DNA of 64,000 nt. It comes from Clavelina lepadiformis (Eukaryota; Chordata; Ascidiacea; Aplousobranchia; Clavelinidae). The notes beneath the pieces were generated by a model. It was not told the DNA's origin, did not search any database, and saw only the letters and a list, made by a program, of their open reading frames with translations. A program made the translations under genes and the position numbers. Shown here piece by piece: positions 1-64,000 of this stretch (within the stretch, counting starts at the first letter, position 1; every line of letters begins with the position of its first letter). The stretch spans positions 13,702,001 through 13,766,000 of the forward strand of contig NC_135240.1 in NCBI RefSeq assembly GCF_947623445.1. The letters run 5' to 3'.

Positions 1-175
1 GGTAAACGAAGTAGACGTAAACATCTTCTGCGTATTTCCAAGACTTATGGAAAATTTTCTTGAGATTGACAATTTGATCCGTTGTGCTCCGGCCGGGAAG
101 AAAGCCGCATTGTGTGCCCTCAAGTTTAGACTCAACTATACTTCACGGTATTGCCAACTGTTCCTTAGTCGCCCT
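1..175 (-). mobile_element. LINE fragment, reverse transcriptase domain
   Basis: On the minus strand this reads as part of a non-LTR reverse transcriptase. The stretch GTQCGFLPGRSTTDQIVNLK followed by a Phe/Trp-rich helix matches the QCGFRPGRSTTDQI block typical of LINE polymerase domains, a short way before the catalytic FxDLxKAFD motif. The fragment runs off the left window edge, so only the N-terminal side of the block is visible here. An in-frame stop lies just upstream of the motif (about 150-160), so this is a dead copy. The family is clear from the motif; the clade is not determined. Confidence 0.75.
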
Positions 176-1043
176 CCCCCCCAAACTCGTAGCGATCGCA
201 TTGGAGGGTTTCCGATTACGAGCTGCTTGTACAATATAATGTCCTTTATACTTGGTGAACGAGCTTCTCTGCTTAACCTCGAAGGCGATCCTTGTTAAAC
301 TGCCCGAAAAAAGATGCTGTGGGACTGACATTCTTGAAGGTATTCATAAATGTTGTTTTAGATCAGTTTTAGTCTGATCTCTTACTTTCGACGTGAAATA
401 GTATGGGATATACCTTTGAAAACAAAGTGTCCTTCAGTTTATCTCGACTGTTTATTGAGACACTCAAGCCTCAACGTCACGACATGGTAGGAGACAAGCT
501 ATTGAAGAGTCCATCCACCTTTTTTTGTTGTAAAATACATGCCTTAAAGTGAGTAGCAAACCAAAAAAGGTTTTGACGTCAAATCAAAGAATACAGTAGT
601 CGTGAATTTATGATTATAAATAGCATAAAACAGGCTGAAGAATAGAACCATGTTCCCAAACGAATGCGACACCAGGGGTAATTATTTGCTGACATGCCAT
701 ATTTTGCATTATTTTGCAAGCATTTTGATTTAAGTCACTTCGAAAACTTCGCCGTAAATAGTTCAAAAGAAACACCAAACAAATGAGTATGTATCGAATA
801 CCATGAAGTACCTTGTGGACCTCGCAAACGAAGATTGCAAATTTCTGCGCAAATTTCCTCGAAACAGTCAAAAGAAAAATAATGGCATGGTTTGGACACT
901 TTACCAAGCGCACGACTTTCTTTCAAAAGCCATTGTACAAGAAACCCTACCCGGTAAAAGAAGACAATTAAGGAAGTATAAGAAATAATTGATACGGTAA
1001 CATTAAGAAATGAACCGGTTTCACAATTAATGTAAGGCCTTCT
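176..1043. other. Non-coding stretch, no gene recognised
   Basis: No exon or splice-site series could be recognised here. Bases up to about 330 may be further decayed LINE sequence continuing from the left edge. Short reading frames at 614-1190 on both strands have no family signature and overlap one another, so they are taken as chance. Confidence 0.5.
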
Positions 1044-1051
1044 CTCTATGT

Positions 1052-1436
1052 CATAGGTGTCAAACTCCCGGCCCGCGGGCCACATCCGGCCCGCTTTACA
1101 ATAAAACTTGGCCCGCAATGCTATTTTATACATTGAACTATTTCCGGCTCGCGAGATCATTGTGCAGTATAACTTAGTTTTTTCAAGCAAGAAACAAGAT
1201 TATAACAAATCGCACAATACAGCAGCACAACAGTTGCCTCATCATACGATAGAATATATCGATTTATTCCCAGCCAAAACCGTCAAAAAAAAACAAAAAT
1301 TTGGTGTTGTTTCGCTGACTGTTCCAATTCATGTACTCGTGTCACGAAACGTTCAATCAAGTTTTATCCTTACGGCCCGCGGCGTTAAAAAAGGTTTGAG
1401 TTTTGGCCCCTGGTGCGATTGAGTTTGACACCCCTG
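1052..1436. mobile_element. hAT-type MITE with perfect 8-bp target duplication
   Basis: A 385-bp non-coding element. Its left end reads CATAGGTGTCAAACTC and its right end, reverse-complemented, reads CAGGGGTGTCAAACTC, 14 of 16 bases matching. It is flanked by identical 8-bp direct repeats CTCTATGT at 1044-1051 and 1437-1444, the target duplication length of the hAT superfamily. The interior holds repeated GGCCCGC blocks, including the palindrome GGCCCGCGGGCC near the left end. It has no transposase, so it must have been moved by a hAT enzyme encoded elsewhere. The intact duplication suggests a fairly young insertion. Confidence 0.9.
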
Positions 1437-1533
1437 CTCTATGTCGTCAGAACGGTTTGAAAGACACTGACAACTTCATTCATTCTCAGGTCCCTCTTAA
1501 AGACTAGTCAAGGGTAAAAAGGTGAAAACGAAC

Positions 1534-1659
1534 CTTATTGTAGTAGATTCTCCCAAACCACATATTCCAACTGCATGGGATAGAACATAAAAATCGTAAA
1601 CGTTTAAGATATATGCAGTCGAAAGTTATCAAAAATTTATCGCAGTGTAACAGTGGCAC
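1534..1659 (-). pseudogene. Relic exon of the FN3 secreted-protein gene
   Basis: On the minus strand this is a decayed copy of coding exon 4 of the FN3 gene family (compare 3448-3568). Both splice borders survive: an acceptor reading TCGCAG then GTGCCACTG, and a donor reading ACAATAAG then GTTCGT, the same as in copies 1 and 2. The middle has drifted and carries stops. No other exon of this copy was found nearby; the hAT MITE and the start of the inverted-repeat arm flank it. It shows that a ninth, older family member lay here, opposite in orientation to copy 1. Confidence 0.7.
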
Positions 1660-2222
1660 CTGCGACTAAGAAGTTATTGTGAACTTTTCCTATGAACGCT
1701 TTAGTTATAATATGTTCTATAGACACACCAAAGGTATTACATACAGTTTTGTAAGATATACAGGTAGCTTGGTGAAAACCAAACATTTGAATAGCCATTT
1801 CCACTTATTCTGCTTCGTTTTCGATCATGTATTTTGTAGCTGTTGGTGTATATTTTATAACAAAATTGATTTATATGTTACGCATAATCTAAATCTTTTG
1901 TCATTATGATGATGTGGATTTTCGTTTCTTGAAATAAAACACGTAACAATGTACAATTAAAGTTCTAATAGTATAAAACAAGTACTGCCCAACCTGAAAT
2001 TAATCTACAGACATTATTTACCTTAATTGCGAAATAATTTGTAGTCTTGTCAATATTTCGTTTTTGTGTCTGCTATTAGGCATAACATTGCGTCAGTTTT
2101 CCGCGTCAAATAATTTAAAAGTTCATATTTAATCATGATTAAATATTTAAAAGTATAATCCACTTTTTGCTTTTGACATATAATTACATACAAATTATGG
2201 TTTAACTTGGCCAGGTTAAATG

Positions 2223-2230
2223 TATAAAAG
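2223..2230 (+). promoter_or_regulatory. TATA box of FN3 gene copy 1
   Basis: TATAAAAG lies 225 bases downstream of the first recognisable shared flank and about 390 bases before the start codon. A leader with two untranslated exons fits: one ending at the GTGAGT donor near 2293, and one at 2456-2506 bounded by a TTTCTGCAG acceptor and an AAAG/GTAAGG donor. The same box is kept in copy 2 (14043-14050). Confidence 0.7.
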
Positions 2231-2618
2231 CGGCCACATGTTCCCAATTCCGCAGACAGTTTCAATTGTGCTTGTGGACAGCACAGTTATTAAGTGAGTA
2301 TACGTTAGACTACAACAGAAGAGGGGCAAATGCGAAGTAAGACTAAGGCTCAGTGATAAACTGAAGCAAGTAGCAATTTAAAGAATTCACAATTTGGTGA
2401 AAATGGTTTTGCAAACTTTTAATGATTTTATTTTAATGTATTTTTATTTCTGCAGTTTATTACAAAACGTACATTCTTTCATCAATAACCTGTTTTTGAA
2501 ATAAAGGTAAGGTTTTTTGTAGCTAATCTTAATTTTAATATACTTAAACCTGTACGATGATTAATAATTCAAGGATTTCAACAATACGATTATTGTACGC
2601 CATTATTCTTGCAGCATT

Positions 2619-5600
2619 ATGAATATTTTTGCGATTATTTCGTCAATCTTTCTCCTTACACTTCTGGGAGCTCAATCGACTTCTGCAAATGTCCAAGCAT
2701 CAGTTACATCGAATTCCGTTGCTCTGAAGTGGAGCCCCATTTCCGGTGCCGTCAAATACCACGTAAGTTATTAAGTGTCCAAGCTCGCTAATGTTTTCAA
2801 CTTAAACATGTTCTATAAATATTACTGTATAGCCTATATCTTATACTCATTAATTAATTATCGATATATGCCATATTGTTCACCAGGTACTTCTCAGTGA
2901 TGACCAAAACACAGTTGTAGATAGAAACGAAACCCAGTTCGGCACATTGCTTCCAAATACTCTTTATCAAGTCATTATATCTGCCGCCGATGTGAATGGA
3001 ACTAACATCGCAAACATATTACCTCTTGAATACCAATTTAGAACTGGTAAGAAACAAACCAAAGGCGTAGGAAAAATACTGAAAAGCTTTTCTTACAGCT
3101 ACTAATTACATAATTATTTATCAATTAAAACGAATGATCGGTTACTATGTATATGTTAACCATTACAGTTGCTGCTCCTGTAAGCAATCTCCACATCATG
3201 GATGTGACCGAGACCTCTATCCAACTCACTTGGGATATGGACAACGAAACCGATAGTTACCAAGTAATGGTGAAAAACGACACTGGAGCTGAAATGAGTA
3301 AGAAAATTTAGAAGTTCAACACCTACAGTGCTCACCTAACAGCTTAAGTGTAATGCTAGTTCGTGTATGAATACATACCATAACTGATGTAATTGCATGT
3401 TCAGTATATGTAATATTTAATAAAGTATTTGTCAATAAAACTCGCAGGTGCAACTGTTGTACTAGGAGAAGAGGGTGCAACCATTTCTGGATTGCATCGT
3501 ATGAAATTTTACAATTTTGACGTTGCCCCAGTTGGAAGCTCTGGCTTGGGTGAATCAGCCACAATAAGGTTCGTTTTACATTGGAAAGTATGGAAATAAT
3601 GGAAAGATGGAAAATGTTTCGCTATCAAACACTTTGCTAATCTCATTTGTGTGTTTTTATGAATCAATTTAAAACCATGTTTCCTCAAAGTAATTGTTTT
3701 ATCGGTATTATACAGAGCTCGCACTGATGGTTCCGGAATTAAGCTCATTGCCATCTGGCAAGGTAGCCAGGGAATATTCGGTGGAGCTGCAAAAATTTTC
3801 AGGTATCTTTATTTTTAATGAAACAGTTCAATAAAAACAAACAATTAAAACTTAAGCCAGAATTTTAGTGAAAGCTAACAAATAACTTCTTTAGACCGAT
3901 TACAATTCCTAGAGGATCTTATTCCATAAAAGTTCAGCTTCCCTGCCCAGTTTTAGCCGTGAAAGTAAGTAGCAAAGTTTTACATTCAATCTCATTATAA
4001 ACGATTTACATGTTCAACACTAACTTATATAAATACTTATACGAGTTGCGTTTGTATATGAATTAGTTCTGGAATGCTAAACTTGACAAAAAGAACTCGG
4101 TGCCAGCTGATGCAACTTACGTTTTGCGTCAAAGTAAATTGTGGCAAAGAAGAAAGGCTGAAATTGGAATGAACTTCTACTTCACTCAAGAAAATGAAAC
4201 GTAACTCATATATATTGTTTCTAGCCACTAACATATGTAAAATATTTAAGAACATTTTATGCTACTACAGGACTAAACTAAAACTTTCATATTTGCTTTC
4301 AGCACCACGTGTGTCATCTCTGAAGACAATATCAGCCTCGAGTTTGGAGCGGTCGTAGAGGCTCCAAGAGATGCATCAGTAAACACTGGTGATTAATAAG
4401 TTTGTTTTATCTTATTATTTTCCAAAAGTTGTTAATGATAATCAAGCTTGCATATGTGTTAATATTTCTACTTTTACTATCTTGTGCTTTCAGCCATTCC
4501 TCTCAAAGTTGAAGAATGGGGTATCAACGGACTCGTTTCTGTTCTTTTCTCAGAACTATACAACGATACAAACGCAGTAAGTATTGTGGCATTTCATGCA
4601 GTTGTGAAGTAGAAAAAACAGTTTTAGCTTGGTCAATAGAAGTTTCAAAAGTGATCACTGCATAAATTTCAGGATATGACCAAACCAACAAATGGTACCT
4701 GGAACGCCAAGCCGGAATATGGAGACTACGTCATCGCTGTTGATTCTGGAGCTGGATGCACAGGAGGACTTATTTATGACGTAGGGCTATAAGTATTTGT
4801 CATTTTATCGGTTCCTTTACAATCACCAACTAATCTGTATTGGAGTATTGGCATCTTACTTTTCCTAAGTAAAATTTGCTGTTTGATAAATAGTTATACG
4901 CAAGTTACATAAAATTTTAACTTTTGATTATATTCTTCAAAATAATAATTTATGCCTCAACAGTTCCCGCTTGCAAACATAAATCTTTTTTAATAACCAA
5001 CAAATTCTTTCAATAGGCTATCTAAAATGAAAAAAAGCTTTGAAAGTGTGCCCCTGAGCTGGGCAATAGCGATGATTTCTCCTGAATGGTTCTGGTGAAC
5101 AGATCCAAATTCCGACAAAACAAAAAATCCAATAATAAAATATGTGTGCCAATTGCAACTTCCACAAAGGCTCAATCAGTAACAGTGGCTCGAGCGATGA
5201 GGAATCATCGCCGAGTTTAAGTCGTGCAAAGACTTTCCCAAGTCCGAGGATAAAGATTATGGTATCATACCATACTACACAAATAACCGGTTAACTTTTG
5301 TTGGAAAAATGAATTTCAAAATATTTGTAAAAGATGGCAGCGTTTGCTGTTTGGCATAGCGCATAAGGTCACATGCAGTTGTCTATGGCGCTGATTTCAA
5401 AATTGAAAATGGAAAACTGAAAACTTGAAAACTTTTATGGGCCTGTAGAAATTTTGCTGTTTTCTATCCTTTTTATCTGTATATGACCCGATGAATAAGT
5501 ACCCCTTTCAAGTTTTTTTTTGTGAATCATCTATTTCAAAATGTAGACTTTTGTGAATGATTTATCTGCCAAAAAGTAGGCTTATGTTCTTAAAATATGA

Positions 5601-6212
5601 ATATGAGAAGCACAAACAAGTGAAATGAAGAAAGTGCCTCAGCGTGGTTCTAGCAGGCATAACATTACTGAGTTTATCTAGCCAACGTTAATATCCACTA
5701 TCAAGAGACTGTTTATCCTATTTCTTCAAATCAGCTTTTTGTAATAAAGTTTATACATGTAAAGAAACAATAATAATATAGACTCCAAAAGTGAGAATTG
5801 AATTTAAATTGACAGATAAATTTGATGAGTCGCTTATGTTTTTTTCTCTACTGTAATCTACTTATTTCATTTATTTCAGGACGTGTGGGGAATGACAAGG
5901 AAATCATCCGAGGGTATGCCAGGTGCACTTCCTTCAACCGCTTACTTTGTTCAAGATGAAATGCAGTGGCCAAGCAATGAAATAGGTAAAATATTTAGTA
6001 TTACCAGGCAAACTCGTGGAATTAAAAAGATTTTTAATATGTTTTTCTGGTTATCTGCAGCAAAAATATCTTTTGCTTGACTTTTGCTTCTTGTTGCAGG
6101 TTTACTTTATGGATATAACCCAGAGGTATGTGAAGACCGATCAGGAATCACGGCACAAATTATGGTTGGAGGTCCATTTGTGGATGCGGTTTTTGCGGCT
6201 GAAGATGCCTAA
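2619..6212 (+). CDS. Secreted FN3-domain protein, copy 1 (446 aa, 12 coding exons)
   Basis: Exons: 2619-2762, 2887-3046, 3169-3297, 3448-3568, 3716-3802, 3895-3964, 4067-4200, 4303-4388, 4494-4576, 4673-4780, 5880-5985, 6100-6212. All borders are GT-AG and all phases join, giving 446 codons plus TAA. Residues 1-23 are a signal peptide (MNIFAIISSIFLLTLLGAQS...). Residues 24-101 and 102-184 are FN3 domains, with the conserved Trp (VALKW, IQLTW) and Tyr (NTLYQV, KFYNF) positions. Residues about 190-290 (WQGSQGIFGG, then LPCPVLAVKFWNAKL) resemble a family-2-type cellulose-binding module; this is by eye only. The last 130 residues, including DVWGMTRKSSEGMPGALPST and YGYNPEVCEDRSG, are not recognised. 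There are at least seven NxT glycosylation sites, four Cys after the FN3 part and no membrane segment. It is probably an extracellular or matrix protein. The start was chosen because it follows the acceptor and opens the signal peptide. Confidence 0.88.
5179..5275 (+). repeat. tRNA-like SINE copy in intron 10 of copy 1
   Basis: The run AACAGTGGCTCGAGCGATGA resembles a tRNA D-arm with an A-box. It is followed by a perfect hairpin, GCGATGA (5194-5200), GGAA, TCATCGC (5205-5211). Then comes CGAGTTTAAGTCG, which fits a degenerate B-box. A family-specific tail follows: AGTCCGAGGATAAAG and a CATACCATAC end. Related copies lie at 11013-11112, 27943-28040, about 34263-34362, 39091-39188, 45772-45868, 50596-50693 and 57282-57380, with truncated ones at 20290, 32625, 44133 and 55640. 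The SINE call rests on the tRNA-like order of parts and the dispersed copies. Confidence 0.6.
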
Positions 6213-6493
6213 ACTATTTGATTTCTAAATTACTTAAATCACATAACATATTTTGTGCTTTACTACAAGACAGTATAATACAATGTTAGTATAACAATAT
6301 TAATCTATGCTAAACGTCTTGTACTTTAAAACCAAAAAATCTCCATGACCACTCATGTTATTTGACTAACTAACATATAGTACATGTTATTCATCATGTT
6401 TATCTAATACGAATTCTGTATTTATTTTTGACATACAGCCTATTTCTCACCAGACTCACTATATTATTGATGAAAAATATTATAAAAACATGA

Positions 6494-6499
6494 AATAAA
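6494..6499 (+). terminator. Poly(A) signal of FN3 gene copy 1
   Basis: AATAAA lies 282 bases after the stop codon and is followed by another AATAAAT. The downstream bases (ATGCAAGAAGTTTATTTAC) are conserved, in shifted form, behind the copy 2 gene (9874-9879, minus) and behind copies 3 to 8 (for example 28397-28402, minus). This supports a real shared 3' end. Confidence 0.55.
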
Positions 6500-6525
6500 A
6501 TAAATGCAAGAAGTTTATTTACTAA

Positions 6526-8100
6526 TTTGCGCTCTGAGATCAACAGTTTTATTTCGGACTTCATTTCCACTGCAGTCATGTGCACCTTAAACTTAGAATT
6601 CTGAGCTTGTACAGGTGCTTATATCAAGAATTTAGTACTAATCACAGCCGTCAACAAACAGAGTTGCTTATTTATTTATTTCATCTGAAAAGAAGCCAAA
6701 AAAACTACAGATCTGAAATCGTAATTTGTGTTCTCCCGCCCGAGAACCCTGCATAGTGTATGTTGTAAATATTTCATCAGAAAAACATTTTTTCTGTTGA
6801 AGACAAATGTAAAGTTTTCAAAAAAGTACATTTTTCATACTGAGGAAAGATTCATGCACTTCGAGACTTCAGTAGAAATTTAATTCAGTTTCTTAATAAT
6901 GATTATAATCAAGTATAGAGTTCTCGTTTTACCCGGATTTAAAGTTGCTTGCAGAGCCAGTACGTATACTCGTAAAGGCAATGCTAATAAAGTAGGAAGC
7001 ATTGTGTTCAAAGGAGTCATACACAGCTCGACAGTGTACAACGTCATAATTTTCTTTACCGACGTCACCGTTAGAGTTCTTTAGTTTAATCTTTTAATGT
7101 GTTAAGTCAATAAAATTGTTAATCCGCAGAAATTAGTAGAATCGAGGAGATATGTCAAGAGAATAGTAACCTAGTTAAATAACAATTAACTCAGAATATT
7201 CCACAAAGCTTTGTTTTAGTTGATCGAGGTATATAGGCATAACTGTAATTTTTACTTGAGAAATAGCTCTACATGGATTACAGATACACTCTGCTGGCGA
7301 CAGAAGTGCAAAGAGAGTTGACAAAATTTAAAAAACGCAAGAAAATCTATAAAATAGAATGTAAATTTGTCATAGAGTTTGTGTTGGAGATTGTATTGCT
7401 TTTGTGCAGTACCTGCGGCAATGTCAAATTAAACAACACAACGCCAGTAAAATTTCTTCAAAATAAATAATTATCAAAAATTCTGCATACGGGCAAAAAT
7501 CTACAGCCATTAATTAATCCCAAATACTTCGTGGAATATTTTTTAGCAAATGATTGCGACACTTTTTAAGTAAAATGTGCCTACTGCCAAATATTCCAGT
7601 CTTTATCCAGTCAACCAAACTTGGAATTATGTTTTAAAGAAATACAATATTGTAGAGTTTTCATCTGTTGCCGGGTGAAACTACAAATGCCAAATTCAAA
7701 AATAATTTATGACTGATTAGTATAGAGGACAGACCAACTTTAATAGTTGATGTCCGAATCTTTTTTTTCTGTGGGTTTCTAATAGCACAATTGCCAACGT
7801 GTCATGTTTCTATTGCAATGAGGCAATAGAGAACCTCATATTTGGACAATGTTGTTTTAAGTACTTTGCCGTTACATCCAATTCGAAGACGGATTTATGG
7901 TCGAAAATTTATTGCCTTGCTTAAGGATTTTACACCGCCAAGAACAAACTTGTCTTTTAAATTCGCACTTATCTCATAAAACATGAATAGTATTGAAGTA
8001 CCACAGACTCGTTTGCACACAATTTTGGTGGCTGCCATTATTTCACCGACAAACAAACGTGCGTTCGAAGCAAGTTTTCACGGTTCTTTGTAAACCATCT
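6526..8100. other. Spacer of the inverted repeat, left part; no gene
   Basis: AT-rich sequence with no complete gene. A short stretch at 6950-7080 (+) follows a plausible acceptor (TTGCTTGCAG) and reads ...FKGVIHSSTVYNVIIFFTD, loosely like the end of an FN3 domain, but it stands alone. The frame at 7273-7470 shows no family signature. Confidence 0.4.
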
Positions 8101-8645
8101 TAACCTAACCTGGCAGAGAGTTGCCTTGCAGCAATGAGAAAGGTGGATTGCAGACACTGACTACAATATTAACCTCGATTTCTGTGGCTGTCCATCCATC
8201 ATTGCACTCTGGATAGGATGAAGCAATCGGTTTCCACTTTCCAGAGTTCCTTATATATGTGGCAAATGGCAATCCCATGGATTGGGTACCGCAATTTGTG
8301 CAGGCAGCCGGGTTGAATCCACTGACCATGAATGTGGAAGCCTTCATGGAGTGAGTTTCCTGTGTGCGTATTGCTGTGACTTCGTGTTCCTGCGTAAGGT
8401 GTTCCATAATTGTGCTTTTGGCTTTTGTGAGACCTTCCACGTTTAACAGCAACTCAGGCCCGCACGTCAGTTGGAGCTGTTCGCGCTAAGAGGTGGTTAT
8501 TGGGTATGCTCATGACAGGCTGCGAGGTTGCTTTCGCCGCACACCGGGGCCAAGGGTTTAGTTTTAACCTCCCCGAGTGCACTGTGGGTCGCTGTCTCTG
8601 ATCGTTGTTATTCGCTTCACGTAAAATAACTTTTCCAATACTCAC
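8101..8645 (-). mobile_element. LINE fragment, endonuclease domain
   Basis: On the minus strand, 8452 down to 8105 encodes 115 residues with the order LLNVEGLTKAK, then IRTQETHS, then VSGFNPAACT, LPFATYIRN, and WTATEIEVNIVVSVCNPP. This is the layout of the apurinic-type endonuclease at the start of LINE ORF2 (N-x-x-G-L, Q-E-T-H, then the strand with N-x-x-x-P-P). A second frame at 8454-8645 precedes it and is probably older upstream LINE sequence, cut off by a stop. No polymerase follows: the copy is truncated on the low-coordinate side near the CCTAACCTGG boundary at about 8101. Confidence 0.8.
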
Positions 8646-8759
8646 CTCGCGGAGTTTGACAATATGAGCCCGATGAACTCAGCTTAAAGTCGCTATCAAA
8701 CTTCCATATTTTTGAGACTTGTTACTTTAGTTGATTGTATTGAGAGCTCGGCGAATTCA

Positions 8760-9335
8760 GTACACAGAAACAATAAGACGCAGATAGAAAGACTACCTTA
8801 TAAAGAGTTCCCATATAACTGACAACATCATTCATATTAGCATAACAGACTGAAGTTAAAAACAAATTATGGTTCAATCAACAATATACACGTACAGTTT
8901 CTTCTTCTATTCTTCCTCGAATCGGAAGTGAGTCAGATATTTTTGATTTTGGAGAGTTTTTGTTTTTTCTTGTAAGCGAAGCACACTTTTAAATCATTAT
9001 TAAACATAAAACACATATTCGAACGCACTATTCCATATGTAATGCGTATTCGATCAGATTGAAAATTATAATATGATTAATATATTCTTTGCTGAAATAA
9101 AAAGTGACATCACTGTAAAAGGTTTTATTTTTTCCAATGCTTTCATCTTTTTTCTTTTCCCCAGGAAAAAGTTTGTGGAAAAATTTGTTATTCCCAGAAA
9201 AAAAGACAAGGACGAACTTTACCCCTGGAAATAATTTCCTTCTTATCCTTGTCCATTGTTTCTGCTGGTCTCTGCAATTCGTCTGGCTTTCCATTGCATC
9301 CCATTTAGTTTTCATCTTGTTCCTTCCGTAGTTTT
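8760..9335 (-). pseudogene. Degenerate dCMP deaminase copy (two exon remnants)
   Basis: Two blocks line up with exons of the deaminase locus at 20.4-21.2 kb, in the same order and spacing. The block at about 8765-8849 matches the active-site exon, including the acceptor CTTCAG. Its zinc-site Cys-His-Ala-Glu has become Cys-Tyr-Ala-Asn, and the PCxxC part is out of frame. The block at about 9130-9335 matches the preceding exon (MGCNGKPDE against MGYNGMPDG). Loss of the catalytic His and Glu shows that it cannot be a working deaminase. Confidence 0.65.
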
Positions 9336-9873
9336 CAAACAGCGCTAAATTTTGCTTAGGTTTTAACGGTTGATTTTTTATCACTCTTTATCTTTTTTAT
9401 CTTTTATTCTAATAATTTTTGATCATGAATTTACGTATGTTATCTTATGATCCCCAGTACAGCGTATATAGATTCAATAGTATTGTAGTTGGCCGAATTA
9501 GTTTTACGCTCATGAAATATGTACATCCAATGTTATCGTGCTGAAGTATAGAATCAAACATTTAGGTTTTAACTCTCTTGAAAAATTATTATTTGTGTAA
9601 GCTAAATCCTATCATATTTCTCTTATTTTGATATAACATACAGTCCTATACACACTCATGAGGGTCTTAGTAGTAGCGGTTCGTTATTTGTGGAGCAATT
9701 ATAAATACCTAGCTTAAACAGCTGTGTCTAATGCAACACTATAAGCATTAGCACCAACTCAGAAGGTAGGTAGCCTTTGAGCTAACTTACCTAGAATACA
9801 TGTTTAAAAGTCTGAAAATAAACTATACTGACCATATATAGCTCGAAATGAATAACAAATATCTTGCACTTGT

Positions 9874-9879
9874 TTTATT
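9874..9879 (-). terminator. Poly(A) signal of FN3 gene copy 2
   Basis: AATAAA on the minus strand, 195 bases after the stop codon of copy 2, followed by ACAAGTGCAAGATATTTG, which matches the downstream bases of copies 1 and 3 to 8. Confidence 0.5.
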
Positions 9880-10073
9880 TAAAACTTTCATAATATTTTT
9901 CATCGTTAATTTGATGAGCCTGGTGAGAGTGAGACATTAATCACAAATAAATACGGAATTGTTTTTTGTTTAGGAAAAACATAAAAAGTCATGCATATAT
10001 AGTCCTAATTAAAGCGTATGGTATATACAGATTCATGATCAAAAATACGAAACAAAATATGTAATCAAATAAT

Positions 10074-13000
10074 TTAGGCATCTTCAGCCGCAAAAACAGC
10101 ATCAACAAATGGACCTCCAACCATAATTTGTGCCGTGATTCCTGATCGATCTTCGCATACCTCTGGGTTATATCCATAAAGTAAACCTGCAACAAGAAGC
10201 AAAAGTCAAGTAAAAGATATTTTTGCTGCAGATAACCAGAAAAACATATTAAAAATCTTTTTAATTCCACGAGTTTGCCTGGTAACACTAAATATTTTAC
10301 CCATTTCATTGCTTGGCCACTGCATTTCATCTTGAACAAAGTAAGCGGTTGAAGGAAGTGCACCTGGCATACCCTCGGATGATTTCCTTGTCATTCCCCA
10401 CACGTCCTGAAATAAATGAAATAAGTAGACTACAGCAGATAAAAAACACAAATTAAGCAACTCATCAAATTTATCTGTCAATTTAAATTCAGTTCTCACT
10501 TTTGGAGTCTATATTATTATTGTTTCTTTACATGTATAAACTTTATTACTAAAAGCTGATTTTAAGAAATAGGATAAACAGTCTCTTGATAGTGGATATT
10601 AACGTTGGCTAGATAAACTCAGTAATGTTATGCCTGCTAGAACCACGCTGAGGCACTTTCTTCATTTCACTTTTTTGTGCTTCTCATATTCATATTTTAA
10701 GAACATAAGCCTACTTTTTGGCAGATAAATCATTCACAAAAGTCTACATTTTGAAATAGATGATTCACAAAAAAAAACTTGAAAGGGGTACTTATTCATC
10801 GGGTCGTATACAGATAATAAGGATAAAAAACAACAAAATTTCTACAGACCGATAAAAGTTTTCAAGTTTTCAGTTTTCAATTTCCAATTTTGAAATCAGC
10901 GCCATACACAACTGCATATGACCTTATGCGCTATGCCAAACATCAAACGCTGCCATCTTTTACAACGATTTTGAAATTCATTTTTCCAACAAAAGTTAAC
11001 CGGTTATTTGTGTAGTATGGTATGATACCATAATCTTTATCCTCGGACTTGGAAAAGTCTTTGCACGACTTAAACTCGGCGATGATTCCTCATCGCTCGA
11101 GCCCCTGTTACCCTGTTACTTTTTGTGTTGTCGGAATTTTTATCTGTTCACCAGAACCACTCAGGAGAAATTATCGCTATTGCCTTGCTCAGGGACAAAC
11201 TTTCAAAGCTTTTTTCATATAAGATAGCCTATTGAAAGAATTTGTTGGTTATTAAACAAAATGTGTGCTTACAAGCGGGAACTGATGAGACATAAATTAT
11301 TATTTTGAAGAATATCATCAAAAGTTAAAATTTTATGTAACTTGCGTATAACTATTTACCAAACAGCAAATTGTACTTAGGAAAAGTAAGATGCCAATAC
11401 TCCAATACAAATTAGTTGGCGATAGTAAAGGTACCGATGAAATGATAAACACTTATAGCCCTACGTCATAAATAAGTCCTCCTGTGCATCCAGCTCCAGA
11501 ATCAACAGCGATGACGTAGTTTCCATATTCCGGCTTGGCGTTCCAGGTACCATTTGTTGGTTTGGTCATATCCTGAAATTTATGCAGTGATCACTTTTGA
11601 AACTTCTATTGACCAAGCTTAAACTGTTTTTTCTACTTCACAACTGCATGAAATGCCACAATACTTACTGCGTTTGTATCGTTGTATAGTTCTGAGAGAA
11701 GAACAGAAACGAGTCCGTTGATACCCCATTCTTCAACTTTGAGAGGAATGGCTGAAAGCACAAGATAGTAAAAGTAGAAATATTAACACATATGCAAGCT
11801 TGATTATCATTAACAACTTTTGGAAAATAATAAGATAAAACAAACTTATTAATCACCAGTGTTTACTGATGCATCTCTTGGAGCCTCTACGACCGCTCCA
11901 AACTCGAGGCTGATATTGTCTTCAGAGATGACACACGTGGTGCTGAAAGCAAATATGAAAGTTTTAGTTTAGTCCTGTAGTAGCATAAAATGTTCTTAAA
12001 TATTTTACATATGTTAGTGGCTAGAAACAATATATATGAGTTACGTTTCATTTTCTTGAGTGAAGTAGAAGTTCATTCCAATTTCAGCCTTTCTTCTTTG
12101 CCACAATTTACTTTGACGCAAAACGTAAGTTGCATCAGCTGGCACCGAGTTCTTTTTGTCAAGTTTAGCATTCCAGAACTAATTCATATACAAACGCAAC
12201 TCGTATAAGTATTTATATAAGTTAGTGTTGAACATGTAAATCGTTTATAATGAGATTGAATGTAAAACTTTGCTACTTACTTTCACGGCTAAAACTGGGC
12301 AGGGAAGCTGAACTTTTATGGAATAAGATCCTCTAGGAATTGTAATCGGTCTAAAGAAGTTATTTGTTAGCTTTCACTAAAATTCTGGCTTAAGTTTTAA
12401 TTGTTTGTTTTTATTGAACTGTTTCATTAAAAATAAAGATACCTGAAAATTTTTGCAGCTCCACCGAAGATTCCCTGGCTACCTTGCCAGATGGCAATGA
12501 GCTTAATTCCGGAACCATCAGTACGAGCTCTATATAATACCGATAAAACAATTACTTTGAGGAAACATGATTTTGAATTTATTTATAAAAGCACACAAAT
12601 GAGATTAGCAAAGTGTTTGATGGCGAAACATTTTCCATCTTTCCATTATTTCCATACTTTCCAATGTAAAACGAACCTTATTGTGGCTGATTCACCCAAG
12701 CCAGAGCTTCCAACTGGGGTAACGTCAAAATTGTAAAATTTCATACGATGCAATCCAGAAATGGTTGCACCCTCTTCTCCTAGTACAACAGTTGCACCTG
12801 CGAGTTTTATTGACAAATACTTTATTAAATATTACATATACTGAACATGCAATTACATCAGTTATGGTATGTATTCATACACGAACTAGCATTACACTTA
12901 AGCTGTTAGGTGAGCACTGTAGGTGTTGAACTTCTAAATTTTCTTACTCATGTCAGCTCCAGTGTCGTTTTTCACCATTACTTGGTAACTATCGGTTTCG

Positions 13001-13626
13001 TTGTCCATATCCCAAGTGAGTTGGATAGAGGACTCGGTCACATCCATGATGTGGAGATTGCTTACAGGAGCAGCAACTGTAATGGTTAACATATACATAG
13101 TAACCGATCATTCGTTTTAATTGATAAATAATTATGTTATTAGTAGCTGTAAGAAAAGCTTTTCAGTATTTTTCCTACGCCTTTGGTTTGTTTCTTACCA
13201 GTTCTAAATTGGTATTCAAGAGGTAATATGTTTGCGAGGTTAGTTCCATTCACATCGGCGGCAGATATAATGACTTGATAAAGGGTATTTGGGAGCAATG
13301 TGCCGAACTGGGTTTCGTTTCTATCTACAACTGTGTTTTGGTCATCACTGAGAAGTACCTGGTGAACAATATGGCATATATCGATAATTAATTAATGAGT
13401 ATAAGATATAGGTTATACAGTAATATTTATAGAACATGTTTAAGTTGAAAACATTAGCGAGCTTGGACACTTAATAACTTACGTGGTATTTGACGGCACC
13501 GGAAATGGGGCTCCACTTCAGAGCAACGGAATTCGATGTAACTGATGCTTGGACATTTGCAGAAGTCGATTGAGCTCCCAAAAGTGTAAGGAGAAAGATT
13601 GACGAAATAATCGCAAAAATATTCAT
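10074..13626 (-). CDS. Secreted FN3-domain protein, copy 2 (about 446 aa)
   Basis: Same twelve-exon structure as copy 1, in reverse. Exon 1 is 13483-13626 and encodes the signal peptide and the start of FN3-1; the stop TAA is at 10074-10076. All acceptors and donors checked are intact, and no frame break was seen. The protein is nearly identical to copy 1; one visible change is Ile to Met in the SNEIG/SNEMG segment before the last intron. A long intron of about 1.1 kb before the DVWGM exon carries the SINE, as in copy 1, whereas the array copies have only about 100 bases there. It is transcribed towards copy 1, so transcripts running past their poly(A) sites could overlap in antisense. Confidence 0.86.
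11013..11112 (-). repeat. tRNA-like SINE copy in copy 2
   Basis: Partner of the element at 5179-5275 in the other repeat arm, with the same position in the intron. The hairpin arms survive (GCGATGA against TCATCGC), while the upstream flank has changed. Confidence 0.6.
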
Positions 13627-14042
13627 AATGCTGCAAGAATAATGACATATACAAGATTTGAATTATAGGCCTACAAATGTTTTCATTTATCAATCGTTTT
13701 TCAAATGTTTTCAGGTCATGGTTTACATTATGAAATATCTATAATATTCCTTACCTTTATTTCAAAAACAGGTGTATTCACAGAACAATATATGAGTAAC
13801 TAGTCTCAAAAACTGCAATATAAAGGTATTAAAAACGGCACAATTACAAAAAGGTTTTATGAGATTATAACTTGCTTAAATTGCTTAAGTTGCAGTCATT
13901 GCGTCTTGGTCATAAATTAGCCTTGCTCCATCTACTGGGTATACACTCTAACAGTCTAATATATAAGCTAATCAGTAATCACTTAATGCTAGACCTGTCA
14001 TCCACAAGTGAAACTGTTTGGTGAAGTGGAAGCATGACACCG

Positions 14043-14050
14043 CTTTTATA
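14043..14050 (-). promoter_or_regulatory. TATA box of FN3 gene copy 2
   Basis: TATAAAAG on the minus strand, preceded by AAAG and followed by CGG, equivalent to the box at 2223-2230. It lies about 420 bases upstream of the start codon, leaving room for the same spliced leader. Confidence 0.65.
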
Positions 14051-14430
14051 CTTTATTCCCGCCCAAGTTAAACCTTAATTTCTGTGTAATTATATACGTC
14101 AAAAACTTAAATTGACAATTTTGTTTAAGATTTAACGTTATTATGAAATATAAACAAATCAATTGACGCGGAAAACTGACGCAATCTTATGCCTAATAGC
14201 AGATACAAAAGCGGAATGTTGACAAGATTACCAATTATTTCGCAATTAAAGTAAATAGTGTCTGTAGATTAATTTCAGGTTGGCAGTACTTGTTTTATAC
14301 TATTTGAACTTTAATTGTACTTTGTTACGTGTTTTATTACAAGAATCAAGAACTCACATCATGAAGCCAACATGATTTAAGCAAATATCGTAATATGCAA
14401 CGTAATCAATTTTGTTATAAAATATACATC

Positions 14431-15380
14431 CATGCGTTAGCTTGAGTGAAGATTTTTGCGGTTTTCTGAAATTTGCTTGTCTCAGCAATGGTATATATGA
14501 ATGCGTAACAATTTTTTGGCTCGTTTTTAATCACAGGGTACAGTTTACTAAACAGATTCGTATAACCTATAACTTTGGTAATTGATAAACATGAGACAGC
14601 TGTCAAATTCACGAATACGGGTTGAAACTTTTTTGAATTGTTTTAGACTAGAATTAATGTTGTTTTTTCCCGTAGGAAGGTGAAAATTGAAAAACATTTT
14701 ACCTGATTTTTTAACATCATTTACATTGGAATAAACACTTTTCTACTGTAAAAACTTCTACAATGTGTCAGTGCGTACCCTTAGCGGTGTAATGAATTTG
14801 ATTTTTTACCAAAATGTTAATTACTTTCTTGAATACATAATCACAAGATTAATCATAGTCATACGCTCCTTTATTCAAGAAGTCATACTTCCGATATAAA
14901 CCATATAATTTCCTCATATTATAATTAGCATGTAAGAAGTACAGTACAATTATAATTGTAATAGTAATAATAATAACTAATAACTATTAGTCTATATACA
15001 GCAAAATAATTTTGCGAAGTAAATTTAAACAAAAACTACAGTTCTTAGTGATTACTCGTTGCAAAGAATGATAAAATGAATATATACTCAAATAATTGAA
15101 TCATTTATTACGCAGAAAAGGAGTTGGTTACACGAAATATAATCCCGTAGCAAAACGTACAGTCTATCAGAAATAGCATACACAATACTTTATTTCTCCA
15201 CTTCTTCTTAAACTTATCAAAAAATAATACTTTGCTAAAATATTTTTTCCGGATATAAAGGAGAATACAGAATTTCGTATATTTAATAACAATAACCACT
15301 AAAAAAGATCAACTCATTGTGTACAAATAAGAAAACTGTTATTTTCAGTTGCGTATACAGTGTAAGCTATTGCCAAAGTT
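14431..15380. other. AT-rich non-coding stretch
   Basis: No gene, repeat structure or element end was recognised. The short frames at 14415-14612 and 15108-15299 have biased AT-rich composition and no family signature. Confidence 0.45.
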
Positions 15381-15384
15381 TATT

Positions 15385-16960
15385 TGAAGTGAAGAGCAAG
15401 ACGAAAAACAAGTTGATCTTACATCAAAGAAGAGCTGTTAACAAACATACAGGACAAAGAATTTTTCATTGATATTTAGTGGTTATAAGCAATATCTCTA
15501 AAAATGTTTTTATCTAATACTGTATTTAAAAAATGTAAAACTATACAGTAGTTATAACAAGGACTTTAATTGCCGCATTTTTGTTGCAGTCAATCATCGT
15601 AGGCCTACTTTAATGTTTTTACAAAATCTTTTGCCGATTTTGATTTTGTTTTCCTTTTCTATCTTGAAGTTGATCATTTGTTCATTTCCATATGATTAAC
15701 GGTAAGATAACTCTTATCATAAACCATTACCATGACAAACTCAAGACTCACTAAAAGAAGTTTAGGAAAGCTTAAATTGAAATAAACAGTAAGGTACAGT
15801 ACTTTCACAGTTATACCCTAGAAAGATACACAATGATACTCACATCGGGTAAAAGATGAACACTAGTAAACTTGCTATATGCGGTTAATGGTACATAAAA
15901 AATTATAAAACGCGAATTTTCAATAGCTGAAAATTGTGTTTTAATATTATTGCTGTTCAAAAAAAATGCGAGCAACACAAAAATAAACGTAGCTGCAAAA
16001 TGCACAAAAAATAATTTTCAGTAAAAACTACTTTAGCTTGAAGTGAGGGGCAAGTCAAAAACCAGTTAATCATATATGAAAGAACACTATTAACTGAACA
16101 TTCTGGTAAAATATTTTTGAAAAATAATTTGTGGTTAGGTAGTTAGCCGCAAAAGAAAATCGCAAAAAGTCTCTGTTTTTGTCCTGTTTTGCGCCGTAGA
16201 TGAAGGCTCTTGTTATGTCATACATTAGTCAAGTTGCTTGACAACATGCTGCTGCTGTTGCTTTCGTTGGGTGGCAGTCAACTGAAGTCAGAAACGTAGG
16301 TGATAGGATAGGTGATACGTAGGTGACAGAAACGTAGGTGATAGATAGGAGTTTAGCCTAGGTCCAATTAGGCGTCATGTGAAGAAATTAGCAACGTGAA
16401 GCATTGTAATTGAATAAATTATGATTGTCTTAAACATTGTCTTAAAATCCAGTAGCCCAATGATTTGCGTCGTTACGGTATCCTTTGGACCGCATAGACT
16501 ACCCATCAAACCGGTACCGTACTATTTGCCGTGGTTGGGCAATAGGATGTCACTTATCAAGTCATTGGTAGTTAGGGCAATCTATACAGCTGTAACCACA
16601 GACACCTGGCTGTAACAGATACATACGTGATATACAGTAGGTGCTGCTAAATTTATGAATTTGCGAATATTGTCTGTGATTACCTATGACATCATATGAG
16701 CCTTGATCTGCGTCACAATTAAGGCAAATTTTACGATTTCCTTTTGCTTATAATTACCTAACCAAGAATTATTTTTCAAATCTATTTTACCAGACAATTC
16801 AATGAGTAGTGTTCTTTCATATAGGATTAACTTGTTTTTGGACTTGTCGCTTACTATAACCTATTCTTCATTAATGTCTTCGAAGTCGATGGTTATCTTT
16901 GGATTGGTCTCATGTTTTACAACTTCCACTCTGAACTCTTTCAGCATTTTTCTTGACGCT
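15385..16960. repeat. Three related segments, two of them inverted
   Basis: A segment of about 120 bases occurs three times: 15385-15500 (+), 16035-16175 (+), and 16725-16850 as its reverse complement. The last is best preserved and, read on the minus strand from about 16955, is open apart from one stop. Its peptide includes KNKLILYERTLLIELSGKI and NNSWLGNYKQKEI. The other two share the same peptide in broken form. The sequence between the inverted pair has no recognised gene. This could be a duplicated exon or retro-copy of an unrecognised host gene, or the ends of a foldback element. Confidence 0.5.
16290..16350. repeat. Short imperfect tandem repeat of ACGTAGGTGA
   Basis: Three copies of a unit close to ACGTAGGTGA, with GGATAGGTGAT variants between them, inside the segment flanked by the inverted repeats described at 15385-16960. 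Confidence 0.6.
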
Positions 16961-17149
16961 AGGTAAGCATTTTTTTCACTTTTTTTGTCCGAGTAATAAA
17001 CGACTTTCTTTATACCTAAAATTTTTAATCATATTTTGTACATTTATTGTGACAGCTCGTTAATAAAGCGATCGAAATTTAAACCAATAAACACAGCATT
17101 TGTATAGTTTATGAGATTAAAAAGATCGCTAGCCGTCGTCGTGTAAGCA

Positions 17150-17440
17150 GCATGTTATTTAGATTCCCGATATAAATGTTGGGGCACAGAGTCGATCAGC
17201 GACTGGATCGCGCTGTCATCCAAAGTTTATGGGTCATGTATACCGCGAAGGACGAGGTATATAGGTGAAAGAGACGAAGATGACATGGACTACGATTTGA
17301 TACTCAGCTGCGCCACAATCACAAGATATAGGGTTTGCCAATGTGTGCCGATTTGTATTGAGTTGAGCTGAATCGCCCATCGGCCGTTGGCTGGCAGTTG
17401 AGCTGTTCCCATTCTGGGCAGCGATAGTCCGTTGGGGTTG
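17150..17440 (-). mobile_element. LINE fragment, C-terminal end of ORF2
   Basis: On the minus strand the peptide contains ANPISCDCGAAEYQIVVHVI followed, after a frame change, by RGIHDP and LDDSAIQSLIDSVPQ. This is the C-terminal Cys-His region of LINE ORF2 (CxCG...H...C, then RG..L..LD...I.WL). The order and spacing fit, and stops and a frameshift show that it is dead. It probably belongs to the same broad group as the other LINE pieces in the window. Confidence 0.6.
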
Positions 17441-17489
17441 AGAGTCAGCGTTGGTGTTGAAATCAAGTAGAATTTCTTGCAGAGTCGTT

Positions 17490-17945
17490 ATGATTAAAGT
17501 CAGTGACTGAACTTGAGATCCACTCGAGCCCTTTTTTCAAAGACTTGACTTGACTTAAGTCCCTTTCAAGAAAATTACATGAAGGACTTCACTTAAATCG
17601 GGATAATGTTTCAAATGACTCGACGTGACCCGAATCGGTTCATTTTGATTACTTTTTACCATTTAAGGTGCAACGAACATCTTACAATTATGCCCGAATA
17701 CATCAAAGTGTGACTAAAAATTAGTTGTTTACAAAGTCGTACGGTGCTGCAAAACGACGCAAACTTTGTAAATTTTCTAAACGCTTTTTCTTGACAGAAA
17801 TGGTATTTTGCTTTCAGTACGGCTAGGTTTCAGATATCGCTTGGCTTGACTTCACTCAAGTTTTATTTACCAAAAGGCACGGCTTGATTGGAGTCACTAC
17901 TTCCAAATGACTCGACTCGACTTGACTTGAGTCTTAAAAGGGAAC
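17490..17945. repeat. ACTTGACTTG-rich degenerate repeat
   Basis: Clusters of ACTCGACTTGACTTGAGTC-like words occur at both ends (17540-17570 and 17915-17940) and in the middle (17610-17640, 17840-17850), in both orientations. They suggest an old MITE or a simple-sequence-derived repeat. No target duplication could be defined. Confidence 0.45.
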
Positions 17946-18149
17946 TGTCACATTCAACCTATTTACTAAAAAAGGATAAGAATACGCTGATGCGGAAAAT
18001 ATAACCAAAATTTTTTGATCTTCCGTTTTGTTAACCAGTTTTTGGCAAAACCGTTTTCAAAAACCCGTGCACATTGACGTCACAAAGGTTGTTGGTGTTC
18101 GAACATACTTCAAGCGCATATCAGATCAATGGAAAGTTGCTATTGCAAG

Positions 18150-18800
18150 ATTCGTTTAGGCAAATTTAGTGGGCGTGTTGGACATTTTTTTAAATTTTTC
18201 AGTAATGAACAATTAACTAATCATTATAAAAGGAGTTTTTTATTAACCAAATGCTATCTGTATGTCAATTGTGTTGAGCCTGCAAAAAGAAAAGAAAGCT
18301 AACCACTAGCACACTAGCTAGAGGGGTATAGTTGTAGCATAAAACTTACGATCAAGTGCAGAACCATGTCCATGTGTTGTATTAGTTACTTCGTATACTA
18401 GACCTCTTCTATTCAGTTTGTAATGTCAGGTTGTTCTGCACTAGACCCAACAGTTGTGTGAGAAAGTGCTTTGAATTGTAGGCTAAAGTTACTTTTTTTT
18501 AAATAGATTGGAAAGTTTTCAAACTGCATGGGGGGTTTTAATCCGCGCGTTACTTTGTTTTGGTACCACCTAATGTTTGCATTTATGAACGTTATTGAAA
18601 AGCTTAAAGCAAAATAAGCCTTATAAAACTGTATATATTTCTGATGACTAGACTTATACTGCCTAGAGCTGAGACCAGACAATGTACATACAGATATCAC
18701 TTGTATAATTATAAACTCCTTTTAAAATTGGTCAGTCATCCATTAATGAAAAAATATAAAAAATTTATAACACACCCACTAATTTTAAGATGCTCCATGC
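18150..18800. repeat. Foldback element with ~85-bp inverted ends
   Basis: The stretch at 18155-18245 (AAATTTAGTGGGCGTGTT ... AAAAGGAGTTT) returns as an imperfect reverse complement at 18705-18790. The 460 bases between them have no gene signature. This fits a non-autonomous foldback or MITE-type element; the exact borders are uncertain. Confidence 0.45.
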
Positions 18801-19655
18801 ATATTATGGCTTGAGTATGAGAAGCTGTTGACTTTGGTAGATTCCGTGTACCGCACTAGCCCCGTGTTTAAATGCTTTCACTCGGGTGTTTGGAACTAAT
18901 GTCATGTGTTTGCAGCGATAATAATTAATTAATCGATAGAGAATGTTGGAACAGATGAAAATTCTCAGGCACACGTTTGTTCGGTATAGGTAATTGCCTA
19001 TATAACTGTAATCATCGATGCTGGTGAATGAATGCCAGGTCGGGTTTAGTTCCTGTTTCCTATCATCTGAAGAAGACAATACTTTGCTATTTATGTTATA
19101 CGCTATTTCCGACGTTAATAGAGCTCGGTTGAGCTGTAAAACTCCGTTGCCACTTCTCAGAAGGAGCTATTCCCCAGCATCACAGGCGGGTTAACATATT
19201 AAAACTTCTTTATGGCAAACGCCTTCACAACGAAAGGCGTGGTAATTCAAGTTTAACTGAGGCAGCAATCAAAGTAAAGTTAAAACTGACAGCAGCTCGT
19301 GCGCTTGTCACAATAAGCTGTGGCCGAATGAATGATTGACCGCTGTAACGGAGTCACTACACAAAACACTGAAATCGCTGTAGAGACAGATAATAAATAT
19401 CGCACAATAAAAATATTAAAGCCATGTAAAGCGTAGCCACCACAAGGCAAATTAAATTGTTGTTGGCCACCCAAAAAGCCTAGCGGTCTTTGTCACTGTT
19501 GATGTAGTTATTCCCCTGTTCTCTATTTAACGTAGTGACAGTTGATTTCCGCCACCATTCTTACAGACAGGGGCAAGGTAACAGTGAGAGCAACGAAATA
19601 GACATCCGCGAGTTTTGAGGATTTTGCTGTATTCATTGATGATCTTGTAATTGTC
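18801..19655. other. Non-coding stretch, no feature recognised
   Basis: No exon, repeat end or RNA gene was recognised. The frames at 18804-19079 and 19280-19474 lack any family signature. Confidence 0.4.
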
Positions 19656-19659
19656 ATTG

Positions 19660-19911
19660 TCTATCTACGCCCAATCTATCTCCGCCACAGACAAAGATTG
19701 CTGACGAGAGATCATGCTCTCATGAAATGAACCGGCTATATGACCTCTGCTTACTGTGTATAGACTCAGCTACCGAGAAATCGAGACGTCATAGCTTGTT
19801 TGTCATGCAGTAGGTCTCTTGGAAAAAGATGACAATGGCCGGATGTTTGTAGGGGAAATGCTTAATGACAGTGAGCTTATGCCCTCGATGTTAAGCTGCA
19901 GCTCTGCTTGG
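19660..19911 (-). mobile_element. LINE fragment, endonuclease domain, badly decayed
   Basis: On the minus strand, LQLNIEGISS is followed in another frame by HPAIVIFFQETYC and then FSVAESIHSKQ. These match the first two blocks of the LINE endonuclease (LLNVEGL..., then a hydrophobic strand and QETH). It is more decayed than the copy at 8101-8645, with frame changes and a stop after the QETY block. Confidence 0.55.
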
Positions 19912-20289
19912 TAAGTTTATGTGCTATGTGGTTTTTTAATAATTAGAGATGTTTCTGAGCCATTTTTTGCTGGACATCTCGGCTAGAGGTGCTTGGGTCA
20001 GATTTCGCTGTCAATTTATAGCAAGGATATTGCCCGAAAATCTGCACGAGCAGCCATAAGGCTTAATTCCCAGCAGGGCATCGAAAAATGTAAAACAACG
20101 ATTTACCATTAGGAGTACAGCTAACCGGGTTCAATTCTAAGTTGTACTACCGTTGTAATGCACTACAGCTAGGTATGAACGACGCTTTCTTCTGTTCAGT
20201 AGTCCTGATGAACTGTTCCAAATTCATACAATATAAAGAAATCATAAAACCAAATATCAAAAATAAATTTGTATTCACTAGAACTTGCA

Positions 20290-20400
20290 AAAAGACAAGT
20301 TCGAGCAGCGGAAAATTATCATTGAGTTTAAGTCGTGCATCGTCTTTCTTCAGTCCGAAGATAAAGATTGTGATAGCATGCCATATACAATACCAGGTTG
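20290..20400 (+). repeat. Truncated tRNA-like SINE next to deaminase exon 3
   Basis: TTGAGTTTAAGTCGTGCATC, then CAGTCCGAAGATAAAG and ATGCCATA, match the right half of the SINE at 5179-5275. It sits in the intron just after the donor of the deaminase active-site exon. The same arrangement is kept at 32625, 44133 and 55640, so those units derive from one ancestral deaminase-plus-SINE segment. Confidence 0.5.
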
Positions 20401-20406
20401 CCTTAC

Positions 20407-21228
20407 CTGACTGTATCAAGAGCTTGGCGCATTCATTGCACGGAAATAAGGAGACGTAGATAATACAGCCTTCCAAAGATTTCCCATAACTATTGACAAC
20501 AGCATTCATCTCAGCATGACAAACTGCAAGATTGAAAACAACGGTTGATTACAATAATAACAAATGATTACAGTTTCTTCTTGTAATTTAAAGAAAAATT
20601 AAATGAAAATTATTCATTGGTTGATATACAAAAAGAAAAAAACTCTGTCGAATCGTAGGCTGTATTTAGAAGCAAGGGTATACAAGGAAACTGAAATCCC
20701 ATTTGTATAAAACATTCTGCACCAGATGCAAATTTAGTTGCAATTTAGGGTTTAAAAATATCTCATGGGTCACCGTAAAACTTTTTTTCTTTGTCCAACG
20801 CTTCCTTTTTTTCTCTGTGCTCATAAGGAACTTTATTCCAGGAAAAAGTTTCATCGTTATTGGGTTCCGTTTTTGAATTCCCTGCTGAAAGTAATTGCTG
20901 TTTTCCATCCGGCATTCCATTATATCCCATTCCAACAATTCTTTTCTTTTTGTTTACTATACATGCTCCAACCTGTATAATGTCGCTAGGTAATGCTTAA
21001 AAACACTTCTTTAAGAACTTAAAAATACTAAAGGAAAACTATTTGAAAGCCTTTCTAATTTTATGAACCACTTCCAAAATTTTAAAAACTTTGTGGAAGA
21101 CCTCTGTCACTTCTGTGATTCAGAAATATACCTGAGTTTTAGGATCTTTGCTTCTTTTTCCAGAAAGGAAGGCTAAACCCATAAAATAATCATCCCAAGA
21201 TAAGACGTCTTCTCGTCTCTTCAAAGAC
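20407..21228 (-). CDS. DCTD: Deoxycytidylate (dCMP) deaminase, partial gene
   Basis: Three exons on the minus strand join in phase. Exon 21132-21228 encodes [20 protein letters not shown] then RSKDPKTQ. Exon 20774-20972 starts [20 protein letters not shown]. Exon 20407-20523 holds the zinc site: Cys-His-Ala-Glu (His ligand and proton-shuttle Glu) and [11 protein letters not shown] (two Cys ligands). This is the signature of dCMP deaminase, which turns dCMP into dUMP for thymidylate synthesis. The middle exon has a loop longer than the human enzyme, with [13 protein letters not shown] before the active site, as in some invertebrates. The final exon (SDKYHD region) and the initiator exon were not found. 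Downstream, a SINE remnant and a decayed ...[12 protein letters not shown] tail follow. It may be a gene truncated at the 3' end or one with a distant last exon. Confidence 0.75.
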
Positions 21229-21933
21229 CTTCATACAGCAGAAATTCAATATTGCCGGCAACGCACTAGCATGTTCGTTAACGTTAATGTAGGCTATGCA
21301 ATGACTCTACTATAGTACAGTACAGTATGTAGACTGTATATTTTAATCAAAAGCTTTGCAACTGTATTACGTTTTATATTTATTAATTAATTATTAATAT
21401 TTATTATATTAATTTGCATTTAAGCAAACGTACGACGTAGGTAGCTCTTCGTCTACAGGATTTATTGGATTGTTGTCAGCCATTTTCAGTTGACGTATAT
21501 TTAACTTGAACGCATGGAAATGTCAAAGAAGTACTTTTATTATGCAACCTAGAAGAAAACTAAACTTTATAAATCGTCATATTTTCATTATTTTTCTCGT
21601 ATAGTCCAGTTAGGTCAACATACTTAAAATGCAGAATTCATTTAAAATTTACACTTTAATAGGTATAGAATATTTTGCCACATCTGCTGCTACAGCCCAA
21701 TATCTCCAAATAAACCTTGTTTCTCAGTACTATGTTTTCCACCAGGCATAACTAACCAGGCAACTAGGCAACCATAACCAGGCAATAACAAAAGGTGCTC
21801 AGCTGGTGAATTAATTCTTTTATGAACCACAATTTTCCAAACCCATGCGGGTGAGCCTCGTCAGGGCAGATTACAATAAGAGAATAGGAAACATTCTTTA
21901 AAAATTACGAAAATGATTATGATGTATGGAGCC

Positions 21934-21966
<33 letters not shown>

Positions 21967-23069
21967 CTGCCATATACATACATAAACCATACACCTACAT
22001 CTTCCTAAACCTTACATCCTCCTACTTATATACCATACACCTCCACCTGAGCATCTTTTGTTATTGTTGTTTCTCAGTCTTCAGCCACATTATTCCGTGC
22101 ACTTAGTTTCTTTTGTCGGTTTGACATAAAGTCATTGCACTCTCGAGATTAAAGTCTGCCCACAGCACACTACCAAAATTTGTTTAGTTTACAACTAATG
22201 ACTTTACGACAAATATTAAGCTACTGTAATTAGGCAGAGCAAAGATAACAAAATCACCCTATGACTTTTTTCAAATTCTATTTGGCATTCAAGTGCCTGA
22301 ACTATTCTAAACTTACAAACATGTCCACCCATAAAGTTTATTTGTATTAATTTTGAAATATGAGGTTCTACCACTTCTAAATATGACTGTTACGACAAGT
22401 TTTGACATGATTGTACAGGCTCTGCGCAATTCGACATAATTTCTAACTATATAGTCACATAGTCTTCAAATTCATAATTTCAACTCCATTTTCATGGTTC
22501 GGAGACAACCGAAACTACGTTTCTAAAAATTTTAAATAACACAGTGTGTTACAACATATGTGCAATAAAAGAAATCGTCTTTTTGTTATAGTTATGTTAA
22601 TGTCAATGTTTAGTTCTAGTTATTCATTTATCAAGCTTTGTTTTAGAGAATGACTAAATAGGTCACGCAGCCTGTCGCTAAAGGTAAGCGGGTACGCAAA
22701 AAGTTGATTTTTGTTATTTAGAAGTTAATTGAATTTAGATTAGAAGACAGATTTAGGTTAGGTTTAGCTTATTGTGTTATAACAATTAAGTAACATTAAC
22801 TAGAAACTGTAAAAAATAGCTTCGATTGCGCGATTTTTTCGGTGAAATAGTGGTAGCCTTGTTTTATTGCCAAGTCGATGTAAAATGACTCGTCGCTCGC
22901 TGCTTTGCTAGACTTGTGTAATTAAACTCTTGTAAATCTCTTCAATCAAATTCAGTTCGAGTTCTAAAATCCAGCGGTTATCAATCAAGACTGATATGAT
23001 ATGCTTTGACGTATAGCCTATATACTGTATGTCTGTATAGGTTTGGCCTTGTTTAACGACAATGTAGAT
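21229..23069. other. Non-coding stretch with a (TA)n microsatellite
   Basis: AT-rich sequence without a recognised gene. It contains the TA run at 21934-21960 and a CA/TA-rich imperfect stretch to about 22040. The start of the deaminase gene may lie in 21229-21700 but could not be identified. Confidence 0.4.
21934..21960. repeat. (AT)n microsatellite
   Basis: An uninterrupted run of 27 alternating A and T bases, followed by an interrupted CATATA-type stretch. Confidence 0.9.
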
Positions 23070-23929
23070 CATTGCTTCTTATCTAAACCTTTCAATGGTG
23101 ACCCAAGTCTTAAGCGTTAAAAGCTTAGCGACCCACCTCACCACAACGTTTATCAAACAATTGCATTTAAAATTATAAAGTTAAATAACTTTGCTTATAC
23201 ATCTTACTACAAACTGCATAAAAACACTAAACCGCTCGTTATCGTCACATGTAGAGTAAAACATTTATTCTAAATTGCAAGTTTGAGACGCTGTGTAATC
23301 GTAAGGAATTTTAAAACGTCACGCATCTCTAAAAATGGTGTTATTTATTTGTTCAACTGATTTTTTATAATGCAAATTTTAATAAATTGTATTTGGTGTG
23401 TTGGTACATTGAATTCTCATTCATTTTGTTTTTTCCATAAACTGTACAAACGGAAATTTATGCTGACACAGAGAACCAGATAATTTCGAACATACGAGTG
23501 TATTCATAGTAACGACGACCAGATCACAACTATCGCTGGAAAACATCTACATAAAACGTGCGTTATGACAAAACATAAAACAACAGAGATGAAAGTTTCA
23601 TGTCCTCAGCAGCCACTCATTTTGTTAACTGGATTGTGTTTTTGTCAATATGGTATTATGTTTTTGCTGTGTTTTCCAAAATTCACTTAAGCTTTTAGTT
23701 AGCAGTCCCTTACCGTTTCGTTAGTACATTGTTCCAACGATTCCTACGCGTGACGCAGTCTCTTGTTACGCAATAGTTATCTAAATAACGAAAACAAGGT
23801 GACGCAAACACCACTTTTCTTTTTTACCTATAACGTATGCTATGTTTCGACCTATAACAGTAATAATTGCTTAACATAATTCTAACACAAGAAACACAAC
23901 TTACAAATCTTAGGGGTTGAGAAGCACTG
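23070..23929. mobile_element. hAT-like non-autonomous element
   Basis: The left end reads CATTGCTTCTTATCTAAACC and the right end, reverse-complemented, reads CAGTGCTTCTCAACCCC. Both resemble the CAGTGNTTCTCAANC ends of hAT transposons. The left subterminal part contains GGTGACCCAAG and AGCGACCCACCTCA, typical of that group. No transposase lies between. Flanking 8-mers are not identical (ATGTAGAT against CACTGTAC), so the element is old or the borders are off by a base. Confidence 0.5.
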
Positions 23930-25050
23930 CACTGTACATGATAATTGTGTTCAGGCCGATGGTTACTTTTACAGAGTGTGGACTTAAAAAAGTATTCCCT
24001 GCAACTATGAGTTATAAATATGTGATAGCGATTGTTAACGTTGCATTTGGTGAGTCGCAGTTAGTGACAAATGTATTACAATTTAAACTTATTTTACATT
24101 ATGTAGTGCTTCAATATAAGTTAACTTATAGTATTTTTTGTCGTGTGCTCGGTGTAACCTGCAGTATACCTGCCTTCAAGGTAGCGTTGTATTCACGAGT
24201 TACTAATACTGACAAGCAATGTGTACATTTAATACAAATAACCCTTGTTGTTCTTAAACGCCGCGTTCAGAAAAGATTTCGATTTGGAACTGACTTGACA
24301 TGTCTTGATATTTGCTTGATTCGAAAAGCATAAACATCAATAACTAATAAAAAAAGCTTTTCAAAAGGCAAAAGCGAGTTGTAAAAATACACCCATTACA
24401 TCGCTAAAAAGCTCTTCTGTCCAGTTATAACAAAATGATTATCTCTATTCCCACTGGTAGTCAAAAGTGATGTAAGGTAAAGTTTACCTATCTCCTAAAA
24501 ATCAAGCATCTTCATAGTTGACATCAGACATAAAGCGTCTTTCTCATGATTTTGAGAAATGTATTTTGTCTTCAATATACATAACATAAAAGTTTACAAT
24601 TACTTTAAACTTCTTTGCTTAGTGGCTTATATCGCTATTGACATAACACTAAGTGACGTGTGGGGCGTGGGCACCTTAGTCGTTTCTTTCTTTCTAAAGT
24701 CATTTTCTTTCAAAAAACAAACTGCCCAAGATTTTTCGCTGCTTAAATCTTGCTCTATGGCTCCCAAGATCTCACACACCCTTCATTTCCTTGTTGCTAT
24801 CGAGCGTCTAATAACTCAGAGGTTTGCAAACAGAGAACACGATTTTCTTTTCGTCTTGGCATGATGTTTTAAATCACGTGAGCGTTTATGCATCAAGCAA
24901 TATGAAGATAATTTCAAAACAGGACCAATTTACACGGAGGTTCGATATACACAACTTTCCCCCTATTCTAAATACAGTTCGTACAGCTAATCAGCTTTAA
25001 CCAATGAATGACTGTTGTCCTGAAAAACTGCGAATAGTTAACAATAATAC
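23930..25050. other. Non-coding stretch before the tandem array
   Basis: A 138-codon frame at 23917-24333 (+) has no splice context, no domain signature and low-complexity composition. The frame at 24559-24864 is similar. Both are treated as chance. Array homology begins at about 25055. Confidence 0.4.
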
Positions 25051-25070
25051 TCGTATGAATTGTTTGTTCG

Positions 25071-25133
25071 TTTAGGGTGCGTATACACGAACAAGGAGGA
25101 CCGAGGCGACCGCCTCGCTCGCCTCACCCTAAA
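25071..25133. repeat. GC-rich hairpin, conserved in four array units
   Basis: TTTAGGGTG at 25071-25079 pairs with CACCCTAAA at 25125-25133. Inside, CGAGGCG (25102-25108), AC, CGCCTCG (25111-25117) forms a second stem. The same structure is at 32004-32066, 43512-43574 and 55016-55078, in otherwise AT-rich DNA. Read in reverse, CAGTATTGGCTTTAGGGTGA resembles a hAT terminus, so it may be a transposon end carried along in the units. Confidence 0.6.
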
Positions 25134-25429
25134 GCCAATACTGGCTGAAGTAACCAAATGCTATTTGTTTCTTCAGTTGAATTGTGTTCAAATTTTGCTA
25201 ATGGTTAACGAAAACCTAGCGTCCTTAGCAACAGTGGCTTAGAGGGAATTTTGCACGACAGAGACAACTTGAACTATTTCGCTTCTCCTTTTTCTCTTAT
25301 AAATGAATAAATTGAGCCAGTTGCATATTTAGAATTGTGTTAAAGGGGGAGAAAAATATTTTAAAAGCTGGGTCCAAAACTCCCGCGTTTAGCAACCCAA
25401 CAAATAGTGTGGATTTTATGCCTCAAAAG

Positions 25430-26428
25430 CTTTAAAAAGGCTATTAATGTTGAAAGATGAAGTTGTGGTTTTTCTAACGGAAAAGCAATCTGACTTGGTC
25501 CACCATTTTCGCAACGACAGCTGGCTTTTGAAATTATTCTATTTGTCAGATGTGCTTGAAAATCTGAACAAACTTAATTTGTTCCTCCAAGGAGAAAACA
25601 CCAATGTTTTTACGCTCAAATCAAAAATTGAAGCGTTCATAAAAAAATTGAACATCTGGAAACAAAAGGTTGAAAATGACTCATTTGAAATGTTTTCATC
25701 TACAGAAGATTTTTTAGCTAACAATGATGCGGAATCAAACGTTATTAAGCCTCTTGTAATCGACCATTTGTCAAATCTGTTGAAACAGTTTCAGAAGTAG
25801 GCTATTTTCTTCCAGAATTGGACAATACAAAATTATATTGGATTCAAAACCCATTTGCAATGCAAAAATAAAGTACTGAGCACCTCACTCTTAAATCTCA
25901 AAAAGAGCTAGCTGAACTATCCTCTGACTCTAAGTTGCGACTGGAATTTTCAGGAAAAAAGCTTCACACTTTTTGGTTTACCGTTAGAGAAGAATATCCA
26001 TCATTATCTGACTCAGCAGTAAGCGCACTCCTGCCTTTTGTCTCAATGTATCTGTGCGAGTCAGCATTTTCAACATTAACGGCAATCAAAACAAAATACC
26101 GTTTTAGCCTAATCAACATTGAAACCGCCTTGAGATCAGCATTAACAGATATTTAGCCGCGACTGGACTTGCTTTGTAGCAGAAAGCAGTCGCACCCACC
26201 ACACTGAACAAATGTGTGGGCTTTTTTGTTTCCAGTAGCCTACATATGTGTAAAGTAGTAAGTAGGCTTTGAGTACTGGTTGCTTGAATTCAGTCTTTGC
26301 CTCTCGATAAATGTCTCAATAAATGGCTAATGTATATTTCGCACTGCTTATCAATTTAAACGTGAAGGGTTGCGGAAAACTTCGGAAGTTTGAAAGGGCT
26401 CGCGTGCAAAAAAGTTTGGGAAGCCCTG
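25430..26428 (+). mobile_element. hAT transposase remnant (ZBED5-like), right half
   Basis: Two frames (25447-25797 and about 25800-26156) encode the C-terminal half of a hAT transposase. The first includes FLQGENTNVFTLKSKIEAFI. The second contains FWFTVREEYPSLSDSAVSAL, LPFVSMYLCESAFSTLTAIK and TKYRFSLINIETALRSALTD, the dimerisation region of the ZBED5/SCAND3-type hAT group. A frameshift near 25797 and stops in the second part show that it is dead. The right inverted end (reverse complement CAGGGCTTCCCAAAC) stops at 26428. No left end exists: the element joins directly to array sequence at about 25430 and replaces about 340 bases present in other units, so a deletion removed its left half plus flank. 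Confidence 0.8.
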
Positions 26429-26454
26429 TCATATACCATACCAGGTTGCCTTAC

Positions 26455-26900
26455 CTGACTGTATCAAGAGCTTGGCGCATACATTGCACGGAAATAAGGA
26501 GACGTAGATAATACAGCCTTCCAAAGATTTCGCATAACTATTGACAACAGCATTCATCTCAGCATGACAGACTGCAAGATTGAAAACAACGGTTGATTAC
26601 AATAATGACAAATGATTACAGTTTCCTCTTGTAATTTAAAGAAACATTAAATGAAAATTATTCATTGGTTGATATACCAAAGAAAAAATCGAACGCGGAT
26701 GCATGAACTAAATACACTGTCGAATCCTAGACTGTATTTAGAAGCAAGTGTATACGAGGAAACTGGATTCTCATTTGTATATAACATTCTGTACCAGATG
26801 CAAATTTAGTTGCAATGTAGGGTATAAAATATCTCATGGGTGACCGTAAAACTTTTTTTCTTTGTCTAACGCATCCTTTTACCTTCGAGGTTTACCTTCA
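26455..26900 (-). pseudogene. dCMP deaminase fragment in array unit of copy 3
   Basis: Exon 26455-26571 is a full, open copy of the active-site exon: acceptor TTGCAG, the CHAE motif, and PCNVC in place of PCNEC, then donor GTAAGG. Upstream, about 26843-26895 keeps only the end of the previous exon (GCGTTAGACAAAGAAAAAAA...). The GYNGMPDG part is replaced by unrelated sequence. The N-terminal and last exons are missing, so no enzyme can be made. Confidence 0.7.
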
Positions 26901-27155
26901 AGAAAGCAATTAAAGCCTACAGCACTTGCCCAAAATGCACCATCACCATCATTTTATTTTGAAGTTGTGTCTGATCAATTTCAAGTTGGTTGTCGTGTTG
27001 CAGTCGCCATCCTAACCATGACACAGTGGCAGGGTATATTTCGCGTCTATTCTGACAAAAAGTACTTTATTCTGTCTTTTATTAAAACACAAAATTAAAA
27101 ATTGCCAAACAAGTAACAAACTTGCCTCTAATTATGACAAAAGTGGTGAAAAGTG

Positions 27156-27163
27156 TGACGTCA
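27156..27163. promoter_or_regulatory. TGACGTCA palindrome (CRE-like), conserved in six units
   Basis: A full cAMP-response-element palindrome, kept at 33425, 38253, 44933, 49758 and 56445 in the other units. Conservation could be due only to recent duplication. No nearby transcription start is established. Confidence 0.35.
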
Positions 27164-27942
27164 CCATGTGAAGTCAACAAGCTAGATGGCTGTCCTTAAA
27201 ATCAAATGTGATAGCAATAGTTATAATCACCTAACGTGTTTTGGATCCAATGCAACTTTGCATGTAGGCGATGTTTACCTTTAGCATATTATTGTCACAA
27301 GTAACAATACGTGTATAAGAAAGTATTTGTCGCAAAAGACCCGCTTTTTTCTGAAACTACGTTGATACCTTGTAATAAAATGGCGTGTAATTATACGATT
27401 TTGTTATGTACTCTGATAAAGGATTTATGCAAAATCTGCTTTCATTTTGTTATATGTAAGAATTTAATACATGAAGTATTTGTGTTTTTTACAATAATTA
27501 TACCCGTGTCTTATATCATACCTTCACTACTGTAAACATGTGTAAATGGAATTATATCAAATTTCAGTATGGATGTAAACAAATTGGAGTTATTTAAAAA
27601 AAATACAAAAACAAAAACAATTTACAAGAAATTAGAGAACTGGAAAAAGCTAAACAACAAATAAACAAACTTTATTAATTGTAATTGCATGTAATTGCAG
27701 AAATTCTTGAAACGGAATATTTCGAAAAAAAGGCAATAAAATATATATGGAAATAGTTGCTTTGACAAGTTCTTGTTTAAACTAACGCAACTTCTTTAAT
27801 TCTTGTTTGTATATTTTCGGTTTTCTAATTTTCTATTTATTAGTTTGTTTCCTGTTTTGAAAATAAAATTTCAGTTTGTTAAATTCTGTACTGGAATTTT
27901 ATAGCGCAAGCGTTATTTTATGTTATAAATCTCCCAGTTTTT

Positions 27943-28040
27943 AGTATGGTATGACATCAGAAATTTTATCCTCGGACTGAGAAAAGATTTGGCACGACTC
28001 AAACTCGGCGATGATCCAGCATTGCTCGAGCCACTATAAC
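27943..28040 (-). repeat. tRNA-like SINE copy in array spacer
   Basis: Minus-strand copy of the element at 5179-5275. It is complete from the GGCTCGAGC start to the CATACCATAC end, with the central stem changed (GCAATGCTGGATCATCGC). It is present at the same place in each array unit. Confidence 0.55.
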
Positions 28041-28595
28041 AGATCTTGTCTTCATGCAAGTTTCGGTGGATATGCCTACACATTGACATTTGTTTATTTT
28101 TGTATTGTAGTATGCAAATTTGAAACTGTTAACCAGGACTATTGCATAAGAAGCATGCTTTGCTCATTCCTTGCTCAAAGGCATTATAGTGGTAGCTCAA
28201 CTGAGAATCAAACCCTATTGGCATTTCTTCAGCACTTGCCATCCCTTTTAATTAATGTGTGTCATGCCAATATACATTTTGGCGTGTAATGTATTGGAAT
28301 TTTTTTTAATAGTCTTGAGGTAAACTAACATCGTAAATGAATATACTAATCACCAAATTTGACAACAGTGCATACAGTAAATATCTTGTGCTTTGTTTTA
28401 TTATTACCCATTTTTGCATTATTCTCTAACGTTAACATTGACGAATTAATATGACATTCATAAGCTAAACGTACAAGGTTAAAGAACAGATGATAAAAGG
28501 TAAATCAACGTAAAACATAGCCTAGTTGAAGCGCATATTAAATATGTTATCTGAGTAAAACACATCTAGAAATACAGAATAATTTATGTAGGAAA

Positions 28596-31228
28596 TTATG
28601 CATCTTCAGCCGCAAAAACCGCATCAACAAAGGGACCTCCAACCATGACTTGTGCCGTAATTCCTGATCGATCTTCACATACCTCTGGATTATATCCATA
28701 AAGGAAGCCTGCAGCAACAACAACAACAATTAATAGCAAAACTTTGAAGTTATAGGCTAAATTAATCATTAAAACTATAACATTATTGTTAGCTACCAAT
28801 AAATTTTAATTTGTTTCGAATCTAATGCTATGGCCAGTTTTTTACCCATTTCATTGCTTGGCCACTGCATTTCATCTTGAACAAAGTAAGCGGTTGAAGG
28901 AAGTGCACCTGGCATACCCTCGGATGATTTCCTTGTCATTCCCCACACGTCCTGAAATGGAAACGAGCAATGAACGTCTCATCATAGAAGAGTTTCTGCA
29001 TTAGTAATAGAGCACTAAAGTGTCCAAAAGTGATAACTTACAGCGAAAAGGAGCCCTCCAGTGCATCCAGCTCCGGAATCAACAGCGATCACGTACGTCC
29101 CATAGTCTGGCTTGGCATTCCAGGTACCATTTGTTGGTTTAGTCATATCCTAAATCATCCACCGATCAGTTAGTTGAAAACAAATAAGAAAGAAATATTA
29201 TAAAATATTATGTGTATTTATTCAAACATTATTTTGTTAAATCGATTATTTTAGAACGTTGCTTACAGCATTGGTGTCATTGTAAATTTCTGATACGAGG
29301 ATTGAGACCATTCCGCCGGATCCTACAAGTGTTTCAGTCGTGCCGAGCCATTCATTTAAGATGACCGGAACAGCTAACAAATACAAATAGTAATACATGT
29401 TGTTCTCTGACTCACCAAGACTGATATTAAACAAAGACTGCAATGTTAAATTCAACTTTTAGATATTTCAACTTGTTAACGATAAATACCGGTGTTCGTT
29501 GAAGTGGTTCTAGCTGCTTCCATACTCACTCCAAATTCAACATTTATATCCTCACCCGAAATGGTACAAGTTGTGCTAAAAACGTTCGGTCAGTTCAATT
29601 AATTTGAAACTGTGTATATAGATGAAGTAATGTTTTCGTTATATTAAATAAACTCTTACGTTTCATTTTCTTGGGTGAAGTAGAAGTTCATTCCAATTTC
29701 AGCCTTTCTTCTTTGCCACAATTTACTTTGACGCAAAACGTAAGTTGCATCAGCTGGCTCCGAGTTCTTTTTGTCAAGTTTAGCATTCCAGAACTATTTT
29801 TAGGTAAAAGAAAAATAAAGCTGTTGTTAGAACAGTTTGTTTTTCTTTTTTAAGAAAGTTGTTCCATTTCTGTAGCGTTTTTTAAATAGCCATCTCTCTA
29901 TTTCTACTCACTTTTACAGCCAACACGGGGCAAGGAAGATGAATTTTCATAGCATAAGGTCCAGTTGGAATGCTAATTGGTCTGATAAATTAAACATCAT
30001 TGATCACTGGCTGTGTCATGCATTTTATTAAAGTAAAATCGAATAGGCTTTGGTAAAGATACAGATACCATGTACTTTGCCAGCCATTTGTCAGATCATA
30101 TGGCAATAAAATGATCTCATAAGGTGGTGAACGAAAATTACCTGAAAATAGTTGCGGAACCGCCGAAGACACCTTGACTTCCTTGCCAGACACCATTGAT
30201 TTTTATTCCGGAGCCATCAGTACGAGTTCTGTTTAAAACGAACCCGTGTAAAACATAACTTAACTTAAAATAATAACACCGATGACCGCTTAACATTTAT
30301 TATCGCAGAACTTGCTTTGATAAAAAATGGGTTTTATATACCTGATCATTGCTGTGTCTCCCAGGCCGGAGCTTCCGACTGGTGTGACGTAGATCTTGTA
30401 AAATTGCATACCCTGCAATCCAGAGATTGAAGCACTGTGCTCGCCCAAGGTAACACTTGCACCTGGAAGGATAAAACCCGTTTAAGAATCTCGACAACAA
30501 CAATCGTTAAAGCTTCTTTTCCCCAAGGACCGAGGTGAAATCGTCAAATATCTATACAATGTCAAACTACAATTTTAATGAGAGCTTTAACTTACTTATG
30601 ACAGAATCGGTTTCGTTTTTCACCATGACTTCGTAACTATCGGTTTCGTTGTCCATATCCCAATTGAGTTGGATGGAAGACTCGGTCACATCCATGACTT
30701 GGAGATTGCTTACAGGAGCAGCAACTATAGGTTCGAAAAAAACGTTTATACAGTTTTGTTGTGATATGTAAAACTTTATGGGCGAGTTTTAATCACGTAA
30801 ACAAGCTTGTTCAACTAAAGCTTATCTTACCAGTTCTAAATTGGTATTCAAGAGGTGCTATGTTTGCCATAATAGTTCCATTGACATCGGCCGCTGAGAT
30901 AATGACTTGATAAAGAGTATTTGGGAGCAATGTGCCGAACTGGGTTTCGTTTCTGTCTACAACTTGATTTTGATCGTCACTGAGAAGTACCTGAGAAGTA
31001 TAGGGTGATAAGTCTTTAATTTTTATAAAAGCTTTAGATCAACTAAAAGTGATTTCTTAAAAAAAATAGCTCACTCTGGGAACTTACATGATACTTTTCT
31101 GCTTCAGGAATTTCTTTCCATTTCAATGCAACCGCGTTGGATGTTGCTGATGCTTGCACATTTCCGGCAGATGCACTTCGGATAAGAGCAACAAGGAAGA
31201 GAGATGAAATAATCGCAAAAATATTCAT
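28596..31228 (-). CDS. Secreted FN3-domain protein, copy 3 (about 453 aa)
   Basis: Twelve coding exons in the same phases as copy 1, with all introns short (about 75-160 bases). The signal peptide reads MNIFAIISSLFLVALIRSAS, with an unusual Arg near the cleavage site. Two FN3 domains, the WQGSQGVFGG/FWNAKLDKKN domain and the DVWGM...EDA tail follow. Exon 9 is 24 bases longer than in copies 1 and 2 (EWLGTTETLVGSGGMVSIL against EWGINGLVSVL), which marks the array subfamily. No frame break was seen. An untranslated exon ending ...GGAATAAAG/GTAAAA lies near 31341, equivalent to 2456-2506 of copy 1, and a TATATATAAT sequence on the minus strand (31765-31774) could be the TATA box. Confidence 0.85.
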
Positions 31229-32735
31229 AATGCTGCGAGAAAAATTAAAATTATTATAACCTGAAAAATTCCTTCCATTAAATAGTTTATATTATCAAAT
31301 AGAACGTCGGACCAAATAAATGCTTTAACAAAATTTTTACCTTTATTCCAATAAAACAGTTTTACCACACAAACAAATAACTTAGTTATCACACTAGATT
31401 GAAAGAAAAAAAATAGAAAAAAAGTCGTTAGTACAACTTTACGCCTTAAGTTCATTTTTCTTTACTGAACCTTAACTTTATGGAAACTGTAATATTTTTC
31501 CAGGTTTTGTTAGTTAACCTAAGCTTTTGCATAGGCACAACTGACTGGTCTGTCGAAATACATTGAACCTTTGCAATATATATATTCTCAGGTCATTTTT
31601 TCTTAGATGTAATTTGGCCTATTGTCTTCAACACTTACCACTTACTTTCTTTTTACTTCCTTCATATTCTTAAACACAAGTTACAGAGAAAGAATGGTGT
31701 TACGTAGGCAGATAACGTAATGTTTAACCTAGCTTGAAACGATAAATCTTGACTATAGCTGTAAATTATATATACTAATTCATATAAGTATGAATAATTT
31801 TCTTTTCGAGTGTAAATATACCTTTATAATATAAATAATTAGCTTGCCAACGTTTTCAAGATGACGTAACTGCGTACGTTTAATTTGTCGTTTTAAGTCA
31901 TACTTGAGATAGCGGATCATCATTAATAGGTGCCTAAGGGCAATATCGTGAATAAGATTTCATTACTTTTAAAACGTTTTGTATTTATTTATTTGTTTGA
32001 TCGTTTAGGGTGCGTATACACGAACAGGGGGGACCGAGGCGACCGCCTCGCTCGCCTCACCCTAAAGAAAATACTGGCTGAAGTAACCAAATGCTATTTG
32101 TTTCTTCAGTTGAATTGTGTTCAAATTTTGCTAATGGTTAACGAAAACCTAGCGTCCTTAGGAACAGTGACGTAGAGGGAATTTTGCACGCCAGAGACAA
32201 CTTGAACTATTTCGCTTCTCCTTTTTCTCTTATAAATGAATAAATTGAGCCAGTTTCATATTTAGAGTGATGTTAAAGGGGGAGCAAAGTATTTTAAAAG
32301 CTGGGTCCAAAATTTCCGCGTTCAGCAACTCACCAAATAGTGTGGATTTTATGCCTCAAAAATTGCACCTCGAAATGAAATCTATGCTCATATGTATTTG
32401 CAAAATAGCTAAAAATTTGTTCAACTTTGCTATCAGAAGTACAGCTAACCGGGTTCAATTCTAAGTTGTAGGCTACGATCGTTGCAATGCACTATAGTTA
32501 GGTATGAACGACGCTTTCTTCTGTTCAGTAGTCCTGATGAACTGTTCCAAATTCGTGCAATATAAAGAAATCATAAAACCAGATATCAAAAATAAATTTG
32601 TATTCACTAGAACTTGCAAAAAGACAAGTTCGAGCTGCGGAAAATTATCATTGAGTTTAAGTCGTGCATCGACTTTCCTCAGTCCGAAGATAAAGATTGT
32701 GATAGCATGCCATATACCATACCAGGTTGCCTTAC

Positions 32736-33165
32736 CTGACTGTATCAAGAGCTTGGCGCATTTATTACACGGAAATAAGGAGACGTAGATAATACAACCT
32801 TCCAAAGATTTCCCATAACTATTGACAACAGCATTCATCTCAGCATGACAAACTGCAAGATTGAAAACAACGGTTGATTACAACAATGACATGTGATTAC
32901 AGTTTCTTCTTGTAATTTAAAGAAAAACTAAATGAAAATTAATCATTGGTTGATTTACCAAAGAAAAAATCGAACGCGGATGCATGAACTAAATACACTG
33001 TCGAATCCTAGACTGTATTTAGAAGCAAGTGTATACGAAGAAACTGGATTCTCATTTGTATATAACATTCTGTACCAGATGCAAATTTAGTTGGAATTTA
33101 GGGTTTAAAAATATCTCATGGGTGACCCTAAAAATTTTTTTCTTTGTTTAACGCATCCTTTTACC
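32736..33165 (-). pseudogene. dCMP deaminase fragment in array unit of copy 4
   Basis: Exon 32736-32852 is an open active-site exon with CHAE and PCNKC and intact splice borders. About 33125-33165 holds the decayed end of the preceding exon. The remaining exons are absent. Differs from the 26455 copy by point changes only in the exon. Confidence 0.7.
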
Positions 33166-35070
33166 TTCAAGAAAGCAATTAAAGCCTACAGCATTTGCCC
33201 AAAATGCACCACCACCATCATTTTATTTTGAAGTTGTGTCTGATCAATTTCAAGTTGATTGTCGTGTTGCAGTCGCCATCCTAACCATGACACAGTGGCA
33301 GGGTATATTTCGCGTCCATTCTGACAAAAAGTACTTTATTCTGTCTTTTATTAAAACACAAACTTAAAAATTGCCAAACATGTAACAAACTTGCCTCTAA
33401 TTATGACAAAAGTGGTGAAAAGTGTGACGTCACCATGTGAAGTCAACAAGCTATATGGTTGGCCTTAAACAATCAATGGTGATAGCAATAGTTATAACCA
33501 CCTAACGTATTTTGGATCCAATACGACTTTGCATGTAGGCGATGTTTATTTTCAGCATATTATTGTTTCAAGTAACAAGACGTGTATAAGAAAGTATTTG
33601 TCGCAAAAGACCCGCTTTTTTCTGAAACTACATTGATACCTTCTAATTAAATGGCGTGTAATTATACGATTTTGTTATGTACTCTGATAAAGAATTTACA
33701 CAAAGTCCGAAACATAATAGTCTTTGAGTAAATATTATGACTAAATCTGCTTTCATTTTGTTATATGTAAAAATTTAATACATGAAGTATTTGTGTTTTT
33801 TACAATAATTATACCCGTGTCTTATATCATACCTTCACTACTGTAAACATGTGTAAATGGAATTATATCAAATTTCAGTATGGATATAAACAAATAGGAG
33901 TTTTTGTAAAAAAATACAAAAACAAAAACAATTTACAAGAAATTAGAGAACTGGAAAAAGCTTAACAACAAATAAACAAACTTTATTAATTGTAATTGCA
34001 TGTAATTGCAGAAATTCTTGAAACGGGATATTTCCAAAAAAAGACAATAAAATATATATGGAAATAGTTGCTTTGACAAGTTCTTGTTTAAACTAACGCA
34101 ACTTCTTTAATTCTTGTTTTTATATCTTTGGTTTTCTAATTTTCTATTTAATAGTTTGCGAATTTTTGTTTCCTGTTTTCAAAATAAAATTTCAGTTTGT
34201 TAAATTCTGTACTGGAATTTTATACCGCAAGCGTTATTTTATGTTATAAATCTCCCAGTTTTTAGTATGGTATGACATCAGAAATTTTATCCTCGGACCG
34301 AGAAAATATTTGGCACGACCCAAACTCGGCAATGATCCAGCATTGCTCGAGCCCCGGTAACAGATCTTGTCTTCATGCAAGTTAATTCGGTGCAGGATAT
34401 GCCTACACATTGAAATTTGTTTATTTTTGTATTGTATTGTGCAAATTTAAAACTGTTAGCCAGGACTATTGCATAAGAAGCATGCTTTGTTCATTCCTTG
34501 CTCAAAGGCATTATAGTGGTAGCTCAACTGAGAACCAAACCCTATTGGCATTTCTTCAGCACTTGCCATCCCTTTTAATTAGTATGTTTCATGCCAATAT
34601 AACTCTTGGCGTGTAATGTAATGGAATGTTGTTTTTAATAATCTTGAGGTAAACTCAGTAAACCTTTTAGTCTATAGACGTCTTTAGAAATAAATTTGTT
34701 ACAGCCAATAACCATATGTTTTCATACTTTTAATTTGCATGCAATAGTCATTTTATGGTATTTCGGTTGTTATGGAGTGAAAACATTAAAGCTTATCGGA
34801 AAAAACCACTGTATACTTGACAATTTCCAATATCTAACAATTGCATGATTTTTTTGTCAAATGGAGTCAAAGCTAACAAATGTCTTCATGAAATAAACAG
34901 TTATTTGCAAAAACAACTTATTGTGCGTCAACCGCCGGTTTAAATGTAGGCTTACGCCTTTTGTAAGCTCTCGTAGGGTATAGTAACTGAAATGAATCTT
35001 AGGTGTACATCGTAAATGAATATACTAATCACCAAATTTGACAACAGTGCATACAGTAAATATCTTGTGC
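33166..35070. other. Array spacer, unit of copy 4
   Basis: Same content as 26901-28390 plus a further block of about 350 bases at 34656-35008, absent from the copy 3 unit. Contains the SINE (34263-34362) and the TGACGTCA palindrome (33425-33432). No gene was recognised. Confidence 0.5.
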
Positions 35071-35278
35071 TTTGTTTTATTATTACTCATTTTTTGCAAT
35101 ATTCTTTAACGTTAACAGCATTGACGAATTAATATGACATTCATAAGCTAAACGGACAAGGTTAAAGAACAGACGATAAAAGGTAAATCAGCATAAAACA
35201 AAGCCTAGTTGAAGCGCACATTAAATATGTTATCTGAGTAAAACATATCTGGAAATACAGAATAATTTATGTAGGAAA

Positions 35279-37874
35279 TTATGCATCTTCAGCCGCAAAA
35301 ACAGCATCAACAAACGGACCTCCAACCATGACTTGTGCCGTAATTCCTGATCGATCTTCACATACCTCTGGATTATATCCATAAAGGAAGCCTGCAACAG
35401 CAACAACAACAACAATTAATAGCAAAACTTTGAAGTTATAGGCTAAATTAATCATTAAAACTATAATATTATTGTTAACTACCAATAAATTTTATTTTGT
35501 GTCGAATCTAATGCTATTGCCAGTTTTTTACCCATTTCATTGCTTGGCCACTGCATTTCATCTTGAACAAAGTAAGCGGTTGAAGGAAGTGCACCTGGCA
35601 TACCCTCGGATGATTTCCTTGTCATTCCCCAAACGTCCTGAAATGAAAACGAGCAATGAACATCTCATCATAGAAGAGTTTCTGCATTAGTAATAGAGCA
35701 CTAAAGTGTCCAAAAGTGATAACTTACAGCGAAAAGGAGCCCTCCAGTGCATCCAGCTCCAGAATCTACAGCGATCACGTACGTTCCATAGTCTGACTTG
35801 GCATTCCAGGTACCATTTGTTGGTTTAGTCATATCCTAAAGCATCCACCAATCAGTTAGTTGAAAAAAAATTTGTAAATTTTGTCAATCGATTATTTTAG
35901 AACGTTGCTTACAGCATTGGTGTCATTGTAAATTTCTGATACAAGGATTGAGACCATTCCGCCGGATCCTACAAGTGTTTCAGTCGTGCCGAGCCATTCA
36001 TTTATAATGACCGGAACAGCTAACAAATACAAATAGTAATACATGTTGTTCTCTGACTCACCAAGACTGATGTTAAACAAAGACTGCAATGTTAAATTCA
36101 ACTTTTAGATATTTCAACTTGTTAACAATAAATACCGGTGTTCGTTGAAGTGGTTCTGGCTGCTTCCATACTCACTCCAAATTCAACATTTATATCCTCA
36201 CCCGAAATGGTACAAGTTGTGCTAAAAAAGTTCGGTCAGTTCAATCAATTTAAAACTGCATATATAGATGAAGTAATGTTTTCGTTATATTAAATAAACT
36301 CTTACGTTTCATTTTCTTGGGTGAAGTAGAAGTTCATTCCAATTTCAGCCTTTCTTCATTGCCACAATTTACTTTGACGCAAAACGTAAGTTGCATCAGC
36401 TGGCTCCGAGTTCTTTTTGTCAAGTTTAGCATTCCAGAACTATTTTAGGTAAAAAAAAAATAAAGCTGTTGTTAGAACAGTTTGTTTTTCTTTTTTAAGA
36501 AAGTTGTTCCATTTCTGTAGCGTTTTTTAAATAGCCATCTCTCCATTTCTACTCACTTTTACAGCCAACACGGGGCAAGGAAGATGAATTTTCATAGCAT
36601 AAGGTCCAGTTGGAATGTTAATTGGTCTGATAAATTAAACATCATTGATCACTTGCTGTGTCATGCATTTTATTAAAGTAAAATCGAATAGGCTTTGGTA
36701 AAGATACCGATACCATGTACTTTGCCAGCCATTTGTCAGATCATATGGTTTTAAGATGATTTCATAAGGTGGTGAACGAAAATTACCTGAAAATAGTTGC
36801 GGAACCGCCGAAGACACCTTGACTTCCTTGCCAGACACCATTGAGTTTTATTCCGGAGCCATCTGTACGAGTTCTGTTTAAAACGAACCCGTGTAAAACA
36901 TAACTTAACTTAAAATAATAACACAGATGATCGCTTAACATTTATTATCGCAGAACTTGCTTTGATAAAAAATGGGTTTTATATACCTGATCATTGCTGT
37001 GTCTCCCAGGCCGGAGCTTCCGACTGGTGTGACGTAGATCTTGTAAAATTGCATGCCCTGCAATCCAGAGATTGAAGCACTGTGCTCGCCCAAGGTAACA
37101 CTTGCACCTGGAAGGATAAAACCCGTTTAAGAATCTCGACAACAACAATCGTTAAAGCTTCTTTTCCCCAAGGACCGAGGTGAAATTGTCAAATATCTAT
37201 ACAATGTCAAACTATAATTTTAACGAGAACTTTAACTTACTTATGACAGAATCGGTTTCGTTTTTCACCATGACTTCGTAACTATCGGTTTCGTTGTCCA
37301 TATCCCAAGTGAGTTGGATGGAAGACTCGGTCACATCCATGACTTGGAGATTGCTTACAGGAGCAGCAACTATAGGTTCGAAGAAAACGTTTATACAGTT
37401 TTGTTATGATATGTAAAACTTTGTGGACGAGTTTTAATCACGTAAACAAGCTTGTTGAAATAAAGCTTATCTTACCAGTTCTAAATTGGTATTCAAGAGG
37501 TGCTATGTTTGCCATAATAGTGCCATTGACATCAGCAGCTGAGATAATGACTTGATAAAGAGTATTTGGGAGCAATGTGCCGAACTGGGTTTCGTTTCTG
37601 TCTACAACTTGATTTTGATCGTCACTGAGAAGTACCTGAGAAGTATAGGGTGATAAGTCTTTAATTTTTAAAAAAGTTTCAGATCAACTAAAAGTGATTT
37701 CTTAAACAAAAATAGCTCACTCTTGGAACTTACATGATACTTTTCTGCTTCAGGAATTTCTTTCCATTTCAATGCAACCGTGTTGGATGTTGCTGATGCT
37801 TGCACATTTCCGGCAGATGCATCTCCGATAAGAGCAACAAGGAAGAGAGATGAAATAATCGCAAAAATATTCAT
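35279..37874 (-). pseudogene. FN3 secreted-protein gene, copy 4, with premature stop
   Basis: All twelve exons and splice sites of the array type are present, starting MNIFAIISSLFLVALIGDAS. In exon 7 the codon for the first Arg of LWQRRKA is TGA (36356-36358), so translation would end at about residue 264, inside the cellulose-binding-like domain. The remaining reading frame is open, which suggests a recent loss, or a short secreted product with both FN3 domains only. Copy 6 carries the same stop, so the change predates the 11.5-kb duplication. Confidence 0.8.
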
Positions 37875-40102
37875 AATGCTGCAAAAAAATCAAAATTATT
37901 ATAACCTGAAAAATTCCTTCCATTAAATAGTTTATATTATCAAATAGAACGTCGGACCAAATAAAAGCTTTAACAAAATTTTTACCTTTATTCCAATAAA
38001 ACAGTTTCACCACACAAACAAATAACTTAGTTATCACACTATATTGAAAGAAGAAAATAGAAAAAAAGTCGTTAGTACAACTTTACTCCTTAAGTTCATT
38101 TTTCTTTACTGAACCTTAACTTAATGGAAACTAAAATACTTTTCCAGGTTTTGTTAGCTTTTGCATAGGCACAACTGACACAAACAACAAACTTAAAAAT
38201 TGCCAAACATGTAACAAATTTGCCTCTAATTATGACAAAGTGGTGAAAAGTGTGACGTCACCATGTGGAGACAACAAGCTGGATGGCTGTCCTTAAAATC
38301 AAATGTGATAGCAATAGTTATAACCACCTAACGTTTTTTGGATCCAATACGACTTTGCATGTAGGCGATGTTTATTTTCAGCATATTATTGTTAGAAGTA
38401 ACAATACGTGTACTAAGAAAGTATTTGTCGCAAAAGACCCGCTTTTTTCTGAAACTACGTTGATACCTTTTAATTAAATGGCGTGCAATTATACGATTTT
38501 GTTATGTACTCTGATAAAGGATTTACGCAAAGTCCGAAACATATTAGTCTTTGAGTAAATATTATGACTAAATCTGCTTTCATTTTGTTATATGTAAAAA
38601 TTTAATACATGAAGTATTTGTGTTTTTTACAATAATTATACCCGTGTCTTATATCATACCTTCACTACTGTAAACATGTGTAAATGGAATTATATCAAAT
38701 TTCAGTATGGATATAAACAAATAGGAGTTTTTGTAAAAAAATACAAAAACAAAAACAATTTACAAGAAATTAGAGAACTGGAAAAAGCTTAACAACGAAT
38801 AAACAAACCTTATTAATTGTAATTGCATGTAATTGCAGAAATTCTTGAAACGGGATATTTCCAAAAAAAGGCAATAAAATATATATGGAAATATTTGCCT
38901 TGACAAGTTCTTGTTTAAACTAACGCAATTTCTTCAATTCTTGTTTGTATATCTTTGGTTTTCTAATTTTCTATTTAATAGTTTGCGAAGTTTTGTTTCC
39001 TGTTTTCAAAATAAAATTTCAGTTTGTTAAATTCTGTACTGGAATTTTATAGCGCAAGCGTTATTTTATGTTATAAATCTCCAAGTTTTTAGTATGGTAT
39101 GACATCAGAAATTTTATCCTCGGACCGAGAAAAGATTTGGCACGACCCAAACTCGGCAATGATCCAGCATTGCTCGAGCCCCGGTAACAGATCTTGTCTT
39201 CATGCAAGTTTCGGTGCAGGATATGCCTACACATTGAAATTTGTTTATTTTTGTATTGTATTGTATTGTGCAAATTTAAAACTGTTAGCCAGGACTATTG
39301 CATAAGAAGCATGCTTTGTTCATTCCTTGCTCAAAGGCATTATAGTGGTAGCTCAACTGAGAACCAAACCCTATTGGCATTTCTTCAGCACTTGCCATCC
39401 ATTTTAATTAGTATGTGTCATGCCAATATAACTCTTGGCGTGTAATGTAATGGAATTTTTGTTAATAGTCTTGAGGTAAACTCAGTAAACCTTTTAGTCT
39501 ATAGACGGCTTTAGAAATAGATTTGTTAACACCAATAACCATATGTTTTCATACTTTTAATTTGCATGCAATAGTCATTTTATGGTATTTCGGTTGTTAT
39601 GGAGTGAAAACATTAAAGCTTTTCGGAAAAATCCACTTTGTACTTGACAATCTCCAATATCTAACAATTACATGATTTTTTTTGTCAAATGGAGTCAAAG
39701 CTAACAAATGTCTTCATGAAATAAACAATTATTTGCAAAAACAACTTTTTGTGCGTCAACCGCCGGTTTAAATGTAAGCTTACGCCTTTTGGAAGCTCTC
39801 GTAGGGTATAGTAACTGACATGAATCTTATGTGTACATCGTAAATGAATATACTAATAACCAAATTTGACAACAGTGCATACAGTAAATATCTTGTGCTT
39901 TATTTTATTATTACTCAATTTTGCAATATTCTCTAACGTTAACATTGACGAATTAATATGACATTCATAAGCTAAACGGACAAGGTTAGAGAACAGCTGA
40001 TAAAAGGTAAATCAACGTAAAACATAGCCTAGTTGAAGCGCATATTAAATATGTTATCTGAGTAAAACACATCTGGAAATACAGAATAATTTATGTAGGA
40101 AA
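37875..40102. other. Short array spacer between copies 4 and 5
   Basis: Lacks the 1.8 kb that holds the GC hairpin and deaminase exons in the long spacers. The join is at about 38183, where ACAACTGAC runs straight into ACACAAACAACAAACTT. The TGACGTCA palindrome (38253), the AT-rich block, the SINE (39091-39188) and the 350-base block are present. A 70-codon frame at 38265-38477 is shared with 49770-49982 and 56457-56645, but has no family signature. Confidence 0.55.
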
Positions 40103-42736
40103 TTATGCATCTTCAGCCGCAAAAACCGCATCAACAAAGGGACCTCCAACCATGACTTGTGCCGTGATTCCTGATCGATCTTCACATACCTCTGGGTTAT
40201 AACCATAAAGGAAGCCTGCAGCAGCAACAACAACAATTAATGGCTCTACTTTAAAGGTATAGGCTAAATTAATCATTAGAACTATAACATTATTGTTAGC
40301 TACCAATAAATTTTAATTTGTTTCGAATCTAATGCTATGGCCAGTTTTTTACCCATTTCATTGCTTGGCCACTGCATTTCATCTTGAACAAAGTAAGCGG
40401 TTGAAGGAAGTGCACCTGGCATACCCTCGGATGATTTCCTTGTCATTCCCCACACGTCCTGAAATGGAAACGAGCAATGAACATCTCATCATAGAAGAGT
40501 TTCTGCATTAGTAATAGAGCACTAAAGTGTCCAAAAGTGATAACTTACAGCGAAAAGGAGCCCTCCAGTGCATCCAGCTCCGGAATCAACAGCGATCACG
40601 TACGTCCCATAGTCTGGCTTGGCATTCCAGGTACCATTTGTTGGTTTAGTCATATCCTAAATCATCCACCAATCAGTTAGTTGAAAACAAATAAGAAAGA
40701 AATATTATAAAATATTATGTGTATTTATTCAAACATTATTTTGTTAAATCGATTATTTTAGAACGTTGCTTACAGCATTGGTGTCATTGTAAATTTCTGA
40801 TACGAGGATTGAGACCATTCCGCCGGATCCTACAAGTGTTTCAGTCGTGCCGAGCCATTCATTTAAGATGACCGGAACAGCTAACAAATACAAATAGTAA
40901 TACATGTTGTTCTCTGACTCACCAAGACTGATATTAAACAAAGACAGCAATGTTAAATTCAACTTTTAGATATTTCAACTTGTTAACGATAAATACCGGT
41001 GTTCGTTGAAGTGGTTCTAGCTGCTTCCATACTCACTCCAAATTCAATATTTATATCCTCACCCGAAAATGGTACAAGTTGTGCTAAAAACGTTCGGTCA
41101 GTTCAATTAATTTGAAACTGTGTATATAGATGAAGTAATGTTTTCGTTATATTAAATAAACTCTTACGTTTCATTTTCTTGGGTGAAGTAGAAGTTCATT
41201 CCAATTTCAGCCTTTCTTCTTTGCCACAATTTACTTTGACGCAAAACGTAAGTTGCATCAGCTGGCTCCGAGTTCTTTTTGTCAAGTTTAGCATTCCAGA
41301 ACTATTTTTAGGTAAAAGAAAAATAAAGCTGTTGTTAGAACAGTTTGTTTTTCTTTTTTAAGAAAGTTGTTCCATTTCTGTAGCGTTTTTTAAATAGCCA
41401 TCTCTCTATTTCTACTCACTTTTACAGCCAACACGGGGCAAGGAAGATGAATTTTCATAGCATAAGGTCCAGTTGGAATGCTAATTGGTCTGATAAATTA
41501 AACATCATTGATCACTGGCTGTGTCATGCATTTTATTAAAGTAAAATCGAATAGGCTTTGGTAAAGATACAGATACCATGTACTTTGCCAGCCATTTGTC
41601 AGATCATATGGCAATAAAATGATCTCATAAGGTGGTGAACGAAAATTACCTGAAAATAGTTGCGGAACCGCCGAAGACACCTTGACTTCCTTGCCAGACA
41701 CCATTGATTTTTATTCCGGAGCCATCAGTACGAGTTCTGTTTAAAACGAACCCGTGTAAAACATAACTTAACTTAAAATAATAACACCGATGACCGCTTA
41801 ACATTTATTATCGCAGAACTTGCTTTGATAAAAAATGGGTTTTATATACCTGATCATTGCTGTGTCTCCCAGGCCGGAGCTTCCGACTGGTGTGACGTAG
41901 ATCTTGTAAAATTGCATACCCTGCAATCCAGAGATTGAAGCACTGTGCTCGCCCAAGGTAACACTTGCACCTGGAAGGATAAAACCCGTTTAAGAATCTC
42001 GACAACAACAATCGTTAAAGCTTCTTTTCCCCAAGGACCGAGGTGAAATCGTCAAATATCTATACAATGTCAAACTACAATTTTAATGAGAGCTTTAACT
42101 TACTTATGACAGAATCGGTTTCGTTTTTCACCATGACTTCGTAACTATCGGTTTCGTTGTCCATATCCCAATTGAGTTGGATGGAAGACTCGGTCACATC
42201 CATGACTTGGAGATTGCTTACAGGAGCAGCAACTATAGGTTCGAAAAAAACGTTTATACAGTTTTGTTGTGATATGTAAAACTTTATTGACGAGTTTTAA
42301 TCACGTAAACAAGCTTGTTCAACTAAAGCTTATCTTACCAGTTCTAAATTGGTATTCAAGAGGTGCTATGTTTGCCATAATAGTTCCATTGACATCGGCC
42401 GCTGAGATAATGACTTGATAAAGAGTATTTGGGAGCAATGTGCCGAACTGGGTTTCGTTTCTGTCTACAACTTGATTTTGATCGTCACTGAGAAGTACCT
42501 GAGAAGTATAGGGTGATAAGTCTTTAATTTTTATAAAAGCTTTAGATCAACTAAAAGTGATTTCTTAAAAAAAATAGCTCACTCTGGGAACTTACATGAT
42601 ACTTTTCTGCTTCAGGAATTTCTTTCCATTTCAATGCAACCGCGTTGGATGTTGCTGATGCTTGCACATTTCCGGCAGATGCACTTCGGATAAGAGCAAC
42701 AAGGAAGAGAGATGAAATAATCGCAAAAATATTCAT
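40103..42736 (-). pseudogene. FN3 secreted-protein gene, copy 5, with one-base insertion
   Basis: Array-type gene with the same signal peptide as copy 3 (...ALIRSASAGN). In exon 8 the A run at 41066-41069 is one base longer than in copy 3, without compensation. The frame shifts after TTTCTI and ends at TGA within a few codons, at about residue 290. All other exons and splice sites match copies 3 and 7. Because the change lies in a short homopolymer, a sequencing or assembly error is possible; if it is real, the gene is broken. Confidence 0.7.
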
Positions 42737-44243
42737 AATGCTGCGAGAAAAATTAAAATTATTATAACCTGAAAAATTCCTTCCATTAAATAGTTTATAT
42801 TATCAAATAGAACGTCGGACCAAATAAATGCTTTAACAAAATTTTTACCTTTATTCCAATAAAACAGTTTTACCACACAAACAAATAACTTAGTTATCAC
42901 ACTAGATTGAAAGAAAAAAAATAGAAAAAAAGTCGTTAGTACAACTTTACGCCTTAAGTTCATTTTTCTTTACTGAACCTTAACTTTATGGAAACTGTAA
43001 TATTTTTCCAGGTTTTGTTAGTTAACCTAAGCTTTTGCATAGGCACAACTGACTGGTCTGTCGAAATACATTGAACCTTTGCAATATATATATTCTCAGG
43101 TCATTTTTTCTTAGATGTAATTTGGCCTATTGTCTTCAACACTTACCACTTACTTTCTTTTTACTTCCTTCATATTCTTAAACACAAGTTACAGAGAAAG
43201 AATGGTGTTACGTAGGCAGATAACGTAATGTTTAACCTAGCTTGAAACGATAAATCTTGACTATAGCTGTAAATTATATATACTAATTCATATAAGTATG
43301 AATAATTTTCTTTTCGAGTGTAAATATACCTTTATAATATAAATAATTAGCTTGCCAACGTTTTCAAGATGACGTAACTGCGTACGTTTAATTTGTCGTT
43401 TTAAGTCATACTTGAGATAGCGGATCATCATTAATAGGTGCCTAAGGGCAATATCGTGAATAAGATTTCATTACTTTTAAAACGTTTTGTATTTATTTAT
43501 TTGTTTGATCGTTTAGGGTGCGTATACACGAACAGGGGGGACCGAGGCGACCGCCTCGCTCGCCTCACCCTAAAGAAAATACTGGCTGAAGTAACCAAAT
43601 GCTATTTGTTTCTTCAGTTGAATTGTGTTCAAATTTTGCTAATGGTTAACGAAAACCTAGCGTCCTTAGGAACAGTGACGTAGAGGGAATTTTGCACGCC
43701 AGAGACAACTTGAACTATTTCGCTTCTCCTTTTTCTCTTATAAATGAATAAATTGAGCCAGTTTCATATTTAGAGTGATGTTAAAGGGGGAGCAAAGTAT
43801 TTTAAAAGCTGGGTCCAAAATTTCCGCGTTCAGCAACTCACCAAATAGTGTGGATTTTATGCCTCAAAAATTGCACCTCGAAATGAAATCTATGCTCATA
43901 TGTATTTGCAAAATAGCTAAAAATTTGTTCAACTTTGCTATCAGAAGTACAGCTAACCGGGTTCAATTCTAAGTTGTAGGCTACGATCGTTGCAATGCAC
44001 TATAGTTAGGTATGAACGACGCTTTCTTCTGTTCAGTAGTCCTGATGAACTGTTCCAAATTCGTGCAATATAAAGAAATCATAAAACCAGATATCAAAAA
44101 TAAATTTGTATTCACTAGAACTTGCAAAAAGACAAGTTCGAGCTGCGGAAAATTATCATTGAGTTTAAGTCGTGCATCGACTTTCCTCAGTCCGAAGATA
44201 AAGATTGTGATAGCATGCCATATACCATACCAGGTTGCCTTAC

Positions 44244-44673
44244 CTGACTGTATCAAGAGCTTGGCGCATTTATTACACGGAAATAAGGAGACGTAGATAA
44301 TACAACCTTCCAAAGATTTCCCATAACTATTGACAACAGCATTCATCTCAGCATGACAAACTGCAAGATTGAAAACAACGGTTGATTACAACAATGACAT
44401 GTGATTACAGTTTCTTCTTGTAATTTAAAGAAAAACTAAATGAAAATTAATCATTGGTTAATTTACCAAAGAAAAAATCGAACGCGGATGCATGAACTAA
44501 ATACACTGTCGAATCCTAGACTGTATTTAGAAGCAAGTGTATACGAAGAAACTGGATTCTCATTTGTATATAACATTCTGTACCAGATGCAAATTTAGTT
44601 GGAATTTAGGGTTTAAAAATATCTCATGGGTGACCCTAAAAATTTTTTTCTTTGTTTAACGCATCCTTTTACC
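44244..44673 (-). pseudogene. dCMP deaminase fragment in array unit of copy 6
   Basis: Practically identical to 32736-33165: open active-site exon at 44244-44360 (CHAE, PCNKC), then the decayed end of the previous exon. Duplicated with the 11.5-kb block. Confidence 0.7.
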
Positions 44674-46781
44674 TTCAAGAAAGCAATTAAAGCCTACAGC
44701 ATTTGCCCAAAATGCACCACCACCATCATTTTATTTTGAAGTTGTGTCTGATCAATTTCAAGTTGATTGTCGTGTTGCAGTCGCCATCCTAACCATGACA
44801 CAGTGGCAGGGTATATTTCGCGTCCATTCTGACAAAAAGTACTTTATTCTGTCTTTTATTAAAACACAAACTTAAAAATTGCCAAACATGTAACAAACTT
44901 GCCTCTAATTATGACAAAAGTGGTGAAAAGTGTGACGTCACCATGTGAAGTCAACAAGCTATATGGTTGGCCTTAAACAATCAATGGTGATAGCAATAGT
45001 TATAACCACCTAACGTATTTTGGATCCAATACGACTTTGCATGTAGGCGATGTTTATTTTCAGCATATTATTGTTTCAAGTAACAAGACGTGTATAAGAA
45101 AGTATTTGTCGCAAAAGACCCGCTTTTTTCTGAAACTACATTGATACCTTCTAATTAAATGGCGTGTAATTATACGATTTTGTTATGTACTCTGATAAAG
45201 AATTTACACAAAGTCCGAAACATAATAGTCTTTGAGTAAATATTATGACTAAATCTGCTTTCATTTTGTTATATGTAAAAATTTAATACATGAAGTATTT
45301 GTGTTTTTTACAATAATTATACCCGTGTCTTATATCACACCTTCACTACTGTAAACATGTGTAAATGGAATTATATCAAATTTCAGTATGGATATAAACA
45401 AATAGGAGTTTTTGTAAAAAAATACAAAAACAAAAACAATTTACAAGAAATTAGAGAACTGGAAAAAGCTTAACAACAAATAAACAAACTTTATTAATTG
45501 TAATTGCATGTAATTGCAGAAATTCTTGAAACGGGATATTTCCAAAAAAAGACAATAAAATATATATGGAAATAGTTGCTTTGACAAGTTCTTGTTTAAA
45601 CTAACGCAACTTCTTTAATTCTTGTTTTTATATCTTTGGTTTTCTAATTTTCTATTTAATAGTTTGCGAATTTTTGTTTCCTGTTTTCAAAATAAAATTT
45701 CAGTTTGTTAAATTCTGTACTGGAATTTTATACCGCAAGCGTTATTTTATGTTATAAATCTCCCAGTTTTTAGTATGGTATGACATCAGAAATTTTATCC
45801 TCGGACCGAGAAAATATTTGGCACGACCCAAACTCGGCAATGATCCAGCATTGCGCGAGCCCCGGTAACAGATCTTGTCTTCATGCAAGTTAATTCGGTG
45901 CAGGATATGCCTACACATTGAAATTTGTTTATTTTTGTATTGTATTGTGCAAATTTAAAACTGTTAGCCAGGACTATTGCATAAGAAGCATGCTTTGTTC
46001 ATTCCTTGCTCAAAGGCATTATAGTGGTAGCTCAACTGAGAACCAAACCCTATTGGCATTTCTTCAGCACTTGCCATCCCTTTTAATTAGTATGTTTCAT
46101 GCCAATATAACTCTTGGCGTGTAATGTAATGGAATGTTGTTTTTAATAATCTTGAGGTAAACTCAGTAAACCTTTTAGTCTATAGACGTCTTTAGAAATA
46201 AATTTGTTACAGCCAATAACCATATGTTTTCATACTTTTAATTTGCATGCAATAGTCATTTTATGGTATTTCGGTTGTTATGGAGTGAAAACAGCTTTTC
46301 GGAAAAAACCACTGTATACTTGACAATTTCCAATATCTAACAATTGCATGATTTTTTTGTCAAATGGAGTCAAAGCTAACAAATGTCTTCATGAAATAAA
46401 CAGTTATTTGCAAAAACAACTTATTGTGCGTCAACCGCCGGTTTAAATGTAGGCTTACGCCTTTTGGAAGCTCTCGTAGGGTATAGTAACTGAAATGAAT
46501 CTTAGGTGTACATCGTAAATGAATATACTAATCACCAAATTTGACAACAGTGCATACAGTAAATATCTTGTGCTTTGTTTTATTATTACTCATTTTTTGC
46601 AATATTCTTTAACGTTAACAGCATTGACGAATTAATATGACATTCATAAGCTAAACGGACAAGGTTAAAGAACAGACGATAAAAGGTAAATCAGCATAAA
46701 ACAAAGCCTAGTTGAAGCGCACATTAAATATGTTATCTGAGTAAAACATATCTGGAAATACAGAATAATTTATGTAGGAAA

Positions 46782-49379
46782 TTATGCATCTTCAGCCGCA
46801 AAAACAGCATCAACAAACGGACCTCCAACCATGACTTGTGCCGTAATTCCTGATCGATCTTCACATACCTCTGGATTATATCCATAAAGGAAGCCTGCAA
46901 CAGCAACAACAACAACAATTAATAGCAAAACTTTGAAGTTATAGGCTAAATTAATCATTAAAACTATAATATTATTGTTAACTACCAATAAATTTTATTT
47001 TGTTTCGAATCTAATGCTATTGCCAGTTTTTTACCCATTTCATTGCTTGGCCACTGCATTTCATCTTGAACAAAGTAAGCGGTTGAAGGAAGTGCACCTG
47101 GCATACCCTCGGATGATTTCCTTGTCATTCCCCAAACGTCCTGAAATGAAAACGAGCAATGAACATCTCATCATAGAAGAGTTTCTGCATTAGTAATAGA
47201 GCACTAAAGTGTCCAAAAGTGATAACTTACAGCGAAAAGGAGCCCTCCAGTGCATCCAGCTCCGGAATCTACAGCGATCACGTACGTTCCATAGTCTGGC
47301 TTGGCATTCCAGGTACCATTTGTTGGTTTAGTCATATCCTAAAGCATCCACCAATCAGTTAGTTGAAAAAAAATTTGTAAATTTTGTCAATCGATTATTT
47401 TAGAACGTTGCTTACAGCATTGGTGTCATTGTAAATTTCTGATACAAGGATTGAGACCATTCCGCCGGATCCTACAAGTGTTTCAGTCGTGCCGAGCCAT
47501 TCATTTATAATGACCGGAACAGCTAACAAATACAAATAGTAATACATGTTGTTCTCTGACTCACCAAGACTGATGTTAAACAAAGACTGCAATGTTAAAT
47601 TCAACTTTTAGATATTTCAACTTGTTAACAATAAATACCGGTGTTCGTTGAAGTGGTTCTGGCTGCTTCCATACTCACTCCAAATTCAACATTTATATCC
47701 TCACCCGAAATGGTACAAGTTGTGCTAAAAAAGTTCGGTCAGTTCAATCAATTTAAAACTGCGTATATAGATGAAGTAATGTTTTCGTTATATTAAATAA
47801 ACTCTTACGTTTCATTTTCTTGGGTGAAGTAGAAGTTCATTCCAATTTCAGCCTTTCTTCATTGCCACAATTTACTTTGACGCAAAACGTAAGTTGCATC
47901 AGCTGGCTCCGAGTTCTTTTTGTCAAGTTTAGCATTCCAGAACTATTTTAGGTAAAAAAAAAATAAAGCTGTTGTTAGAACAGTTTGTTTTTCTTTTTTA
48001 AGAAAGTTGTTCCATTTCTGTAGCGTTTTTTAAATAGCCATCTCTCCATTTCTAGTCACTTTTACAGCCAACACGGGGCAAGGAAGATGAATTTTCATAG
48101 CATAAGGTTCAGTTGGAATGTTAATTGGTCTGATAAATTAAACATCATTGATCACTTGCTGTGTCATGCATTTTATTAAAGTAAAATCGAATAGGCTTTG
48201 GTAAAGATACCGATACCATGTACTTTGCCAGCCATTTGTCAGATCATATGGTTTTAAGATGATTTCATAAGGTGGTGAACGAAAATTACCTGAAAATAGT
48301 TGCGGAACTGCCGAAGACACCTTGACTTCCTTGCCAGACACCATTGAGTTTTATTCCGGAGCCATCTGTACGAGTTCTGTTTAAAACGAACCCGTGTAAA
48401 ACATAACTTAACTTAAAATAATAACACAGATGATCGCTTAACATTTATTATCGCAGAACTTGCTTTGATAAAAAATGGGTTTTATATACCTGATCATTGC
48501 TGTGTCTCCCAGGCCGGAGCTTCCGACTGGTGTGACGTAGATCTTGTAAAATTGCATGCCCTGCAATCCAGAGATTGAAGCACTGTGCTCGCCCAAGGTA
48601 ACACTTGCACCTGGAAGGATAAAACCCGTTTAAGAATCTCGACAACAACAATCGTTAAAGCTTCTTTTCCCCAAGGACCGAGGTGAAATTGTCAAATATC
48701 TATACAATGTCAAACTATAATTTTAACGAGAACTTTAACTTACTTATGACAGAATCGGTTTCGTTTTTCACCATAACTTCGTAACTATCGGTTTCGTTGT
48801 CCATATCCCAAGTGAGTTGGATGGAAGACTCGGTCACATCCATGACTTGGAGATTGCTTACAGGAGCAGCAACTATAGGTTCGAAGAAAACGTTTATACA
48901 GTTTTGTTATGATATGTAAAACTTTGTGGACGAGTTTTAATCACGTAAACAAGCTTGTTGAAATAAAGCTTATCTTACCAGTTCTAAATTGGTATTCAAG
49001 AGGTGCTATGTTTGCCATAATAGTGCCATTGACATCAGCAGCTGAGATAATGACTTGATAAAGAGTATTTGGGAGCAATGTGCCGAACTGGGTTTCGTTT
49101 CTGTCTACAACTTGATTTTGATCGTCACTGAGAAGTACCTGAGAAGTTTATAGGGTGATAAGTCTTTAATTTTTAAAAAAGTTTCAGATCAACTAAAAGT
49201 GATTTCTTAAACAAAAATAGCTCACTCTTGGAACTTACATGATACTTTTCTGCATCAGGAATTTCTTTCCATTTCAATGCAACCGTGTTGGATGTTGCTG
49301 ATGCTTGCACATTTCCGGCAGATGCATCTCCGATAAGAGCAACAAGGAAGAGAGATGAAATAATCGCAAAAATATTCAT
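46782..49379 (-). pseudogene. FN3 secreted-protein gene, copy 6, with premature stop
   Basis: Near-identical twin of copy 4 and sharing its TGA in exon 7 (47859-47861). It differs by a few substitutions, for example KEIPDAEKYH for KEIPEAEKYH at the end of exon 1. Splice sites are intact. Any product would contain the signal peptide, both FN3 domains and part of the next domain. Confidence 0.8.
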
Positions 49380-51600
49380 AATGCTGCAAAAAAATCAAAA
49401 TTATTATAACCTGAAAAATTCCTTCCATTAAATAGTTTATATTATCAAATAGAACGTCGGACCAAATAAAAGCTTTAACAAAATTTTTACCTTTATTCCA
49501 ATAAAACAGTTTCACCACACAAACAAATAACTTAGTTATCACACTATATTGAAAGAAGAAAATAGAAAAAAAGTCGTTAGTACAACTTTACTCCTTAAGT
49601 TCATTTTTCTTTACTGAACCTTAACTTAATGGAAACTAAAATACTTTTCCAGGTTTTGTTAGCTTTTGCATAGGCACAACTGACACAAACAACAAACTTA
49701 AAAATTGCCAAACATGTAACAAATTTGCCTCTAATTATGACAAAGTGGTGAAAAGTGTGACGTCACCATGTGGAGACAACAAGCTGGATGGCTGTCCTTA
49801 AAATCAAATGTGATAGCAATAGTTATAACCACCTAACGTTTTTTGGATCTAATACGACTTTGCATGTAGGCGATGTTTATTTTCAGCATATTATTGTTAG
49901 AAGTAACAATACGTGTACTAAGAAAGTATTTGTCGCAAAAGACCCGCTTTTTTCTGAAACTACGTTGATACCTTTTAATTAAATGGCGTGCAATTATATG
50001 ATTTTGTTATGTACTCTGATAAAGGATTTACGCAAAGTCCGAAACATATTAGTCTTTGAGTAAATATTATGACTAAATCTGCTTTCATTTTGTTATATGT
50101 AAAAATTTAATACATGAAGTATTTGTGTTTTTTACAATAATTATACCCGTGTCTTATATCATACCTTCACTACTGTAAACATGTGTAAATGGAATTATAT
50201 CAAATTTCAGTATGGATATAAACAAATAGGAGTTTTTGTAAAAAAATACAAAAACAAAAACAATTTACAAGAAATTAGAGAACTGGAAAAAGCTTAACAA
50301 CGAATAAACAAACCTTATTAATTGTAATTGCATGTAATTGCAGAAATTCTTGAAACGGGATATTTCCAAAAAAAGGCAATAAAATATATATGGAAATATT
50401 TGCCTTGACAAGTTCTTGTTTAAACTAACGCAATTTCTTCAATTCTTGTTTGTATATCTTTGGTTTTCTAATTTTCTATTTAATAGTTTGCGAAGTTTTG
50501 TTTCCTGTTTTCAAAATAAAATTTCAGTTTGTTAAATTCTGTACTGGAATTTTATAGCGCAAGCGTTATTTTATGTTATAAATCTCCAAGTTTTTAGTAT
50601 GGTATGACATCAGAAATTTTATCCTCGGACCGAGAAAAGATTTGGCACGACCCAAACTCGGCAATGATCCAGCATTGCTCGAGCCCCGGTAACAGATCTT
50701 GTCTTCATGCAAGTTTCGGTGCAGGATATGCCTACACATTGAAATTTGTTTATTTTTGTATTGTATTGTATTGTGCAAATTTAAAACTGTTAGCCAGGAC
50801 TATTGCATAAGAAGCATGCTTTGTTCATTCCTTGCTCAAAGGCATTATAGTGGTAGCTCAACTGAGAACCAAACCCTATTGGCATTTCTTCAGCACTTGC
50901 CATCCATTTTAATTAGTATGTGTCATGCCAATATAACTCTTGGCGTGTAATGTAATGGAATTTTTGTTAATAGTCTTGAGGTAAACTCAGTAAACCTTTT
51001 AGTCTATAGACGGTTTTAGAAATAGATTTGTTAACACCAATAACCATATGTTTTCATACTTTTAATTTGCATGCAATAGTCATTTTATGGTATTTCGGTT
51101 GTTATGGAGTGAAAACATTAAAGCTTTTCGGAAAAATCCACTTTGTACTTGACAATCTCCAATATCTAACAATTACATGATTTTTTTTGTCAAATGGAGT
51201 CAAAGCTAACAAATGTCTTCATGAAATAAACAATTATTTGCAAAAACAACTTTTTGTGCGTCAACCGCCGGTTTAAATGTAAGCTTACGCCTTTTGGAAG
51301 CTCTCGTAGGGTATAGTAACTGACATGAATCTTATGTGTACATCGTAAATGAATATACTAATAACCAAATTTGACAACAGTGCATACAGTAAATATCTTG
51401 TGCTTTATTTTATTATTACTCATTTTTGCAATATTCTCTAACGTTAACATTGACGAATTAATATGACATTCATAAGCTAAACGTACAAGGTTAGAGAACA
51501 GCTGATAAAAGGTAAATCAACGTAAAACATAGCCTAGTTGAAGCGCATATTAAATATGTTATCTGAGTAAAACACATCTGGAAATACAGAATAATTTATG
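49380..51600. other. Short array spacer between copies 6 and 7
   Basis: Twin of 37875-40102, with the same 1.8-kb absence, the palindrome at 49758-49765 and the SINE at 50596-50693. No gene was recognised. Confidence 0.5.
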
Positions 51601-51607
51601 TAGGAAA

Positions 51608-54240
51608 TTATGCATCTTCAGCCGCAAAAACCGCATCAACAAAGGGACCTCCAACCATGACTTGTGCCGTGATTCCTGATCGATCTTCACATACCTCTGG
51701 GTTATAACCATAAAGGAAGCCTGCAGCAGCAACAACAACAATTAATGGCTCTACTTTAAAGGTATAGGCTAAATTAATCATTAGAACTATAACATTATTG
51801 TTAGCTACCAATAAATTTTAATTTGTTTCGAATCTAATGCTATGGCCAGTTTTTTACCCATTTCATTGCTTGGCCACTGCATTTCATCTTGAACAAAGTA
51901 AGCGGTTGAAGGAAGTGCACCTGGCATACCCTCGGATGATTTCCTTGTCATTCCCCACACGTCCTGAAATGGAAACGAGCAATGAACATCTCATCATAGA
52001 AGAGTTTCTGCATTAGTAATAGAGCACTAAAGTGTCCAAAAGTGATAACTTACAGCGAAAAGGAGCCCTCCAGTGCATCCAGCTCCGGAATCAACAGCGA
52101 TCACGTACGTCCCATAGTCTGGCTTGGCATTCCAGGTACCATTTGTTGGTTTAGTCATATCCTAAATCATCCACCAATCAGTTAGTTGAAAACAAATAAG
52201 AAAGAAATATTATAAAATATTATGTGTATTTATTCAAACATTATTTTGTTAAATCGATTATTTTAGAACGTTGCTTACAGCATTGGTGTCATTGTAAATT
52301 TCTGATACGAGGATTGAGACCATTCCGCCGGATCCTACAAGTGTTTCAGTCGTGCCGAGCCATTCATTTAAGATGACCGGAACAGCTAACAAATACAAAT
52401 AGTAATACATGTTGTTCTCTGACTCACCAAGACTGATATTAAACAAAGACAGCAATGTTAAATTCAACTTTTAGATATTTCAACTTGTTAACGATAAATA
52501 CCGGTGTTCGTTGAAGTGGTTCTAGCTGCTTCCATACTCACTCCAAATTCAATATTTATATCCTCACCCGAAAAGGTACAAGTTGTGCTAAAAACGTTCG
52601 GTCAGTTCAATCAATTTGAAACTGTGTATATAGATGAAGTAATGTTTTCGTTATATTAAATAAACTCTTACGTTTCATTTTCTTGGGTGAAGTAGAAGTT
52701 CATTCCAATTTCAGCCTTTCTTCTTTGCCACAATTTACTTTGACGCAAAACGTAAGTTGCATCAGCTGGCTCCGAGTTCTTTTTGTCAAGTTTAGCATTC
52801 CAGAACTATTTTTAGGTAAAAGAAAAATAAAGCTGTTGTTAGAACAGTTTGTTTTTCTATTTTAAGAAATTTCTTCCATTTCTGTAGCGTTTTTTAAATA
52901 GCCATCTCTCTATTTCTACTCACTTTTACAGCCAACACGGGGCAAGGAAGATAAATTTTCATAGCATAAGGTCCAGTTGGAATGCTAATTGGTCTGATAA
53001 ATTAAACATCATTGATCACTGGCTGTGTCATGCATTTTATTAAAGTAAAATCGAATAGGCTTTGGTAAAGATACAGATACCATGTACTTTGCCAGCCATT
53101 TGTCAGATCATATGGCAATAAAATGATCTCATAAGGTGGTGAACGAAAATTACCTGAAAATAGTTGCGGAACCGCCGAAGACACCTTGACTTCCTTGCCA
53201 GACACCATTGATTTTTATTCCGGAGCCATCTGTACGAGTTCTGTTTAAAACGAACCCGTGTAAAACATAACTTAACTTAAAATAATAACACAGATGATCG
53301 CTTAACATTTATTATCGCAGAACTTGCTTTGATAAAAAATGGGTTTTATATACCTGATCATTGCTGTGTCTCCCAGGCCGGAGCTTCCGACTGGTGTGAC
53401 GTAGATCTTGTAAAATTGCATGCCCTGCAATCCAGAGATTGAAGCACTGTGCTCGCCCAAGGTAACACTTGCACCTGGAAGGTTAAAACCCGTTTAAGAA
53501 TCTCGACAACAACAATCGTTAAAGCTTCTTTTCCCCAAGGACCGAGGTGAAATTGTCAAATATCTATACAATGTCAAACTACAATGTTAATGAGAGCTTT
53601 AACTTACTTATGACAGAATCGGTTTCGTTTTTCACCATGACTTCGTAACTATCGGTTTCGTTGTCCATATCCCAAGTGAGTTGGATGGAAGACTCGGTCA
53701 CATCCATGACTTGGAGATTGCTTACGGGAGCAGCAACTATAGGTTCGAAAAAAACGTTTATACAGTTTTGTTGTGATATGTAAAACTTTATTGACGAGTT
53801 TTAATCACGTAAACAAGCTTGTTCAACTAAAGCTTATCTTACCAGTTCTAAATTGGTATTCAAGAGGTGCTATGTTTGCCATAATAGTTCCATTGACATC
53901 GGCCGCTGAGATAATGACTTGATAAAGAGTATTTGGGAGCAATGTGCCGAACTGGGTTTCGTTTCTGTCTACAACTTGATTTTGATCGTCACTGAGAAGT
54001 ACCTGAGAAGTATAGGGTGATAAGTCTTTAATTTTTATAAAAGCTTTAGATCAACTAAAAGTGATTTCTTAAAAAAAATAGCTCACTCTGGGAACTTACA
54101 TGATACTTTTCTGCTTCAGGAATTTCTTTCCATTTCAATGCAACCGCGTTGGATGTTGCTGATGCTTGCACATTTCCGGCAGATGCACTTCGGATAAGAG
54201 CAACAAGGAAGAGAGATGAAATAATCGCAAAAATATTCAT
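51608..54240 (-). CDS. Secreted FN3-domain protein, copy 7 (about 453 aa)
   Basis: Reads as an intact array-type gene. In exon 8 it has TTTCTFSGED where copy 3 has TTTCTISGED, at the spot where copy 5 is frameshifted. The 3' half follows copy 5, but about 53215-53560 (exon 5 to intron 3) follows copies 4 and 6, and the 5' end returns to the copy 5 type. It is therefore a mosaic, most simply by gene conversion. The signal peptide keeps the ALIRSAS form. One His to Tyr change occurs in the KIHLPCP segment of exon 6. Confidence 0.82.
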
Positions 54241-55749
54241 AATGCTGCGAGAAAAATTAAAATTATTATAACCTGAAAAATTCCTTCCATTAAATAGTTT
54301 ATATTATCAAATAGAACGTCGGACCAAATAAATGCTTTAACAAAATTTTTACCTTTATTCCAATAAAACAGTTTTACCACACAAACAAATAACTTAGTTA
54401 TCACACTAGATTGAAAGAAAAAAATATGAAAAAAAGTCGTTAGTACAACTTTACGCCTTAAGTTCATTTTTCTTTACTGAACCTTAACTTTATGGAAACT
54501 AAAATACTTTTCCAGGTTTTGTTAGTTAACCTAAGCTTTTGCATAGGCACAACTGACTGGTCTGTCGAAATACATTGAACCTTTGCAATATATATATTCT
54601 CAGGTTATTTTTTCTTAGATGTAATTTGGCCTATTATCTTCAACACTTAGCACTTATTTTCTTTTTAATTCCTCCATATTCTTAAATACAAGTTACAGAG
54701 AAAGAATGGTGTTACGTAGGCAGATAACGTAATGTTTAACCTAGCTTGAAACGATAAATTTTGACTACAGCTGTAAATTATATATACTAATTCATATAAG
54801 TAGGAATAATTTTCTTTTCGAGTGTAAATATACCTTAATAATATAAATAATTAGCTTGCCAACGTTTTCAAGATGACGTAACTGCGTACGTTTAATTTGT
54901 CGTTTTAAGTCATACTTGAGATAGCGGATCATCATCAATGGGTGCCTAAGGGCAATACCGTGAATAAGATTTCATTACTTTTAAAATGTTTTGTATTTAT
55001 TTATTCGTTTGTTCGTTTAGGGTGCGTATACACGAACAGGGGGGACCGAGGCGACCGCCTCGCTCGCCTCACCCTAAAGCCAATACTGGCTGAAGTAACC
55101 AAATGCTATTTGTTTCTTCAGTTGAATTGTGTTCAAATTTTGCTAATGGTTAACAAAAACCTAGCGTCCTTAGCAACAGTGGCTTAGAATGAATTTTGCG
55201 CGCCAGAGACAACTTGAACTATTTCGCTTCTCCTTTTTCTCTTATAAATGAATAAATTGAGCCAGTTGCATATTTAGAGTTGTGTTAAAGGGGGAGCAAA
55301 ACATTTTAAAGGCTGGGTCCAAAATTCCCGCGTTCAGCAACTCACCAAATATTGCGGATTTTATGCCTCAAAAATTGTTTAAAGCGCCTCGAAATAAAAT
55401 CTATGCTCATATGTATTTGCAAAATAGCTAAAAATTTGTTCAACTTTACTATCAGAAACACAGCTAACCGGGTTCAATTCTAAGTTGTACTACCGTTGTA
55501 ATGCATTATAGTTAAGTATGAACGACGCTTTCTACTGTTCAGTAGTCCTGATGAGCTGTCCCAAATTCGTGCAATACAAAAAAATCATAAAACCAAACAC
55601 CAAAAATAAATTTGTATTCACTAGAACTTGCAAGAATACAAGTTCGAGCAGTGGAAAATTATCATTAAGTTTAAGTCGTGCATCGTCTTTCTTCAGTCCG
55701 AAGATAAAGGTTGTGATAGCATGCCATATACCATACCAGGTTGCCTTAC

Positions 55750-56190
55750 CTGACTGTATCAAGAGCTTGGCGCATTCATTGCACGGAAATAAGGATCGAG
55801 ACGTAGATAATATACAGCCTTCCAAAGATTTCCCATAACTATTGACAACAGCATTCATTTCAACATGACAAACTGCAAGATTGAAAACAACGGTTGATTA
55901 TAACAATGACATATGATTACAGTTTCCTCTTGTAACTTAAAGAAAAACTAAGTGAAAATTGTTTATTGGTTGATATACCAAAGAAAAAAACGAACGCGGA
56001 TGCATGAACTAAATACACTGTCGAATCCTAGACTGTATTTAGAAGCAAGTGTATACGAGGAAACTGGATTCTCATTTGTATATAACATTCTGTACCAGAT
56101 GCAAATTTAGTTGGAATTTAGGGTTTAAAAATATGTTATGGGTGACCCTAAAAACTTTTTTCTTTGTTTAACGCATCCTTTTACCTTCAA
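55750..56190 (-). pseudogene. dCMP deaminase fragment in array unit of copy 8
   Basis: Active-site exon 55750-55872 is six bases longer than the others (GCILSTSRSLFPC in place of [11 protein letters not shown]), and the zinc-site Ala is changed (CHVE). Together with the missing exons this marks it as non-functional. The end of the previous exon is at about 56145-56190. Confidence 0.65.
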
Positions 56191-58290
56191 GAAAGCAATT
56201 AAAGCCTACAGCATTTGCCCAAAATGCACCACCACGATCATTTTATTTTGAAGTTGTGTCTGACCAATTTCAAGTTGGTTGCCGTGTTGCAGTCGCCATC
56301 CTAACCATGACACGGTGGCAGGGTATATTTCGGGTCTATTCTGACAAAAAATACTTTATTCTGTCTTTTATTAAAACACAAAATTAAAAATTGCCAAACA
56401 TGTAACAAACTTGCCTCTAATTATGAAAAAAGTGGTGAAAAGTGTGACGTCACCATGTGAAGTCAACAAGCCTGATAGCTGTCCTTAAAATCAAATGTGA
56501 TAGCAATAGTTATAACCACCTAACGTGTTTTGGATCCAATGCGGCTTTGTATGTAAGCGAAGTTTATTTTCAGCATATTATTGTTTCAAGGAACAATACG
56601 TGTACTAAGAAAGTATTTGTCGCAAAAGATCCGCTTTTTTTTTAATCTACGTTGATACCTTTTAATTAAATGGCGTGTAATTATACGATTTTGTTATGTA
56701 TTCTGATAAAGGCTTTATGCAAAGTCGGAAACATGCTAGTCTTTGAGTAAATATTATGACTAAATCTGCTTTCATTTTGTTATATGTAAAAATTTAATAC
56801 ATGAAGTATTTGTGTTTTTTACAATAATTATACCCGTGTCTTATATCATACCTTCACTACTGTAAACATGTGTAAATGGAATTATATCAAATTTCAGTAT
56901 GGATATAAACAAATAGGAGTTTTTGTAAAAACAAAAAAAAACAAAAACAATTTACAAGAAATTAGAGAACTGGAAAAAGCTTAACAACAAATAAACAAAC
57001 CTTATTAATTGTAATTGCATGTAATTGCAGAAATTCTTGAAACGGGATATTTCCAAAAAAAGACAATAAAATATATATGGAAATAGTTGCTTTGACAAGT
57101 TCTTGTTTAAACTAACGCAACTTCTTTAATTCTTGTTTTTATATCTTTGGTTTTCTAATTTTCTATTTAATAGTTTGCGAATTTTTGTTTCCTGTTTTCA
57201 AAATAAAATTTCAGTTTGTTAAATGCTGTACTGGAATTTTATAGCGCAAGCGTTATTTTATGTTATAAATCTCCGAGTTTTTAGTATGGTATGACATCAG
57301 AAATTTTATCCTCGGACCGAGAAAAGATTTGGCACAACCCAAACTCGGCAATGATCCAGCATCGCTCGAGCCACGATAACAGATCTTGTCTTCATGCAAG
57401 TTTCGGTGCAGGATATGCCTACACATTGAATTTTGTTTATTTTTGTATTGTATTGTGCAAATTTGAAACTGTTAGCCAGGACTATTGCATAAGAAGCATG
57501 CTTTGTTCATTCCTTGCTCAAAGGCATTATAGTGGTAGCTCAACTGAGAACCAAACCCTATTGGCATTTCTTCAGCACTTGCCATCCATTTTAATTAGTA
57601 TGTGTCATGCCAATATAACTCTTGGCGTGTAATGTAATGGAATGTTGTTTTTAATAATCTTGAGGTAAACTCAGTAAACCTTTTAGTCTATAGACGTCTT
57701 TAGAAATAAATTTGTTACAGCCAATAACCATATGTTTTCATACTTTTAATTTGCATGCAATAGTCATTTTATGGTATTTCGGTTGTTATGGAGTGAAAAC
57801 ATTAAAGCTTTTCGGAAAAATCCACTGTGTACTTGACAATCTCCAATATCTAACAATTACATGATTTTTTTGTCAAATGGAGTCAAAGCTAACAAATGTC
57901 TTCATGAAATAAACAATTATTTGCAAAAACAACTTTTTGTGCGTCAACCGCCGGTTTAAATGTAAGCTTACGCCTTTTGGAAGCTCTCGTAGGGTATAGT
58001 AACTGACATGAATCTTATGTGTACATCGTAAATGAATATAATAATAACCAAATTTGACAACAGTGCATACAGTAAATATCTTGTGCTTTGTTTATTATTA
58101 CTCATTTTTGGCAATATTCTTTAACTTTAACATTGACGAATTAATATGACATTCATAAGCTAAACGGACAAGGTTAAAGAACAGATGATAAAAGGTAAAT
58201 CAACATAAAACAAAGCCTAGTTGAAGCGCATATTAAATATGTTATCTGAGTAAAACACATCTGGAAATACAGAATAATTTATGTAGGAAA
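56191..58290. other. Array spacer, unit of copy 8
   Basis: Long-type spacer with the palindrome at 56445-56452, the AT-rich block, the SINE (57282-57380) and the 350-base block. The 113-codon frame at 57291-57632 runs across the SINE and is taken as chance. The poly(A) region of copy 8 lies near 58085. Confidence 0.5.
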
Positions 58291-61200
58291 TTATGCATCT
58301 TCAGCCGCAAAAACCGCATCAACAAAGGGACCTCCAACCATGACTTGTGCCGTAATTCCTGATCGATCTTCACATACCTCTGGGTTATATCCATAAAGGA
58401 AGCCTGCAGCAACAACAACACTTAATAGCACAACTTTGAAGGTACAGGCTAAATTAATCATTAGAAATATAATATTATTGTTAGCTACCAATAAATTTTA
58501 ATTTGTTTCGAATCTAATGCTATTGCCAGTTTTTTACCCATTTCATTGCTTGGCCACTGCATTTCATCTTGAACAAAGTAAGCGGTTGAAGGAAGTGCAC
58601 CTGGCATACCCTCGGATGATTTCCTTGTCATTCCCCAAACGTCCTGAAATGGAAACGAGCAATGAACATCTCATAATAGAAGAGTTTCTACATTAGTAAT
58701 AGAGTACTAAAGTGTCCAAAAGTGATAACTTACAGCGAAAAGGAGCCCTCCAGTGCATCCAGCTCCGGAATCAACAGCGATCACGTACGTCCCATAGTCT
58801 GGCTTGGCATTCCAGGTACCATTTGTTGGTTTAGTCATATCCTAAAGCATCCACCAATCAGTTAGGTGAAAAAAAATTTAAAAATATATTATAAAATATT
58901 ATGTATATTTATTCAAAAATTATTTTGTCAATCGATTACACAATGTAAAAAAAAAAAAAAAAATTTTTGTTCCCAGGTTCTAATCGATTTTTCCCTATTG
59001 CTTAGGACCAGTAAGTGTCGAAAATCAACTTTATTTGATATAAACTTTGTTTTTGTGGTTTAGAGACTGAAATTCTAAAATCGCAATATTTTTGAGAAAA
59101 GATATCAAAGATATGGCTAAAGAGCATCCAAGATGGATGTTAATCACTTTTAAATGTTAATATACTCTGCAATATTTGCTCATTCAGTCCACCTGAAAGA
59201 AAACTATGAGAATGTTAAGACTTTGTTGAATGTTTTAAAGTACGATCAATATAACTGGGAAGTAATTGGGGACTTTAAAATGGTAGCGTTTTTGATGAGT
59301 ATGCAAGGGGGGTTCACCAAGTATCCTTGCCACCTTTGCCTTTGGGATAGTAGGGCTACCACAGAACACTACAAAAAGCAAATATGGCCAAAACGAAACG
59401 AATTTGTTGTTGGAGAGAAAAACGTAAAGCAAACTCGGTTGATTAACCCAAACAAAGTGCTTATGCCACCCCTTCACATAAAACTTGGGCTTATAAAGCA
59501 ATTTGTGAAATCATTGGATAAAGGTGGTGACGCATTCCAATTTCTCAAGAACTTGTTTCCTAAACTATCAGAAGCTAAAGTAAAAGCTGGTTTATTTATT
59601 GGCCCACAAATTAAAAAGATTCTCAAGTCGAATGATTTTATCCAAATGCTTAATGATGTTGAAAAGAAGGCTTGGGATAGCTTTGCAGATGTGGTGAATG
59701 GGTTCTTGGGCAATAACAAGGAAGATAACTATGCCGAACTCGTTGCCAATTTGGTAAAGTCTTATGAAAACATGGGGTGCAGAATGTCCATGAAAGTACA
59801 TATGCTTGATGCTCACTTGGACGAGTTTAAAGACAATATGGGAGCTTATTCAGAAGAACAAGGGGAGCGATTCCATCAAGACATAAAATATTTTGAAAGG
59901 AGATACCAAGGGCAATATAATGAAAGCATGATGGGAGAATATGTCTGGGCCTTGATGCGGGAAAGTGATGTAGAGTACAAAAGAAAATCCCGCAAAACAT
60001 CCCATTTTTAACTGATTTTATACTTGAACTGTTTTAGCCTGAAATATTTATTTGGTTTTGCATTTAACATTTAATGATGGTATTGATTCGGATACAGTTA
60101 ATACATTTATGTGCAAATTCCCATGTACCAAATGCCTGTGCTTTGTGATTTGATTTTAATAACAAAAATTCTAATTCGTTGCCTGTTAATTATGCAAACT
60201 CAGAATTAACCCTTTGCCAGACAGAAAAATAGCCAAAAGTTGGCTGTAATTTGCTTTGCGGAAAAGCAATCGATAGCCTACGACTAACGCGTCAGAATAT
60301 TTAGTAAATACATTGATAGAATATAACTTCTTAGTCGATGCCAAGCGATTAAAAATGGACTTACAGCGATCAAAGACAGTTTGGTAAATATCCATTTCCT
60401 TTAGGGTAAATCAGTATAACCATGCACAATATTGCACATACCAGCAAATTCAAAAAATTACTCTCCTAACCACAAAATCAATGTTTGGAATGAACTATAT
60501 TGATTTTTGGAAGTTTCTAGGTGAGAGAGATCAGGAAATATCAATTAGAACCCGGGAACAAAAATCGTGTTACACGGTGTTATTTTAGAACGTTGCTTAC
60601 AGCATTGGTGTCATTGTAAACTTCTGATACGAGGATTGAGACCATTCCACCGGATCCTACAAGTATTTCAGTCGTGCCGAGCCATTCATTTATGATGACC
60701 GGAACAGCTAACAAATGCAAATATTAATACATGTTGTTCTCTGACTCACCAAGACTGATGTTAAACCAAGACTGCAATGTTAAATTCAACTTTTAGGTAT
60801 TTCAACTTGTTAACGATAAATACCGGTGTTCGTTGAAGTGGTTCTAGCTGCTTCCATACTCACTCCAAATTCAACATTTATATCCTCACCCGAAATGGTA
60901 CAAGTTGTGCTAAAAACGTTCGGTCAGTTCAATCAATTTAAAACTGCGTATATAGATGAAGTAATGTTTTCGTTATATTAAATAAACTCTTACGTTTCAT
61001 TTTCTTGGGTGAAGTAGAAGTTCATTCCAATTTCAGCCTTTCTTCTTTGCCACAATTTACTTTGACGCAAAACGTAAGTTGCATCAGCTGGCACCGAGTT
61101 CTTTTTGTCAAGTTTAGCATTCCAGAACTATTTTTAGGTAAAAGAAAAATAAAGCTGTTGTTAGAACAGTTTATTTTTCTTTTTTAAGAAAGTTCTTCCA

Positions 61201-62568
61201 TTTCTGTAGCGTTGTTTAAATAGCTATCTCTCTATTTCTACTCACTTTTACGGCCAACACGGGGCAAGGAAGATGAATTTTCATAACATAAGGTCCAGTT
61301 GGAATGCTAATTGGTCTGATAAATTAAACATCATTGATCACTGGCTGTGTCATGCATTTTATTAAAGTAAAATCGAATAGGCTTTGGTAAAGATACAGAT
61401 ACCATGTACTTTGCCAGCCATTTGTCAAATTATAGGGCTATAAGATCATCTCATAAGGTGGTGAACAAAATTTACCTGAAAATAGTTGCAGAACCGCCGA
61501 AGACACCTTGACTTCCTTGCCAGACACCATTGAGTTTTATTCCGGAGCCATCAGTACGAGTTCTGTTTAAAACGAACCCGTGTAAAACATAAATTAACTT
61601 AAAATAATAACACAGATGACCGCATAAAATTTAGTATCGCAGAACTTGCTTTGATAAAAAATGAGCTTTATATACCTGATCATTGCTGTGTCTCCGAGGC
61701 CAGAGCTTCCGACTGGTGTGATGTAGATCTTGTAAAATTGCATGCCCTGCAATCCAGAGATTGAAGCACTGTGCTCACCCAAGGTAACACTTGCACCTGG
61801 AAGGATAAAACCCGTTTAAGAATCTCAAAAACAACAATCGTTAAAGCTTCTTTTCCCCGAGGACCGAGGTGAAATCGTCAAATAACTATACAATGTCAAA
61901 CTATAATTTTAACGAGAGCTTTAACTTACTTATGACAGAATCGGTTTCGTTTTTCACCATGACTTCGTAACTATCGGTTTCGTTGTCCATGTCCCAAGTG
62001 AGTTGGATGGAAGACTCGGTCACATCCATGACTTGGAGATTGCTTACAGGAGCAGCAACTATAGGTTCGAAAAAAACGTTTATACAGTTTTGTTATGATA
62101 TGTAAAACTTTGTGGACGAGTTTTAATCGCGTAATCAAGTTTGTTCAACTAAAGCTTATCTTACCAGTTCTAAATTGGTATTCAAGAGGTGCTATGTTTG
62201 CCATAATAGTTCCATTGACATCGGCCGCTGAGATAATGACTTGATAAAGAGTATTTGGGAGCAATGTGCCGAACTGGGTTTCGTTTCTGTCTACAACTTG
62301 ATTTTGATCGTCACTGAGAAGTACCTGAGAAGTTTATAGGGTAATAAGTCTTTAATTTTTAAAAAAGTTTTAGATCAACTAAAAGTGATTTCTTAAAGAA
62401 AGCAAATAGCTCACTCTGGGAACTTACGTAATACTTTTCTGCATCAGGAATTTCTTTCCATTTCAATGCAACCGCGTTGGATGTTGCTGATGCTTGCACA
62501 TTTTCGGCAGATGCACCTCCGATAAGAGCAACAAGGAAGAGAGATGAAATAATCGCAAAAATATTCAT
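58291..62568 (-). CDS. Secreted FN3-domain protein, copy 8, with a transposon in an intron
   Basis: Array-type gene, about 453 residues, signal peptide ...ALIGGASAEN and exon 1 ending in KYY. All exon borders are present and no frame break was seen; the Arg codon that is TGA in copies 4 and 6 is intact. The intron between the exon ending YNDTNA and the exon starting DMTKP is enlarged to about 1.75 kb by a DNA transposon (58939-60579), inserted about 20 bases from the donor. The gene could still be spliced. It is the most divergent array member and the first in transcription order. Confidence 0.8.
58939..60579 (+). mobile_element. DNA transposon, CAC...GTG ends, TTA target duplication (CMC-like)
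   Basis: The borders are exact because five paralogous genes show the empty site. CGATTATTTTAG there becomes CGATTA-[element]-TTATTTTAG here, giving a 3-bp TTA duplication (58936-58938 and 60580-60582). The left end starts CACAATGTAA and the right end, reversed, CACCGTGTAA. Both continue to TTTTTGTTCCC and GGTTCTAAT, and weaker inverted similarity extends to about 135 bases on each side (TTTTGTGGTT). CAC ends and a 3-bp duplication fit the CMC (CACTA/Mirage/Chapaev) group, but this is inference. A run of about 17 A interrupts the left end. Confidence 0.8.
59154..60011 (+). CDS. Transposase-like protein, C-terminal 285 aa
   Basis: A single open frame inside the transposon. It contains WEVIGDFKMVAFLMSMQGGF, YPCHLCLWDSRA, LMPPLHIKLGLIKQFVKSLD, FIGPQIKKIL, GCRMSMKVHMLDAHLDEF and EEQGERFHQDIKYFERRYQG. 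These are the conserved blocks of a long uncharacterised, transposase-like protein family common in arthropod and other animal genomes. The family normally has a further N-terminal half ending in a SIPIAHSVHL-type motif; here the frame begins at IFAHSVHLKENY, so that half is missing. Cys-x-x-Cys and His residues near residues 59-62, together with the acidic and His positions, suggest metal binding. The frame is still open, so the loss is recent or the copy is a young internal-deletion derivative. Confidence 0.75.
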   Translation: MLIYSAIFAHSVHLKENYENVKTLLNVLKYDQYNWEVIGDFKMVAFLMSMQGGFTKYPCHLCLWDSRATTEHYKKQIWPKRNEFVVGEKNVKQTRLINPNKVLMPPLHIKLGLIKQFVKSLDKGGDAFQFLKNLFPKLSEAKVKAGLFIGPQIKKILKSNDFIQMLNDVEKKAWDSFADVVNGFLGNNKEDNYAELVANLVKSYENMGCRMSMKVHMLDAHLDEFKDNMGAYSEEQGERFHQDIKYFERRYQGQYNESMMGEYVWALMRESDVEYKRKSRKTSHF

Positions 62569-62739
62569 AATGCTGCGAAAAAATCAAAATTATTATAACC
62601 TGAAAAATTCCTTCCATTAAATAGTTTATATTAGCAAATGGAACGTCGGACCATATAAATGCTCTAAAAAACTTTTTACCTTTATTCCAATAAAACAGTT
62701 TCACCACACAAACAAATAACTTAGTTATCACACTAGATT

Positions 62740-63375
62740 GAAAGAAAAAAATATGAAAAATTCGTTAATACAACTTTACTCCTTAAGTTCATTTTTCTTT
62801 ACTGAACTTTATCTTTATGGAAACTGTAATATTTTTCTAGGTTTTGCTAGTTTAACCTATGCTCATAGGCACAACTGACTCGTCTGTCGAAATACATTGA
62901 ACCTTTGCAATATATATATTCTCAGGTCATTTTTTCTTAGATGTAATTTGGCCTATTGTCCTCAACACTTAGCACTTATTTTCTTTTTAATTCCTCCATA
63001 TTCTTAAATACAAGTTATAGAGAAAGAATGGTGTTACGTAAGCAGATAACGTAATGTATGGTGTTACGTGGGCAGATAACGTAATGTTTAACCTAGCTTG
63101 AAACGATAAATCGTGACTACAGCTGTAAATTATAAATACAAATTCATATAAGTAGGAGTATTTTTGTTTTCGGAATTTAAATATACCTACTTAATAATAT
63201 AAATAATTAGCTTGTCAACGCTTTCAAGATGACGTAACTGCGTACGTTTAATTTGTCGTTTTAAGTCATACTTGAGATAGCGGATCATCATTAATGGGTG
63301 CCAAAGGGCACATGGAGACGTCAATGTCGTGAATAAGATTTCATTACTTTTAAAACGTTTTGTATTTATTTATAT
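62740..63375. other. Upstream region of copy 8 and right edge of the array
   Basis: Homologous to the regions upstream of copies 3, 5 and 7. Array homology stops at about 63375, where TGTATTTATTTAT is followed by unrelated sequence instead of the GC hairpin. Confidence 0.55.
63031..63090. repeat. 30-bp tandem duplication upstream of copy 8
   Basis: GTGTTACGTAAGCAGATAAC and the following ten bases are repeated once in direct order (63031-63060 and 63061-63090) with four differences. Other units have one copy. The left repeat contains TTACGTAA, a palindrome bound by some bZIP factors in animals. Confidence 0.75.
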
Positions 63376-64000
63376 AATTATATAATCATGAATGAAATGC
63401 GAATGTCCCAAAACCCAATGTTATATCGGGTTTCAACACTCCCTTGATAAAGTATATTTGACAAAAGTCTAAGTTCTTTTAATTTTAATAAGAACGAATT
63501 AATATTATTTTTGGAACATAGCGTTGTTTTACAACATGAACCAAATATTTTGGAAGCTTGCTTCGAAACGTTTTCACATCGTTTATTTTTATCTGTGGCG
63601 TAGGTGGTTAAACACACGTTAGTTTACAACAGCTGTACACAGGATTTAAACACTACTTGTGCACTTCAACAAAACATTATACATAAAGCGCGTTGATTGA
63701 GTGCAGTTTCCAAGCGGGCGTTTATTGGTCGTAGTAGGCTACCGAGATAAGTGGAAAATAATTGGAAGTACTTAGGCTTCATGTACGACTATCTGCAGGT
63801 TCGTTCAACATACGACAGCTACAGTGATTGCGGGATATTTTGTCCTATATTCTGACACTCCCGTAATAAAGTCAAACCTGTATATAGCTTTGCAAAATGG
63901 TTTTAGTATATAAAGTAACATATGACTTTGATACATAACATCTATAGCAACTAAAGTAGCCTAAACAGTGTTTACGACAAGCGGCTTGAAATATATTTGT
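63376..64000. other. Non-coding flank, no feature recognised
   Basis: No exon, element end or RNA gene could be identified. The 79-codon frame at 63378-63617 (-) has no family signature. Confidence 0.4.

Follow-up and report, generated by a model that had tools for sequence, protein, structure and literature searches.

An array of tunicate genes for probably secreted FN3-FN3 proteins with an orphan, possibly duplicated, C-terminal module

The window, the whole stretch of 64,000 nucleotides analysed here, holds eight related genes. We read their products as a tunicate family of secreted glycoproteins in which a pair of FN3 domains precedes a pair of orphan modules, the gene array being homogenised and its products possibly acting in the matrix or tunic. 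The probability of this reading as a whole is put at about 0.45. To our knowledge, the tunic is the only cellulose matrix made by an animal, and its organising proteins are poorly known. With its orphan C-terminal half following a pair of FN3 domains, the family offers a concrete candidate for expression and binding assays, and the exon-bounded identity seen in the array provides a clean natural case for studying what limits short gene-conversion tracts.

The earlier note had made its interpretation conditional on the host being a tunicate. The genome contains exons of a bacterial-type cellulose synthase (CesA), followed on that strand by a GH6 stretch some 1.6 kb downstream, as read at the locus itself; this CesA-GH6 gene marks the host as a tunicate. 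COX1, sought in the genome for the mitochondrial code, gave no match.

Gene models of all eight copies have 12 exons, with GT-AG at every internal edge. The outermost ATGs, that of c1 at 2619 on the + strand and that of c8 at 62568 on the − strand, are the array limits given earlier. The earlier count of eight stands for gene copies within these limits, but only five of them (c1, c2, c3, c7, and c8) are intact. Copy c1 (2619..6212, + strand) has an open frame of 446 aa in exons at 2619-2762, 2887-3046, 3169-3297, 3448-3568, 3716-3802, 3895-3964, 4067-4200, 4303-4388, 4494-4576, 4673-4780, 5880-5985, and 6100-6212, and c2 (10074..13626, − strand; 446 aa, 98.4% amino acid identity) is its inverted partner. 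The other six, all on the − strand, form a head-to-tail series whose repeat unit measures about 11.5 kb and contains two genes. Intact frames of 453 aa are found in c3 (28596..31228), c7 (51608..54240), and c8 (58291..62568). Copies c4 (35279..37874) and c6 (46782..49379) carry an in-frame TGA at the same codon of exon 7 (36358-36356 and 47861-47859, respectively), and c5 (40103..42736) has a one-base insertion in exon 8 that shifts the frame. Intron 9 is 1,759 bases long in c8 and 117 in c3. The copies form two subfamilies, c1/c2 and c3-c8, with 79-80% identity between them, as measured for c3, c7, and c8.

A tandem segmental duplication spans 28328..58879, where 28328-47376 and 39835-58879 are 98.5% identical in an alignment of 19,074 bases. 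Such identity across 19 kb is what can be said for the c3-c8 units being partly an assembly artefact, with haplotypes placed in series. This is very improbable, given that the copies differ by stops, a frameshift, and an insert, and that the c1/c2 subfamily and the distant members stand apart; moreover, a passage in the published description of the assembly, if it is the same one, gives a quality value of 67.4 from HiFi reads.

Outside the window, the same chromosome carries two further full-length members, D1 and D2, and one relic. D1 and D2 are 41-46% identical to the array copies and have the same 12 exons and phases. The recurrence of this 12-exon pattern, together with the low dN/dS between subfamilies given below, places the gene array beyond chance. 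Three other FN3 loci (L036-L038) were dropped as members since residues 200-446 found no match there at E 1 within the 9-9.5 kb searched per locus.

All eight copies begin with a hydrophobic stretch that, judged by eye, is the leader proposed earlier, and the products are probably secreted. The two FN3 domains claimed for the N-terminal half are borne out by the profile search of c1, where Pfam fn3 scores 60.3 bits in two stretches (curated cut-off 25, E 2.1e-16). Sequence matches in the PDB are nearly all animal secreted or adhesive FN3 proteins or FN3-derived binders, and c1, c3, D1, and D2 carry 6-9 N-glycosylation sequons. Two FN3 domains and a leader are shared with fibronectin, tenascin, and receptor phosphatases. 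In contrast to those proteins, the cluster proteins gave no match to a further known domain, and their C-terminal 260 residues are without a PDB match.

This C-terminal half, encountered only behind two FN3 domains, contains the motif WQGSQGIFGG...LPCPVLAVKFWNAKL in all eight copies with small changes, as the earlier note had described. We propose that it consists of two modules. Module 1 (residues 186-310) would be encoded by exons 5-8 of c1 (3716..4388, + strand) and has the order W199-C231-W239-W263-C285; module 2 (residues 311-446) would be encoded by exons 9-12 (4494..6212, + strand) and has the order W319-C367-W377-W404-C420. The W-C-W-W-C order is invariant in both modules among c1, c3, D1, and D2, while W348 of c1 module 2 is absent from D1 and D2. 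The Cys pair of each module may form a disulphide. A profile alignment of module 1 with module 2 scores 36.6 against 22.1 ± 4.1 for shuffles (9 of 1000 reach the score, gap cost 5), and at stricter gap costs it is not significant (536/1500 and 105/300 at gap 11; 94/1500 at gap 7). Alignment of the two by hhalign gave nothing, in a setting where the positive control, FN3-1 against FN3-2, reached only 54%. Overall, there is moderate support for the two modules being related by duplication.

The earlier description of the C-terminal part as of no known kind agrees with the empty searches of Pfam, PDB sequences, and prokaryote, viral, and plasmid collections. Residues 186-446 match no solved structure by sequence, either as a single protein or as a profile. 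Two scans of prokaryote genomes gave 137 and 133 pattern matches and the viral collection 36, none of them confirmed, and the plasmid collection yielded no relative. These empty scans speak against a bacterial origin of the C-terminal half. None of the titles and abstract beginnings listed in literature searches concerns this family, and the accessible portions of two tunic or house proteome papers name no such protein, a point against the preferred reading.

The earlier note had likened the middle of the protein to a family-2 cellulose-binding domain. CBM2 domains fold as a beta-sandwich on whose surface Trp residues form a flat row, and an FN3 spacer beside CBM2 is known from some bacterial cellulases. 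Module 1, or both modules, could be of a diverged CBM2 type and tether the protein to the cellulose of the tunic, FN3 being the spacer, which we hold to be quite unlikely. The host is a tunicate with its own cellulose synthase, and the cluster modules are likewise found beside FN3 and, like CBM2, have about 100-130 residues with conserved Trp. Counted for CBM2 as well is FWNA followed by LWQ...IGMNFYF, which by eye we take to resemble CBM2 spacing. A home-made CBM2 profile from 16 sequences has its best stretch in c3 at residues 236-291, covering this region in the earlier reader's register, at only 1.2 bits. However, its scores fall inside the range of shuffles, of which 40/400 (c1), 14/400 (c3), 39/400 (c8), 92/400 (D1), and 68/400 (D2) reach the score, and the FN3 parts score about as high as the C-terminal halves. 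Alignment of module 1 with the CBM2 profile was reached by few shuffles (3/300 and 14/1500 at gap 11, 21/1500 at gap 7, and 29/1000 at gap 5), but it is one of ten comparisons, lies in another register, and spans 22 columns (residues 191-212); for module 2 there is no signal, since 577 and 629 of 1500 shuffles reach the score.

The profile search of c1 against carbohydrate-binding families, which the earlier note had proposed as a check, did not report CBM_2 at E up to 10, nor did Pfam find it in the eight isolated modules. A genome search for Pfam CBM_2 at E up to 10, made exon by exon, was also empty. The same kind of search for GH6 gave nothing at E 0.001 and matched no control, although the domain is present at its locus; therefore, little weight attaches to negative family searches of this genome, that for CBM_2 among them. 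In five of the seven CBM2 sequences compared, Cys stand near both domain ends (C7 and C106 of 109 in 1exg), the two exceptions, 3ndy and 2rtt, being cut fragments. In contrast, the Cys of module 1 are internal and do not enclose the Trp as in CBM2. Furthermore, neither prokaryote scan yielded a relative of the modules. A viral scan for CBM2 itself, intended to gather sequences of that family, gave 8 pattern matches, 0 confirmed. Pfam, the HMM with shuffles, profile-profile alignment, hhalign, and the Cys/Trp order thus speak, at the level of sequence, for rejecting CBM2 membership. CBM49, a motif of which VWGMTRKS presumably resembles, was rejected as well: an exon-by-exon search gave no profile match in the cluster genes, and the two matches it did give, in other places, were weak (best E 0.157).

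Between subfamilies, selection is purifying. For c1-c3, dN is 0.124 and dS is 0.642, and dN/dS between subfamilies is 0.19, with values below 1 in each examined part of c1-c3 and c1-c8. Within subfamilies, dN exceeds dS in a few tiny comparisons, namely c1-c2 FN3-2, the leader in c3-c8 and c3-c4 (3 nonsynonymous and 0 synonymous changes each), and exon 7 in c3-c8 (1/0). The earlier note had offered surface recognition as an option. Recognition or immune proteins diversifying between individuals would fit a tandem, FN3-containing family with a leader, in which the number of copies and the presence of broken ones point to continuing turnover. The low dN/dS argues against rapid diversification, and the module cores are homogenised rather than diversified, making this reading improbable.

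The homogenised cores are exons 7 and 11. Exon 7 of c1 (4067..4200, + strand), the core of module 1 (FWNAKLD...LWQRRKAEIGMNFYF), is 98.5% identical to that of c3, while the introns flanking it are 62 and 66% identical; exon 11 (5880..5985, + strand), the core of module 2 (DVWGMTRKSSEGM...YFVQDEMQWPSNE), is 99.1% identical to that of c3. In both, the identity includes silent sites and ends at the exon edges. In exons 7 and 11, c1 and c3 differ at 1 of 28 fourfold sites; the corresponding figures are 60 of 141 for the ten other exons (Fisher 2e-5) and 41 of 65 for exons 1, 4, 5, 6, 8, and 9 (3e-8), the exons having been chosen after their identities were known. The longest identical runs among 1335 sites are 104 (exon 11) and 84 (exon 7), where the maximum of 2000 permutations is 59. 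Exons 2, 3, 10, and 12 are intermediate (87-91%), which indicates that constraint and conversion are mixed. With identity this high stopping so sharply at exon edges, exon-sized gene conversion between the subfamilies would be the best explanation. The stop at exon edges would also suit silent-site constraint from splicing or RNA structure. Since exons 7 and 11 of c1 or c3 are only 66-73% identical to those of D1 or D2, no such constraint is visible there, and we regard it as unlikely.

Under the preferred reading, the N-terminal half would consist of two FN3 domains and the C-terminal half of a pair of orphan modules. Each module would have about 130 residues with a single conserved Cys pair and three conserved Trp, and the modules would serve as binding or assembly units. 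The locus would have grown by inverted and tandem duplication, and exon-sized conversion with purifying selection would hold exons 7 and 11 alike in old subfamilies. Because these cores are kept alike, the array would raise the dosage of a single product and would not supply variants. A role in the extracellular matrix or tunic is weakly suggested. It is tempting, if improbable, to go further and see a new tunicate-specific W-C-W-W-C module class in a cellulose-associated matrix, with exon-by-exon conversion, possibly templated by spliced RNA, preserving the identity of the cores as introns and the remaining exons diverge.

The proposed family resembles, by description only, the oikosins of the Oikopleura house, secreted and duplicated tunicate matrix proteins, about half of which lack known domains or similarity according to the accessible text (PMC3390340); "fn3" and "fibronectin" are absent from its main text. 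Concerted evolution through interlocus gene conversion is described, in the accessible parts of the reports, for the CEA family (PMC7042247) and gibbon opsins (PMC3213168), where conversion keeps paralogue identity high, as proposed here for exons 7 and 11. Set against those parts, the cluster differs in that its two tracts are single exons, with flanking introns that align poorly.

Copy 1 (c1), spliced by hand, has 12 exons and an open frame of 446 residues. Transfer of its exons to each of the other copies gave eight gene models, so the count of eight in the earlier note holds, with GT-AG at every internal exon edge. The start codons are at 2619 on the plus strand (c1) and, on the minus strand, at 13626 (c2), 31228 (c3), 37874 (c4), 42736 (c5), 49379 (c6), 54240 (c7), and 62568 (c8). 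Five of the eight are intact (c1, c2, c3, c7, and c8). Copy c5 has one extra base in exon 8, and c4 carries an AGA-to-TGA change in exon 7 (36358-36356) that recurs in c6 (47861-47859). Copies c1 and c2 form an inverted pair, 98% identical over 2.5 kb and 97% over another 1.0 kb. The c3–c8 copies lie head-to-tail, with 28328-47376 matching 39835-58879 at 98.5%. Since the in-frame TGA is common to c4 and c6, a broken copy was probably itself duplicated along with the 11.5 kb unit. In all eight copies an AG lies four bases before the start codon (GCAGCATTATG), so the 5′ end of these genes is likely spliced or trans-spliced.

A whole-genome search with the c1 protein (E up to 10, match counts being lower bounds) placed C-terminal-half exons only on the window's chromosome: in the cluster, in a relic, and in D1 and D2, two genes of full length some 320 kb from the cluster. 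D1 (465 aa) and D2 (456 aa) share 41% identity with each other and 42–46% with the copies in the window, and their 12 exons and exon phases are those of the window genes. The relic, at C1:13699490-13699823 on the minus strand, 2.2–2.5 kb left of the window, is a probable decayed copy that retains part of exon 10 (E 2e-9) and part of exon 12, the latter at only E 0.09 when taken by itself. Weaker matches (E 0.03 to 2.7), to the leader or FN3 part only, lie on C1 near 4.66, 4.88, and 4.91 Mb, on contig C3 near 5.62 and 5.73 Mb, and on contig C9 near 13.3 Mb. Repeating the genome search with the C-terminal half of D2 added no loci, the counts again being lower bounds. The stretches C3:5617001-5626000 and C3:5726001-5735000 hold near-identical FN3 loci in opposite orientation, about 100 kb apart, and the C-terminal modules have no match within them.

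The FN3-FN3 architecture is confirmed for c1 by Pfam fn3, with two stretches at E 2.1e-16; an fn3_2 match falls below threshold. Of the 47 PDB sequences matching c1 (E up to 1), nearly all carry names of FN3 proteins or FN3-derived binders, and none of the best stretches extends past residue 192. The C-terminal half, which the earlier note could not place, has no match in the PDB, prokaryote genomes, viral contigs, or plasmids. With NCBIfam, the full c1, c3, D1, and D2 proteins gave two weak matches, the better (E 0.012) to the FN3 part of D1.

We suggest that the C-terminal half is likely a duplicated module, with module 1 at c1 residues 186–310 (exons 5–8) and module 2 at 311–446 (exons 9–12). 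The pattern W199-C231-W239-W263-C285 is followed by W319-C367-W377-W404-C420; these positions are invariant across c1, c3, D1, and D2, and the c1 cysteines are spaced by 54 and 53. Exon 7 starts immediately before FWNA and exon 11 immediately before DVWGM, both in phase 0. When the two modules were aligned as profiles, shuffled sequences attained the score in 9 of 1000 cases with a gap cost of 5, in 94 of 1500 with a cost of 7, and in 536 of 1500 with a cost of 11 (105 of 300 in a separate run); for the positive control, FN3-1 against FN3-2, this happened in 0 of 1000 and 0 of 300. The program hhalign found nothing between the modules, and it is weak with so few sequences, because its FN3-1/FN3-2 control reached only 54%. 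Pfam at E up to 10 gave no family for seven of the eight module sequences; D2 module 1 had three matches, all under their own cut-offs.

The proposed family-2 cellulose-binding module (CBM2) finds no significant support in the sequence. Pfam CBM_2 matched neither the c1 protein nor the isolated modules. A CBM2 profile of 16 sequences (four of six PDB sequences and 12 of 14 plasmid matches) scored the C-terminal halves of c1, c3, c8, D1, and D2 at -0.3, 2.7, 0.9, -1.4, and -0.9 bits, values reached by 40, 14, 39, 92, and 68 of 400 shuffles, respectively. Its best stretches, c3 236–291 (1.2 bits) and c8 237–291 (0.1 bits), are in the register of the earlier note, with WNAKL aligned to the CBM2 Trp, but FN3 stretches score about equally (D1 35–94, 0.8 bits). 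The best module 1–CBM2 profile-profile alignment, one of ten comparisons, was reached by 14 of 1500 (gap 11), 21 of 1500 (gap 7), and 29 of 1000 shuffles (gap 5), and covers 22 columns in another register; module 2 gave nothing, with 577 and 629 of 1500 shuffles reaching its alignment. CBM2 has cysteines near both ends in five of the seven sequences printed (the other two are cut), whereas the family modules lack end cysteines. A likeness at the level of the fold is possible.

Identity between c1 and c3 over exons 1–12 is 70, 90, 88, 71, 75, 74, 99, 59, 66, 87, 99, and 91%. Where aligned, the introns are 62–75% identical; the 93% for intron 10, with 90 c3 bases aligned into 1,099 of c1, is not meaningful. 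One of the 28 fourfold sites in exons 7 and 11 differs; the ten remaining exons together have 60 differences at 141 such sites (Fisher 2e-5), and the six with the lowest identity have 41 at 65 (Fisher 3e-8). The two exons were chosen once the identities were known, which makes both P values post hoc. Independent of that choice, the identical runs of 104 and 84 compare with a longest run of 59 in 2000 permutations. Exons 7 and 11 are 66–73% identical to those of D1 and D2, a comparison that gives no sign of constraint on silent sites. Between c1 and c3 the identity of exons 7 and 11 drops at the exon edges, and gene conversion bounded by the diverged introns is the simplest account; a bolder one would have conversion pass through spliced cDNA.

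Between the subfamilies, c1/c2 and c3–c8, dN/dS is 0.19, and it is below 1 in every part examined of c1–c3 and c1–c8. Within subfamilies, dN exceeds dS in a few comparisons, each of one to three changes: FN3-2 in c1–c2, the leader in c3–c8 and c3–c4, and exon 7 in c3–c8. The low dN/dS and the shared module cores speak for an array serving the dose of one product, and against the diversity expected of the surface-recognition role once suggested. Our best guess is a secreted matrix or tunic role, from the leader, the FN3 domains, the sequons, and the organism.

That the DNA is from a tunicate, a condition in the earlier note, is borne out at C9:12553001-12562500 (minus strand). There, a bacterial-type cellulose synthase model matches two adjacent exons (E 5e-29 and 0.002), and the same strand carries a GH6 stretch roughly 1.6 kb further downstream (32 bits in Pfam against a cut-off of 27). 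Cellulose synthase together with GH6 is a tunicate hallmark. This C9 stretch was absent from the results of a GH6 family search of the whole genome, perhaps owing to short exons. Among animals, tunicates are the single exception that makes cellulose (PMC3390340).

Intron 9 is 1,759 bases long in c8 versus 117 in c3. Its insert holds a 285-codon open frame (59154-60011, plus strand) without a match in a Pfam scan, which we take to resemble a piece of a DNA transposon. Four open frames on the minus strand resemble one another (20147-20548, 32473-32877, 43981-44385, and 55532-55897). A Pfam scan of the first alone matched the cytidine/deoxycytidylate deaminase zinc-binding region (PF00383, E 3e-11), and three of the four lie within the duplicated units, between FN3 genes. 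A 126-codon open frame (8105-8485, minus strand) lies between c1 and c2.
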